Shown here: positions 1 to 64,000 of the stretch, piece by piece | Layout of the letters: every line of letters begins with the position of its first letter | Numbering within the stretch: the stretch's first letter is position 1 | Source: Allacma fusca | Lineage: Eukaryota; Arthropoda; Collembola; Symphypleona; Sminthuridae | Reading direction: 5' to 3' | Length of the DNA: 64,000 nt | Assembly (NCBI GenBank): GCA_947179485.1 | Contig: OX359247.1 | Coordinates: 4,865,060-4,929,059, forward strand | Made by a program: the position numbers and the translations under genes | The notes under the pieces: generated by a model | What the model saw: only the letters and a program-made list of their open reading frames with translations | Told to the model about the DNA's origin: nothing | Database searches by the model: none

Positions 1-1
1 G

Positions 2-193
2 AATACACCACCTGCAGAAACGAATAGTGACAGTGAACCCCTAATCCAACTCCATGATTCCCCTAATCCCACCACAACAGCTACAAAAACGGAAGCCAAA
101 ACAGCTTTACAGTCACAAATAGACCAACTAGCGGGAATAAAGGTTATTAAGCGTTTAGAGCCACAACCAAAACTTGTAAATACACATTTATAA
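2..193 (+). CDS. 3' end of an unknown coding region (partial)
   Basis: An open frame enters from the left edge of the window and ends at a TAA at 191-193, giving about 63 residues. The peptide is rich in Thr, Pro, Asn, Gln and Ser, with a short acidic stretch (NSDSEPL) near its start and a basic, hydrophobic end (IKVIKRLEPQ). No domain is recognisable. It could be the last exon of a host gene or the tail of a retroelement or virus-like polyprotein, because a small membrane protein with a signal peptide follows 300 bp downstream on the same strand. The composition looks coding, but the 5' part lies outside the window, so this is a low-confidence call. Confidence 0.35.
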   Translation, partial: NTPPAETNSDSEPLIQLHDSPNPTTTATKTEAKTALQSQIDQLAGIKVIKRLEPQPKLVNTHL

Positions 194-491
194 ATACTAA
201 CAAACAAAACAAAGTAGAAAACTTAGAAAATTCTATAATTTAAAAAGAAAATATTATTGCATATCAAATTAAAGTGTATAAAGTTTGTAACAATCATTTT
301 CGAACTTAGGAAGTCTTGAAAAGTTTCAAAAACTGACATTTTTACGGGAACAGCATTTTAAAGTCAAATAGGAATTCCTTTATTATCAAGTACTATTACA
401 GTAGTTGAAGGCAAACTAAGACCTTTTGTCACTCAGCACTAAATAGCGGCAGCAGGTATACGCGTGCATAGACCAAGTTTCCAGTGTAAAT
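194..491. other. AT-rich spacer, nothing recognised
   Basis: This non-coding spacer lies between two co-directional open frames. No TIR, LTR end or RNA gene was recognised. Confidence 0.4.
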
Positions 492-911
492 ATGTATATA
501 ATAATAATTTTCAGTATTTTAAACCTTCTTACACCCATTCAATGTTTTAATCCCGAAACTAAAGTCAACTTAGAAGAATGGTGGGATAAATATACGAAGG
601 GGTTCAGAAATTATTTTACTGGCTGGACTCAAGAAGAGTTAGAGCAAGAGCGACAAAGGCGACGAGAAGGTCGACAAATGATGGAGACAAGTCTATGGCT
701 GCTTAAGGTGACAGGGATAACTATTGTCATATTACTAGTCTTGATACGTTTATGTAGGAATTATTGCTCAGTATCAAAAGCAAGAAAAGTTATCTGTTGC
801 AACTTTATTTGTTGGACAATAACTAGGTTCTGTAAAAATCAGGGAAAGGAACTTAAGAGAATGAATAAGGACGAAAATGAGGAAATTATTATAATAATGG
901 AAAATCCATGA
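492..911 (+). CDS. Small putative secreted or single-pass membrane protein
   Basis: This is a 139-codon open frame starting at ATG 492. The first ~18 residues form a hydrophobic signal-like segment ending near Cys (LLTPIQCF). It is followed by a Trp- and Lys-rich region, then a strongly charged helix-like stretch (EELEQERQRRREGRQ, about residues 49-63). A second hydrophobic segment lies around residues 69-87 (LWLLKVTGITIVILLVLI), and the tail is Cys/Arg/Lys-rich with an acidic end. The layout (signal, short ectodomain, one TM, basic cytoplasmic tail) resembles a small type-I membrane protein. I do not recognise a family. It could be a host gene, a second exon of a spliced gene, or the last ORF of a retroelement. 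Nothing decisive is visible. Confidence 0.35.
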   Translation: MYIIIIFSILNLLTPIQCFNPETKVNLEEWWDKYTKGFRNYFTGWTQEELEQERQRRREGRQMMETSLWLLKVTGITIVILLVLIRLCRNYCSVSKARKVICCNFICWTITRFCKNQGKELKRMNKDENEEIIIIMENP

Positions 912-2156
912 GAGGATAAGACAAGAGAAAGAGAGACTTATAAATGTATATACACGTATTAAAATTAATGATTACATATTTGTTTGAAGCATATTACTAT
1001 ACCATAGCTATAAGAATTATAATGATTAATAAGATTCAAGATTGTAATAAATACAAAAGTGCACGATCCACCACATTATATTGTCAATTGAACCCTTCCA
1101 TCCCAAGTTGACAATACCCACAACAGCGCTATATTGTACCTAAAAGTGCTACAGTTATAATATTATGTAAAAATAATTATAAGCACACAGAAACATTGGA
1201 AAATTCCACTCATTTATTACAAATAACTGTAAAACACAAATTCCATGAAGTGTTCCGAGGACGGACCAAACGAAGAAGAGGAATGTTACATATGTATAAA
1301 AATATATGAAATTTGTGTATGTAAGTACTAAAGGTAAATAATGTACGATCGGTGCAGGGCCGCTCGCTAGCCCAAAAAGAGGCATGAAAGGCAACTCAGG
1401 AATGTGTCTATGTTACACATGGACCATATGCACTGGATCAGAGTAGAACACGATCGCTAAAGTTACTCTCCAAGTAAGTGCCTGAGTTCCCATTGTAAGT
1501 GCATGCAGCTGTTCAATTCTCCTATGTGGTTGTAGTGAACACTTGGAGAGGAGAATATTGCACAATACCAGGATGCAGTATATATGTATATAATTGAATT
1601 AAGATAGTTTTAAGCATAGAATTAATACACTTTATGAATAACATGAGTGAATCATAGTCATGAGACTACAGGATGATTTCATCTCTAGTTTATGTATATA
1701 ACATAGTTTGTAAGGAAATGATGAAATTTATTTCTTCATGACAAAGACTCCACGGAGCATTCCATGTTGCACATTGCAATTGCATATTGCACTATTTAGT
1801 ATAAATATGGTTGCATTTCTGCATTTAGTATGCTAGTTTTAGTCTGAGGTTCAGCCATGCATTATGCTGGATTGAACTCAGAATCTTCTAATCGTAAGTA
1901 TAGGTTAAGGATAGGAATAGGATAAGCATTAGGATAAATATTCCCATTACCTAGTCTTCATACTAGTAATGGAAGGGTCACTAATGTAAGGTAGATTGTG
2001 AAATAACACCACACACACAGAACACACATACTTAATATAAGACCGATATATTAAGGACATTTTATTTACAAATCATATTTACAAGTAATAAAGTATCAGC
2101 AAGTATAAAATTAATCCTTTTATTATTCATTTCAGTTTTATTACAGCACCATAATA
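912..2156. other. AT-rich non-coding region with a small inverted repeat
   Basis: No gene was recognised. A 10-bp perfect inverted repeat (CTCTCCAAGT at 1466-1475, ACTTGGAGAG at 1541-1550) frames a 65-bp loop. Its role is unknown; it could belong to the end of a decayed element. Confidence 0.3.
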
Positions 2157-2393
2157 TTAGTATAGGATAACTCCGCGCCGAACCTGGGCAACATATTGAC
2201 TATTTTCCACCGAAAATAGGAGGTATGTCACAATTGGTTGTATAATTACATCTTGAACTTGATTTTGAGAAACATTTTGTGGTTCGTATGTTAATGGGAT
2301 GTCATCGCTATTGGCAATTTCCAACTCGAGGTCAGCATTGGCTTTAACCAGCCGCCGTCTATGCCTTGAGCTGTATGGCTTAAGTCTGTGCAT
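2157..2393 (-). pseudogene. Possible remnant of a Tnp2-type transposase N-terminus
   Basis: The 78-codon frame starts with a short basic head containing SSRHRRRLVKAN. This resembles the start of the transposase frame at 45251 (SSRHTKRLAKNS), after which an Asp/Glu/Ser-rich stretch follows in both. The similarity covers only about 20 residues, so this is a tentative call. If right, a second, mostly deleted copy of the Tnp2/DUF4806 element family lies here. No terminal repeats were found around it. Confidence 0.25.
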
Positions 2394-2481
2394 TTTATAT
2401 TCACTAACACTACTGGAATCGCTATTTATTTCTTTACGGCAATATAATAAATATATACTAATTTATAACAATCCTCAATAA

Positions 2482-4060
2482 AATTATTCAATAAGGAATG
2501 AAATGATTTATTATGTTACCTTTAAAATGTTCTTCGCAATTACTACTGTAATGCCAGCTGCAGAAAAGTTCGACGGTAATAACGAATGCGTCCACACTTT
2601 CATAAATGACCGATTTCGTTTGACCGCCAAGTTATTTAACGGTCAATCTTCGCCGTCCAATCCTTGGATGTGAGAAACTTATGATTTATTAGCGTAAGAT
2701 TTCTACAGTAGTCTTTTTCACCTATTCGGAGCAATTTTACGATGCTTTTGCGAAATAGCTCCGCAAAATGTAATAATTCTGAATCCTTTCGCAAATATCT
2801 CATATTTATGTAACAGCAAGGAAGTCAAAGTGATATCAGAATGAAAGACAACTTAAAAAGGCATTTTAACGAAGTGTTTGAGATATCAGAAAGTAACATT
2901 CTGCTGGCTGGGTGGTTGTTGCCGCTACATTAAAAACTAATTTGAGATAGGTAGTGTTTTCTCGTCTGAGTTAGCGATGCCAAAATCTGTTCAAATCTCG
3001 GAGGAACTCGCCGGATTTCAGGGCTCGCTTTTTAAAACGTCGAGGTATGCTTTCGGCAGTTTGTGCTATGCCTAAGCTGGGTGTTTTCCCAATACACTTA
3101 ACAGTTCCATATTTACCAGCAATTTCTGTCCAGAGTAACCAAATTTTATCAAAATTTCGAGACATTTTCTCAAATTTTTGAAGTAGTTGGAAAGAATATT
3201 TGATAACGAAACTGTCCAAAATGTACAATTTGCCGTCATGAAAATGTCCTAAATGCCCTTGCCCAAAATGTCATAGTGTCATGTTTGCCCAAATTACCCA
3301 GCATTTTCAAATCGACATACCTTACCTGTATATATCAAAATTTTCCTAAATTCTGCCGCTTTAAAGTTCTCGATTCAACCATACATGAATGCACCTTTCA
3401 CAACCAATGCAGGTGTTCTGATTTTTACAACTTTTTAAAACACCGATCTTGGCATCGGCAATAAGTGTAGATATATATACATAATATGTGCATCCAATAA
3501 AATCCAATTCAGTAGTTTTAAGCTCCTGCATTTCCATTATTACCAATGACATTGTGAAGGCATTTTCGTATATTCTGCCAAATTGCAAAAACAATTCAAA
3601 CTTGTCCTCGATTAAAAATGTCCTACCTTGAAATGCCCGACATTTCCAAATCGACATACGCTAACTGTGGTATCCATTGAGTTTGTTTTACTTGGAGTAA
3701 TATGATGGAGTTCCGAGGGGATAAAATTCTTCCTCTACCTTCAGAAGGTTAGTTCAGACCATGAAAAATTCGCAATATGAATCGATGAAAACAACGTTGG
3801 AAGTAATGAAATGTTAAGTGGATTTTAAAATTAAATAACATTAAATATTAAAAACGATTTTTGATTCCGAACAAAATTGGAAAACTAATTAGCGATAAGT
3901 GGAACACAATAGCAAATCAGTCATTTCTGTGTCCCTGGAACGGAGCTACTAATTAAATGCAGCATCCTAATATATAAAAGCTAGAACTGCTGCAAATACA
4001 CATACCACAAAAAATGCTTCTCTGAAAATCAGCGGTATAGATAAGGTGAATAACTGTTAA
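2482..4060. other. Non-coding region upstream of the duplicated esterase block
   Basis: No recognisable gene was found. Between about 3180 and 3665 there are scattered ATGTCC/AATGTC words and two similar phrases (TTTCAAATCGACATAC near 3305, TTTCCAAATCGACATACG near 3641). These suggest a decayed repeat family. The short open frames here carry no family signature. Confidence 0.3.
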
Positions 4061-4140
4061 CTGGCAGCATATCTGTTTTTATTAACTTTAGGTATAAATG
4101 TAGAGGTAAATGCCTAGAGAATTATCTACAATTAATTATA

Positions 4141-7236
<3,096 letters not shown>

Positions 7237-7239
7237 TTC

Positions 7240-8482
7240 TTGTTAAACACCTTGCCAAGGGTAATCACAGAGGAGAAATATTTCTAAGTACGTTTAATCT
7301 ATCTTCCTAAAGTTAATTGTTGTTGAAAAGCAGGGCTGGTGATTGGAATCGGTATGTCTTTATTCTGAAATAAATTCAAGTATTTAAATTCATATTGAAT
7401 CAAAACAATTATCTGTATTCGAATTAATATTCAAAATATGTCTGAATGCTGCGTCTGATGCTTAGATTTCGAAAGAATTGGTCATAGATTGAGTTAACCT
7501 CATAATTTCAAAAAATAAAATTGAGCTTTTTACCCGGTGATAACATTATCTTTAAAATACTATTCGTTGGATTACAAAATTTGTCATTACGTTTGTCACT
7601 CCACAAAATGAAGAAGACCCGAGACACTCATTTTATTTCTGGAAATGTATTCGCTTCAATCTAGGCAATCAATTAGCTTCTTTTACGTGGGATAGGGATT
7701 TTCAAGGGAAAAACTTGGAGGTTACTTTTTAAATATTTAATGTAGGCATTTTGAGTACTACAGTGTCCCTAAAGAGACTGAAGGTTAACGAACAAATCAT
7801 ATGCGGATATGATACTTGTATTGATTAAACTGTAATGCCTTTACATATAAAAATGTCAGGGATAGCAGTGGGGGGTTCTTTGCAATGATAGTTGCCAAAT
7901 TCAGACACTTCCTGGCTTGTGTTTACCTACTTGTAAGGTTGGGATATATTTTATTGTCGCTATTTCGATTAAGTTTTAGTGATTGCTCAAAGTATTTGCA
8001 TTATATTGATATTCGAATAAATTGGATTCGAATAATTATTTATTTTACAAAACAAATGCGTTCCAATTGAGGTTGAAATTATCCTTTAAGATTTATCTTA
8101 ATCGGTATTGTATTCCTATGTTTCGACTACTCCAGTCCTGATGGCTTGCAAATGAAACGTGAAAACATTGCTGTCTCAACTGATACTGATAAGAAAGAAC
8201 ATGTATACCGCTTTAAATAACTTTTTTACGCTGACAACTGATTTTGAATTACAATTAAATCCTACGAAGATATATTCCAAGTGGCTATTATTTGTAACTA
8301 CGGACTGCTTCGTTGCGTATGATGTACATACAATAGTTTCATAAATACTATTCGATTATTCTTGCATTGAGATTGAGGGGCTTCTCATGGAAAAAATACT
8401 TTCCATGAGAGAAAAAGGTTTACATGAACGCATAAGGACATTATAGACTTAAGCAGTTAGTTCTTACTCTAACCTTATTATC
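7240..8482. other. 5' flank of esterase copy 1 (duplicated, non-coding)
   Basis: This sequence is shared with the flank of copy 2 (29060-29577 and 31566-32240). It includes a well-conserved AT-rich stretch at about 7500-7590. It would contain the esterase promoter, but no specific element could be identified. No independent gene was recognised. Confidence 0.5.
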
Positions 8483-9440
8483 GGAGTTCAGAGCTAATCC
8501 CGTCACGACAATCCCCCTGGTATTATTCCCGCGAGCAGTATCCCGCTGTCAGTTAGGCCGATGGATATAAGCCCGCTCACGATAATTCCGCTACTAACGA
8601 GATAATCCCGCCATGCATTGAAACACACGGAAATGGAAATAAAATGTAGTTGCTATAACAACAGTAAAGGTATTACATTTGAGCACTCAAGATCCAAAGT
8701 AATAAACTTATGCATTCATAAATTAAAGCAGATGCCAAATCCATTGGTTACAATGCTACAACAGGAGCGACAATCAACAAGTCAATGCATGCACCTATCT
8801 TCACTTTTACGGCCACTACCATTTCCTTTTGTGACGAGCAAATCTTGATCTATGCAAGCAGCAGGATGCGATAACTGCATAGTTTCTTGTTTTCTTTATT
8901 TTACCTAAAACGTAAAAATGAAGGTGGTCAATGTAAATTGGACTTCCGAAAACGGAAAAATAATCTGGCGGAGGTTGAAAATTTCCTGTTCGAAAAAAAT
9001 AATGTCATAAATCAGGGAACCTTGTACAGGTGCTTACATTACAGCGCGCGCCCCGCCAAACTACATGTAATGTTTTCCTAGCGTTGCAATTTAAATGTCA
9101 TTTTAACATTATTTCCCGAAAATTTTTGTTTGGAGTTATAATTGAGTTAAAAATGAACAGAGTTTAGTGGTATAGCTACATACACATGTCAGATTTCACA
9201 ATGTAGATACACACAATGAAAACAGGAAATCAACAGCACACAGATTGTTGTCAAGGCCATGGATAGTAATAATAAATTATATCATGGACAGTAATACAAT
9301 AAAACCTGGGTCGGGAATATCGTCAGCGGGGTTATGGTTGGCGGGATTAGATACTTCTGAGATCGGGATTAAATCCGCGGGGTTGATTCGGTGGAGTTAT
9401 CACTGTCGGAATTGTCGAGGCGGGATTAGCTCCGGACACG
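8483..9440. mobile_element. hAT-type MITE, TAATCCCG-repeat family (958 bp)
   Basis: The element is flanked by perfect 8-bp direct repeats TTATTATC (8475-8482 and 9441-9448). Its ends are imperfectly inverted (GAGCTAATCCCG left, CGGGATTAGCTC right). Each end carries several copies of a TAATCCCGC-like word, pointing inward on both sides. The paralogous empty site in the duplicated block reads CCTTATTGTCACTCAGC near 32251, which supports insertion and gives its limits. There is no coding capacity. The 8-bp duplication indicates a hAT-superfamily transposase in trans. Confidence 0.85.
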
Positions 9441-9463
9441 TTATTATCATTCAGCTCTCAGCC

Positions 9464-11169
9464 CAGAGCTGCGTTCAAGTTCAAGTATAACTTGAACTTG
9501 GTATCAAGTTCAAGTCAAGTCAAGTATAGACAATTTTGTAACTTGAAACTTAAACATCAAGTTCAAGTTCAATCAAGTTTAAGTTAATAATTTATTACTG
9601 GATTGCAAAATCAAGTCAAGTTCAAGTACACTGAATGGAAGTACTTAAGTTTTTGTCACTGAAAACCAACGTAACCAATGTAAGCAACGCCTAATTAGTG
9701 GCATCATAGCATCCTACTAAAACTAATTGTTGTAATTATTGGGAAATCATTTAGAATGATTTGTGTCAAGAATGATTTTGTCATGTTAAAAATGTTCATG
9801 TATGAATGTCATGTATAAAGAATATAGCTGAATGGACAAGAACACACTCATACAAGAGTTTCAAGAGGAGGAAACTTGCGAGGATGCAACGCATTGGACT
9901 TCGCCTACACAGCACATTGATGGTTTTAGGACGGTAATAAAACTCTCGGGACTGAAGACTGACTCAAGACTCAAGCCTATAGTTTTAAGAGCCTATAAGA
10001 TTTGTGACACAATATGACTGATCAAACTTCCTCTTGATTTTAGACTTTATTTAGATGCTATTCTCAACCGAATGTAAACTTAAAATGTATTTAAGAACCG
10101 TGACTTTCGCTGAAAAAAGACAGATCGATTATTATATTCAAGAGAAATATAGAGAATACAGAACTATTCAATATTTCGTACAGTAATATTGGGCGTCAAT
10201 CATCATAATAATGACATCTTTTCATTCCATCGACATTAAATTCGCTCCACGATACAGAGTGGTCGAGAATAATTCTTGTGTCCTGTTTACATACTTTGAA
10301 TTTTGAATAATTAAAATTTACGACTGATTGCTTTATAAAGATGTTCCTGATACTCGGGGTTCTTGTTCCATTATAAAAATGAAGTTATTGTTCACTTCCC
10401 CTGTTCTGAAGCTAAGAAGAAGTTTAAGAATAATTCATTATTTCATGTAAGAATAATTTTTGCTGATATTAAACATGATGACACAGACGAACAACCAACA
10501 ATCTTATAAATCAACATTGGTTAAGCAATATTAACGACGATAAATATTTATCTATGTATGTATGTATTTATTGTGTTTTTGAAAAGGCTCATACATAATC
10601 AAAAGTTCACAAAATTCCTTAAATTCATAGTGTAGATCATTAGATAAATATTTATGAATACATCTGCTGGTTACATTCACCAGATGAGTGCAACACTGAT
10701 GTCAACAGACGAATAATATGATTTCTACTTTAAAATTGCTAAAAAATTTAAAATACTTGATCAAATAACTAAACATTGTAGTTCAATCTAATTTACTAAC
10801 TTGAACTATTGAGAGTTTAGTCCGTTTAGTTTATCCTAATTACGACCTAGCGATTATTAGCAATAATAGTTTTACGAAATATTTGGTGGACGAAATTTTT
10901 AGTATTGTTTATTAATTTACGAAATAAATACTTGAATAATCAAGTTGAAGTAAAAGTTCAATTTCACGTTCAATTCAAATTATGTGCCCAACTTGAAGAA
11001 GTTATGATCAAGTTCAAGTTCAGTAAAATGAACTTGAAAATCGAGTACTTGAATACTCAAGTTGCTTGAGAAACTTGATTCATCAAGTACAAGTGCGGAT
11101 ACCTCGCTTAGACAATTTTTTCAAATTCAACTCAAGTTTCTACAATAAGTTGACTTGAACGCAGCTCTG
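9464..11169. mobile_element. hAT-type MITE, CAGAGCTGCGTTCAAGT termini (1706 bp)
   Basis: The terminal inverted repeats are CAGAGCTGCGTTCAAGT and its complement ACTTGAACGCAGCTCTG. The flanking 8-bp duplication is TCTCAGCC (9456-9463) and TCTCAGTC (11170-11177), 7 of 8 identical. Both subterminal regions (about 9475-9630 and 10930-11160) are dense arrays of TCAAGT/ACTTGA words. The central kilobase is AT-rich and has no transposase. The paralogous block near 32270 lacks it. Related termini occur at 23501-24802 and 49869-56826. Confidence 0.85.
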
Positions 11170-11459
11170 TCTCAGTCGATCAACAACCTTTTTCCAGAAA
11201 TTCTATAGTTATGTAAGTGTATGCAAATGAATGAGCTTTCGTTCAAATATTCAATTTCACTGAGAACTTGAAAAATTTAAAAGTCAATGAAATAATTAAC
11301 CACGGCTTCAGATTTACAATTAGCTGTGGCTTATATGGGGACTCACGTACTTATTTTAATTCGGAATTATTGTAACAAGGCTGAAACTGAAAAAAATATT
11401 TCCGCAATGCATAATGCATACATTAGGCAAATTACATCGTGTCACCACGCCTAAGCACA

Positions 11460-11595
11460 TTAAAATTAAACACATTTGTATTCATTATTTTTGTTAAACT
11501 ACTAACAAGTAAGCATTGTTTGGACATTCCAACCGATTTCAACCAATAACGAAATTAAACGCCCTATAAAATGTTAACCAAAAATGTGAACGAAA
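11460..11595. repeat. Fragment of an older dispersed repeat (left part)
   Basis: The stretch contains CAACCGATTTCAACC and AAAATGTGAACGAAA. It continues after the MITE at 11596-12457 with TCGGTCGATTAGTTTCGAAG and a run of CAGACCGACGGACAG-like words to about 12525. The same ordered words (ACCGATTT..., ...GAACGARATCGG..., ...AGTAGTTTT) recur near 19926-20020 and three times inside 29610-30151. It is an old repeat split by a younger MITE. Confidence 0.5.
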
Positions 11596-12457
11596 TAGAG
11601 CTACTTGCGGGAACGAAAAGTTTGATCCCATTCCCGAACCCGATCCCTAAAATCGGGTCATCAATATTTTCGGACTCACACCCTAACCCGTTCCCGAAAT
11701 ACTGGGATCGGGTGCACAAAAACCCAGATATTAAATATGATTGAATCATTGATCTCAAACCCGATCCCGACCCCGAAATCAGATAAAATTTGCTCTCAAT
11801 CCCGAATCCCTTGAACCCGGACTCGTTCCCGGGACCAGTGCAGTTAGTCTAAATCAATTTTTTTCATCACATTTTTATTGATTTAGCAATACTTATGCAT
11901 ACGTACCATGCAACAATGGATGTAGGCACTAGTAAAAATGGCCATTATACTAAGCGTCTGGTCTGCGTTGCCGAAAAAGCTGCAAGAAGACTGCTTAAAC
12001 GATTCCCACTATGAGTTTTGCAATGACTTTCATCTTGCAAGGTAGAGTAGGCGGAAATCACTACTATGCGATCCCAACTGACAATACACGAAACGGCTCA
12101 AGTCGCTTATGTAAAATTATTAAAATAATTAAATTTATCTCAACACTTTAACGAGGGAAGCCGTGCATACTTTGTATTTTTTCCCCGCTAGGTGGATGCG
12201 TTGTTCCCGGGAACGTGAAGCGTGTAATGGGTGTGGGAACGAAGATGTTCCCGGTTTCCGAAGGGAACACAAATACCTTCATCAAGATTGAACCCGTTCC
12301 CAAACCCGGTCCCGATCCCGAAATCCTGGGTCTGCTGAGCATGTTCCTGAACCTGGTCCCAAAGTATTTGAGAAAATTAATTAGACACCCAAACTCGAAC
12401 CCGTTCCCGATACCGAACCCAATTCCCGGGTGTATCCCGATCCCAAAAGTAGCTCTA
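11596..12457. mobile_element. hAT-type MITE, TAGAGCTACTT termini, TCCCGAACCC arrays (862 bp)
   Basis: The perfect 8-bp target duplication is GAACGAAA (11588-11595 and 12458-12465). The termini are TAGAGCTACTT and AGTAGCTCTA. Both ends carry arrays of ATCCCGAACCCG-type words in inverted orientation (about 11608-11830 and 12200-12450). The centre shows no transposase. The short open frames reading through the arrays (for example 12215-12571) are products of the repeat, not genes. Confidence 0.85.
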
Positions 12458-13259
12458 GAACGAAATCGGTCGATTAGTTTCGAAGAAAAACAGGGGGATA
12501 TACAGACCGACGGACAGCATTATTTAATAAGAAGACTGGCAACCGCCCTAAAAGCGGGAGAGATCAATTAGTTTTCACACATTTACTTATATACTCTTCC
12601 AGCACGTTATTTAAATTGTTTTTAGAAGAAATTTACTCCAGTGATTAAATAATTGTCGTAAGTTGCTGTCAACCCGCATCATCAACCTTTCACTGGGAAA
12701 CGGAAAACCGTTCGTCAAACTTGCAATTCTCCATGTTAAATGCCATTTAAAATTTCCAGTTTTGAATTTCAGGACAAATTGACTTCACGCCAATTTGGTT
12801 TTTAAAAACCCCAACGGATTTTTCAGGTGACAGATAAAGTAGTACTCAGGGTATGCGCGAACCAGTCTTGGTGGAATATGGAAAACCTGGAACGGGCACC
12901 AAAAAATGCGTACTTGTAAGAACCTTGCAAATTTTGTGTAACGGAACTCTCGATGGTAACTTGCAATCAGAGATGTGTAAAATAACTCATTTTTAATTCA
13001 AAAATACCAAATAGTTTTAATTTTTCCGTAACACAAAATACTAAATAAGATACCAGTAACTAGTTTTTCTAAAATACTTAAATAAGTAAAATACATATCA
13101 AAAACCGATCCAAAGATACTTTAGTATAAAATACTATCTTAAGTACTTTAGCATCAGGAAATACATCCAATTATTGTTTTGGAAATCGAGTACAGAACTA
13201 GTAAAAATATAAGCTTTTTGAACATTTAATCCAACAATGTAGCTTACATACACAAAAAT

Positions 13260-14889
13260 TAGTCCTGCAAATCGTTCCACAGGAGCTGATGATGGCAATG
13301 GGATATTATAGTGTAAAAACATAGATTTTATAGCTGGATATTTATCCAGAATTTGGGCGTTTTCAGAAACATCCTGTAAATAATTAAGGATTTCTGACTC
13401 AACGGTTTCATCAGATCTCTGCAATGCATTGATATTTTCAGCTTCAAATGAAAAAACTCGTCTTCTTGGCTTTGTTCAGAATGTGCATCGGAGCTGGTTT
13501 GCTTGCAAAACATTTTATCTTCGGAAATTAACACTGCTTTAGCTTCTTCTTCGTGTTCCTTTGATATCCAGCGCAATTTGAAAAATGGAAGACAAATTGC
13601 CGACAGCAGCTCAAGCGATTTATTTTTACAGTCCATTTGAAATACTTGTGGAAAACGTTTTTCTATTCTTGCTTTCGTATTGTTGCACAACGCGGCTAAT
13701 TTATTTCAAAGAGAATTATAGGCGCAAAGTACCCATAAAAAACTCTTTCTCTTATAAACCTTGTCCAAAGCCTTGCCATTAGATTCCATATACGTGCTGT
13801 TTCTGGCAGGGAAAATCTCAACAGGAAGGGATTTATTTTTACGAACAGGGATTTTGAAAATCGTTGACCTTTTTTCAGCAGGGATTTTTGAAATTGTTGA
13901 GGAACTACCAGCAGGGAAATTCAGAAATGATCTTCCAGGGAGATTTACAAAAATCCGACCCCTGCCGCTTGTAATCAGACAAAATCCAGTGGCAAGTAAC
14001 CCCTAAGACACTTAGGCGTCGAGAAGACCAAAGATCAGCAGTGCAGCACACACAAGTAGCATCCCTTAACTTCTGCTCCAAAAATTCGTTTTTTTTCAAA
14101 ATAACGACTGTCAATTTTAGAAACGAATGTTCTATACGACATTGACTTTGCTTCCGGATTCAAACCTGAAAATACATTTAAAACATTATTTTAAAATTAA
14201 AAATAACAATTTTAAACATATCAGACTAAACGATTTATTACGTTAATGAGTTTATTGAGTTCATTGGTTACCTTTTACAAGTCGTTTAAATGAAGATTCC
14301 TCAACATGATACAAAGGCGTCATTGATTCGATTATATAGTCAATAATCAGATTCTCGTGCTTGTAAGTTTTAGGAAAGAATCCAGTCAGAGGTTGTTGTC
14401 AAGGAAGTTTAGTCCGTTCCCGCTCCCTTGAATTCAGTGTATATTTATACTCGTCATGATTTTCGGGTGGAGTCTAAATCACAAAAAGTAAATAGGATTA
14501 AAATTGCTGTGACTTTAATCACATAATTTTTAAACAAACTGACATTAACATTGTTGGTAGTTATTCTACAAAGCTAGTTGGTACAAGCGCGTGAATAAAA
14601 TTTTAATTAGTTAAAATGTATTAAATTAATTTAGCTTAATTTAATTTCAAAAACTAATTCAATAAGATCTCAAGATAAAGATTGCTTGCTTACTAAGTGC
14701 TTTAAAAAATTTGACGTTGATGACAAAGCTCCTTTTATTATCCTTACTAGACCTCGCCGTTTTGGTTCCTACTCCGAGATTCTTTTCACAAATATTGCGC
14801 TGGGCGACCACACTTCCATTGTCTTGCTCAATTACCAGAAAATAGCTGCCGTCCAGAGTTGTGGGTAAAGGTCGCATCGAGGATGACAT
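13260..14889 (-). pseudogene. hAT transposase pseudogene (zf-BED / hAT dimerisation type)
   Basis: A hAT transposase excises and inserts DNA through an RNase-H-like core and dimerises through a C-terminal domain. Visible pieces from N to C are residues after SYFLVIEQDNGSVVAQ (BED-like), the VCCTADLWSSRR phrase (core), SAICLPFFKLRW (insertion domain) and the ILNYLQD...LPSSAPVERFAG segment (dimerisation). No single frame spans them; a MITE insertion, frameshifts and a deletion intervene, so no active enzyme can be made. The family assignment rests on TADLWSS and SSAPVER, both standard hAT hallmarks. Confidence 0.75.
13808..13964. mobile_element. Fragment of CAGGG-family MITE inside the hAT copy
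   Basis: The fragment starts with CAGGGAAAATC, ends in ATCCGACCCCTG, and holds several CAGGGA(T/A)TT words. It matches the complete short element at 35332-35526 and further fragments at about 60462-60705 and 62399-62467. No matching 8-bp duplication is visible, so the site has been rearranged. Confidence 0.55.
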
Positions 14890-15474
14890 TTTGAAATGCC
14901 TGAACTACCGATTTCTTATAATGTATAATTAAAGCATGATAACGAGAAGGACCGTGCTCTCTGATGCTACTTTGCAGTGAACAGTCTGAGTGAATTTATC
15001 TCGTTTAATATTTCCCGTACGTACAACGTCTGTTAATCGCTAAAAAACGTTTTAGCTATACTTAATGTTAACGGTAAGAAATAGTTTCACAATAAGAACG
15101 ATTGTGGCAATTTCAAAATATTGAGTACTTAAGTATTTTGACAAAGTATTTTATTTTAAATACTTATAATTACTATTAATGGTTACAAATAAGATAGTAC
15201 ATTCTTACCACCATCGTATGTTTTAAATACTAAGATACAAAATACCCGGTCGACCCCAGTAGGTTTGAAATACAAGGTACGTATTATGCATTGCAGATAG
15301 TATTTTGTATTCAAGTATTTCAAGTACTACACATCTCTGCTTGCAATGCATTAAATTAAATTCATGACTTTATTAGTGTTATTCCGAAGTAGCACAAAGG
15401 TATGATTGTTCTTTCACCATTAACGAATGAAGCCCTAATTTATTCGTGTTATTAAACAAATTTATTCGATTGAG

Positions 15475-15627
15475 TACTCGGACCGGGTACAGAAACCGTG
15501 CACCCGTACCCGAATTTTGGGCACGACGAAATGCTGCACCCATAACAATAAATTTTTCAGTTCCCGCACCCATGCTTCAATAATCCGTATTCGTAATGTA
15601 CCCAAAACCTGTACCCGTAGCCGAGTA
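15475..15627. mobile_element. Small MITE-like inverted repeat with TACTCGG ends
   Basis: The ends TACTCGGACCGGGTAC and GTACCCGTAGCCGAGTA are imperfect inverted repeats. The interior repeats a GTACCCG-like word. No convincing target duplication was found, so this is less certain than the other elements. Confidence 0.4.
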
Positions 15628-16797
15628 GCTAATAGTTTCTACACGAGTATTACTTGGATACTGAAGGGTTGCCCGAATTAAAATATGATATTATATTTGC
15701 CAGCCCAGTTGAAATTGCCCTGAAGATGCCAAAACTGCCCATGATTTTGACCATTTCCCCTAGTCATTGAGGGTATCCTATTTTTAATTGTTAATCAAAT
15801 TATTTAACATCATTTTTACTGTATTTTTAATTTATTGTTTAAAACTTCTAGTAGTACTGCGTCAAAATAATAACCAGATGAATGAAATTAATTATGTTCT
15901 CGCGAATTGGCTATTGAACAATTCTTATATAGTGTAAGGATAACCAATTAAAACAAAATCATGAATGCTAAACCCTTCATAACAGAAAATTTGCTTTTCA
16001 ACTTCGGGAGCACAAAACAAAATCCAGACTAAAAACGTTCCATAGAAAATTTTAATAAACTCTCAAGGGAACTACTTTGTAGATCCCGAAGTTGAGAATT
16101 GTGAACATTGCCATAAAAACAGGACACAAGGTTAGTAAAGTTGGAGGAAAGCAGGATTTTCGGATCTTGCCATTTTTCATTAACGGTCTAATGTATTTAC
16201 AAAACAATATATTTGTAGTGTTTAAAATTATTATACCGTTTAAGTGGAGTCGAGCGTGATTTTTCCAAACAATAGTACATTAGATCTACTGACGATTATG
16301 CGCATAAATTTTAAATATTTGTAAGGTCACTTGGTTAGGGAAAAACAGTGAATACCGAAGTGTTTAGCAAGCCGTCAACCAGTCTTGTGCAGTGATTATC
16401 GATGAGAGTTAAAGTGCAATGGTTTTTTATATAACAATTATTAGAAGTCATAATTTTGATGTAATTGCCATGAGCGTTAAGTGTGTTTGAATTGAAACTA
16501 AGATTTCAATATAAGTGAAGAAGTAGCCGAAATCATCGAAGAATTAAATCAAAGTGAAGATGACTCAAAAAAAGGCCATAAGCCAGAGAAAAAATCAATA
16601 GCATACAGCCATTTCACTTACTGTGGTAAAAATCATAAATACTTTTGTAATTATTAGTTCATTTACTCATAAACTTCTAAAACAAACCGCATACTCTACA
16701 TATTTGCTTATAAGTAGATACAATTGTAGGTAATGCTCAAATTTTTTAATATTTTGTAGGCACTTGTATGTAGACTGCATATTTCGATGAAAAAATG
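15628..16797. other. Non-coding region, nothing recognised
   Basis: The sequence is AT-rich with no family signature and no long open frame. A short lysine- and glutamate-rich reading near 16500-16590 is too short and isolated to call. Confidence 0.35.
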
Positions 16798-16902
16798 TAT
16801 CGTTGGCTAAATTCTAAAAAGTACCATTTTCATTTGCGAACCCATTTAAAAAGCATAGGTTATGAAATGAAAATAGTACTTTTTAGAATTTAGCCAACGA
16901 TA
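16798..16902. repeat. Near-perfect 38-bp inverted repeat (hairpin)
   Basis: The left arm 16798-16835 starts TATCGTTGGCTAAATTC; the right arm 16865-16902 is its complement with one mismatch by eye. The loop is 29 bp. A third, diverged copy of the arm follows directly in the left-arm orientation (about 16903-16955, TATCGTTGGATAGATTTT). It is probably the end of a foldback or MITE element; the hAT MITE at 17006 begins just to its right. Confidence 0.7.
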
Positions 16903-17005
16903 TATCGTTGGATAGATTTTAAAAGGCACCATTTTTATATCGCAACCCATGCTTTTTAATTGAGGTATCCATTGAAAACGGTACGTTTTAGAATTTGGTT
17001 GACGG

Positions 17006-17610
17006 TAGAGCTTCCAATGTGTTCAACATTTGTGTTCCGTAGAAAATTCCGTTCCGTTCCGAAACCTACAAATAATATTGTTCCCGGTTCCGTTCCGACT
17101 GTCGGGACATCGGAATATTTTAAATGAAATCGTTCGGAACAAAGAAGTAAATTTTTGTTTCCGTCACAGTTTGTGTTCCGTTCCGGATTATGCTGGTTTT
17201 TCTTTCCGAACCCGTTCCGTTCCGAAGCATCCCGGGATTTTTTATTACATGTACATGAAATGCAATTTGCACTACCTGTAATATTTCCACAACAATATTT
17301 ATGTTCAAGTTTGATATTTGATTATAAATAATTCCTTTCTGTATTTTAAAATAGTAAGGACACTTCATTAACTGTACCGGTATCGGAACGGAACGGAACA
17401 GAACAATTCCGCTTTCCGATGACATAAATTTTATGTGACAGTTTTCGTACCGATGCTGTGAACTGTCCCGGTCCCAATATCATCGGTACAAGTGCTCATG
17501 TTCCGGTTTTGTCCCGATTCAATGACGGAACAAAAAGAATGTTCCGAAATTGTTCCGTTCCGTTTCCGAACACGGAACTTCGGGATTTCGGAAACCCGAA
17601 GGAAGCTCTA
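17006..17610. mobile_element. hAT-type MITE, TAGAGCTTCC termini, GTTCCG arrays (605 bp)
   Basis: The perfect 8-bp duplication is GTTGACGG (16998-17005 and 17611-17618). The termini are TAGAGCTTCC and GGAAGCTCTA. The ends are packed with GTTCCG/CGGAAC words in both orientations (17034-17235, 17380-17600). There is no transposase, and open frames across it come from the hexamer arrays. The terminus matches the element at 11596 apart from the last bases, which suggests related transposases. Confidence 0.85.
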
Positions 17611-17618
17611 GTTGACGG

Positions 17619-18116
17619 TATATATATTCGAACCTTTGATATTCCAAAATGCAGAATAAACCCCCATCTAGAGTTTCTTGAACATATGTTTTTTTATTTT
17701 TATTAACTTGCTGCAGTGCAAACGATTTCAATTTTATTGAACGATTTTATTGTCCATGACACCAGTAAGTGTGGATCTCCTCCAAAATGACGTGTTGTCG
17801 TGCAAAGTGAAAAGTTGATTCAACAGAATCATTTATTGTCTAAAATTATCCGTACACAAAAATCTTCGAAATAAGAGAGCATCTTAAAGAATATTACTTT
17901 GTCGTTCAATTCCGACAAAGATACATATCGGTTGTAGGTATAGGGACAAATCTCGGGAGTGATGTATGCAAGTTATAGGTAGGTCAAATTTCAGGAGTGA
18001 TCTATGAATGTTGGCTAAACTGTAGGCTCCACGAAAGAATCTAAAAATATGTAGAATAAAATTTAAGGAATGCAAATATTTTGCCCAGCTTAGGCTAACA
18101 ATAAGATTAACATTAA
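17619..18116. other. Non-coding region, nothing recognised
   Basis: The region is AT-rich. No gene, TIR or RNA signature was seen. Confidence 0.35.
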
Positions 18117-18120
18117 ATCA

Positions 18121-18339
18121 GTGGGCGAAATACCTGAAAGTCAAGTGCGGGTTCAGGTTCGGGTCGGGTTTACATCGGATCCAAACGTCAGGTAATTTTT
18201 CAGGTACGGATATACTAGAAATGCCCGACGAAAAATATTTGCTCGGATTCGACTGAGCAAGTTCGGGTCGAAGAAAATGTCAGGTGCGGATCGGGTTCAC
18301 GTGCGGATCCAGATTTTTTGGTACCTGAGAGCAGCTCTG
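18121..18339. mobile_element. Truncated MITE related to the CAGAGCTGC family
   Basis: The right end GAGAGCAGCTCTG and the interior words (CAGGTTCGGGTCGGG, TCAGGTAC) match the family at 49869-56826. The left end lacks the expected terminus and no target duplication is seen, so this is a truncated or rearranged copy. Confidence 0.5.
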
Positions 18340-20129
18340 AGCAGCACCGACGCAGTCTAGTGGCTTCCTCCACCAGTATTAAAATTCTATTGCCGAAATA
18401 TTTTTTTCTCAAATAGAATAATTTTTTAAATATTGACCGTTGCTTCTGAAATACAAATTCGTGTGTTATAATCTTACAGCACAGAACTTTTTAATACACA
18501 ATTTGCAATAAACTCACGAACCTAGAGAGCGCATTTAGGAGAGATTAGCCAATAGCCTTAGTAAAGACTTTTTAATTACTCCAATAAATTATAGTAAATA
18601 AAAATCCAAAAAATTACAAAACATCTTCTAAAACACAATTACTTGTGTATGTACATACACCTTTGCCCAAATTTCACCTTGTTCGGCAGTATCAGTTACA
18701 ACGATCTTGATATTTTCTTTAGACTTACCCCTCGAAAAAGCAATTAACATTCAGTTGTCCATGTGAAAATAAATGCCAATTTACAAAAACTTTGTCGCTG
18801 ACAATTGTTAACTGTTTTTCCAAATAATACTCTAATAGGGAACTGTCTTCTCTCTAATATAAATGGGTTGTCACTGCTTATGTTGTTATACATGTAGCCC
18901 GTGACAATATCCCCGCCCTTGCTACTGTATAGTGCTATTATGGTATACCAGTAAGCTTAGCCTTTATGATAATTTCTACTCGCGAAACTATAAAGCGCGT
19001 TAGGAGAGCGAGCAGTTTTAAAATTCATTTTTTGTTCGTGCCATCATAGTCGTTTTATTATAAAGAATAAAATGTACGTGTCGAAAACTTGTTTTGGAGG
19101 TCACGGCAAGTTTTTGTCCGCTTCATTTGGAATCGTGTTCCGAACAGCCGGCAGCAAGCCTTTTGCCTGTAAATGAATATTCACGCCGAGACTGCCGAGA
19201 CTGCAGCTACATACATACGTAATTCACACCACTTTTAACGCGACTATACGACGTTTAATTAGCAATAAAATATACAACGTATTCAAAGCTTCATTGCGCT
19301 CCTTCAAAAACTGTACCCACACATTACCTCAAAAGTTGAGAGGGCTGTAATATAGCTTTCAAAATACAGTTTGACCTGGTTTGCTTGTAATTTGTAACCA
19401 TTGATTCATCTGCCTGCTTTGGCGATTTGTCATGCTAAATGTCTCAAAACAATCCCCTATGTCTACTACTACCCGAGCATTCAAGATAACCTTGAAAGCC
19501 AAACCTAATATATATATATACAATCACTCTTTTGTTAGCGAAATTGCACATGAATCCCACAAAACAGCTGCTCATAGAAGTTCGTTAAAAAGCATCTCGA
19601 AAAGCATTGAATATGTTGCTCAAAGTTATCAAATGTAATTTTAGACAGCATGTATAGAGGAGTATTCGTCGGACTCACCGGTGGAAGTTATTGGAAATGT
19701 GGCTGACGGGAATCAGATCGAATTTGCCCATATTACCGACGTTAAAAGTTTATTTTTTAAATAATAATAGGTTCTTTGCAATTGCTATTTTGCGTTTTTC
19801 CGAGAAGGGAAAACCAAAATAATATGGCCGAGATTTCAAGTTTCCCCACCGGTAATCATTTGTTGGTCTATTTTATTATTTATCTTTTTCTTCCTTCAAA
19901 ATTTATTTTTTTCGCACGAACACGCCGACCGATTTGAATCAATAAGTAACTACAAGTTTTTGACACAAACAATGACAATAAAAATTTTGAACGAGATCGG
20001 CCAAGTAGTTTTTGTCTGTGTTTTTGTTTTGATGACGTTTACAGGGGAGGGAGGTCACGGAAAAATGACTTTAAGATGACGATAGGGGGAGCAGGGTAAA
20101 AAATCCGGAAAAAATGAAACGTAATATGT
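18340..20129. other. Non-coding region with an old dispersed-repeat fragment
   Basis: No gene was recognised. About 19920-20020 carries the ACCGATTT...GAACGAGATCGG...AGTAGTTTTT order of words also seen at 11490-12480 and 29660-30110, so part of this stretch is an old repeat. The small open frame 19432-19638 has no family signature. Confidence 0.35.
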
Positions 20130-20137
20130 CCACACTC

Positions 20138-20820
20138 CAAAGCTGGGCAAAACGATGGCGTATCCTAAATACTACATACATTTTATAGTTTACGAAGAGC
20201 ATACATTTTGTATACATAAATTTGTCCAGAAATGCAATCATTCATATATGCATACATAAATTTGTCCCGAAATGTAATCATTCATATATGCATACATAAA
20301 TTTGTCCCGAAATGTAATCATACATATATTCATCCTATAAATAAATTTATGCATAAATATATTTAACGTTACGTAAGTATTTTACGTTCAATAAGTATGA
20401 ACGTTCTGAACCTTTATAAAAACTAATGAAGCATGGCTTCGCGCGTGTATATTGTTAATTAGTTAAGTTTAAAATTATTAATTTCTAGTTTCGTAGGTTT
20501 CAGTCACAACGTATAGAAATCGTTTGCATTGCAGCAGGAAATAATAATGCGAATACACCAATAAACACAGACCGTGCCAAGAAAATACAGATGGAGCTCG
20601 CTGAACATATACGGTGCATACATAATACATACCTAAATCTCCCCGGCCTTTTAAACATACATGCTCGTAAATACAGTATTCATACCATACATATATCATA
20701 CATTTTTTAGTGGAAACACGCAGCCTACATAAAATACATACAAATATTCGGAAAATGTGCGAACATACATAAAAAACTGCGTATATTTATGCATAAATGT
20801 AGGATATGTGCCCAGCTTTG
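20138..20820. mobile_element. hAT-type MITE, CAAAGCTGGGC termini with 40-bp tandem repeat (683 bp)
   Basis: The perfect 8-bp duplication is CCACACTC (20130-20137 and 20821-20828). The termini are CAAAGCTGGGC and GCCCAGCTTTG. The interior is rich in ATACATAA/TTATGTAT words. Three 40-bp tandem units (starting 20221, 20261 and 20301, each beginning TTTGTCC) lie in the left half. There is no transposase. Confidence 0.85.
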
Positions 20821-20828
20821 CCACACTC

Positions 20829-21350
20829 CGTTAATGAGCCAGCGCTACGACCAGCTCGATTCCACAGTTTTCTCTATTAATATTATTGCTCGATGTCTTA
20901 ACTATCTCTCCCTAGGGTATTTGCTTCGTTTTATCTCCCTAAAATCGTGCATTTCCTGATTAGGTGTGTAGCCTTCGCACGTTCTTACTAAAGAGTCCTG
21001 CGAGTATATGTTTTGTAGGATTATAATAATCTTTCCAGAGTGGTAGGAAATGAAACTTTCCTTATAATAACAGGCAGTTAACACTATCGTATACAATCAT
21101 AATCTACAAACAATGCGCATATTTTCCTACCTGGAAATCTTAAGTGGTGTTGAATTATCCCCGACAGAGTAAAGAAATATATAGACATTTACATAAATGA
21201 TCGCTTTTCTAAAACCTGCCTGTGATTCCCTGCACGAGTTTGCCCGTATACTCAACCTGCCCGGTTTAATATGGGTGAAGCAGCTTATTAGGGAAATTCC
21301 TCTATCATTTGCTAGGTGATGCCTATCCAACATTTTAAACATTCTAATAA
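20829..21350 (-). pseudogene. Non-LTR retrotransposon reverse transcriptase fragment
   Basis: Minus-strand frames give RT-like phrases: ESQAGFRKA (about 21225), the QAGFR block common in LINE reverse transcriptases, and IIIILQNIYSQDSLVRTCEGYT (about 21030-20950), in the expected order but in different frames. The same sequence, differently decayed, recurs at about 35600-36060; both share AATTATCCCCGACAGAGTAA. Both are remnants of one LINE family. The 8-bp-flanked MITE at 20138 is inserted just beside it. Confidence 0.5.
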
Positions 21351-21414
21351 TTGTTTTCAGTTAAACCTTGTTTTCCCGTTACCAATAATTATGAAATTGT
21401 CCACGCACCACCTG

Positions 21415-22342
21415 CAGAGCTTCTGTTGGGGACAAAATTCTTGTCCCGTCCCTGTCCCGATATTTTCTCAAAACCTTTGTCCCCAGTCCCGTCCCGACAA
21501 TCGGGACACGGTGACAAAAACCATGTCCCCGTCCCGTCCCCAAAAAATTAAAAAAACGTTGTCCCCGGTCCCGTCCCGAAAGTCGGGACATGGGGACAAA
21601 AATCTTGTCCCCGTCCCGTCCCCAAAATTTTTAAAAAACGATGTCCCCGGTCCCGTTTCCAAAATTAAAAAAAAATATTGTCCTCGGTCCCGAAAATCGT
21701 GGCATGTGGACAAAATTCCTGTACCGTCCCGATAATTACTGAAAACAGTTGTCGACATTCTCATACCGAAAATCGGAACATGAGGAAAATTTCGTACAAA
21801 AAATATTTGTACCAAAAACATAAAAAACACATTTATATAATTGTGGCTCCAAGATTCTTCCTTAACTTTTTGAGCAACAAGCCTCATTTTCTACAACCTA
21901 AAATCGAATGTCTTACATTCGGTGAAATAGTGTTCACAGAATAGTTTACTCATGAGCATTAAAGCTGAAACGTTATCCTTGTTCTGCTATGCTTGCTCGT
22001 CCCGTCCCGTTATACACACAACCAAAAAGCATGTCCCGTCCCGAATATAATGGGGACAATTGTTTTTGTCCCAGTCCCGTCCCGAATATGGTGGGGACAA
22101 TTTGTTTTGTCCCCGTCCCGTCCCTGATATAATGGGGACATTTTTTTTGTCCCCGTCCCGTCCCTGATATAATGGGGACATTTTTTTTGTCCCCGTCCCG
22201 TCCCTGATATAATGGGGACATTTTTTTTGTCCCCGTCCCGTCCCGACTACGACATGGGGACAATTATTTTGTCCCCGGGGACGTCCCGTCCCGGTCCGTC
22301 GAGTGTCCCGACGTCCCGTCCCCGTCCCCGGCAGAAGCTCTT
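21415..22342. mobile_element. hAT-type MITE, AGAGCTTCTG termini, GTCCCG arrays (928 bp)
   Basis: The perfect 8-bp duplication is ACCACCTG (21407-21414 and 22343-22350). The left end is CAGAGCTTCTG and the right end CAGAAGCTCTT. Almost the whole element is made of GTCCCG/CGGGAC and GGGGACA words. It includes three identical 40-bp units at 22121-22240 preceded by two diverged ones. The long open frames here (for example 21316-21735 and 21973-22263) are repeat artefacts. Confidence 0.85.
22121..22240. repeat. 3 x 40-bp identical tandem repeat
   Basis: The units start TCCCTGATATAATGGGGACA at 22121, 22161 and 22201 and are identical by eye. Two older units precede them (about 22040-22120). The recent homogenisation suggests slippage or unequal exchange inside the MITE. 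Confidence 0.85.
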
Positions 22343-22350
22343 ACCACCTG

Positions 22351-23492
22351 TAGCCAATTTTCGGAAATATTTTTGAAATACACGTTTGTAATTTCATCTC
22401 TTAATGATCTTTTGAATATATTGCCAGTTTTAAGTGCTACGTTTATCTCAAACACTGCTAATGCTCTATCTAAAAATATTTCTCACACATTCCAATAGTA
22501 ATTATATGGTAGTTCCTTTTGCTTGCATTATTTTGTTTTAGAGTAATTCCCATGTGGGCTTAAGCACTTCCAATTTTTGCAAACTATTTCGGTTACATTT
22601 CCTTGAATTGTTTACCAGAGTTGCCTCGAATGTCGACATTGCTAATTTTTTCTCTCGTTACAATCAACTTTCTTTGAATTACATAATCTCTTGAAAGCAT
22701 GCTTGATTCTGGGAAATTATTATCTTAATGCTACCAAGTGTACAGAGTGGATGGAGTTTTCCAGCCGCCTGATTTCAGTAGAGATTGGAAGAGGGATTGT
22801 TATTGCGAAGTAGAGGTAAGATTCGGGCTTGACTTCAGGCCCGAACCCGGAGGAAACCCGAACAAATACTGTAATGTCAGATGCGGATTGTGTTCTGCAC
22901 AAGTGAGTTGAGTGCATAAAGGCTCAATTTGATATTTTTTTGAACATAATCTCCAGGATGAAATATTCATTACATTCATTACAGAGTTTGTACCGAACTT
23001 CTTCCAGTTTACAAAAGCTAATGATCTGAAAATTGAACTTCTAATAGGGGTGTGTTTTTTTTCAAAGCGGATAGCGACGAAAGTCACTTTTTTAAACAAC
23101 ATTTTCATATAACTACTTAAATGCAGAGCGATATGAAAAAAATGTGCAAACAATATTTTTCCGTTAAAACGATTTTGAAGGTCAAAAACCGAATAAACTC
23201 GAAAACTAGATCAAATATTTTTTACATCCATAATTTAATTTTAAAAGGCAAACTGCCTATCTACATTCAAGATTTTTTTTCACTATGGGCCCACTGCATT
23301 GGTACTACAATTTAAAATTTAAAAATGTGTTACATTACAGTGGGCCCGTCTTTAAAATCGAGAAAGACCGAAACGGGTAATTCATATAAGAGACCACGCA
23401 AGTGTGCTTTTACGTACACACGCAGGATTGTCTTGTGGAAGTGAAAGTTAGAGGCGCGCAGTCTAGCAGAGTAATGAGTATGTAGCCCTTAC
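22351..23492. other. Non-coding region, nothing certain
   Basis: A short stretch at about 22810-22865 has GCCCGAACCCGG-like words similar to MITE interiors and may be a fragment. Otherwise the region is AT-rich with no gene recognised. Confidence 0.35.
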
Positions 23493-23500
23493 ATGTACAC

Positions 23501-24802
23501 CAGAGCTGCGTTCGGGTCAAATATTTTGAGGATCCGAACTTGAACTTGACCTACACTTGAACTTTCAAGTAGATATTTGTCAGTACCCGAACTTGGCGTT
23601 TCGGGTCCCAGTAATTACTTGTCATACCAAGTCATAGCGTGCAAGTAATATTTCCTAAACCCGAACTTGATCTGATACTTGAATGTCGGGTCCATAAATC
23701 TTGAGAACCGAACTTGGAATTGACTTGAACCCGAACTTGGACTTCAAGTAATTACTTGAATCTTGCAACTTTGTAGTATAAAGTCGCAAAACCATTCCAA
23801 CGGGTGGAGCTAAGATTTTTAATTTCCATTGTCTCTATTAAATTCAGATGCGGGTTCACTCATGGTTTTTTCCTAGTGTTACAGTCTAACCGGACAATTT
23901 ACTTCAACTGTTTTTCAAAAATGAGGAAAAATTAGAAGAATAGTTTTAAGCACGACAATTTACAGAATACACAACAGTCACTCCATATGAAAGTGAGCTC
24001 CAGCTTCTGTGCATATCTCTGGAGGCATGGTTGCTAGTAAGGATGCCAATGGTCTGGTCTGGACCATTTATAATGTTGCGTTATTGGTCTGGTCCGAACC
24101 ATTTATAATGGTCCGTTATTGGTCTGGTCCCAGATTTGTATGGTCTGGTCCGGTCTGATTCAACACTTGGACCACACCAGATACAATTGGTCCAGCTTCA
24201 GGACCAGACCAGACCTGATCACAGGGCCATGGTCTCAAACGTACGCAAATTAAAAATTTATGAATTAACGAAATCCCATGGAACAAATTAAAACTGACAT
24301 TAAATGTCATAAGTAAAAATAAAAATAAAAAGAATTTAACGGAATAAGATGTAATTATTTAATTGCTGTCAATGGCGTTCTGGACCATGGTCCGGAGCAT
24401 GGTCTTTGGTCTGGTCTGGTCTGAACGACTGGATCAGACCAGACCATTGGCATCACTAGTTTCTAGAATGTGTGTTGCAGAAGTGCGAACAACCGACGGC
24501 TAAGAACGCACAAAGTAATCAAACATTGGAACTAAGATACTTGAATCGGTACTTGAAAGTCCATGTTCGGGTTCAAGTAAAATCCATGCCCAGACCCGAA
24601 CTTGAACTTGATCCTTAGTGCAAGTCAATTCTGTGGGCTTGCACTTGGACCAGAACCGACTTGAAGTTGCAAGTTCGGATCCAGCAAATACTTGAACTTG
24701 ACCCGATTCAACCAAGTAGAAACGCTCATGATCCCGAACTTGATCCGAACTTGACCTGACTTGATACTTGTCAAGTACTACTTGAACTTGAGCGCAGCTC
24801 TG
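23501..24802. mobile_element. hAT-type MITE, CAGAGCTGCGTTC termini (1302 bp, with nested MITE)
   Basis: The perfect 8-bp duplication is ATGTACAC (23493-23500 and 24803-24810). The termini are CAGAGCTGCGTTC and GAGCGCAGCTCTG. The subterminal arrays are made of AACTTGA and GACCCGAACTTG words (23510-23770 and 24540-24795). It belongs to the same terminal family as 9464-11169, but its arrays contain CCGAAC in addition to TCAAGT. A second MITE sits inside it at 24038-24458. Confidence 0.85.
24038..24458. mobile_element. Nested hAT-type MITE, GATGCCAATGGTCTGG termini (421 bp)
   Basis: The ends TAAGGATGCCAATGGTCTGG and CCAGACCATTGGCATCACTA are inverted repeats. The flanks GTTGCTAG (24030-24037) and GTTTCTAG (24459-24466) match at 7 of 8 bases. 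The interior is built from GGTCTGGTC/GACCAGACC words. It inserted after the surrounding MITE (23501-24802). Confidence 0.75.
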
Positions 24803-24810
24803 ATGTACAC

Positions 24811-25856
24811 AAACAGCCGCATGGCGTAGCTCCTTATTGCTGTTGGTTTGATAATATTCCGAAAACCATTTGCCTTTTGTGGTTATTTAAATCTTACGTA
24901 TTCGTCATTTCAAGTCTCCATTAGTGAGTGGCCACCTACGGACTGCAGTTTCAGCGTATATGACTGCAAATTACCTATTATTTATCTGTTTTATCAGCAC
25001 AGTACCATTTTGGATTGGCGGGACTCAGAAGTCAAAAAAACTAAACCGTTTTTAATTTTCAAGAATGGACATCCCCAAGGCTCGTCCTTGTCCAACTCTG
25101 TATGTAATGCCAACCTCAGACAAAATTTCAATGCGTGCATAAAAATCTATGTATGATTAATGAAATATATGTTCACGTGTTTGTAGGAGTTTGGCAAAGA
25201 CCGATTTACCTGTAAAATAATATCGGCTTAAAAAATTGATATTTTTACTAGAATTAGGAAAATAATTGATTTTAGCAACAATTCACTGATTATGTACGAT
25301 GAAAACGTGACGAACTTTAACTTAACCCCTCAAGTTACCGGAACTAAGAACGTCCGACTTCAAATTTCTAAATTTCAATCTAAGTTGTGTCTGAACCGAT
25401 TTTCACCGAAGTCGGTGAATAGCAGGTAAAATCTATTTAAGCCAAATAAGAAGTATATATAGGCGATAACCTATGCAAATTCCGAATGTTTTATTAAATA
25501 TAAATAATAAATTTTGAACAATGGTCTCCCTTTAATTAACATGGCGTCAATCCCAAACTTATACAAATTGGACAATAGTCTCTAAAATTAATTCAGACAG
25601 ACGGATATTGTATAAATAATTGTTTGTAGTACTTTCACTTCCTGTTTAAGTGTTGTGAATTGTGGGGACAGACTTTCAAATATTTGCTTTCACAAACCGT
25701 TTGGACTGCAGTCCAGGAGAAACGATTCAATTCGGTCCAACATTGTGGATTGAATCGTTCGGTTCAGTCCAATTGAGGATTGAATCGAAAAAATCGTGAA
25801 TCGGACTGAATCGAATAGAAAATTTTCGGTCCCGGACTGAATCGGTCCGACCACTA
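24811..25856. other. Non-coding region, possible decayed repeats
   Basis: No gene was recognised. The open frame 24848-25156 lacks any family signature. About 25320-25640 resembles an old dispersed repeat (AGTTACCGGAACTAAG...CAGACAGACGGA). About 25680-25856 has GGACTGAATCGGTCC-type words and ends GTCCGACCACTAT, which resembles the CAGTGGTCGG hAT terminus. No target duplication was found. Confidence 0.35.
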
Positions 25857-25937
25857 TGGCAGCATATCTGTTTTACTAACTTTAGGTATAGATGTAGCGG
25901 TAAATGCCTAGAGAATTAGCTACAATTATTAATTATA

Positions 25938-29048
<3,111 letters not shown>

Positions 29049-29614
29049 TTCTTGTTAAACACCTTTACATTGGTGTAATCAAAGAGGAAAAATATTTGTA
29101 AATAGGTTTAATCTATCTTAAGCCCTGAAGATGATTTTTGTTGAGAAACACGACTGGTCATTCAAATCTAAATTAGAATTGGAATCGGTATTTCATCCTT
29201 TTTTGATATTTTCATCGGATTTGATATTCTGAAATAAATTTGTTCAAGTATTTAAATTCATATTGAATCAGGAACTATCAGTATTCGAATTATTTATTCA
29301 AAATATGTCTGAATACTGCATCCGATAGTTAGATTTCAGAAGAATTCATCATAGATTGAGTTAACCTCATAATTTCAAAAAATAAAATTGAGCTTTTTAC
29401 CCGGTGATAACATTATCTTTAAAATACTATTCGTTGGATTACAAAATTTGTCGTTAAGTTTGTGACTCCACAAAATTAAGAAGAACAAAGAAACTCATTT
29501 TATTTCCGGAATTGTATTCGCTTCAATGTAGGCAATCAATTAGCTTTCTTTTACGTGGGAAAGAGATTGTTACAGATAAAATCATCGCTACGCGATAATT
29601 TGAGGCTTCGCGTA

Positions 29615-30151
29615 AGGTGGCGTCAGTTGCTCAGCTACCGCCGTCAAAGTGTGACGAATTATGAGTTTTTGTCGAAATTTCAGATATTTCCCGAAAAAAC
29701 TAGCAGACCGATTTAAACCATATAATCAATAACTATTACTATTTGTAAAATCAATATTCACACAAAAAATTCATTGAAATCGATTCAGTAGTTTTAGAGA
29801 TAACTGTCATTTGACTTGAATTCCGAAATTTCAGGTTTGTTTCCGAAAAAACTACCGGGCCGATTTCAACCACATTGGCAATAAACATTACTATTTACAT
29901 AAGAAATTACTCACAAACAAAATCATTGAAATACATTCAATTGTTTCGGAGATAACCGTAATTTAACTTGAAGTCCAATTCAAGAATTGTTTTCTCAAAA
30001 ACTATCGGGCCGACTTCAACCAAATACGAACTCAGCCTTACGTTTGACACAAGTAATAATAAAAAATTTCATTGAAACCGTGCCAGTAGTTATGTGGAAT
30101 CGTGCTTAAGGACACACGGAGGCTATTTTACTAGTGCGCTGACGCCACCCT
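29615..30151. mobile_element. MITE with AGG(G)TGGCGTCAG ends and three internal ~150-bp repeats
   Basis: The inverted ends are AGGTGGCGTCAG (29615-29626) and CTGACGCCACCCT (30139-30151). The inserted segment is absent from the paralogous site in copy 1 (about 7705); its outer limits there are roughly 29578-30153. Inside, three tandem, diverged units of about 150 bp each run from a CCGAAAAAACTA-like phrase through GGGCCGATTTCAACCA to TTCATTGAAA and AGTAGTTTT. The same unit structure appears in old fragments elsewhere in the window. No target duplication was established. Confidence 0.6.
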
Positions 30152-30226
30152 AAAAAGCATGGAGGTCACTTTTTGAATAATTACAGATAATGTATTCATT
30201 TTGATTGTGAGAACTAGAGTGTCCCT

Positions 30227-31564
30227 CAACGGGGTGACAATCCCTACACAGCAGAAAAGAGGGCGGAGTTTCACTTATGGTGACGTCACGGGGGAAGATG
30301 AGAAATTTCTCATCCATTCCCTACACTTGTAAACAAGTGTCTTTCTTCCCATTGTTTGCGACGCTAATTAGTACTTAAAGTAATTAATTAAAGTTAAAAG
30401 AAATCGACAATTATTAGTTTTATTTTCCTTTCAAAATTTGTATATATTATTTCAGTCGTATAACTTTTGAATAATCAAATACGGAGCAGCTTTTCGCAAG
30501 TTGCTCAAATTACAAAACCCTCTATGAGACAATATTGATTTTGAAGTTTATCTTATTGATCCTAAACAACCAGCAATGTCAAATTTATTTTCACCCACCT
30601 TTTTATTTGATTTAAACGAAATGTAGCCCAAAAATTAGAGTAGAGACTGCTTTTCGGTGTCATTTTGATTCGTGGACGAAGGTTCTGTGGCAATAGATCC
30701 GGGTTGCAATAAACTAGTTTTGAATGACCGTTGTGTTTAGACCATAGTTTATATTTTTTGTGTAATCTAGTTGCTTTAAATTTGGAAGAAACCCCTAGGA
30801 AAGCAACTAGATAATCCAAAACAAATATAAATGAGCAATTATTGCAAAATTAATATATCCCAAACTTGTGGCTTTCTTCCAAATGTTCGCCAATGATCTG
30901 TAAATCTAATAGTGCCTTTGGAAACGTATTATAGCGTAAAATATTACTTACTAATTACTTATTTTCTCCTTGGCTAGTTGATTTTAAATAAATCCTTCCT
31001 GTCATTATATACAAATGTCTATACTGTCTAAGGCTTTTTAATGGAGTCTGCTAAGCTGTCTTAGGATTAGAAAACACTTCTAGCACGGAATCTTTTTTCA
31101 GTAATTTGTTTGACGGTAGTCCCATCAATTCACTTTTTAAATATTTTTCGTAATCAGCAGTACTGGTGTTTGGAAAAAACCTTGAATTTATGTGGTGTTT
31201 TCTTTTGAGCTTTTTCCCCAAAACTTTTGACAGTATTTTTATCATGTTTGGGAAACGTGTGGAGTGTCAAAGACGTCCCTCTCACTACTTTTGTTGTTTT
31301 TGTTCTGGGACATGTTGCTGCAGCACAAGCGTATGACATATTAAATGCCCTTTTTTTCAGCGAACAAATTAATATATATTTTTTAAATTACTTCGAATTA
31401 GAACTATAATTAAACTCAAATAAAAGGCCACTAAACACATCTAACAATAAGAACACAGGGAACTCGTCTAAAGAAACTTCCACGGTGACGTCACGCGTTC
31501 GATTTTGTTTCGCGCGGTTTGCTCTTATGGGGATTGTCACTACCATATATATTCTATTTACCAT
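30227..31564 (-). mobile_element. P-element/THAP-like DNA transposon remnant (1.34 kb)
   Basis: The segment is absent from copy 1 of the duplication. It is bounded by the repeated phrase GAGTGTCCCT (30217-30226 and 31565-31574), whose last 8 bp could be a target duplication. Near the ends are inverted GTGACAATCCC motifs (about 30233 and 31531-31544), and further in a palindromic GTGACGTCAC lies on each side. A decayed THAP domain lies at 31339-31090 on the minus strand. THAP-bearing transposases belong to the P superfamily, which makes 8-bp duplications. Element ends are approximate. Confidence 0.65.
31051..31339 (-). pseudogene. THAP-domain zinc finger remnant (frameshifted)
   Basis: The THAP zinc finger (C2CH) is the DNA-binding domain of P-type transposases. 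One frame gives MSYACAAATCPRTK...HTFPKHDKN (31339-31225), with the first Cys pair and the FP motif. A second frame continues with NSRFFPNTSTADYEK...GLPSNKLLKKDSVLEVF (about 31190-31085), matching the THAP C-terminal half. A frameshift lies between them near 31225. The Trp, and the Cys and His expected just before the HF motif, are replaced, so zinc binding is lost. The flanking open frame 30562-30819 (-) may be transposase-derived but is unrecognised. Confidence 0.6.
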
Positions 31565-32564
31565 GAGTGTCCCTAAAGAAACTGCGGGTTAATGAAAAGG
31601 ACGTTTGCGGATGTGATACTTGTGTTGATTAAACACTAAAGCCTTTAAAAAAATATTGGGTATAGAACTGGGGTTCCTTGCAATCATAATTGTCGAATTC
31701 AGACAATTTCTGGTTTGTATTTACTTGGAAGGTTGTATATATTTTATTGTTTATATTTCCATTGTTTTAGCACTCTAAAAGCACCAGGTACATATTAATA
31801 TGTATTACTCAAAGTATTTGAATTATACTGAAATTTATAGACAATATTCGAATAAATTGGATTGGAATTTCATTTTACAAAACAAATATGATATACGTTC
31901 CAATTGAGATTAAAATTATCCGTTAAGATTTATCTTACCTAATCGGAATTGTATTCATATATTTCGAATACTCCAGACCTGATGGCACGCAAGTGAATCG
32001 TGAAAACATTGTTGTCTCAACTGCTACTGACAAGAAACATGTAACTATACTGCTTTAAATAACATTTTTACGCTGGCAACTTTGATTTTGAATTGCAATT
32101 AAATTCTACGAATTCTATATTTAAAGGGGCTATTGTTGTGGTTAAGGATTCATGCATTGAGATTGAGTTTTCTCATGAAAATTATTTTTTCTTCAGCTTT
32201 GCATGAATGTGTGTACCGATAAGGACATTAAAGACGCGTGCAGTTCTTTACCTTATTGTCACTCAGCTCTCAGCCACAACCTTTCCCAGAAGTCCTATTG
32301 TTATGTAAGTGTATGTAAATAATGTACCGTTCGTTCAAATATTCAATTTTACAGAATGATTAGAACTTTTCTGGATTTGAAGCATTTAAACATGTGAATG
32401 ACATGTTTAAGCACAGCTTCAGATTTAGCTTTGGCGTATCTGGGGACTCGCCTTTTAATTTTAATTCCTCATTATTGAAGCAAGGCTGAAGCTGAAAAAA
32501 TTATTTCCTCAATGCATAATACATACATTACAGAAATTAGATCCTGTCTATGTCACCACCAGGC

Positions 32565-34127
32565 ACGTGTAACCTCGTGTAGGTTTCTTATAATGACGTC
32601 CCGTGATGAGGACAAAAGTGTCCCCTCAGGCTATTTCCGAAATAATGTGTTTAAGGTAAAACCGACGACGCGAAAACGTGTTCAAAACCATACCAGGAGC
32701 TTAAATATATTTTTTGGACCCATTCGGGTAACAGGATACCCGGCTGGATAACCTGAAACAACAAATGAATTCACATCGGGGAGACTATTCGAAGGGACTT
32801 TTTGTTTCGTTGAAAGTGTCCCTTAAAGTGCACATCAATGCAACCCAACATATTTACTTTCTCTCAAGACATTCACCCAAAGATGCACATATGGCAGCAT
32901 TCCTATAACAACCATCCTACATACATAAGTAATTATAGGAACTATAAGAATACGTCCTCTTATCTAAAGTAATGGAAACCCCGTTGGTTCTAAATAGATT
33001 GGGATTAGATTAGGAGTGTCATTCCAGTTCAAGTTACCTACCTATTTCCTATATAGGATGCTTACTTGACTATTTATATCCAATAAATTTCATTTGTGTA
33101 TATTTCACTCTGTGTGTGTGAAGTGTCAGTGCAATAAATAAATTTCTATCTCTGAACCCCTTTTGGGTCTGCAGTCTGAACATTACTGCTACTCATTAAG
33201 TCAGTACAAAAGCCCAACTATCTCAGTAAGATAATTGAAGTGTATAAAAATTCATACAGATTCATATTTTAAAATCTACACATTTTAGGCAACATTAGTT
33301 TAATGCGAGACCAAACAATACGTTTATTAATTTGTTCATCCATCTTTTTTTCGACTGTACAAAAGCGTTTGTCTAGAAAATTAAATATTGCTAAAAAACA
33401 ACAAACAGAACAATTTAATGTTTTAAAGATAAGAAGATTGGAGCTTCAATTATAAATTCTGATGTATATAATTGAGTGCTAGTAGTAACCGTAGTAACAT
33501 AGTGAGTTACCTGTATAACCCTTAAAGTCAATTAACATATCTTTGTTAGGAGACCGATGTTTCGTAATTGGCCGAATCCATCCTTTCGGTGCGAAATTGT
33601 CATCATTTGGCTGGAGCTAGATTTGGACTTGCTCACGTTAATCAAAGTACACGATTTTGTATATCTGTATTGTATGTCCTGCCTCTCGAGGTAAACTGGT
33701 TTCATATTCATTGTTGTAAATATAAATTTCTTAAAAAATAAGCTTGCTAAAAGTATTAGACCAACTCGAAAAAGATTGCAATTATCCAGGCACTTAATAA
33801 TAACTTTTTACTGGGATAAATTCGGTATTTCATGTACTCGAATTTCGGTAATAGTGAATGAGTCACGCGCTATGGGTGTTTGCTTAAGATACTTTTTCTG
33901 GGAGGAATATTTTCTAAATTACCGCAATAACGTTTTCTCTTTTGCGTTTTGTCACTGTAGTCTCTAGTCGAGAATTTCTAATATTCTCGTAGTTTTCTAA
34001 AACTTTGTGAACGACAACATAACTGACAAATAATGGAGGTACTTCGTTTTTCATCTTTATTTTGTAATTATTATTTTTCATTTTAATAACAATCAAGTTG
34101 TAGCTTAAATCGAAGGTAATTAAATCC
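32565..34127. other. Non-coding region, nothing recognised
   Basis: AT-rich sequence. Short open frames (32512-32751, 33776-33967, 33914-34129) have no family signature. Confidence 0.35.
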
Positions 34128-34274
34128 AAAGGAACTACAGTTACAGCAAGATTGCACTTTCAGACAACATTTAATGTCGTCACTTATGAAGTATGGGTCA
34201 AACCGCTAAATTTAATTTAAAGCGGCGTTTATGGGGTTCACATTGAGCTTATTCGACCGCTCGTGTTTGTTAAA

Positions 34275-34895
34275 ATGGCAAAGAAATTTAGCCCGGAAGT
34301 TGAGGGGACAGTTTTGGGACTTTCCACGGGGTGATTTAGCTCCCGTGAAATAAGTAAGAAACTTAAAGTGCAGGGAATTAGTATTTCCCATATTTGAGTG
34401 ACCAATGTAATAAATAAAAAAGGTTTGAGGAGCGAAATTAAAGCCAGTGGCCTTCCGTAACCGAAAAGGAAATACCCGCCTCTCAAAGCAACACCACCCA
34501 TTGTAAGCAAGATCCGATTATTGGTGTCCAAGGAGAGCCCGCCTACCCAGAAAGATATTTCTCGAAGAGTAGAATTATCCCCGATTGCGGTGAGAAAAAT
34601 TATTTCTAAACTCTACAAGGCAATTCGTCACAATCATCGAGTTCATAAGTTGACCCAGCGCCACAAGGCCAATCGGAAACCGATTAGCCGAATCCGGAAT
34701 GAGCGTCATCTTGCCGGCAAAAGGTCCGAATTTTTAGTGCCATTGGATGAGGTTTTATTCGAAATCCGGAATACCAAAGGGAAACGAAGAATGTTTTACG
34801 TTGCCAATGGGGGAAAAATTCCGGAAGACTGGTACTTGGGCAAGACATTCATGGTGGTAGGGTGTGGTGCATTTCCCCTCTTTTTCATTCTGTAA
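34275..34895 (+). pseudogene. Tc1/mariner-type transposase pseudogene, 3'-truncated
   Basis: The reading from ATG 34275 gives MAKKFSPEVEGTVLGLS, then a helix-turn-helix stretch (SSREISKKLKVQGIS) and, further on, a second HTH-like stretch (TQKDISRRVELSPIAVRKI). It then enters the catalytic domain (SEFLVPLDEVLF, with the first Asp, and GKRRMFYVANG). In-frame TGA codons occur at 34332 and 34395, and a frame change occurs at an A-run near 34440, after which the frame is open from about 34470 to 34895. The C-terminal half with the remaining catalytic acids is missing. It is a dead remnant; similarity to Tc1-like transposases is by recognition of the N-terminal layout. Confidence 0.7.
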
Positions 34896-34984
34896 CCTAA
34901 GCTCACCTGAGCTTAATGAGCCAGCGCTACGATTAGTCTGAATTAATTGTTTCATCTGCAAACATTAAAATTATCAATTATACT

Positions 34985-35166
34985 TACACCCGGGCGAGTA
35001 GGCAGGAACTGCCCAAGGGGGGGGGCAATATTAATTATAACGTACATAATATTACATATTCAATAGGAAATCCAATGAACGAATGTAAAACGCATCAAAT
35101 TTTGCATACTGAAGTTCAGAGTTTTGTATTGTCCACGTTTTACGATTCCATCAAATTTGAATGCTT
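34985..35166. mobile_element. Truncated, inverted copy of the CAGGCGCGTAGCC hAT element
   Basis: The stretch from GGGGGGGGGCAATATTAATTA to CGATTCCATCAAATTTGA is the reverse complement of 58607-58760 in the element at 57703-58786, with scattered differences. Only that terminal part is present. It lies just downstream of the Tc1-like pseudogene. Confidence 0.6.
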
Positions 35167-35331
35167 CGGTTGCTAATCTTTTGACCAGTCAGTCTTTCGC
35201 TGCCCGTCAACCCCCGCCGCAAACCAAAGAACCAATCTTTCTAACGTGACCTTTAACAATGTCAGTAACTGCCTGGGATGTTCCAGGCAAAATACCCGGT
35301 ATATGTTGTGGAATTTAACGTGGGTTGTACC

Positions 35332-35526
35332 CAGGGTTGGGATTTATGTGGGAAACGGAAAGAACCTTCCCAGGGAAATTATGTTTTCAGCAGGGAAATT
35401 TTCAAACGCGATTGAAAACAGGTATTGTCAAATCTGCTGGCCTTTTTGTCAACAGGGAGTTTTAAACTTGCTTCGAACAGGGAAATCACAACCAGCAGGG
35501 AAAATCAAAGAAAATCCCGACCCCTG
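35332..35526. mobile_element. Short hAT-type MITE, CAGGGTTGGGATTT termini (195 bp)
   Basis: The perfect 8-bp duplication is GTTGTACC (35324-35331 and 35527-35534). The ends are CAGGGTTGGGATTT and AAATCCCGACCCCTG. The interior repeats CAGGGAAAT-like words. It is the only complete copy here of the family fragmented at 13808, 60462 and 62399. Open frame 35246-35605 crosses it and is not a gene. Confidence 0.8.
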
Positions 35527-35599
35527 GTTGTACCATGGTATAAATTCATTGTACACCTGTTGTCTGATTCTTTTTGAAGAAATGCTCCATATCCTAGAT

Positions 35600-36060
35600 G
35601 AATAGGGTGACCAGATGAGGTGAAACGAACCTCTCCCTGAAATACCCCTTCGTTTATTTCCTGCTTATCCGTGTAGACTTCGCGTGTTTTTACTGTTAGT
35701 CTAGCCTGCGAATGTAATTTTTGCGGGATTATAATCTTTCCGGTCGTAGGTTGTGTAACTTTCCCTATACATAATAGCAGGTAATTAACACTATCTAAAG
35801 TTTTTTCATAATCAACAAACTATGCGTATATTTTACTTCCTGGAAATGGTAAGGCTTATTAAATTATCCCCGACAGAGTAAAGACTTCAATATATTATTG
35901 TTTTTTCTGAAACCTGTCTGCGTTTTTGTGATTTCCAGCAGGAGTTTTCCCATACTTATATGTATACTAAACCTACTAGTATAATATGTGTGATGCTGTT
36001 TATTATGAAGATTCCGTACAAAACTTGTACCAGGTATTTTTCCTGGCACGTGACAGTGGA
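35600..36060 (-). pseudogene. Non-LTR retrotransposon reverse transcriptase fragment (second copy)
   Basis: Minus-strand readings include ITKTQTGFRK (compare the QAGFR block of LINE RT; about 35945-35910) and VDYEKTLDSVN (compare DYxKAFDSV; about 35815-35780), in the right order with stops and frame changes. It is collinear with the remnant at 20829-21350. The MITE at 35332 lies next to it, and a related short piece (AATGAGCCAGCGCTACGA) is at 34915. Confidence 0.5.
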
Positions 36061-37091
36061 AACTCCATATAATATATCAGAAAAATCCACATGTTAAATC
36101 CCTATATACCAGGTATGGAACTGTAACAGCAATTGCATTTGCAGAGGGTTTTGTCTTCTAAAATTGATAAATTTTCAAAAAAAAATTTGAGTAAATTTAA
36201 TATCTGCAAGTTTGATAAAAACGAAATTGCAAGCTAATTTCAATTTCGGACTCATTTGCGTTAATTATTTGGAACACTTGGGTAAGGCCGCAAATAAAAG
36301 AGCTAAAAGCCAAGTTGTCTAGCAAGTATTGCAGTAATGATTATACAGTAAAACTGAGATAGTATATTGTTATGCAACACTATTACCAGGTAGCAAAACG
36401 TAGTATTAAAGTATTATTAGTCTTTGTGTTTTTACGTAAAATTTAGCCAACTTGCAATTTTAATTGTTAAATTATTATTAATTTAAACATGATGTTACAT
36501 CTGGCAGCATTGCACCTCCCAATTAGCTGTTTTATTAAAATATTTTCCAAAAATATCGCACACGAAAAGCACACGAGTTTCCTGATAATTTTAAAGGCGA
36601 TCAATGATGATAACTATTATCAGCTCATGAATAAACAGTGACTAATTTTGAAACAGTCGCACAAAATTTTAAACTGACCTGCGGGGACTACACGTGCATG
36701 GAATGATTAGTACAAAAGCAAGGTTTCTAACCTTCCACTGTCAGTTCCTATTATTGGAAGCAATTGAGTGAACAACTCAATTTTCAAGAAATTAGCTTTC
36801 AATCCAGAATCTAAATACTATAATTTGAAGATGATGACAATGGAAGAGGGGACATTTTTAAATCTTCGCTCCGTCCTCAACGCGCTTTTTAGGCTTGCGA
36901 GTGCACAATGCCATAAAGCGCTTTTACTATAAGTAATGCAATGTACAAGCACACAACGCAGCACGCTTTGGCTTTAGCTCCGCGTCCTCTCCCATTACAT
37001 TACAAAGCATGCTTCCACCGACGCAGGCGGTGGCTATGCTGCTCGTACTAAATAATTATGACTACCTAATTACTAAACTCGAATTCGAAGC
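36061..37091. other. Non-coding region, nothing recognised
   Basis: AT-rich with a locally GC-richer patch at about 36860-37050. No TIR, RNA or coding signature was seen. Confidence 0.35.
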
Positions 37092-37303
37092 ATGTATTTT
37101 AAATTTGTTATCATTTCTACAACTCTACTTATTGCTAGTACGGGAATTTTTTTTACAAAAACAATAAAGGACGATATAGTTATATATACTGTATCTGGCC
37201 CTGTTAAAGGAGTAATCGAAAAGTGAGTAGAGATGGCAGGAACTATTTTTCGTTGTATAGAATCCCCTTTACAAGGCCTGCTGTCGATGAACTGCGATTT
37301 GCT
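37092..37303 (+). pseudogene. Orphan carboxylesterase exon 1 (third copy, inverted, frameshifted)
   Basis: The ATG at 37092 opens a frame with a hydrophobic N-terminus, then VSGPVKGVIEK. After a 1-nt loss the other frame gives SRDGRNYFSLYRIPFTRP...LRFA followed by a GTAAGT donor at 37304. Position by position this is exon 1 of the esterases at 7236-7024 and 29048-28836 (213 nt; here 212 nt), on the opposite strand and much more diverged. No exon 2 (expected PQNW and GPECAQ) was found downstream. It is an old, inverted fragment of the same gene family. Confidence 0.75.
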
Positions 37304-37309
37304 GTAAGT

Positions 37310-38334
37310 TAAATATAGTTAAATTTACATCAACTTGGTTTTATGAACTTCTCATAACGCTCACTGACAGATGGCGTAATATGAGAATTGCTCGTATCGC
37401 ATGTAAAAATATTACACAAAGTTTGGAATTATGTCAGGACATTAAATTCCATCAGAAACCTCCAGTTTTCAAAGCGGCGAAACATAAAAATCGTGAGAGA
37501 AAACTGGACTGCATAATTTATAATTTTCTGTTAATTTGTATAGGAATAATTTTCAGGCTAATAGTAAACCTATAGCCGTTGACAAGTACTTCAAAGCACT
37601 GGGGTTGTAGCAATTGTTTTTATGGGTACATTTAAATGTATGGTATAATGGAATCCTCACTTGGCATATTTTGGTCCAACAAATAAAACATTTTGCATAT
37701 GTTTGAACGATTTTGCCCGACAAATAATAATTTTGCACGACGGATTAGATGCAAGCAGCACCGTAACAAAGATAAACGTTGAATAATGGTAAATAAATGG
37801 GTAATAAATAATTTGCGTTTACACATGGAAAATTTAAAGTAAATGTTTTTACGAATTAAGAATCACAGTTGCTATAGCAACTGCAGTCTAAGTTGCAGTG
37901 ATTCATATTGTCGTACAACCAACCTATGTGACCGAGGGGTAATCTCCAACGGCAGGAGGGAATACATCCGGAGGGATTATCACCGGAGGGGAAATGTCCG
38001 AGGGCTTATCTCCATACTCCTCAAGCAGAGTTGGAATAGGTTGTGGTTATTGAATTTATCAGTTAGTTAATTCAGCAAACATTTTTCTTAAACTAATATT
38101 CCTAAAATTATTTTTAGCAATGCTCCGATTATTGCAAATTTGAAGACGTTTCGTTATTTTATTTTCTCCCTGTGTCTTGGCAAAAACCTTGTGTTCCCTT
38201 TGTGCATATTTTTCACTTTTTCTTATGAAACTATAAATCCTCAATCTTGCCATGTTTTCATCCTCAACAGCCCCCTCATGCCCTGGTGAGTATCTTCCAG
38301 GATAGCCCATAAAAGTTGCTACAAATGACCGTCG
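37310..38334. other. Non-coding region with a small GGAGGG-repeat patch
   Basis: About 37930-38020 holds repeats like GGAGGGATTATC/GAGGGGTAATCTCC in both orientations, resembling the interior of a small MITE with no clear ends. Otherwise nothing was recognised. Confidence 0.35.
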
Positions 38335-38518
38335 TATTGGTCAATCTGTGGCAAAGAAACCAATTGTGACTCACATTGGTCAATATGAGGCCAACAAACT
38401 AATTGTGACCAATGTTGGCCAATCTTTGGTCAAGAAGGTAGTTGTGACAAATATTAATCAACCTGAAGTCAAGAAACAACAGTGATCAATATGGGTTAAT
38501 CTGAGGCCAAGTAACCAT
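38335..38518. repeat. Tandem repeat, ~44-bp unit, about four diverged copies
   Basis: Successive units begin ATTGGTCAAT, ATTGGTCAATATGAGG, GTTGGCCAATCTTTGG and ATTAATCAACCTGAAG. Each runs on to a CAA(A/G)AA...TTGTGAC phrase. Divergence between units is 15-30% by eye, so it is an old array. No function is apparent. Confidence 0.65.
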
Positions 38519-38744
38519 TGGTTACCAATAGTTTTCAGTGTTTGAATTAGACGCGTATGATGAATACATACATGCATCGACTTTCGAAATTGAAAATTTC
38601 TTATGGGATTTAACATTGGAAAATTTAGATTGGAATTGCCCACGAATTAGAATTTAAAACTTCTCCGCGATTTCCCGCTCAAACCAGGGCGAGATAGCCC
38701 AAACTTTTGGTCTCGCTGGGACATTGTCCCAGGTACATACCTAA

Positions 38745-39459
38745 TAGAGCATCTCGGGCGGTTAAAATTTGCGGGTAAGCCCGTAAAAAGCCCGGCCCGC
38801 CCGGGCTTTGGCGGGTACGGGTAAAATTTATTACGCTTGACGGGTTACGGGTGGGTACGGTCTTTTCAATGCGGTTAAAAAAGACCGCGAAAGCCCTGAA
38901 AAGCCCGGGAAAAAATTCATGAGTGGTGCATGCAGGACCAGGGGTTGTAAAAGTACAATGACTTGAATACATGGAACGATTTTTAAACATTTGTAATTTT
39001 ACCTTTAATACAAATTCTTAACATTCAATGTCAACAAATTCAATTACAGGAAATAACCGGAAAACCGCATATTTGGAAAACATTTAAACAAACTGGTTGA
39101 CTAGGTTTCCATAAATTATGTGAAGTGCAATGAGTGCAGAAATATTTTAGTACGCAATCGCGCCAAAGAGGGACATCAACTCTGGCCAAACATAATTGTA
39201 AGAATTCTGCAGTGGAAGCAACCCAATTGCATTAAAAAAAGTCGAAAATGCAAAATTGAATAAGCAAATTTTTCTGGGTCTATAGCTATGGATTTACAAG
39301 TTGAACTAATATTAGCGGGCGGGCTACGGGCTTTTTTAATTTTTACGGAACGTGCCGGGCTTTATCGTCGAACTTTAATTTCGGGCCGGGCGGGCAAGGG
39401 TAACATTTACGGGCCGCGGGCGGGCACGGGCCTAAAATATCCCACGGGGTGATGCTTTA
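38745..39459. mobile_element. hAT-type MITE, TAGAGCATC termini, GGGCGGG arrays (715 bp)
   Basis: The ends are TAGAGCATC and GATGCTTTA, with flanks ATACCTAA (38737-38744) and GTACCTAA (39460-39467), 7 of 8 identical. The subterminal arrays consist of GCCCGGCCCGCCCGGGC and GGGCGGGCTACGGG-like words, a strong GC island in AT-rich DNA. The centre is AT-rich and non-coding. Confidence 0.7.
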
Positions 39460-39467
39460 GTACCTAA

Positions 39468-40935
39468 GCTCCTACTAAAATTTCATTCCGATCCCGAGTG
39501 TGCATGGGGCGGGGGTTACTTGTCAGATGATTCCTTCTAGATGAATAGGCGAAAGCAGGTCAAAAAGCAGGTCAAAATTGGTGGTTTTTTCAGAATTTCG
39601 CGGTTAAAATTTTGAAAATGTGCAAATTAATACAAAGACTAGTAAAAGCCCTGTGCTTCTCAGGGACGGTTACTTGAAGAAGTGGTAGTGTGATTGTAGA
39701 AATTAAAAGCCAAACGGTTTATGATTCAAGCCCTGTCGTAGAGACTTGTCGTTTGTCTAAATCGTGCGCGCGTATATTAAGAGTAGCGCTTTAAATAAAC
39801 GAACAGATAGTGCTCGTGCTCGTTAATAATGAGTCCTTGGCATGCCACCTTTTGGGCGTTGTGTGATGCGATTGAACTATGAAGGTGCGAAACTTTAAAT
39901 AAACGGACAGAAAATGCTCTTTAATAATAAAGGAAGGATTCGAGTCGGGGTTACTAAGAGGTTCGAACGAGGTAATGCATTTGGCTCTACGGTAAGTACG
40001 TCAAAATCACGGAGGTGATCCGAAAGAGTGCGTCTCAAAATATCGCGATCAAAATTTCGAAAACCGGGAAATTGAAATCAGAATTAGATTCCGGGTCAAC
40101 ACGATCACAACAGGGCAGGGTCATGTTCAATTAATATGGCTATGTGCCATGCATATTCTTGGCACAGCAAGTGTCTGGTACTTGGTACACTGGTTTAGTA
40201 CCAAGTTTTGTTTTCTGATACAACAAAGGAGTTTGTGTACTGTGAACCAGACTTTGTGAATCATGTAATTACATATCTGATGTCATGGACCGGAACAGAA
40301 ACTATAGGCTTTAGATATTTCTGCAGACACAATCTAGTAATTATGTAATTAAATGATTTTATAAATTCTTACGCACATTTAATGCATAATTACTCCACTA
40401 TTATATCCGTTAACGACAACTAAAAATGTAGGGAGAAGATTTAATTAAAAAATTAATTGGCTAGAATTTTGCTTTAAAAGAGCGAAATTACCAGTTTGCT
40501 TTGCAACTGTAAATAATAATTTACAGTAATTAACAGTGTATTGGAATGTTTCCTCAGCGTTTGACAGCTCACAATCAGTCGATACGTGTGGCTACATAAG
40601 GCAACTTTTAGTAAGTAGTTATGTATATGATATACATATGTATGTGTATAACATAAAAAAATACTGCCTAAAACGTATATACATACATACTTATTAAAAT
40701 GTATTTATCCATTCCGGTCGGAATGAAAGTGATTATTTGTTAAATTCTATAGCGGTTTGTAAATTCATTTTAATTAACGCCAAGCATATTTAATTATGCA
40801 TTATGCCAGGCATTTGAGTGACAACGCAATAAACCATCACTAAAATTGCAGATTCACATATAGTAAGTATTAAATTATAACTGTACATACCTGTATTAGT
40901 ATTTCTCTTCTCCCACATACACATGTACTCAAGTC
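39468..40935. other. Non-coding region, one short direct repeat
   Basis: A phrase of about 45 bp (CTTTAAATAAACGAACAGA...TTAATAATGA near 39790-39832) is repeated at about 39892-39935 with changes. A TATGTATAC-rich low-complexity patch lies at about 40620-40690. No gene was recognised. Confidence 0.35.
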
Positions 40936-41742
40936 TCATCCCACGTAGCACCAAACCGCAAATATTGCGTTAAAATCGCGAAACTTCATTCACGACAAGA
41001 CGTTAATATCGCGTTTCTTTTTCGTGAAGAAAAGGTTAGAATGAAGTATTTATCAAGCAAAAATGTCCACCTATATTTACGTTAAACTCTTAGCGTAAAA
41101 ATAACGCATCTGCATTTACCATATCTTTACCATGGGCGTTATTATTGCGCTTTATTTACATAACCTTCTAACGTAAAATTTACGCAAATGTATGATTAGC
41201 ATGCAACTGAAATAATAATTTACACGCAATTTTGATGTATTTCATTTTTAATTTCCTGTGTTCATTCTAGAAATTACTTATAAAACCCAGTACTACATAC
41301 TACATAAACAACAATACTTCATAGTGTTATAATTAATATAATACCATCACATAACTCATAATATGAGTAACAAATACACCAGAAGCTAACACACATCCCC
41401 ATACGTAGACCCAGAAGAACGAGGATTAGTACAGTCACTGAAATTACACGAAAACCACAGTATAACTAGGTCAAATATTATATTAAAACTAGTATTAATA
41501 ACGTGAATACATTTTGAAAAATTATTTAAAATTTATGTAATTGTTCAAGTAGGAAAAAAAAATACGAATGCACAGGACTTTAACAATTATCAGTTAACAC
41601 AAAAATATACGAGGGAAGTCAAAAGCAAAATATTATTTGCCAGCGGATTAATCTAAAAATGTGATCGTTCAAGAAACTCAATAAGAATTTGAATTAGTAC
41701 AACATATGACTGGTTGTTCTGGTACATTACTACAACAAGTAA

Positions 41743-43277
41743 TTATTTCTTTGACGATACTAATCTTCCTGGGGCTGCTTTTAACCAGTCCTTGATGGCA
41801 TTTTCAATGCAGGAAACATTTCCTTCCTTTTTTCCAAAAAATCCATGTACACAATCTGAAAAATAATTTTTTATCAAATTTATGTAGCAGCGAATCACTT
41901 AATAATTTAAACTGCACATTGTGAATTTAAGGCATTTATTACTTATGCGTTGAAATAAATTTTAAATTACTTATTGTAAGTTATTTTGATTTTTTAAAAA
42001 TTTAACCAACTTGTGACGATGGTGCAGAGTTCAAAAGTTTTGAATCCTTGCTTTCCATTGTGACCAGACCAATTAAGTCCCGCTGCAACTTCATTAGATA
42101 TAATTTTCTGCATGGTCTTGAACACACAGTCCCGTAAATTCTTTCCTCCGATCCAGTCAAGTCGATTCGCCTAAACAAATAGTTGGATTGCTATAAAGCT
42201 TAAACTTAAAAATGTATTATTTAAATAATTTAAAGCTTAATTTCTTACAATTTCCGCATAAGAATCCGGATCATTTACTATTTGAGACTCCATGTGATTG
42301 AACTGTTCAAATGTTTTGATTGGCAAATTAATGCTAAACCGCGGCTGGTTCCGCAAAATTGAATTACCTAATCGTTCTTGTATCTGCAATTGATTGTCGT
42401 GAAGTTGGTCCATCTTCATTCTGAGGTATGCAAGGGAAGATAAGACAGACTCGCGAAATTCTAAAATATTATAGTAGGAAATAATGAAATATTTTTTTAC
42501 AAACGAGAAGGTAACATTGTAAACGTTACTTTGATCAGATCCACCTAGTTCAAGCGGACGGGGTTGACAATTTCTTGATACTCTGGTTGTTGGGGTAGAT
42601 CCGAAGTTTAAATTTCTCCTTGGTTCGATTGGAGCTAATTTGTTTAAACTTGTGGGCGACTCTGAAATTGTATTCTCAAACTAACCTACGAACGGATTTA
42701 AATTACAAAATTGTTTGAAAAGTTTATCAGTATCTACAAACTTTGTTTGGAAAGACTTGTCGATTGTGGCAAAGAAGCAGGACTGTTCTGAAAACTTGGT
42801 ATAGAATTCGGAATGCTGGTCAATGATGAGTTAGATGAGCATGAAGGACTGTTTGGTTTTTGCCGTTTCATCTTCTTGGATTTTATCGGAGGACTTTGAA
42901 AATGTTTAGTTGGTTTTCGTCTTCTTTTTCCATTAGGGTCACTGGTTTCCACGCCATTATCCATACGAACTAACTTTTGCCGAGCCTCCAGAACGGTCTC
43001 TGAAATAAAAAATAAAGTTCAAAATTTTCAAAACCAATGTTTTATAAAAACGTAGAAACAAAAATTTCAGTAAATATTTACCATATAAACCATGAACTTC
43101 CTTCACTGTATGAATTTTCCAAGTCCCATCAGGATCACTAATGCGATTAACAGCAGTTGTTATTTTGTCTGCTTTAGCACATGATGGCCAGTACGTCTTC
43201 TTGCGTTCATCAAAAAGCCATTTATACGGAACAACATCATAATTACCACCCCGAAATTCCACTACTGCGTACTGCAT
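41743..43277 (-). CDS. Transposon-encoded DUF4806 protein
   Basis: The start codon is at 43277, 18 nt after the transposase frame ends. Exon 1 (43277-43082) encodes a small domain with YAVVEFRGGNYDVVPYKWL...WPSC. After a GT-AG intron, exon 2 (from 42999) continues in phase with ETVLEARQKLVRMDNG and a basic, Ser/Pro-rich linker (KRRRKPTKHFQSPP). Further exons give MKMDQLHDNQLQIQERLG and the DUF4806 core: INLPIKTFEQFNHME, then RLDWIGGKNLRDCVFK, then GLNWSGHNGKQGFKTF. The last exon ends ...GRLVSSKK at the TAA (41743-41745). DUF4806 proteins are found beside Tnp2 transposases in arthropod elements; their role is unknown, possibly DNA binding. The exon borders between about 42735 and 42240 are not fully resolved. 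Confidence 0.6.
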
Positions 43278-43294
43278 TCTATAAAAACGTGTTT

Positions 43295-45251
43295 TTAATT
43301 ATTGTAACTATGTAATATCGGAATGCATATTTTATACCCGTTCATGTCATGTACAAATACTTTTGACAAAGCTTTTTCGAGAGGAATTTCGGTTAAGCTA
43401 GAGCAGTCTGTAGATTTAAATTTGTAAATATTTAGGGTTTTTGAAGAGCACGGTGATTTAAAATAATTGACAAGATTATTGTAAACAAATCCAATAAGAG
43501 TGGTTTCACTTTTTCTTCGAACTATACGTTTAACTTTGAAAATAGTTTTGTCATAAGTTAACACATAGTTGTTGCCAGGAAACGTTGTAATGCAGAAATG
43601 CTTTGTTGCAATTCTTTGTAAAATCTGGCCGTCCTCATTTTCACTTATTGACAAAGCTGATTCCCTAGTTAAATCAGCTAGATTGAATTTTCTTGAGTTT
43701 TCATTTGAAAGACTAGGTATGTAATGCTGACGTTCTTGAAGTCTTTATAATTTGTTGAAGAGGAAATTTTCCACCACGAACTAATTTTTTAACTTGCTGC
43801 AAATTATTTTCGAAGGGAAAAGAGCTGAATTCATCTAGTGTCCCAAATCGTCTAGCATCAGAACAAATATGAAGAAGTCCGTGTATGTTGTGTGAAACTT
43901 GCTCTTTGCCATAGATCTGTGCAAACTTTCCTACGAAGTACGTCATCAAAGATTCTGCATAATTTATCATTTTCGGTAAAAAGGATTTGCTACACAAAAT
44001 GTAAACTGCACAATAAAAGCACAGAAAATGATTAAAAACGTCATGAGTTACAATTCCTTTTAGTACAACCGGAGATAAATACAACAAAAATAAACGGAAT
44101 TCGGTACATTTCCATCTTGCCAGTTCCGACAATGATCGAGGTTTTCGAGAAAATTCAGAAGGCGTGAATTTTCGTTTTGAAAGTATGGCATCAGAGAGTG
44201 AAATTATTTTGGAACGAGGAATTCTGAACGGTCTTCGTTTGCCGTGGGTCCACAGATGGACCAATTTTTTAGTAGCTCCAATAAGTATCAAATGCAGGTA
44301 ATCCAAAGGAACTTGACTCACGAGTCCGACCCGAAGATCTTGGAAAATTGTATCTCCTTTATGATATTGTCGTTGTTCGTTTTGTCTGAATGAATCATCA
44401 GTGCGGGGAGTACCTGCTGCACTTTCAAAACAAACTCTTCGATCTCTGTACTTGCCTTTTTGTTGACACTTGCTACACGCATAGTACCCTCCATGGCTGA
44501 CTGTATTAAGTACAAACGCTTTAGCAGGGGCATCACAAATTATCGCGTTAATTTGTACGTAAATTTTACGACCATTAAAAACAGCACCTTGCGTTTCTAA
44601 TTGTTTCATTTCCTCAACGAAGTCGAATAAAAAATCGTTGCAGCTTGCGGGTTTTTAACTTCCATGAAATATACCAACAACATGAGGAGATGTAGATCCT
44701 CGAATTTTAACTTGTACGGGCCACACGCTACTACTACTACTTTTTGTTAAGGGTAGACCATCGATATTAACGTCCACTTTAATTATTTCTTGGTTGTAAT
44801 TTGTATTGCTTATTTCTTTCCGCAAACAATTTGCCACTCCAACATGAAAATATTTCCCTGGTAAAACGTCACGTAAGCTTAAGTTTCTTGGTGTTTTTAA
44901 AAAGGTTCTAGCGTCACTAGGAAATGATTTGCATTCAATGATGTTGTCTTTTAAAATCTGCAATAATCTATTTAAACTTTTATGGGAAATATTTTCTGTT
45001 AACGCCCAACTTCGAAGTAAGTCTGAAAACGAGACTGATTCGTTTTGAGGCAAAACATTATTGTCACAACTTGGAACCGGATTAATTACAGAATTTATTT
45101 CACAATCAGGTATTTCACTTTGGCATTCACTGTCAACAACTGGATTTTCTGAAAATTCGCTAACAGCAGAAAAATGACTTGTTGCCAGCTCGAAGCTTTT
45201 TGCTGAATTTTTAGCGAGCCTTTTAGTATGTCTAGAACTTTGAAATGGCAT
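43295..45251 (-). pseudogene. Tnp2-like transposase, interrupted by a stop and a frameshift
   Basis: The first 198 codons (45251-44655) hold a Ser/Asn-rich head and the segment SDLLRSWALTENISH...LPGKYFHVGVANCL...GRSTSPHVV-like region. A TAA at 44655-44657 stops it, but the same frame stays open directly after (KPASCNDFLFDFVEEM) through to 43713. That stretch carries ICDAPAKAFVLNTVSHGGYYACSKC (Tnp2 core, Cys pair), QVPLDYLHLI and NIHGLLHICSDARRFG. Near 43735 a 1-2 nt change shifts the frame; the remainder (ERQHYIPSLS... to 43295) is in another frame. Both lesions look like single point events in an otherwise well-kept gene, so inactivation is recent. Confidence 0.75.
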
Positions 45252-45858
45252 TATGAAAATTAAACCTACCTGCTTAAGTTCGAGTCCCGTTTTTCTTTTT
45301 TAGTCTTCGCTTCCTCCAGTTGAACTTTAAACTAACTTAAAACAGTAAATAATGGACTGAGAATATAATACCAACAAGAATGAGAAATGACTACAATGTG
45401 TTCGGAGCACGCCGTTTCTTAGTAAAAAGTTCATTAATGACCCGCTTGATACCTCTAGTGCCGTTTGGTAAAACTTGCCGACGTTATTTATTCGTAAAAA
45501 TTACATTATCGAACCGGTTAAGATTGCCGTACATTTTTCGGCTTTTCTTGCACGCAACTTTTACGTCAATTTCGTGAAAAATATTTTGCGTTAGATCTTA
45601 AGCGTTAATATACTGTAAATAAAACGATATGATTTAAACCGTTTAAAATTTTTCCCATATAAACACGTCTTTTCACGGAGTTGTGCTACGTGGGATGATG
45701 CTTCTAGAAAAATTTCCAGTTTTATACGTAATTTATTGGCAGCATTCATGAGGTCTGGAAACCAAACCGGCACAACTGTATTTAATACCAATTTAATACG
45801 AATGACTGTGAGTACTGACTAAGACCTCTCCATAGTGTAAATATACCAATTAAAAAGA

Positions 45859-47162
45859 ATGTTATCACAAAAAAGTATTTCCTGTTTAAAAGCTTTTTTC
45901 AAATTAGGCAAGTTATTTTCAGTTCACCTCTTTGATTGGGATAATCAGACAAACCGATTAAAAATATCCAGCTCTTTGTGCCAGAGTATATTACTCAAGT
46001 ATATGATTATTCATTTATGGCTGGAGTCGATCTACCAATTTTACAAAGTTTTTACGCTTTTTAACGACCCGGAATTTAGTTTTGACGCGTATTTAAAACT
46101 CCTGTCGCATGCCATCTCACGGTTAACGGCACTAATCGTACAAACCAGTACGACGCTTCGAGCTAGGGATTACCTGTTCTTCTATAATCAAATATTTGAC
46201 CTGAACAATCGTTTCAAGAGTAATATTTTCTTAGAAATTTCCTCATTAATGCATCTCTATATGGTGTTTAAATTTTCATTTATATCAGTATTTACACAAT
46301 GTCTGACATATTTTTCCGTTCGAAGGTATGTGTGCAGCAGAGGGCGTAGCAGACGGTTGTTACAAAATCCTATGGGTCTACTTCACGTTCGTGTACGTTC
46401 ATCCCATATCAGTGGCTTTCAATTACTACAATGACAACATGAATGAGCGGTACTGGCAGTCTATTTTGAGACGAACAAAGTATTACCCTTACACCATACC
46501 GTTTTTTGCTGCCGGGGAATTCATCCTTTCAGTATTTTCAAATATGATACTCATCCCCGGATATGTGATTGTGCTCCATATGTACTCTTCCCGAACTTGG
46601 CTCAAGTTTTTGAAGTTAGATTGTCTCTCTTGAATGATCATTGGAATTTGCTTTAATTTTCGGTATCATTTTAAAAATTGATTTATTTTCAATTCTTAGA
46701 ACTCACAAAGCACAACTGGATGCTGGAGGGTCGAGGAAAGTAGAGATTTTATACAGAACAATGCAGTTGCATAACAAAACGTTCAATGACCTATGTGCCG
46801 TCTTGTGGTCGTTTGGTCTGTTCGGGATCCTATTCAACAGTGTTCTGGCAAACGTTTGCACTGTACGGTTTGTTCATGTTTTGCCATTCCCGAGCAACAT
46901 GATGTTCATCGTTGGAGCCTCCACTTTTCTCTTTGGAGATGTCACCATTTTCACAGCCGCTGGTGAAGTTGTAGAGACCTCACTTGAATTTTTGAGATGT
47001 ATGTCAGTTACAACTGACAGAGAGCAAATGATGTTCAGCAGATCTTGTGGAAGGCTGAGGATTGAAGCCAGACCATTTTTTTACCATCAGAAATGCACAA
47101 TAATTACATTTATGAGACTTGTAATGGACCAGACAATCAGTGTTTTAGTTCTGGATGCATGA
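45859..47162 (+). CDS. Chemoreceptor-like (gustatory receptor-type) 7TM protein, 370 aa
   Basis: Three exons: 45859-46219, 46326-46614 and 46700-47162, all GT-AG, with intron phases 1 and 2. They sum to 1113 nt, giving 370 residues plus stop. The protein is hydrophobic throughout with about seven membrane segments. A charged loop follows exon 1 (YNQIFDLNNRFK) and the protein ends PFFYHQKC...LVMDQTISVLVLDA. Intron positions and phases coincide with those of the convergent gene at 47438-48775, and local phrases match (FNxIxxLxxKW-like, then an acidic C-terminus of exon 1). This supports paralogy. The insect gustatory C-terminal TYhhhhhQF motif is not present. The ligand is unknown. A reading without the first intron would look frameshifted. 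Confidence 0.7.
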
Positions 47163-47437
47163 TTTACTGTTATATGTCATGAATCCGAAGAGGCTATAAT
47201 TTTAACATACTTATCTATAATAATTAAATATATTATAATACTGTGTAAATCAATACATATTAAGTTGAAATAAGCTGAGCTGCTAAACCCACATTAGAAT
47301 AAGATTAATGAAAACTTCAGTGTTCTACTTTCTTATCTGGTTTAGGTAATTGTGTATTCACAGGGATTTAACATGAACTTCTTTTGTGGTACAAACAGAA
47401 ACTTATCTGGTAGAGTGTATAAAAACAACAACAAACA
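47163..47437. other. Short intergenic region between convergent receptor genes
   Basis: An AT-rich 3'-3' spacer of 275 bp that must contain both polyadenylation regions. No extra gene was seen. Confidence 0.5.
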
Positions 47438-48775
47438 TTATGTAGATATTTTGGATTTTTCATGTTGATGTCCAACCATTAGGGTGACAGTATTATGAAT
47501 GACAATAGTCCACAAAGTGAGGAGAAGGGGCTTGTCAAAGAAACCAAAGCCGCCATTGGTTGTGAAAAGTGGACGGCAGCTTCTCATATACCTTTGATGC
47601 CAGGGAGAAATGTACTGAATCTTACAGGATTTTAGAAGATCCACAGACATTGAGAAATGCTCCGAAGCGGATGTAATTAGCACGTGAAGACCGTAGGTCA
47701 TCACTGCAGCAATAAAAATAGCTCGAACGGTATGAAGTACCACTGCTTGGTACAGATTTAATATTTCGCTTGTTACAAAAAGAACAAGAAAACAACAGAG
47801 GAAGTTACCCCATAAGTCGTTGAATTCCAGCTGGAGAACTTGAAGTTGAGGGTATATCTTTAGGAATGCTCGCATTTGCCTATTCTCCGTTGTTCTTTGC
47901 CTCAATAATACACTGAAAATCAAAATTTGTGCAGTTTTACAAACCTGATGGGAATTAGTAATTATTGCAAATACTATAATTACCTTGAGCATATGTATTA
48001 CCATAAATGTTCTTTCATAGTTCTGCCAAAGAGCGCAACCACCGCAAAGGCATACAGTATACTATAATTGATCAACGCCCAGATGTAGCAATGAATAGCA
48101 AGGAAAGGGAATTTTTCCAGGAAGGTCAACGATTTTGGATTTCGGAACAAAGATGTTAAATGATTTGCCCTATCCGGCAAAAAGTTCATCCTAATTGTAT
48201 ACAACAGAACTATCATTGGTATTGTAGCCAATCCAAATCTGCGATGCCTGGTATTGCTTTTTGCAATCTGCCTCATTAACTTGTTGACGGGAATATTGTC
48301 TTCGCCCTGGAATCCTGAAACCCAAATATGGAAGCTGGCATAATTAAAAATGACGACATAAAAATCCATATCGGATGGTAAAATGTAAAAACTCACCGCC
48401 TTCCCATTTACTACTGAGGTGTATTATCCGATTGAGTAAAAAATGAGCCCTGTCCCATGTTTTGGAGAATTCAAGAAAAAACGCTAACATCACAAAGGAT
48501 ATTGTAAGGAATGTCTGCATTTGTGCTTTTGTGGTTACCCCATCTGATTTTATACTGATTTGAACAAAGCGGACAATTAGAAAGGTTACGTATGAGATAG
48601 CCAATATAATGTTCATTCTACATTGAAGTAGTTTCCATTTGTTTTTGGTAAGCTCCAGGTAATTGATTGTCGGATTCCAGGCATATGGAGACAAGCCGAG
48701 CCAATAACATATTTTTGTATGGGTCTTCAGATCCTCACATTTCCGTAAAGACTTTATCTCCTGGTGAAATTCCAT
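47438..48775 (-). CDS. Chemoreceptor-like (gustatory receptor-type) 7TM protein, 388 aa
   Basis: Exons are 48775-48397, 48314-48002 and 47912-47438, with GT-AG introns of 82 and 89 bp in phases 1 and 2; the sum is 1167 nt (388 residues plus stop). The N-terminal cytoplasmic part reads LGLSPYAWNPTINYLEL. About seven hydrophobic segments follow, beginning NIILAISYVTFLIVRFVQI, and the C-terminal part has SCRPLFTTNGGFGFFDKPLLLTLWTIVIHNTVTLM, the layout of arthropod GR/OR-type receptors. No lesion was seen. It is tail-to-tail with its paralogue at 45859-47162, from which it is strongly diverged. The family assignment is by topology and intron structure; the ligand is unknown. Confidence 0.75.
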
Positions 48776-49860
48776 TCTATATACTAATTCACTGCTGCCA
48801 GAAGATTGGAACTAACAAATTGCAAGACCAACTGTTACAAAAATATTGTATCTATTTATATTTATAATCAGGAACAAAGATGCGAAATTGAGAATTTCGG
48901 ATCGTGCCAATTTTCATGAACGGTTTTTCAGTCAGAAAAATATTCCAAAACACAGTGTCTGTAGCAAATTTCATGGATTCATTTGTTTAATATCATCTTC
49001 CTAAGTTAAAATTTGGAGACTGGTCTCAGTTACTGAAAATGTGACTCACGGTTTAAGACTTCATTTAAAAAGTAAATATTTCCCCAACCTTCCACTTTAA
49101 TTTTAGGGATTATGATACCATTACGTAGAGACCTCTTGGATAGCTCTTCCGAAAACCAATGAAATTTCCTACACAAGGGCATCAAAAGAAATTTAGCCCA
49201 ACATTTTGACCGGAAACAAAATTTCTAAATTCTGAAACAAATCTTGACTCTAAATGCAACGAATGTGACCAAAAATCCTTACCTAGGTCAATGAGAGAAA
49301 TTTTAAAATATGGAGAAAATAATTTCCTTGAAAATGGCGGAATCATATATTTCTGTCGTTGTCCCTTATATGGGCAGGGGAGAGGGAAATCAATGAAATA
49401 CCCCGAACATAATAAGTCGGGCTAAAATAATTACAACTACCTGGGAATTTCAACTGACGATTAGTTTTTGTACTGTTACCAATTTATTATGGCGTTGCGA
49501 CTACCGTGGAGATGGTGGAGTTGTAAGTTTATTTATTTGATGTTTCAGCAGTTATATGAAAATGGCAATACTCGTTCGATACTAAATCGCTTGTTTGCAA
49601 CGGTAACTACAACCTTCAGATTCTTGAAATTTTTGTCACAAATTCCGGAAAATGATTGATTATCCCGCCAAAAATGCGACTATGATTTCAAAATTTTGGT
49701 CCTGCTAATTTATTTTGTAGAACAGCAACTTGTACATTAATAGTTATAAGGATTTTCCATATGTCCTGGTCACCCTAAAATCAATTTTAGGAAATTTTTG
49801 TTCAATTTTTTTCAATCTGATGACTAAAATATATGTTAGAGATTCCAGATGTTTCTTGTG
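48776..49860. other. Non-coding region 5' of the receptor gene
   Basis: This would include the promoter of the minus-strand receptor. No element or gene was recognised; the open frame 49468-49659 has no signature. Confidence 0.35.
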
Positions 49861-50387
49861 GTAGTTACCAGAGCTGCTTTCAGGTATCAAAAAATCAAGA
49901 TCCGCACCTGAACCCGACCCGCACCTGAAATATCAGGTCAATATTTTTCGTCAACCCGAACTTGACCCTCAGGATACGATTTAATATCCGCACCCGTCAG
50001 GTATTTTTGGATCCGGTATTGCTTGGCTACCTATACATGAAAAAATACCTGAGGTGCGAATCTCAAAACAAACCCGACCCGAACTTGAACCCGAACTCGA
50101 CTTTCACGTATTTTGTCAGAACAAACTTATTATCACAAGTTCTAACCTAATACTTTATCAAAGTAAATATCACTTACAACTGACGCTAAATCACAAATGC
50201 GCAAATTTGTATTAATTTTAAGTGACAATCGTCACAAAAAGAATGAAAACAACCAGTGTAAGCTTCTCCAAGCATTCTCTGAGCGATAGCTTCAGCATGC
50301 GACCGCAGATAATCATCAAACTTTTCAAATTGTAACGAATCCTTAAGGTACAAGTATACATGAAATAGATTTCATTTTGATGATGTC

Positions 50388-50757
50388 TGTTGAATTCCTA
50401 ATTGATTAAAATTGGTTCAATCTCAAATATTCAAAACGCGTATAATTTTTAAGGGTAGTGTGGAGGTAAAGGCTATGCTTTCAGGGAATAATTGACTTGA
50501 AGAACCCAATAAGAAATCCAAGAATTATTATAAAAGTCACATAGAAAATAAGATGTTTAATACATAGAAGCTCAATATCATCACTGAATCTACATTTCCC
50601 TTTTCATTCCACTGTAACATTTTAAGAACATGAAAAATGATACTTTTTCATAACAGTCGTAGAGTAGTAAATGTGTTACTAACAATTAGTCTAGATTTAA
50701 GTTTTGAAACAATAACACTTCTTAAATTATTTGCATGACAACAATTGGTACTCAACA
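50388..50757 (-). repeat. 3' LTR of the BEL/Pao element
   Basis: A 370-bp direct repeat, identical by eye to 55997-56366, with TGTTG...CAACA ends. The polypurine tract lies just inside the element. Confidence 0.92.
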
Positions 50758-50786
50758 TTCCGGCCCCCATTGAAATACAATTTCAA

Positions 50787-53700
50787 TTACTGGTTTGTAG
50801 ACGGATCAATAGGTAATGGACATAATTTCACAAATGGCCTCTTGAATATTCCATCTGCAGTTTTGACAGTATAGACTCTTGTCAGACCATCAGTTCCAGT
50901 ATGAGCTTCAATTATTCTGGCTAACTTCCATGTCATTGGTGGGTATCGTTCATCCTTTAGCAAAGTTAAATCCCCAGTTTGCAAAGTCGGCCGTTGAGAT
51001 AACCATTTTGGTCTCTGTTGAAGCTTGCACAAGTATTCCGTACTCCATCTCTTCCAGAACTGTTGTACCGCCCTCTGCATTAATTTCCACTTTGACAGAT
51101 GAGACAACGGTTCTATAGTTACATTTTGCTCGGGTAGCGCTGTAAGTGCATCTCCTATCAGAAAATGGCCTGGAGTTAAACAGGTTAAATCATTTGGATC
51201 TGAACTCATAGATGTCAAAGGTCTGGAATTCAGACACGCTTCGATTTGTGCAATTACAGTTGACATATCTTCGTAAGTTAGAATACAAGTTCCCAATGAT
51301 CGTTGAAGATGGTACTTTACCGACTTTATTCCTGCCTCCCAAATTCCACCAAAATGAGGACTACAAGGTGGATTAAAATGCCATACTATTCCTCTGCCAG
51401 CTAAGTAGGAACCAATGATGTCATTGAATTCCGAAGATTTACACAGTTTTAACAATTCTCTATTTGTTCCAACAAACGTCCGACCGTTGTCACTAAAGAT
51501 GTCGCTTGGTACTCTTCGTCTTGCAATAAATCTTTTTAACGTGGCAATAAATGCTTGAGATGACAGACTGGTGACAATTTCCAGATGAATAGCACGAGTC
51601 ACCATACATACGAATAACGCAATATAACCTTTATAATTGCGGTTGCTTCGTCCTTTAGTGACCCGCAGAGTATAAGGTCCGGAGAAATCTACTCCTGTTT
51701 TGAGGAAAACTGGATTGGGATTTACTCTTACATTCGGTAAATCAGCCATCATTTGATTATTTGATTCTGCTTTGAATCGACTGCAAATTACACATCGCTT
51801 GATCTCACGTCTCACAGCATCTCGACCATTGATGATCCAAAACTCTCTCTGAATGCCATTTAAGACTAATTGTACACCACCGTGCAAATTGTTGAGATGC
51901 TCATTGTTGATAATCAGTGATGTAAGAAACTGGTTTTTGGGGAGAATAATTGGAAATCGTCTTCCTATCGGCAATTTGGCATGGCGAAGTCTTCCACCAA
52001 CTCTCAAAATTCCATTTTCGTCAATGAATGGATTTAAACTGCGTAGATTTGATCTTACATCGACGTACTTTTTCTCGATGCAACTCAGTATTTCCGATGC
52101 AAAATGATTTTTCTGAACTAATTTGATCCAAAGTATCAGAGCTCTCCGTAATTCAGAAACTGATAGGAACGAAGTATCCTTGTTCTTCCTACCAGCTCGA
52201 CAATTTGCAATAAATCTGAGACAATAAGCGGTAACTCGTTTCAATCTAGACAGAGAGGAAAATTTATACAAAAGTGACAGATCATATATCACGTGATGAA
52301 TATTGGCCACTTTTTTCTCTTCCGTCAATGCTCCCCCATCACTGATTGTAACCTTCTCAAATACATGGTCTGTATCAATAAGCCATCTTGGTCCACTCCA
52401 CCATAATGGATGTGAAACTAATTCAGCTGGTTTAATTCCCCTTGATGCACAATCTGCAGGATTTTCCAATCCTGAAACGTGATGCCAGTGGTCATAAGGA
52501 ACAATTTCCTGAATCGCCGAAACCCGATTTGCTACATATGTCTGCCATCGTTTCGGATGACTTCCCAACCAAGACAATACAATAGTCGAATCCGTGAATG
52601 CGTGAATCGCATCTGGTTTTACTAGAAATGAATCCGAAATAGTGTCCATTAACCGGACCAGCATTAATGCACCATTCAATTCCAATCTTGGCAGTGAAAC
52701 TTGCTTTAAGGGAGCAACTTTTGTTTTTGCCGCCACCAAGCTAACATGATAGGTACCATTATCTAGTTTACATCGTAAATAAACTGCTGCGCCAATAGCC
52801 GATTCCGATGCATCGCTAAACCCAAACAATTCATAGGAACAACCGTGTTGTGGTTTAATACATCTGTCAATTTTTATTTCCTCGAGTTCTGATAGTGATG
52901 CCAGATAGTTTGACCATTTTTCCAAAATGGAGTCAGGAACAACTTCATCCCAATCTAACTTCTGACACCACAATTGCTGCAGTAATATTTTCGTAACAAT
53001 TGTCACGGGTCCTAAAAATCCTAGTGGATCAAATATTTTTGCCATATCTGATGATATAGTTCTCTTTGTCACAATCTTACGGGAAATCGGTATTGAGACC
53101 TTGTAGCAAAATTGATCCGATGCAGGTGACCAATAAAGTCCCAAAGTCTTGATGATGTCATCTTCATCTAAACGCAAAGGTAATTGTGTCTCTCGCATTT
53201 TCGGATCCAGGGAACTCAATATGTCTTCATAATTGGAGGACCATTTGCGAAGTTCCATATGTGCAGAATCCATCAGTCTCAATATTTGATTCTGCAATAC
53301 CAGCGCTGCATTGATTTCGAAATGTCCGGATATCAAATCATCCATATAAAAATCCCGCGCCAAGACTTCGCTGCCTAATGGAAATTCTGTGCTACCATCT
53401 TCCGCTAGTTGTTGTAAGCATCGTTTTGACAAATATGGAGCCGTTGATGTTCCATACGTGACTGTTGTTAAACGATAATCCTGAATTGGTTTGTCTGTGG
53501 TCTCTCTCCAAACTATCCTTTGGAAATCTTTATGCTTGTCTGCGATCCAGATTTGTCTAAACATTTTACATATATCAGCCGTGAATGCAATAATGTACAT
53601 ACGAAATCGAATAAGAATGACGAAAAGGTCATCCTGCAATTTTGGGCCAGTAAGTAAAACGTCATTGAGGGATAATCCCGATGTGGTTTTTGCCGATGCA

Positions 53701-55925
53701 TCGAATACCACCCTCAATTTGGTAGTTGTACTTGAATCCTTAATAATGGCATGATGAGGTAAATAATACGTCTCATTGGCAGGTTTCTGCAAATCTTCAC
53801 TGGGTACTAATTCCATATGACCAAGAGCTTCATACTCCTTCATAAATGCAACATACTGTTGTTTTCGTTCCGGTTTTGCTTGAAGAGACCTTTCCATTTG
53901 TTTCAATCTTCGAACTGCAATTTCTCTAGATGCCCCTAAATTGGAAGTACTTTCTCTGAATGGTAATTCCACGACAAATCGGCCTTCAATATTACGAGTT
54001 CTTGTTGATACGAAATGCTTCTCACAAATTTTATCTTCTTGCGTCATGATAGATTTAGATGGAACTTCTTCCAATAGCCAAAATCGTTCAATAATTTCTT
54101 CCAATTTCGATTCACATCGGACATGATTAGCTGATACGGATGCAAAATTTTGTGAAGGACACACTCCTCCAACTATCCAACCGAACGATGTCTGTAGCGC
54201 CACCGGACGATCATTGCCGACATTAATAAGACCAGATTGCATTGTGTGAAAAAACACATCGGAAGCAAGTAATAAATCGATTTTGCCAGGTACATTGAAA
54301 TATGGATCTGCTAAGCTTAAGCTTTGAATATGTGAAATTTCACTTGCTTTACAAGGAATTCTTGGCAATATTCCGGTGACTTTCTTCAATACATAAGCAT
54401 CCACATCTATGTTTGAATCTCCATCAAACTTTGAGCCAATCAGTAAATGAACGAGTCCAGACGAAGTACCAATCGCATTTGCGCCCAATCCTGCAAGATT
54501 GACTTCGGTCTGCATCCTCTTGATTCCCAATTGTTGTACACACTTCTCACTTATGAAGCTGACATCTGCACCAGGATCTATTAATGCGCGAAACAATTGA
54601 CGTTGACCGAATATATCCTGTACTGCAACTAATGCTGTAGCTAGAAGAGCTCTTTTCGCATCGCCTTCATGATTCGAAGTATGGGCAGATACTGTACCGA
54701 TGGTTGGAATTGATGGAGAGTTTTCTTGTACAAGATGAAGTAACGTGTGATGTCTTCCCTGACATTCTCTACATGTATTCTTCGATGTGCATTTTCTCGA
54801 CAAATGACCAATTTTGAGACAATTGAAACATAAAGATAACTGCTTTACCTTTTCTCTTCGATCAGTAATGTTCATGTCTGCAAACTTCTTGCAAGAATAA
54901 ATTGCGTGATTACCATTCTGACATATAACGCACGAAACATCTGCATTGGTCTGGTGAGCACTTGCCGATTTTTTTGTATTCATACTTGTAGTGACACCTG
55001 GTTTAACTTGATTCGCAATCTTGATTTTTCCAAACTCGGATGAGCTCAAAATAATTGCTCGATCATCTAAAAATTCTAATAATTCAGTCAAATTCGGCAA
55101 TTTGTCACGTCCAAGTTTTGTCTCCCACAATTTGTGTGTTTCGGAGTCTATTCGATTGATGATTATATGCATGGCTAAATCGCAGTCGTCATTAATTGGT
55201 CGATGTAATGCTTTCAATGCTCTCACAACAGATGTCGCTGTATCCACCACCAGCCTGAGCTCGTTACCAGACTCTTGTTTCATTGATGGAATATCCATAA
55301 ACCTGTTCAAATGAGTCTTTATGAGCTCTCGAGTGTTGTGATATCGTTTCTTTAATGTGTCCCAAGCTTCAACATAATTGGCATCAGAAATTTGGAATGA
55401 TGCTATTGCTTCTGCTGCCTTTCCTTTGACACTGTGTTTCAAATATTGAAGCTTCTGAGCCCCTTGCAGGGTTGAATTGTTATGCACACTGGCAGTAAAT
55501 AAATCCGAGAAAACTGTCCATTCCAGAATATCTCCCGAAAAAGTTGGAATATCTAGCTTTGGAAGTTTCGCTGTAGTTTCATTTCTGATTGGTTCCCTCG
55601 ATTGCCTTCGTTGATTCACATATTCGGGTCCCCTTAGACGCCTTATTATATGCTTTACTGCAATCTGAACTTCATCAAAACGGTCGGCTATCTCATCATA
55701 CTGTGTTTGATGAATATCCTCTTGTTCTTGTGGACATTCTGCTAGAATATCGTCGTAAAGCGTGTTGAATTCTGTCCATAATTCCGTCAGCTTGTCATCA
55801 TAAATATTAGCAGTATCAATATCCCAGTCTTGAGCTGTTTCATGATCCACCTTATTCTTCATCCTCGACAACTTTCCTTTCAATAATTTTCGTTTGCCAA
55901 TCAAAGCGTCCATGTTTTCAATCAA
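50787..55925 (-). CDS. BEL/Pao gag-pol polyprotein, intact (1712 aa)
   Basis: The frame is open from ATG 55925 to TAG/TAA at 50787. Approximate domains: Gag-like (DUF1759) 110-290 with LPKLDIPTFSGDILEW; zinc knuckles at about 335 (CVICQNGNHAIYSC) and 365-390 (CFNCLKIGHLSRKC); aspartic protease (DUF1758 type) at about 445 with IDPGADVSFIS; reverse transcriptase about 715-890 with FYMDDL at about 858; RNase H-like region from about 1030 (FGFSDASES) including LPRLELNGA; integrase zinc-binding (HLNNLHGG...CVICSRF) about 1345-1390; integrase core with Asp at about 1412, Asp at about 1478 (FSDNGRTF) and Glu at about 1528 (GGIWEAG); DUF5641-like C-terminus. The protease active site reads D-P-G instead of D-S/T-G. 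No stop or frameshift was seen, so the element may still be active. Confidence 0.93.
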   Translation of the reverse strand: MIENMDALIGKRKLLKGKLSRMKNKVDHETAQDWDIDTANIYDDKLTELWTEFNTLYDDILAECPQEQEDIHQTQYDEIADRFDEVQIAVKHIIRRLRGPEYVNQRRQSREPIRNETTAKLPKLDIPTFSGDILEWTVFSDLFTASVHNNSTLQGAQKLQYLKHSVKGKAAEAIASFQISDANYVEAWDTLKKRYHNTRELIKTHLNRFMDIPSMKQESGNELRLVVDTATSVVRALKALHRPINDDCDLAMHIIINRIDSETHKLWETKLGRDKLPNLTELLEFLDDRAIILSSSEFGKIKIANQVKPGVTTSMNTKKSASAHQTNADVSCVICQNGNHAIYSCKKFADMNITDRREKVKQLSLCFNCLKIGHLSRKCTSKNTCRECQGRHHTLLHLVQENSPSIPTIGTVSAHTSNHEGDAKRALLATALVAVQDIFGQRQLFRALIDPGADVSFISEKCVQQLGIKRMQTEVNLAGLGANAIGTSSGLVHLLIGSKFDGDSNIDVDAYVLKKVTGILPRIPCKASEISHIQSLSLADPYFNVPGKIDLLLASDVFFHTMQSGLINVGNDRPVALQTSFGWIVGGVCPSQNFASVSANHVRCESKLEEIIERFWLLEEVPSKSIMTQEDKICEKHFVSTRTRNIEGRFVVELPFRESTSNLGASREIAVRRLKQMERSLQAKPERKQQYVAFMKEYEALGHMELVPSEDLQKPANETYYLPHHAIIKDSSTTTKLRVVFDASAKTTSGLSLNDVLLTGPKLQDDLFVILIRFRMYIIAFTADICKMFRQIWIADKHKDFQRIVWRETTDKPIQDYRLTTVTYGTSTAPYLSKRCLQQLAEDGSTEFPLGSEVLARDFYMDDLISGHFEINAALVLQNQILRLMDSAHMELRKWSSNYEDILSSLDPKMRETQLPLRLDEDDIIKTLGLYWSPASDQFCYKVSIPISRKIVTKRTISSDMAKIFDPLGFLGPVTIVTKILLQQLWCQKLDWDEVVPDSILEKWSNYLASLSELEEIKIDRCIKPQHGCSYELFGFSDASESAIGAAVYLRCKLDNGTYHVSLVAAKTKVAPLKQVSLPRLELNGALMLVRLMDTISDSFLVKPDAIHAFTDSTIVLSWLGSHPKRWQTYVANRVSAIQEIVPYDHWHHVSGLENPADCASRGIKPAELVSHPLWWSGPRWLIDTDHVFEKVTISDGGALTEEKKVANIHHVIYDLSLLYKFSSLSRLKRVTAYCLRFIANCRAGRKNKDTSFLSVSELRRALILWIKLVQKNHFASEILSCIEKKYVDVRSNLRSLNPFIDENGILRVGGRLRHAKLPIGRRFPIILPKNQFLTSLIINNEHLNNLHGGVQLVLNGIQREFWIINGRDAVRREIKRCVICSRFKAESNNQMMADLPNVRVNPNPVFLKTGVDFSGPYTLRVTKGRSNRNYKGYIALFVCMVTRAIHLEIVTSLSSQAFIATLKRFIARRRVPSDIFSDNGRTFVGTNRELLKLCKSSEFNDIIGSYLAGRGIVWHFNPPCSPHFGGIWEAGIKSVKYHLQRSLGTCILTYEDMSTVIAQIEACLNSRPLTSMSSDPNDLTCLTPGHFLIGDALTALPEQNVTIEPLSHLSKWKLMQRAVQQFWKRWSTEYLCKLQQRPKWLSQRPTLQTGDLTLLKDERYPPMTWKLARIIEAHTGTDGLTRVYTVKTADGIFKRPFVKLCPLPIDPSTNQ

Positions 55926-55996
55926 ATTAGAAACTTCTCAACTAATATATCGGATGATTCAAATGTTATTTAAATCCGGTTCGAAGGACCAAAGAA

Positions 55997-56366
55997 TGTT
56001 GAATTCCTAATTGATTAAAATTGGTTCAATCTCAAATATTCAAAACGCGTATAATTTTTAAGGGTAGTGTGGAGGTAAAGGCTATGCTTTCAGGGAATAA
56101 TTGACTTGAAGAACCCAATAAGAAATCCAAGAATTATTATAAAAGTCACATAGAAAATAAGATGTTTAATACATAGAAGCTCAATATCATCACTGAATCT
56201 ACATTTCCCTTTTCATTCCACTGTAACATTTTAAGAACATGAAAAATGATACTTTTTCATAACAGTCGTAGAGTAGTAAATGTGTTACTAACAATTAGTC
56301 TAGATTTAAGTTTTGAAACAATAACACTTCTTAAATTATTTGCATGACAACAATTGGTACTCAACA
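55997..56366 (-). repeat. 5' LTR of the BEL/Pao element
   Basis: This is the partner of 50388-50757, identical by eye. It should hold the element's promoter; no specific motif was identified. The primer binding site follows at about 55993-55974 on the minus strand. Confidence 0.92.
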
Positions 56367-56884
56367 ATGTCTGATACAACGTTAAGGCTATATCGTGAAA
56401 TTAATTTGCAAAAGGGTATTTGTCACCTTAATAATTAATTGGTATGGCAGCTCTCATGCATCACTAACTACCACGTGTCCTTTAGGCATGTGAAGCTACG
56501 ATTATGTTCAATTCCGCTTGAGAGTTGCATTCTCGTGAACTTAATGTTAAATTATTGCGGTAAAAAAATACTTGCTACATACCTGAAATTGCAAGTTCGG
56601 GTTCAGGTATTTTGAATTTTTCGAACCGAACTTGTACTTGACATTGAGCTCAGATATATTTTTTAAATCCGAACTTGATCGTAACCCGACCTGTGCTTTC
56701 AGGTGCGGATCCTTGATCTAACCGCACTTGACCCGAATCTCAGGTAATTTTTTTGTAGCGACCCGAACGTGACCCGAACCCGACGGGTATTTTTCAGGTA
56801 CTACCTGATACCTGCTAGCAGCTCTGGTAGTTACCCAAGTGTACCTGAGTTTCGTGTTTCACTAGGAGCACTTGACCGGCTGAG

Positions 56885-57411
56885 CAGGGTTGGTTTGGTT
56901 TAAACCAAATGATTTAAACCATGGTTTAAACCATGGTTTAAACCAAACGGTTTTTTTATAAAAACCAATGGTTTAAACCAAACACCTAAAATTTTAATAT
57001 TTTCAATCCAAAACGCTTATATTTCGTCGTGCGCAAAACTTGTGCAGTTACTGTGATATTGTGTAATTAAACTTTAGTGAAGTAAATAATACTATTAGCT
57101 TTTAGTCTTGTACATTTAGAAATTCGGAATCGTTTGTAAAATGAAAAATGCCAAACTTGTGTTTATGCTGCAAAGTTATCATTAAAATTATATCCAAATT
57201 ATTAAATATTTAATGCTTTGTGATACTTACTGAGTTTGGGAAATAAGTAAATTTGTTCAAATTCACATGTTTTTTCATATGAATGAATGTTTTGCATTGA
57301 AAATTTGTTTAAACCAAAAAAACCTGGTTTAAACCAAAAAAACCCGGTTTAAACCAAAAAAACCTGGTTGTTTGGTTTTTTTGAAATAAACCAAAAAAAC
57401 CCCCAACCCTG
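56885..57411. mobile_element. hAT-type MITE, CAGGGTTGG termini, GGTTTAAACC arrays (527 bp)
   Basis: The perfect 8-bp duplication is CGGCTGAG (56877-56884 and 57412-57419). The ends are CAGGGTTGGTTTGG and CCCCCAACCCTG. The left part has palindromic GGTTTAAACC words; the right part has a 20-bp tandem unit (CTGGTTTAAACCAAAAAAAC type) about three and a half times at 57307-57375. It is non-coding. Confidence 0.85.
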
Positions 57412-57426
57412 CGGCTGAGTAGATTT

Positions 57427-57694
57427 ATTCAAATGATTGTTCAAAATGAAAATCCGAATAACTTCCAGAAGAATCTTTTCCACACCTTGACGATGGTTCT
57501 CATGAGGTGCCTATTACATTTGGTGTTTATTATTTATTATTGTTTGTTTTCGCGTTTTTCCTCCAATGATGCTGTATATAATTATTTCATAGATGGTAAC
57601 AGACAATATTATATATACATATCTGTATTTCGTAACATTTTCTCACTGCTAACCATCCTAATTATTACTATTGCGGTAGTCCTTTGATAACTCA
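57427..57694. other. Non-coding gap with a short unrecognised open frame
   Basis: The frame 57433-57687 (84 codons) is hydrophobic but has no family signature and no supporting context. Confidence 0.25.
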
Positions 57695-57927
57695 AATATA
57701 TGCAGGCGCGTAGCCAAGGGGGGGGGCAAGGGGGGCAATTGCCCCCCCCCCATTCGAAATAAAATACTCTCAAATCACTCAAAAAGTTAAAAATAAATCA
57801 GTCCATACCGAGACATGCAAACCTTTTTAGTGATTTGACAATACAATTTTTTTTATTTGTAAAAAAAATCACTTCGAAACTCAACATATGCAGTATTCCA
57901 TGTAAATATCTGTGTATAAACAGCATA

Positions 57928-58201
57928 ACTCTAGAATCACCCATGAAATTTGCATGTTTCGTGTGAATGATTTATTACCCACGGCTCCTCCCGTCATTAA
58001 TTGACCCATCCATACGCGCGAAAATCGTATCGCAATGTTTGTCCATTGCGAGAGCAAAGGATTTCTAGATCAATAAATTTCTATCGAAATGAAAAAGCAT
58101 TTCGATACGATTTTCGCGAGTATGGATGGGTCAACTTTTGACGGGAAGAAGCCGTGGGTAATAAACCATTCAATAAAGAGACGTTTTGGGTGATTCTAGT
58201 G
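57928..58201. mobile_element. Nested long-TIR MITE flanked by TA (Tc1/mariner-type?)
   Basis: The ends are ACTCTAGAATCACCCA and TGGGTGATTCTAGTG, flanked by TA on each side. The inverted similarity continues deep inside: TTATTACCCACGGCT and CCCATCCATACGCGCGAAAA on the left have complements on the right. The arms thus cover about 100 bp each with interruptions. The TA flank suggests a Tc1/mariner-mobilised element. It is nested in the hAT element 57703-58786. Confidence 0.6.
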
Positions 58202-58450
58202 TATATTTTTATTGTGTTCATCCTTGTTTAGCGGGTGATTTGAATGCATTGCGAAATCCCGATTTCACTTTGACCTTTGCCTCGTCGATTTGACTTCAAC
58301 CTTCAACGGCAACAAAAGTATGGTAACAGCGGCTTTAAATATTTTCATATTAAAAGCTTTTAGCTTCTGTAACTTACACGCATCGCTTCGAGGGAATTTT
58401 TAAGCTCGATAGAATTATTAAATTAGTGAATTGTATTTAATTCTTCATTA

Positions 58451-58522
58451 TGAAAAGATCAAGCACGCCTGATATCCGCAGTTTCTTTTCGAAGCAAAGA
58501 CGTGTGTCACAGGAACAGTAGG
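58451..58522 (+). pseudogene. Remnant N-terminus of a ZMYM1-like hAT transposase
   Basis: The frame reads MKRSSTPDIRSFFSKQRRVSQEQ and then a stop. The pattern of a basic start followed by I-x-S-F-F-x-K is the usual beginning of transposases of this hAT group (IxSFF motif). The remaining domains are deleted. The evidence is short but fits the element's ends. Confidence 0.5.
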
Positions 58523-58794
58523 TTAAGCACCAGCTGAAACGATAGAAGCGAACCGAGGTCTCGAAATTCCCCGAAATCTGATCAAGCCCAATTAAAAATC
58601 TGGTCCAAAATTATTCAAATTTGATGGAATCGTAAAACGTGGAGAATTTTAAAATCTGAAATTCAGTTTGCAAAATTTGATGCGTTTTACATTCGTGAAT
58701 TGGATTTCCCATAGAATGTGTCAGTTTACATATGTACGTTCTAATTAATGTTGCCCCCCCTTGGTCAATTCCTGGCTACGCGCCTGAATATATG

Positions 58795-60461
58795 TATCTA
58801 CCTATAGCAGCAGCAGGACTTAATTGAAAGATATTTTAATCTGATTAATAATTGCGAAATTAGTGAACATTATGTACCCCCTGATCATATTTTGCAAAGC
58901 ACATTAAAATACCCTCGTATTTTTATATGCGGTTTCTCAACTTCCAATGGTTAATTCGAGTATACATGGTGTTCCGTGTCCTTTATATCTCCCTAGCGCA
59001 CACAAGGGACAACAGCACAAAATAATTGATTCCTCCATTTTGAAGAAAATAATTTTCCAGTTTCTTCAAAATTTGTTCCATTGAATATGTCAAAAATTGA
59101 GAGCGCAATCTTCAAGAATGTAAAGAAAATTCGAGATTTCTGAAATTTCTTTTGACGCTCATTCGTTGGGAATTTTATGGGATCTTGGCTGTGCATAACT
59201 ATAATTTATTATTATTGTATTCTACAACGAAGACTATCCCAAAGTCCCAATCAATAAACAATTTAGTAATCTCTACGTTACAGTTTCACATATTAGTAGC
59301 ATTTAATCGATTCTATGGGGCTAAGTAATATATAATTACACACACATATTTATGTATATGTAATTACATCAACTTATTTTTAGTAGCAAGCACACCTGCA
59401 TGTACGTAGAGGTGCGAAACCATGGCTGAAGTCCGTTTTGCAATATTTTATAGGTTTAGAATAATTACGGTTATATTTCCAAATATATAAAAGCTAAAAA
59501 CGTAATCTCATAAGGCATAAGGACTTAAAGCACAAGTGGCTAATGGCATAAGGGCTGAAGACATACTGTATCTAAACTAAAGTCATAAAAGGTTGACACA
59601 AAGTATGTACCTGTAACTACATAAAAAATCAAGCAAGTCAAACTGAGGCAACACACTAATTTTGCCAGTTGTTTTCAAAAAGCATTAGTACTGAAGCTGA
59701 GGCATGGAACCGAGATTTTGGCCATGAATAGGTTCCAACGAGATGTATTGTTATGTGTTACTCTTTAACTAGAAAATATTAGTACCTTGTAATTCTGGTC
59801 TCATGGTAGAAATTGTAAGATCCATACGTATAGCTAAATGTATAACCGCTAACGAAAAAGACGTAACGACATTAGTAGCTAAAGACATACGGTATCGGAA
59901 GGCATAAAAGCTAAAGGCATACATATCTACAGACGTAAGCAGCTAAATAAATACTGTATCAAAAGGCATAACGTGCAAAATACATAATCAAACATTTTAT
60001 CCTTTTAACCTTTTATTTGAACAAACCCAGTGCTGATTGTGAGGCATGTGTACCAACGCAGTAGCAGGAGTGTTTTAAATCCATGTAGAGTACTTGAATT
60101 TTCAGGGAGAACAAATTTTCACAGAATTGTTTTTTCAACGTAAGAAGATGAAAAGGGAAGATTTTTCATAACCTAAGACCAAAGAAAGTCTATAAACTAT
60201 TACCGTTTTTCATCAAAAATCAATCAATTTCAAATCTAATGTATCGTAATAAAAAATGTAAGAGCGCATAAAAAATAATAATAGTAAAATAATAAATAGT
60301 CTGTGATTGAAAGTAGGCATCTGAGGCACTATTATTTTATACATATACTTGAGTCACAAAAGTTCATTCTGAATATTGAACTGAATGTTAGTCGTGTATT
60401 TAACTTCGAATATTAAAATTGAATAGCAAACATTTTAAATTAAAAATTAAGGGTTTATTGC
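58795..60461. other. Non-coding region with a scattered repeated phrase
   Basis: Between about 59480 and 59985 the phrase AAGGCATAA(A)AGCTAAAGACATAC(T/G)GTATC recurs in variants at least five times (59510, 59542, 59855, 59890, 59955). This looks like the interior of a decayed MITE, but no ends were found. No gene was recognised. Confidence 0.4.
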
Positions 60462-60705
60462 TGATCGGGTTTTTGTAATTCTCCCTGGAAGATCATTCAT
60501 AAATTTCCCTGCTGAATCCGGTGTCCCTGCAGGGATGTCGTAAATGATTTTTAAAATTCCTGTTGAAAAATAGGTCCCTTATGGCAAAAACAATTCCCTG
60601 CAAATAAGGTCAACTGATCTGAATACCGGTTTGCACAACATATTTTAATGAAACACGCCAACAAATTTGAAAATCCCTGATCACAAAAAAAAATCCCTTC
60701 ACTTT
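60462..60705. mobile_element. Fragment of CAGGG-family MITE
   Basis: It contains several TCCCTG/CAGGGA words (TTCTCCCTGGAAGATC, GTCCCTGCAGGGATG) as in 35332-35526. Its ends are not clear; it abuts the LINE 3' end at about 60712. Confidence 0.45.
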
Positions 60706-60711
60706 CAAATT

Positions 60712-62394
60712 TTGTAATGTAATGTAATGTAATGGCTTTATTGAATTGTCAAACCTACTCAGTGCAAGCACTGATTTCCAGAGATAGACAGTATAATATA
60801 ATATATTTTAATATATATACATACACAGAATTTTAGTCACATAATTAATATGCATAAACGCTCGTACAATTAATTTAATAATATTACAATGTTAGTTAAA
60901 ATTGTATATGAAGTAACATCCAGACTTATTTGAGCGCTTACTTATTAACCATTTATTGAGTTCATACTGAAAATCAAGAATACGATTTTTGTTGTGAACT
61001 GCCAAAGGCAGACTATTCCACAGTATAGCTGCTCTATACTGGTAAGAATTGTGATAGAAAGAGGATTTGCGCTGAACTTGCAAGAAATGTTTATGTCGTG
61101 ATTCCCTTTCTGTTAAGGGTCTCAGTATTTCAACTAGGCAGTGTAGTTTCTCAGGTTGCTTCAGAAGGGTATGTGTCATTGAGGCAGTGATATACATATA
61201 TCTTTCAGGGATAGTTAGAATGCTGAAAGATTCATTCATTTTATTTTTATCATAGTTTACCTTTTTTCTATGATTAGATCTTAACAGGTATTGTCGTTTA
61301 GGATTTATAAAATTGAAGCTATACCCTTTCAGAAGAATACATTTCAGGAAATGGTCAATTGTTTTTTGTAATTTGTTTGTATGTATATCAAAGACTGAAC
61401 CCTATACAGGGAGGGCATAGTCAATTTGTGAGAAAACTAAGGACTTAAAAACAATTTTAATAAGCTTATCTTTAATGAGGTTTTTATATTTCACTAACTT
61501 AGCACATTTGAAGGATATCTTCTTATGTACACTAGTACAGTGTAGATCAAACTTAAGGTTAGAATCTAATACTATCCCTAAGTATTTAAACGCATTGACT
61601 TTATTGACATTTTGTTTTCCACATTGAATTGAGGATAGTGTTGCAAGTCTTTTAGAGTGGGGTTTATAAAATTCCATAAACACTGTTTTTCAAGACTTTG
61701 TTTCAATAGCTGTGGGCTAGCTCCCGTACAAATTGACCCAATGTCATCTGCATACACTGCGGATTTATTGATAAGGTCACAAACATCATTGAAAAATATA
61801 ATAAATAGTACTGAGCCCAGTAAACTACCTTGGGGTACACCTCCATTTAATGGATATGGTTTAGATATAAACTGTCCAAGTTTTACATAGAAGTGTCTAC
61901 CAGATAGGTAACTACAGATTATTTGTATTAGGTATGTGGGAAGTCTGTATTTGGTAATTAGTTTGTCAATCAGTTTAGTGTATTTTACACTGTCAAAGGC
62001 TTTCTTTAAATCCACGAATAACCCCACAACTAGCTGATTATCTTCCAATGCATTGTAAATGCTTTTTGTTATTTCAATTAGGGCATGTAATGTTGATTTT
62101 CTTTTCCGGAATCCAAATTGAATCTTAGAAAGGAGTTTATTACTTTCCATAATATCCGTGATTCTATTAGCAATAATTGATTCAAAAACCTTGGATAGAT
62201 ATGGTAGTACAGAAATTGGACGGTACGAATTGGGAGAATGTTTTTTACAACGGGGCTTGAGTATTGGTGTGATTAAAGCCGTTTTCCATGCGTTTGGAAA
62301 GTTGCCAGATTTGAGAGAATTATTGAAAATATTACATAAAATTGGAGCAAAAATATCTGGGAATAACTTTATGATTTTAGGTGGTATACCTTTG
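60712..62394 (-). mobile_element. Non-LTR retrotransposon (LINE), 5'-truncated, decayed
   Basis: The element lies on the minus strand. The 3' tail is a short array of ATTAC(ATTAC)n (TGTAATG repeats at 60714-60733 on the plus strand). The upstream end is cut at a MITE fragment (62399-62467), so the endonuclease part is missing. The coding remnant is described separately. Such tails and 5' truncation are typical of LINE insertion. Confidence 0.75.
60892..62394 (-). pseudogene. LINE reverse transcriptase pseudogene
   Basis: Reading from 62394: FPNAWKTALITPILK, NSYRPISVLPYLSKVFE, QFGFRKRKSTLHALIE, GLFVDLKKAFDSV, GGVPQGSLLGSVLF and the catalytic SAVYADDIGS (about 61740), the expected RT block order. 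Just after SLEKQ (about 61695) a deletion changes the frame to FMEFYKPHSKRLA and KYLGIVLDSNLKF (61683-61402). Stops separate this from the C-terminal piece at 61239-60892 (ESRHKHFLQV...AAILWNSLP). The layout matches jockey/CR1-type LINE ORF2. No active product is possible. Confidence 0.75.
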
Positions 62395-62398
62395 ATGA

Positions 62399-62467
62399 TT
62401 TTCCCTGCCAGAAATATTTTTTCCCTGGGAAGAATCATCCCGTCTTTCCTGAAATATCCGACCACTG
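62399..62467. mobile_element. Terminal fragment of a hAT-type MITE (CAGTGGTCGG end)
   Basis: The right end GAAATATCCGACCACTG and the words TTCCCTGCC and TTCCCTGGG link it to the CAGGG-family elements. It is fused to the truncated LINE, and an open frame runs across the junction, which explains the foreign residues (YFRKDGMILPREK) at the start of the LINE frame. Confidence 0.5.
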
Positions 62468-63067
62468 GTTTATTGTTTACCCCACACCCCCAAAAACAAA
62501 AAAACAGTGGAATGGCGGAGCCAATACACAATGCAACCAATGTTTATGGGTTTGCAATCTCAGATCATAAAAGTAAAAGTAATTGAAACTAAAATCGGAA
62601 TTTCAGGTGACAATAACCTCTTCATGGCATTTACCTGCTCAAAAGCATCACAATTGTAGGCACAACGCAACCGAAAAAAAAATAAGTCAAATAAATTGAC
62701 GTGTGAATACTTTTGTTTATCGACTTGCAACACTAACTGCTAAATCCACTTGCCTAACCCAATAATAATGGCATGACTTTTGGCGTTTACTCACGTCTTA
62801 GAAACTTTAATATTGCTTAGTGTCTGTATCAATGTTCTCAACGCTTAAATGACAAAACTATTGTTCATTTATAATTAGAAAAAGCTGCTTCTTGAGTAAT
62901 GCTTAGAGTGTCCATATAAATGTTCTCAACTCTGCCGTAATTGCTTAGCGTTTGCAACAACGTTCACAACTCTGCTGGGATGATTGTTGATCATTACTCA
63001 GATATAAGAAAGGCTAACGTATTTAAAACGAAAATGGATTTAGTTAAATCGCTATGATAATCTTTTT
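62468..63067. other. Non-coding region with a three-unit diverged repeat
   Basis: Three similar units start TTGCTTAGTGT (62812), ATGCTTAGAGT (62899) and TTGCTTAGCGT (62942) and each leads to a (A/G)TTC(T/A)CAAC(T/G)CT phrase. The units are about 40-60 bp. They may be the interior of a MITE; no ends were found. Confidence 0.35.
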
Positions 63068-63292
63068 TTGCTCATATTTTATTCTTATATTAAAGCTAAA
63101 GGCGCGGATTGTAACATTCATCTAGACGAACATAGTAGACAGGAGGGCCCGTTATACGATTTCTCAGATTCGGATTTCGAACTTGAAGTGGAGGATGATT
63201 TAAGTGACGAGGAAAATGAGCAGTACTTAGGAGATACTGTAAACCTGAATGAATTATACGCTACTATTTACAATTCATATAGTGACGCGTAG
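63068..63292 (+). CDS. Short acidic open frame, possibly a piggyBac-type N-terminus
   Basis: The 74 codons include a strongly acidic block (YDFSDSDFELEVEDDLSDEENEQ) that resembles the acidic heads of piggyBac-like transposases, but no catalytic domain follows. It may be a remnant or a chance frame. No TTAA-flanked ends were identified. Confidence 0.2.
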   Translation: MLIFYSYIKAKGADCNIHLDEHSRQEGPLYDFSDSDFELEVEDDLSDEENEQYLGDTVNLNELYATIYNSYSDA

Positions 63293-64000
63293 TAAGGTAT
63301 TATAGATGCAGCTATCTGAGAGACATTTAGGTGTAGTATTGAATAGAACATGAATATGTATTCCCATGCATATGCGTGGAGATACACAGCCACTTATAAA
63401 TTTCCATTAATATTTTGTATTATTGAAATACCGCAGTACTTTTTAGAGCCACAAAACTGGGTATTGAAACAATGAATGACAAAAAGTATACGCTCCTTGG
63501 TGGATGTTAACTCGTGTCCATGGTGTAGCGTAAGAGTGCAAAAGAGCAACATCGCTTGGCACTCTGTACGCTATGCCACGCCATCACTTCTTGGAAGGGG
63601 TAGAATTATTCGAAGCTATATTCCACTCACTAAAACTTTGTGCCTGATTTGCGCGAAATTCGAAGCCCACACAGGCTTAATACGCACACCATTGGAAAGC
63701 TGTTACAATGGCTTTCCATACATGTGCACATGTTAATATGTGCCAATCGGTCTCCGGCAGGAGAATGGGTCCATTGCGAGTCCTGGAACCCTTTCGAAGA
63801 GACAGACATGAATGCTAAAAATATTAACATTAAACCCACTCATAAATGTGTGAAACTATATTCCATTCTTGGTCTTTTCTATGGCTTCACAGTTTTGCAT
63901 GCAATGCCGGACTAAGCTAACCAACAAAGTAAATCGCGTTTCTTTTTTAGTTGCCGCGATTGTACATAGATTAGGATTTGTTTTGCTGTATGAGTTCTTA
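63293..64000. other. Window end, nothing recognised
   Basis: Overlapping open frames on both strands (63476-63736, 63630-63839, 63640-63915) give no family signature. The stretch is less AT-rich than its surroundings and might be part of a repeat or an exon of a gene continuing to the right. Confidence 0.3.

What the first reader, a model, noticed from the sequence alone, without database searches (positions are those of the whole stretch)
8475..58794. At least fourteen hAT-type insertions delimited to the base, most with word-array interiors
Fourteen elements with inverted ends and 8-bp duplications can be read by eye (10 perfect, 3 at 7/8, and one interrupted by an LTR element). The unusual point is the interior: each MITE family is filled with its own 6-10-nt word in both orientations (TAATCCCG, TCAAGT, TCCCGAACC, GTTCCG, GTCCCG/GGGGACA, GGTCTGGTC, GGGCGGG, GGTTTAAACC, CAGGGAT). 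hAT transposases are known to use short subterminal binding motifs. Here the motifs make up most of the element, which could reflect selection for transposase-binding density, with word identity diverging between families.
Basis: partly seen in the sequence, partly recalled or inferred. Interest (0 to 1): 0.72.

Follow-up and report, generated by a model that had tools for sequence, protein, structure and literature searches.

The report
hAT transposons with private binding-word arrays
A stretch of animal DNA holds about fifteen hAT-type jumping-gene insertions, most of whose ends carry repeated copies of a short family-specific word, probably the landing sites of their transposases; this is a known feature of hAT elements, and the new part is that sister families seem to have swapped the word at the same places.

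Summary
All fourteen insertions are recovered (11 duplications 8/8, 3 at 7/8) and a fifteenth is added (60461-62467). Paralogous sequence at 32148-32427 has the empty sites of two. In 13 of 14 the commonest 8-mer beats all 300 background segments. Words do not fill the elements; they form arrays in the outer 200-300 bp around an ordinary middle. Left and right arrays of an element share words in 14 of 14 cases. Words are better conserved than their surroundings in 10 of 11 directed comparisons of related ends. Two pairs of related families differ by the same one-letter word change at several homologous sites. Best reading: transposase (BED-finger) binding sites. Subterminal repeats are called a defining feature of hAT elements (PMC4890040), so these are new members of a known kind; the parallel word change is the interesting residue. 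Copies and autonomous partners genome-wide could not be checked: the genome search did not complete. E1 may not be a hAT, E14 has no word, and transposase remains are seen only by eye, in E4, without a Pfam match.

The parts
8483..9440 (.). E1: TSD TTATTATC 8/8, word CGGGATTA (5 copies); tips GGAGTT.../CGTGTC... are not hAT-like, superfamily open
   Evidence: empty site TTATTGTC in paralogous sequence
9464..11169 (.). E2: TSD TCTCAGCC/TCTCAGTC 7/8, TIR CAGAGCTGCGTTCAAG, word ACTTGA (28 copies)
   Evidence: empty site TCTCAGCC in paralogous sequence
11596..12457 (.). E3: TSD GAACGAAA, TIR TAGAGCTACTT, words CGGGAACG and CCCGATCC (5 each)
12968..15339 (-). E4: TSD CTTGCAAT, TIR CAGAGATGTGTA, words AAATACT/AGTATTT; decayed hAT-like transposase by eye on the minus strand
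   Evidence: Pfam negative; right end resembles the Tgf2 left end (7/500 shuffles reach the score), left end does not (105/500)
13254..13400 (-). fragment with a hAT dimerisation-type signature YPAIKSMFLHYNIPLPSSAPVER (recognised from memory)
   Evidence: no Pfam match to a transposase family
13806..13964 (.). E10-family copy (CAGGGA words) inside E4; right tip at 13964, left tip not delimited
17006..17610 (.). E5: TSD GTTGACGG, TIR TAGAGCTTCC, word GTTCCG (19)
18110..18339 (.). F18k: fragment of an E12-like end (ACCTGA words, tip at 18339)
20138..20820 (.). E6: TSD CCACACTC, TIR CAAAGCTGGGCA, word ATACAT (13; partly in 40-bp tandem units)
21415..22342 (.). E7: TSD ACCACCTG, TIR CAGAGCTTCTG (right tip AAGAGCTTCTG), words GTCCCG (28) and GGGGACA (18), partly tandem (40 and 82 bp units)
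23501..24802 (.). E8: TSD ATGTACAC, TIR CAGAGCTGCG, words ACTTGA (23) and CCCGAAC (7)
24038..24458 (.). E9: nested in E8; TSD GTTGCTAG/GTTTCTAG 7/8, word GGTCTGG (10)
35332..35526 (.). E10: TSD GTTGTACC, word CAGGGA (5)
38745..39459 (.). E11: TSD ATACCTAA/GTACCTAA 7/8, TIR TAGAGCATC/TAAAGCATC, word GCCCG (18)
49869..56826 (.). E12: TSD GTAGTTAC, TIR CAGAGCTGCT, words ACCTGA (12) and CCCGAAC (6), ACTTGA (5); split by an LTR element
50388..56366 (-). Pao-type LTR retrotransposon inside E12: identical 370-bp LTRs, TSD ATGTC, 1716-codon open frame
   Evidence: Peptidase_A17, DUF1759, DUF5641, Integrase_H2C2
56885..57411 (.). E13: TSD CGGCTGAG, TIR CAGGGTTGG, word GGTTTAAACC (6)
57703..58786 (.). 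E14: TSD AATATATG, TIR CAGGCGCGTAGCC; no significant word array, mainly G/C runs
60461..62467 (.). E15 (outside the reported range): TSD GTTTATTG 8/8, imperfect tips, E10 family (CAGGGA), with a reverse-transcriptase frame inside
32148..32427 (+). paralogous sequence without E1 and E2: single target sites TTATTGTC and TCTCAGCC

Best explanation
These are mostly non-autonomous hAT transposons. Their short tips are cut by a hAT transposase, and the outer 200-300 bp at each end hold about 2 to 15 copies of a short main word that the N-terminal BED zinc finger of that family's transposase binds. Many sites let a multimeric transposase load on both ends and bring them together. Each family has its own word because its transposase has its own finger specificity; related families with nearly the same tip have changed the word in step at homologous positions. 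Shown here: insertions, arrays, the same words at both ends, excess conservation of words, parallel word changes. Inferred: binding by the transposase and co-divergence with it.
For: Insertion: TSD/TIR scan and empty paralogous sites of E1 and E2. Arrays: 13 of 14 at k=8, subterminal gradient, 2-15 copies of the main word per end. Same words at both ends: with the outer 20 bp dropped, left-end 6-mer content matches best the right end of the same element in 14 of 14 rows and 14 of 14 columns (0 of 20000 permutations), while best local alignments between the two ends in the mirrored orientation span 6-75 bp, mostly at unequal distances from the tips. Conservation: word positions exceed their surroundings beyond realigned neutral simulations in 10 of 11 directed comparisons over 6 pairs of related ends (15/300 or fewer); by Fisher test P is below 0.05 in 11 of 14 directed comparisons over 7 pairs. 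Parallel change: 3 of the 4 ACCTGA words in the first 96 bp of the E12 left end stand as ACTTGA in E8, at positions 38, 55 and 65 (457/200000 in simulation); 3 of 3 GTTCC words of an aligned 44-bp stretch of E5 stand as GTCCC in E7 (193/200000). Print: BED domains bind left-end subterminal repeats of Hermes (PMC10368747, passages), Herves transposase binds (CGATTCAT)4 (PMC3143072, passages), Ac transposase binds AAACGG (PMC3260210, passages), Tgf2 has 17 and 18 copies (PMC4890040, passages).
Against: No intact transposase of any word family was found; E4 has remains recognisable only by eye, with no Pfam match to a transposase. E14 has no word array and E1 has tips unlike hAT. The first main word lies at the same distance from both tips in only 3 of 13 elements (E1 15/15, E2 12/12, E9 14/14); in others not (E4 69/20, E5 29/33, E6 39/51, E13 13/57). 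In Hermes the phasing of left-end repeats is strict and no right-end repeat was seen bound (PMC10368747), unlike the loose arrays here. E12 words against E8 show no excess conservation (56/300; Fisher 0.39 and 0.10), and the fourth E12 word of the stretch did not follow the switch. Words were chosen after seeing the arrays, and the aligned pairs were found by similarity search. Both word changes are C/T transitions, so mutation bias is not excluded. In maize some Ds1 elements move without exact hexamers, and tested Ds-l elements with hexamers did not (PMC3260210).
Confidence: 0.8

Rival explanations
1. The arrays are by-products of replication slippage and local duplication inside the elements, without selection on the word.
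For: Tandem Repeats Finder reports arrays that include the words in E6, E7, E9 and E13 (4 of 14); E7 has 40-bp and 82-bp units.
Against: In the other 10 of 14 elements no tandem array of the word was reported at score 50; words are irregularly spaced, often in both orientations; the same words stand at both ends across an ordinary middle; words are conserved beyond their surroundings.
Confidence: 0.1
2. The words bind a host factor (transcription, chromatin or DNA-bending protein), not the transposase.
For: Host nuclear proteins that bind Ac subterminal regions are known by title (Becker and Kunze 1996, seen in a reference list).
Against: A single host factor would give one word; here nearly every family has its own. 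In E1, E2, E9 and E12 (4 of 13) the first copy lies within 20 bp of both tips.
Confidence: 0.06
3. The parallel word changes come from context-dependent C-to-T mutation, not from a change of binding specificity.
For: Both changes, ACCTGA/ACTTGA and GTCCC/GTTCC, are C/T transitions.
Against: The context differs between the two pairs, the change follows the word in both orientations, and array-wide counts shift with it (ACTTGA/ACCTGA 23/1 in E8, 5/12 in E12), though not completely in E12.
Confidence: 0.2

Closest known systems
Ac/Ds of maize (hAT, Ac family)
   Same: 11-bp TIR, 8-bp TSD, several short words in the outer 200 bp bound by the transposase (PMC3260210, passages)
   Different: Plant; one word (AAACGG); here nearly every family in one window has a different word
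Tol2/Tgf2 of fish
   Same: 11-bp TIR, 17 and 18 subterminal repeats, left end CAGAGGTGTAA followed by AAGTACTT-like words (PMC4890040, passages); of 7 ends compared, the E4 right end aligns best beyond chance (7/500), the E2 left end next (27/500)
   Different: The E4 left end (105/500), E8 right (94/500) and the E5, E7 and E13 left ends do not exceed chance
Herves and Hermes of flies
   Same: Subterminal motifs bound by the transposase or its BED finger (PMC3143072, PMC10368747, passages)
   Different: Motifs differ (CGATTCAT; AAGT); Hermes left-end sites are strictly phased
Kat1, a domesticated yeast hAT transposase
   Same: A hexamer (AATTCA/TGAATT) repeated six times between the ends, proposed to stimulate cleavage (PMC4763223, passages)
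   Different: Domesticated; not a MITE
Buster1 MITEs of invertebrates and bats
   Same: Subterminal tandem words (TGGGTCGCG) (PMC4298943, passage)
   Different: Buster target site nnnTAnnn (PMC3517528, passages) is not enriched here (6 of 28)
hAT-19 / CGGBP DNA-binding proteins
   Same: BED plus Hermes domains of related hATs bind diverse 8-mers, often with CGG, matching their own subterminal regions (PMC8097297, parts 1 and 2 of 3); CGG/CCG is 23.5 per kb inside the elements against 12.1 outside
   Different: No such protein found in the window

Membership tests
hAT superfamily | 8-bp target site duplication | tested here: met
   11 of 14 at 8/8, 3 of 14 at 7/8; E15 8/8
hAT superfamily | short TIR (5-27 bp, PMC3517528) with a tip of the YARNG type (tip pattern recalled) | tested here: met
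   12 of 14 by eye on the listing (one of the two E7 tips starts with A); not met by E1 (GGAGT/CGTGT) and E14 (CAGGC)
hAT superfamily | subterminal repeats | tested here: met
   13 of 14 at k=8; not E14; E1 and E11 only at k=8 or weakly
hAT superfamily | transposase with BED finger, catalytic and dimerisation domains | tested here: inconclusive
   remains by eye in E4 only; no Pfam match to a transposase
hAT, Ac-type target choice | TSD nTnnnnAn (recalled) | tested here: inconclusive
   T2/A7 15 of 28, expected 9.0, P 0.015; in the right direction but weak
hAT, Buster-type target choice | TSD nnnTAnnn (PMC3517528) | tested here: not met
   T4/A5 6 of 28
MITE families | short, non-coding, many copies, ends shared with an autonomous element | tested here: inconclusive
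   short, and no gene recognised in them except remains in E4; copy number and partners need the genome, and the genome search did not complete in 17 tries
hAT-19 / CGGBP | CGGBP-type N-terminal domain in the mobilising transposase | not testable with these tools
   no transposase for the CGG-word families was found in the window

The most novel reading that the evidence does not exclude
New hAT families arise by a concerted change of the subterminal word in place: sites at both ends switch by the same letter while the tip is kept, in step with a change in the BED finger, so that the subterminal arrays of many families in one genome form a written record of BED-finger specificity from which a recognition code could be read.
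Probability: 0.4. Interest if true: 0.65.

Novelty: new member of a known kind. Interest (0 to 1): 0.42.

Why it matters
Each family gives a pair of tip and word, readable from DNA alone. If the words are BED-finger sites, a genome rich in such families would give many transposase-word pairs, hence a direct way to test how BED fingers choose DNA and how a transposon keeps tens of sites matched to a changing protein. It also explains odd word-rich stretches of an animal genome as ordinary hAT ends.

Tried and rejected
Rejected: that words fill the elements. That all arrays are microsatellites. That E14 has a word. That left and right arrays are simple inverted copies of each other: only short mirrored alignments were found, though no null was made for these scores. 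Confirming E4 as a hAT by Pfam or by a sequence search of the PDB: no relevant match. Two viral-contig pattern scans: CAGAGCTGCKTTCRRGT gave 4 loci, all with GC 0.49-0.60 around the match and one ACTTGA or ACCTGA each in 300 bp, taken as chance; GGTTTAAACCAAAAAAACC gave none. A paper search for tip sequences (156 papers, 25 listed) listed nothing that I could tie to transposons. Three searches on word divergence or co-evolution in hAT ends (13 of 13 listed, 12 of 17, 12 of 499) listed no paper whose title or start of abstract describes it; the library is limited and only passages of a few papers were read. Word-rich stretches at 15470-15660 and 25700-25860 could not be delimited.
Full report
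What the window is. About 36% GC DNA that reads as animal, probably arthropod (my judgement from its genes and elements; the organism was not identified). It has a carboxylesterase-like stretch (Pfam match below the family's cut-off) within a segment duplicated at 87% identity (4062-7700 and 25857-29568), a reverse-transcriptase frame near 61-62 kb, and many transposon insertions.

Checking the elements. A scan for 8-bp duplications next to inverted ends (80-7000 bp apart) was run on the window and on 12 dinucleotide shuffles. With 8/8 TSD and TIR of at least 10/12 there are 9 hits against 1.25 on average; with TIR 12/12, 3 against none in the 12 shuffles. Eight of the nine are elements of the finding and one is an artefact of the E13 array. 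E1, E9, E10, E11 and E13 are not distinguishable from chance by that scan alone. Independent proof exists for 2 of 14: sequence at 32148-32427, paralogous to the flanks (about 70-74% identical), carries neither E1 nor E2 and has one copy of each target (TTATTGTC and TCTCAGCC); no empty site was found in the window for the others. E12 is split by a Pao-type LTR element with identical 370-bp LTRs and its own duplication ATGTC. A fifteenth insertion, E15, lies at 60461-62467 with TSD GTTTATTG and imperfect tips.

Checking the words. For k=8 the commonest word exceeds all of 300 same-length segments from outside the elements in 13 of 14 elements; E14 fails (56/300). With k=6, E1, E11 and E14 do not stand out, and E3 (5/300) and E10 (10/300) are marginal. 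Pooled coverage by 8-mers present at least three times is 0.46 within 50 bp of an end, 0.43, 0.36 and 0.33 in the next three 50-bp bins, 0.26 at 200-300 bp and 0.12 beyond. So these are subterminal arrays with an ordinary middle; only E7 is more than half words. Coverage beats all 200 background segments in 11 of 14 (not E1, E4, E11). Words are largely private to families. CGG/CCG stands at 23.5 per kb inside the elements and 12.1 outside; this is driven by the words and is a lead only.

Four tests of function. First, the left and right arrays of one element share their words: after dropping the outer 20 bp, the best match of each left end is its own right end in 14 of 14 rows and columns, 0 of 20000 permutations reaching the summed diagonal; for E1 and E14 the similarity is small (0.14 and 0.11). 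Best mirrored alignments of the two ends span 6-75 bp, mostly at unequal distances from the tips, so a plain inverted duplication does not explain it; these scores had no null. Second, I looked at where the first main word lies. It is at the same distance from both tips in only 3 of 13 elements (E1 15/15, E2 12/12, E9 14/14) and within 20 bp of both tips in 4 of 13 (also E12, 12/19); in E4, E5, E6, E13 and others it is not. In Tgf2 an 11-bp TIR is followed at once by the repeats (PMC4890040, passages). This test is mixed. Third, in alignments of related ends the words are more conserved than the rest: Fisher P below 0.05 in 11 of 14 directed comparisons over 7 pairs. Against neutral simulations that were realigned in the same way, 10 of 11 directed comparisons over 6 pairs reach 15/300 or fewer; E12 words against E8 do not (56/300). 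Fourth, related families show the same change at several homologous sites. E12 and E8 left ends have words at the same positions 38, 55 and 65 in the same orientations, ACCTGA in one and ACTTGA in the other; the fourth E12 word of that stretch, at 12, does not follow. E5 and E7 show GTTCC/GTCCC at 3 of 3 sites of an aligned 44-bp stretch. Simulations with the same number of mismatches give this in 457 and 193 of 200000 trials. Array-wide counts agree: ACTTGA/ACCTGA/CCCGAAC are 28/0/0 in E2, 23/1/7 in E8, 5/12/6 in E12 and 1/6/2 in the fragment at 18.1-18.3 kb. The third and fourth tests were made after the words and pairs had been seen.

How it most likely works. In hAT elements the catalytic core holds the tip and the BED finger binds repeats further in. 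In Hermes three left-end repeats are bound by BED domains, with strict phasing, while no right-end repeat was seen bound (PMC10368747, passages); Herves transposase binds a synthetic tetramer of its motif (PMC3143072, passages); Ac hexamers are thought to give specificity (PMC3260210, passages). The arrays here fit such a role in number, place and presence at both ends; their spacing is looser than in the Hermes left end. That the word follows the finger is inference; related BED domains do bind diverse 8-mers that match their own subterminal regions (PMC8097297, parts 1 and 2 of 3).

Where the autonomous elements are. Only E4 (2372 bp) shows transposase remains, on the minus strand: YPAIKSMFLHYNIPLPSSAPVER, CCTADLWSS and SSTSNFLKHL in separate broken frames. 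I recognise these from memory as hAT-like; Pfam gave no transposase match and a PDB sequence search gave nothing relevant. E4 itself has word-rich ends, and its right end resembles the Tgf2 left end (7/500 shuffles reach the score; left end 105/500). So in one family the word array and a likely transposase relic share an element. For the other families this is untested, because the search of the window's own genome did not complete in 17 tries.

Limits. One genome window, mostly one copy per family; words and pairs chosen after inspection; 8-bp duplications also occur in other superfamilies (recalled), and E1 in particular has tips unlike hAT. The verdict is a real, ordinary hAT architecture in many families, with an uncommon view of how the words change.

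After a check against the calls I corrected the first-word statement (same distance in 3 of 13, not in most), moved E9 to the elements that the scan alone does not prove, and turned the Ac-type target test to inconclusive.

Noticed in passing
60461-62467: A fifteenth insertion of the E10 (CAGGGA) family with perfect TSD GTTTATTG and a reverse-transcriptase frame inside.
   Followed up: partly
40940-45694: Element with 12-bp TIR CCCACGTAGCAC and a possible AT duplication; long minus-strand frames with a weak DUF4218 match (E 0.016, below cut-off), perhaps CACTA-like.
   Followed up: partly
50388-56366: Pao-type LTR retrotransposon with identical LTRs and a 1716-codon open frame, hence probably a recent insertion.
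   Followed up: partly
15470-15660 and 25700-25860: Word-rich stretches (GGGTAC; CGATTC/CAGTCC) outside the 14 elements; the second ends where the homology of the two duplicated segments begins (25857). Neither could be delimited.
   Followed up: partly
4062-7700 and 25857-29568: Duplicated segment with a carboxylesterase-like frame, 87% identical; sequence at 31566-32548 matches its flank and lacks E1 and E2.
   Followed up: partly
34980-35162 and 58613-58797: Inverted similarity (83%) between the end of E14 and a stretch at 35 kb, probably a truncated E14-family copy.
   Followed up: no
29673-30026: Tandem repeat with 152-bp units.
   Followed up: no
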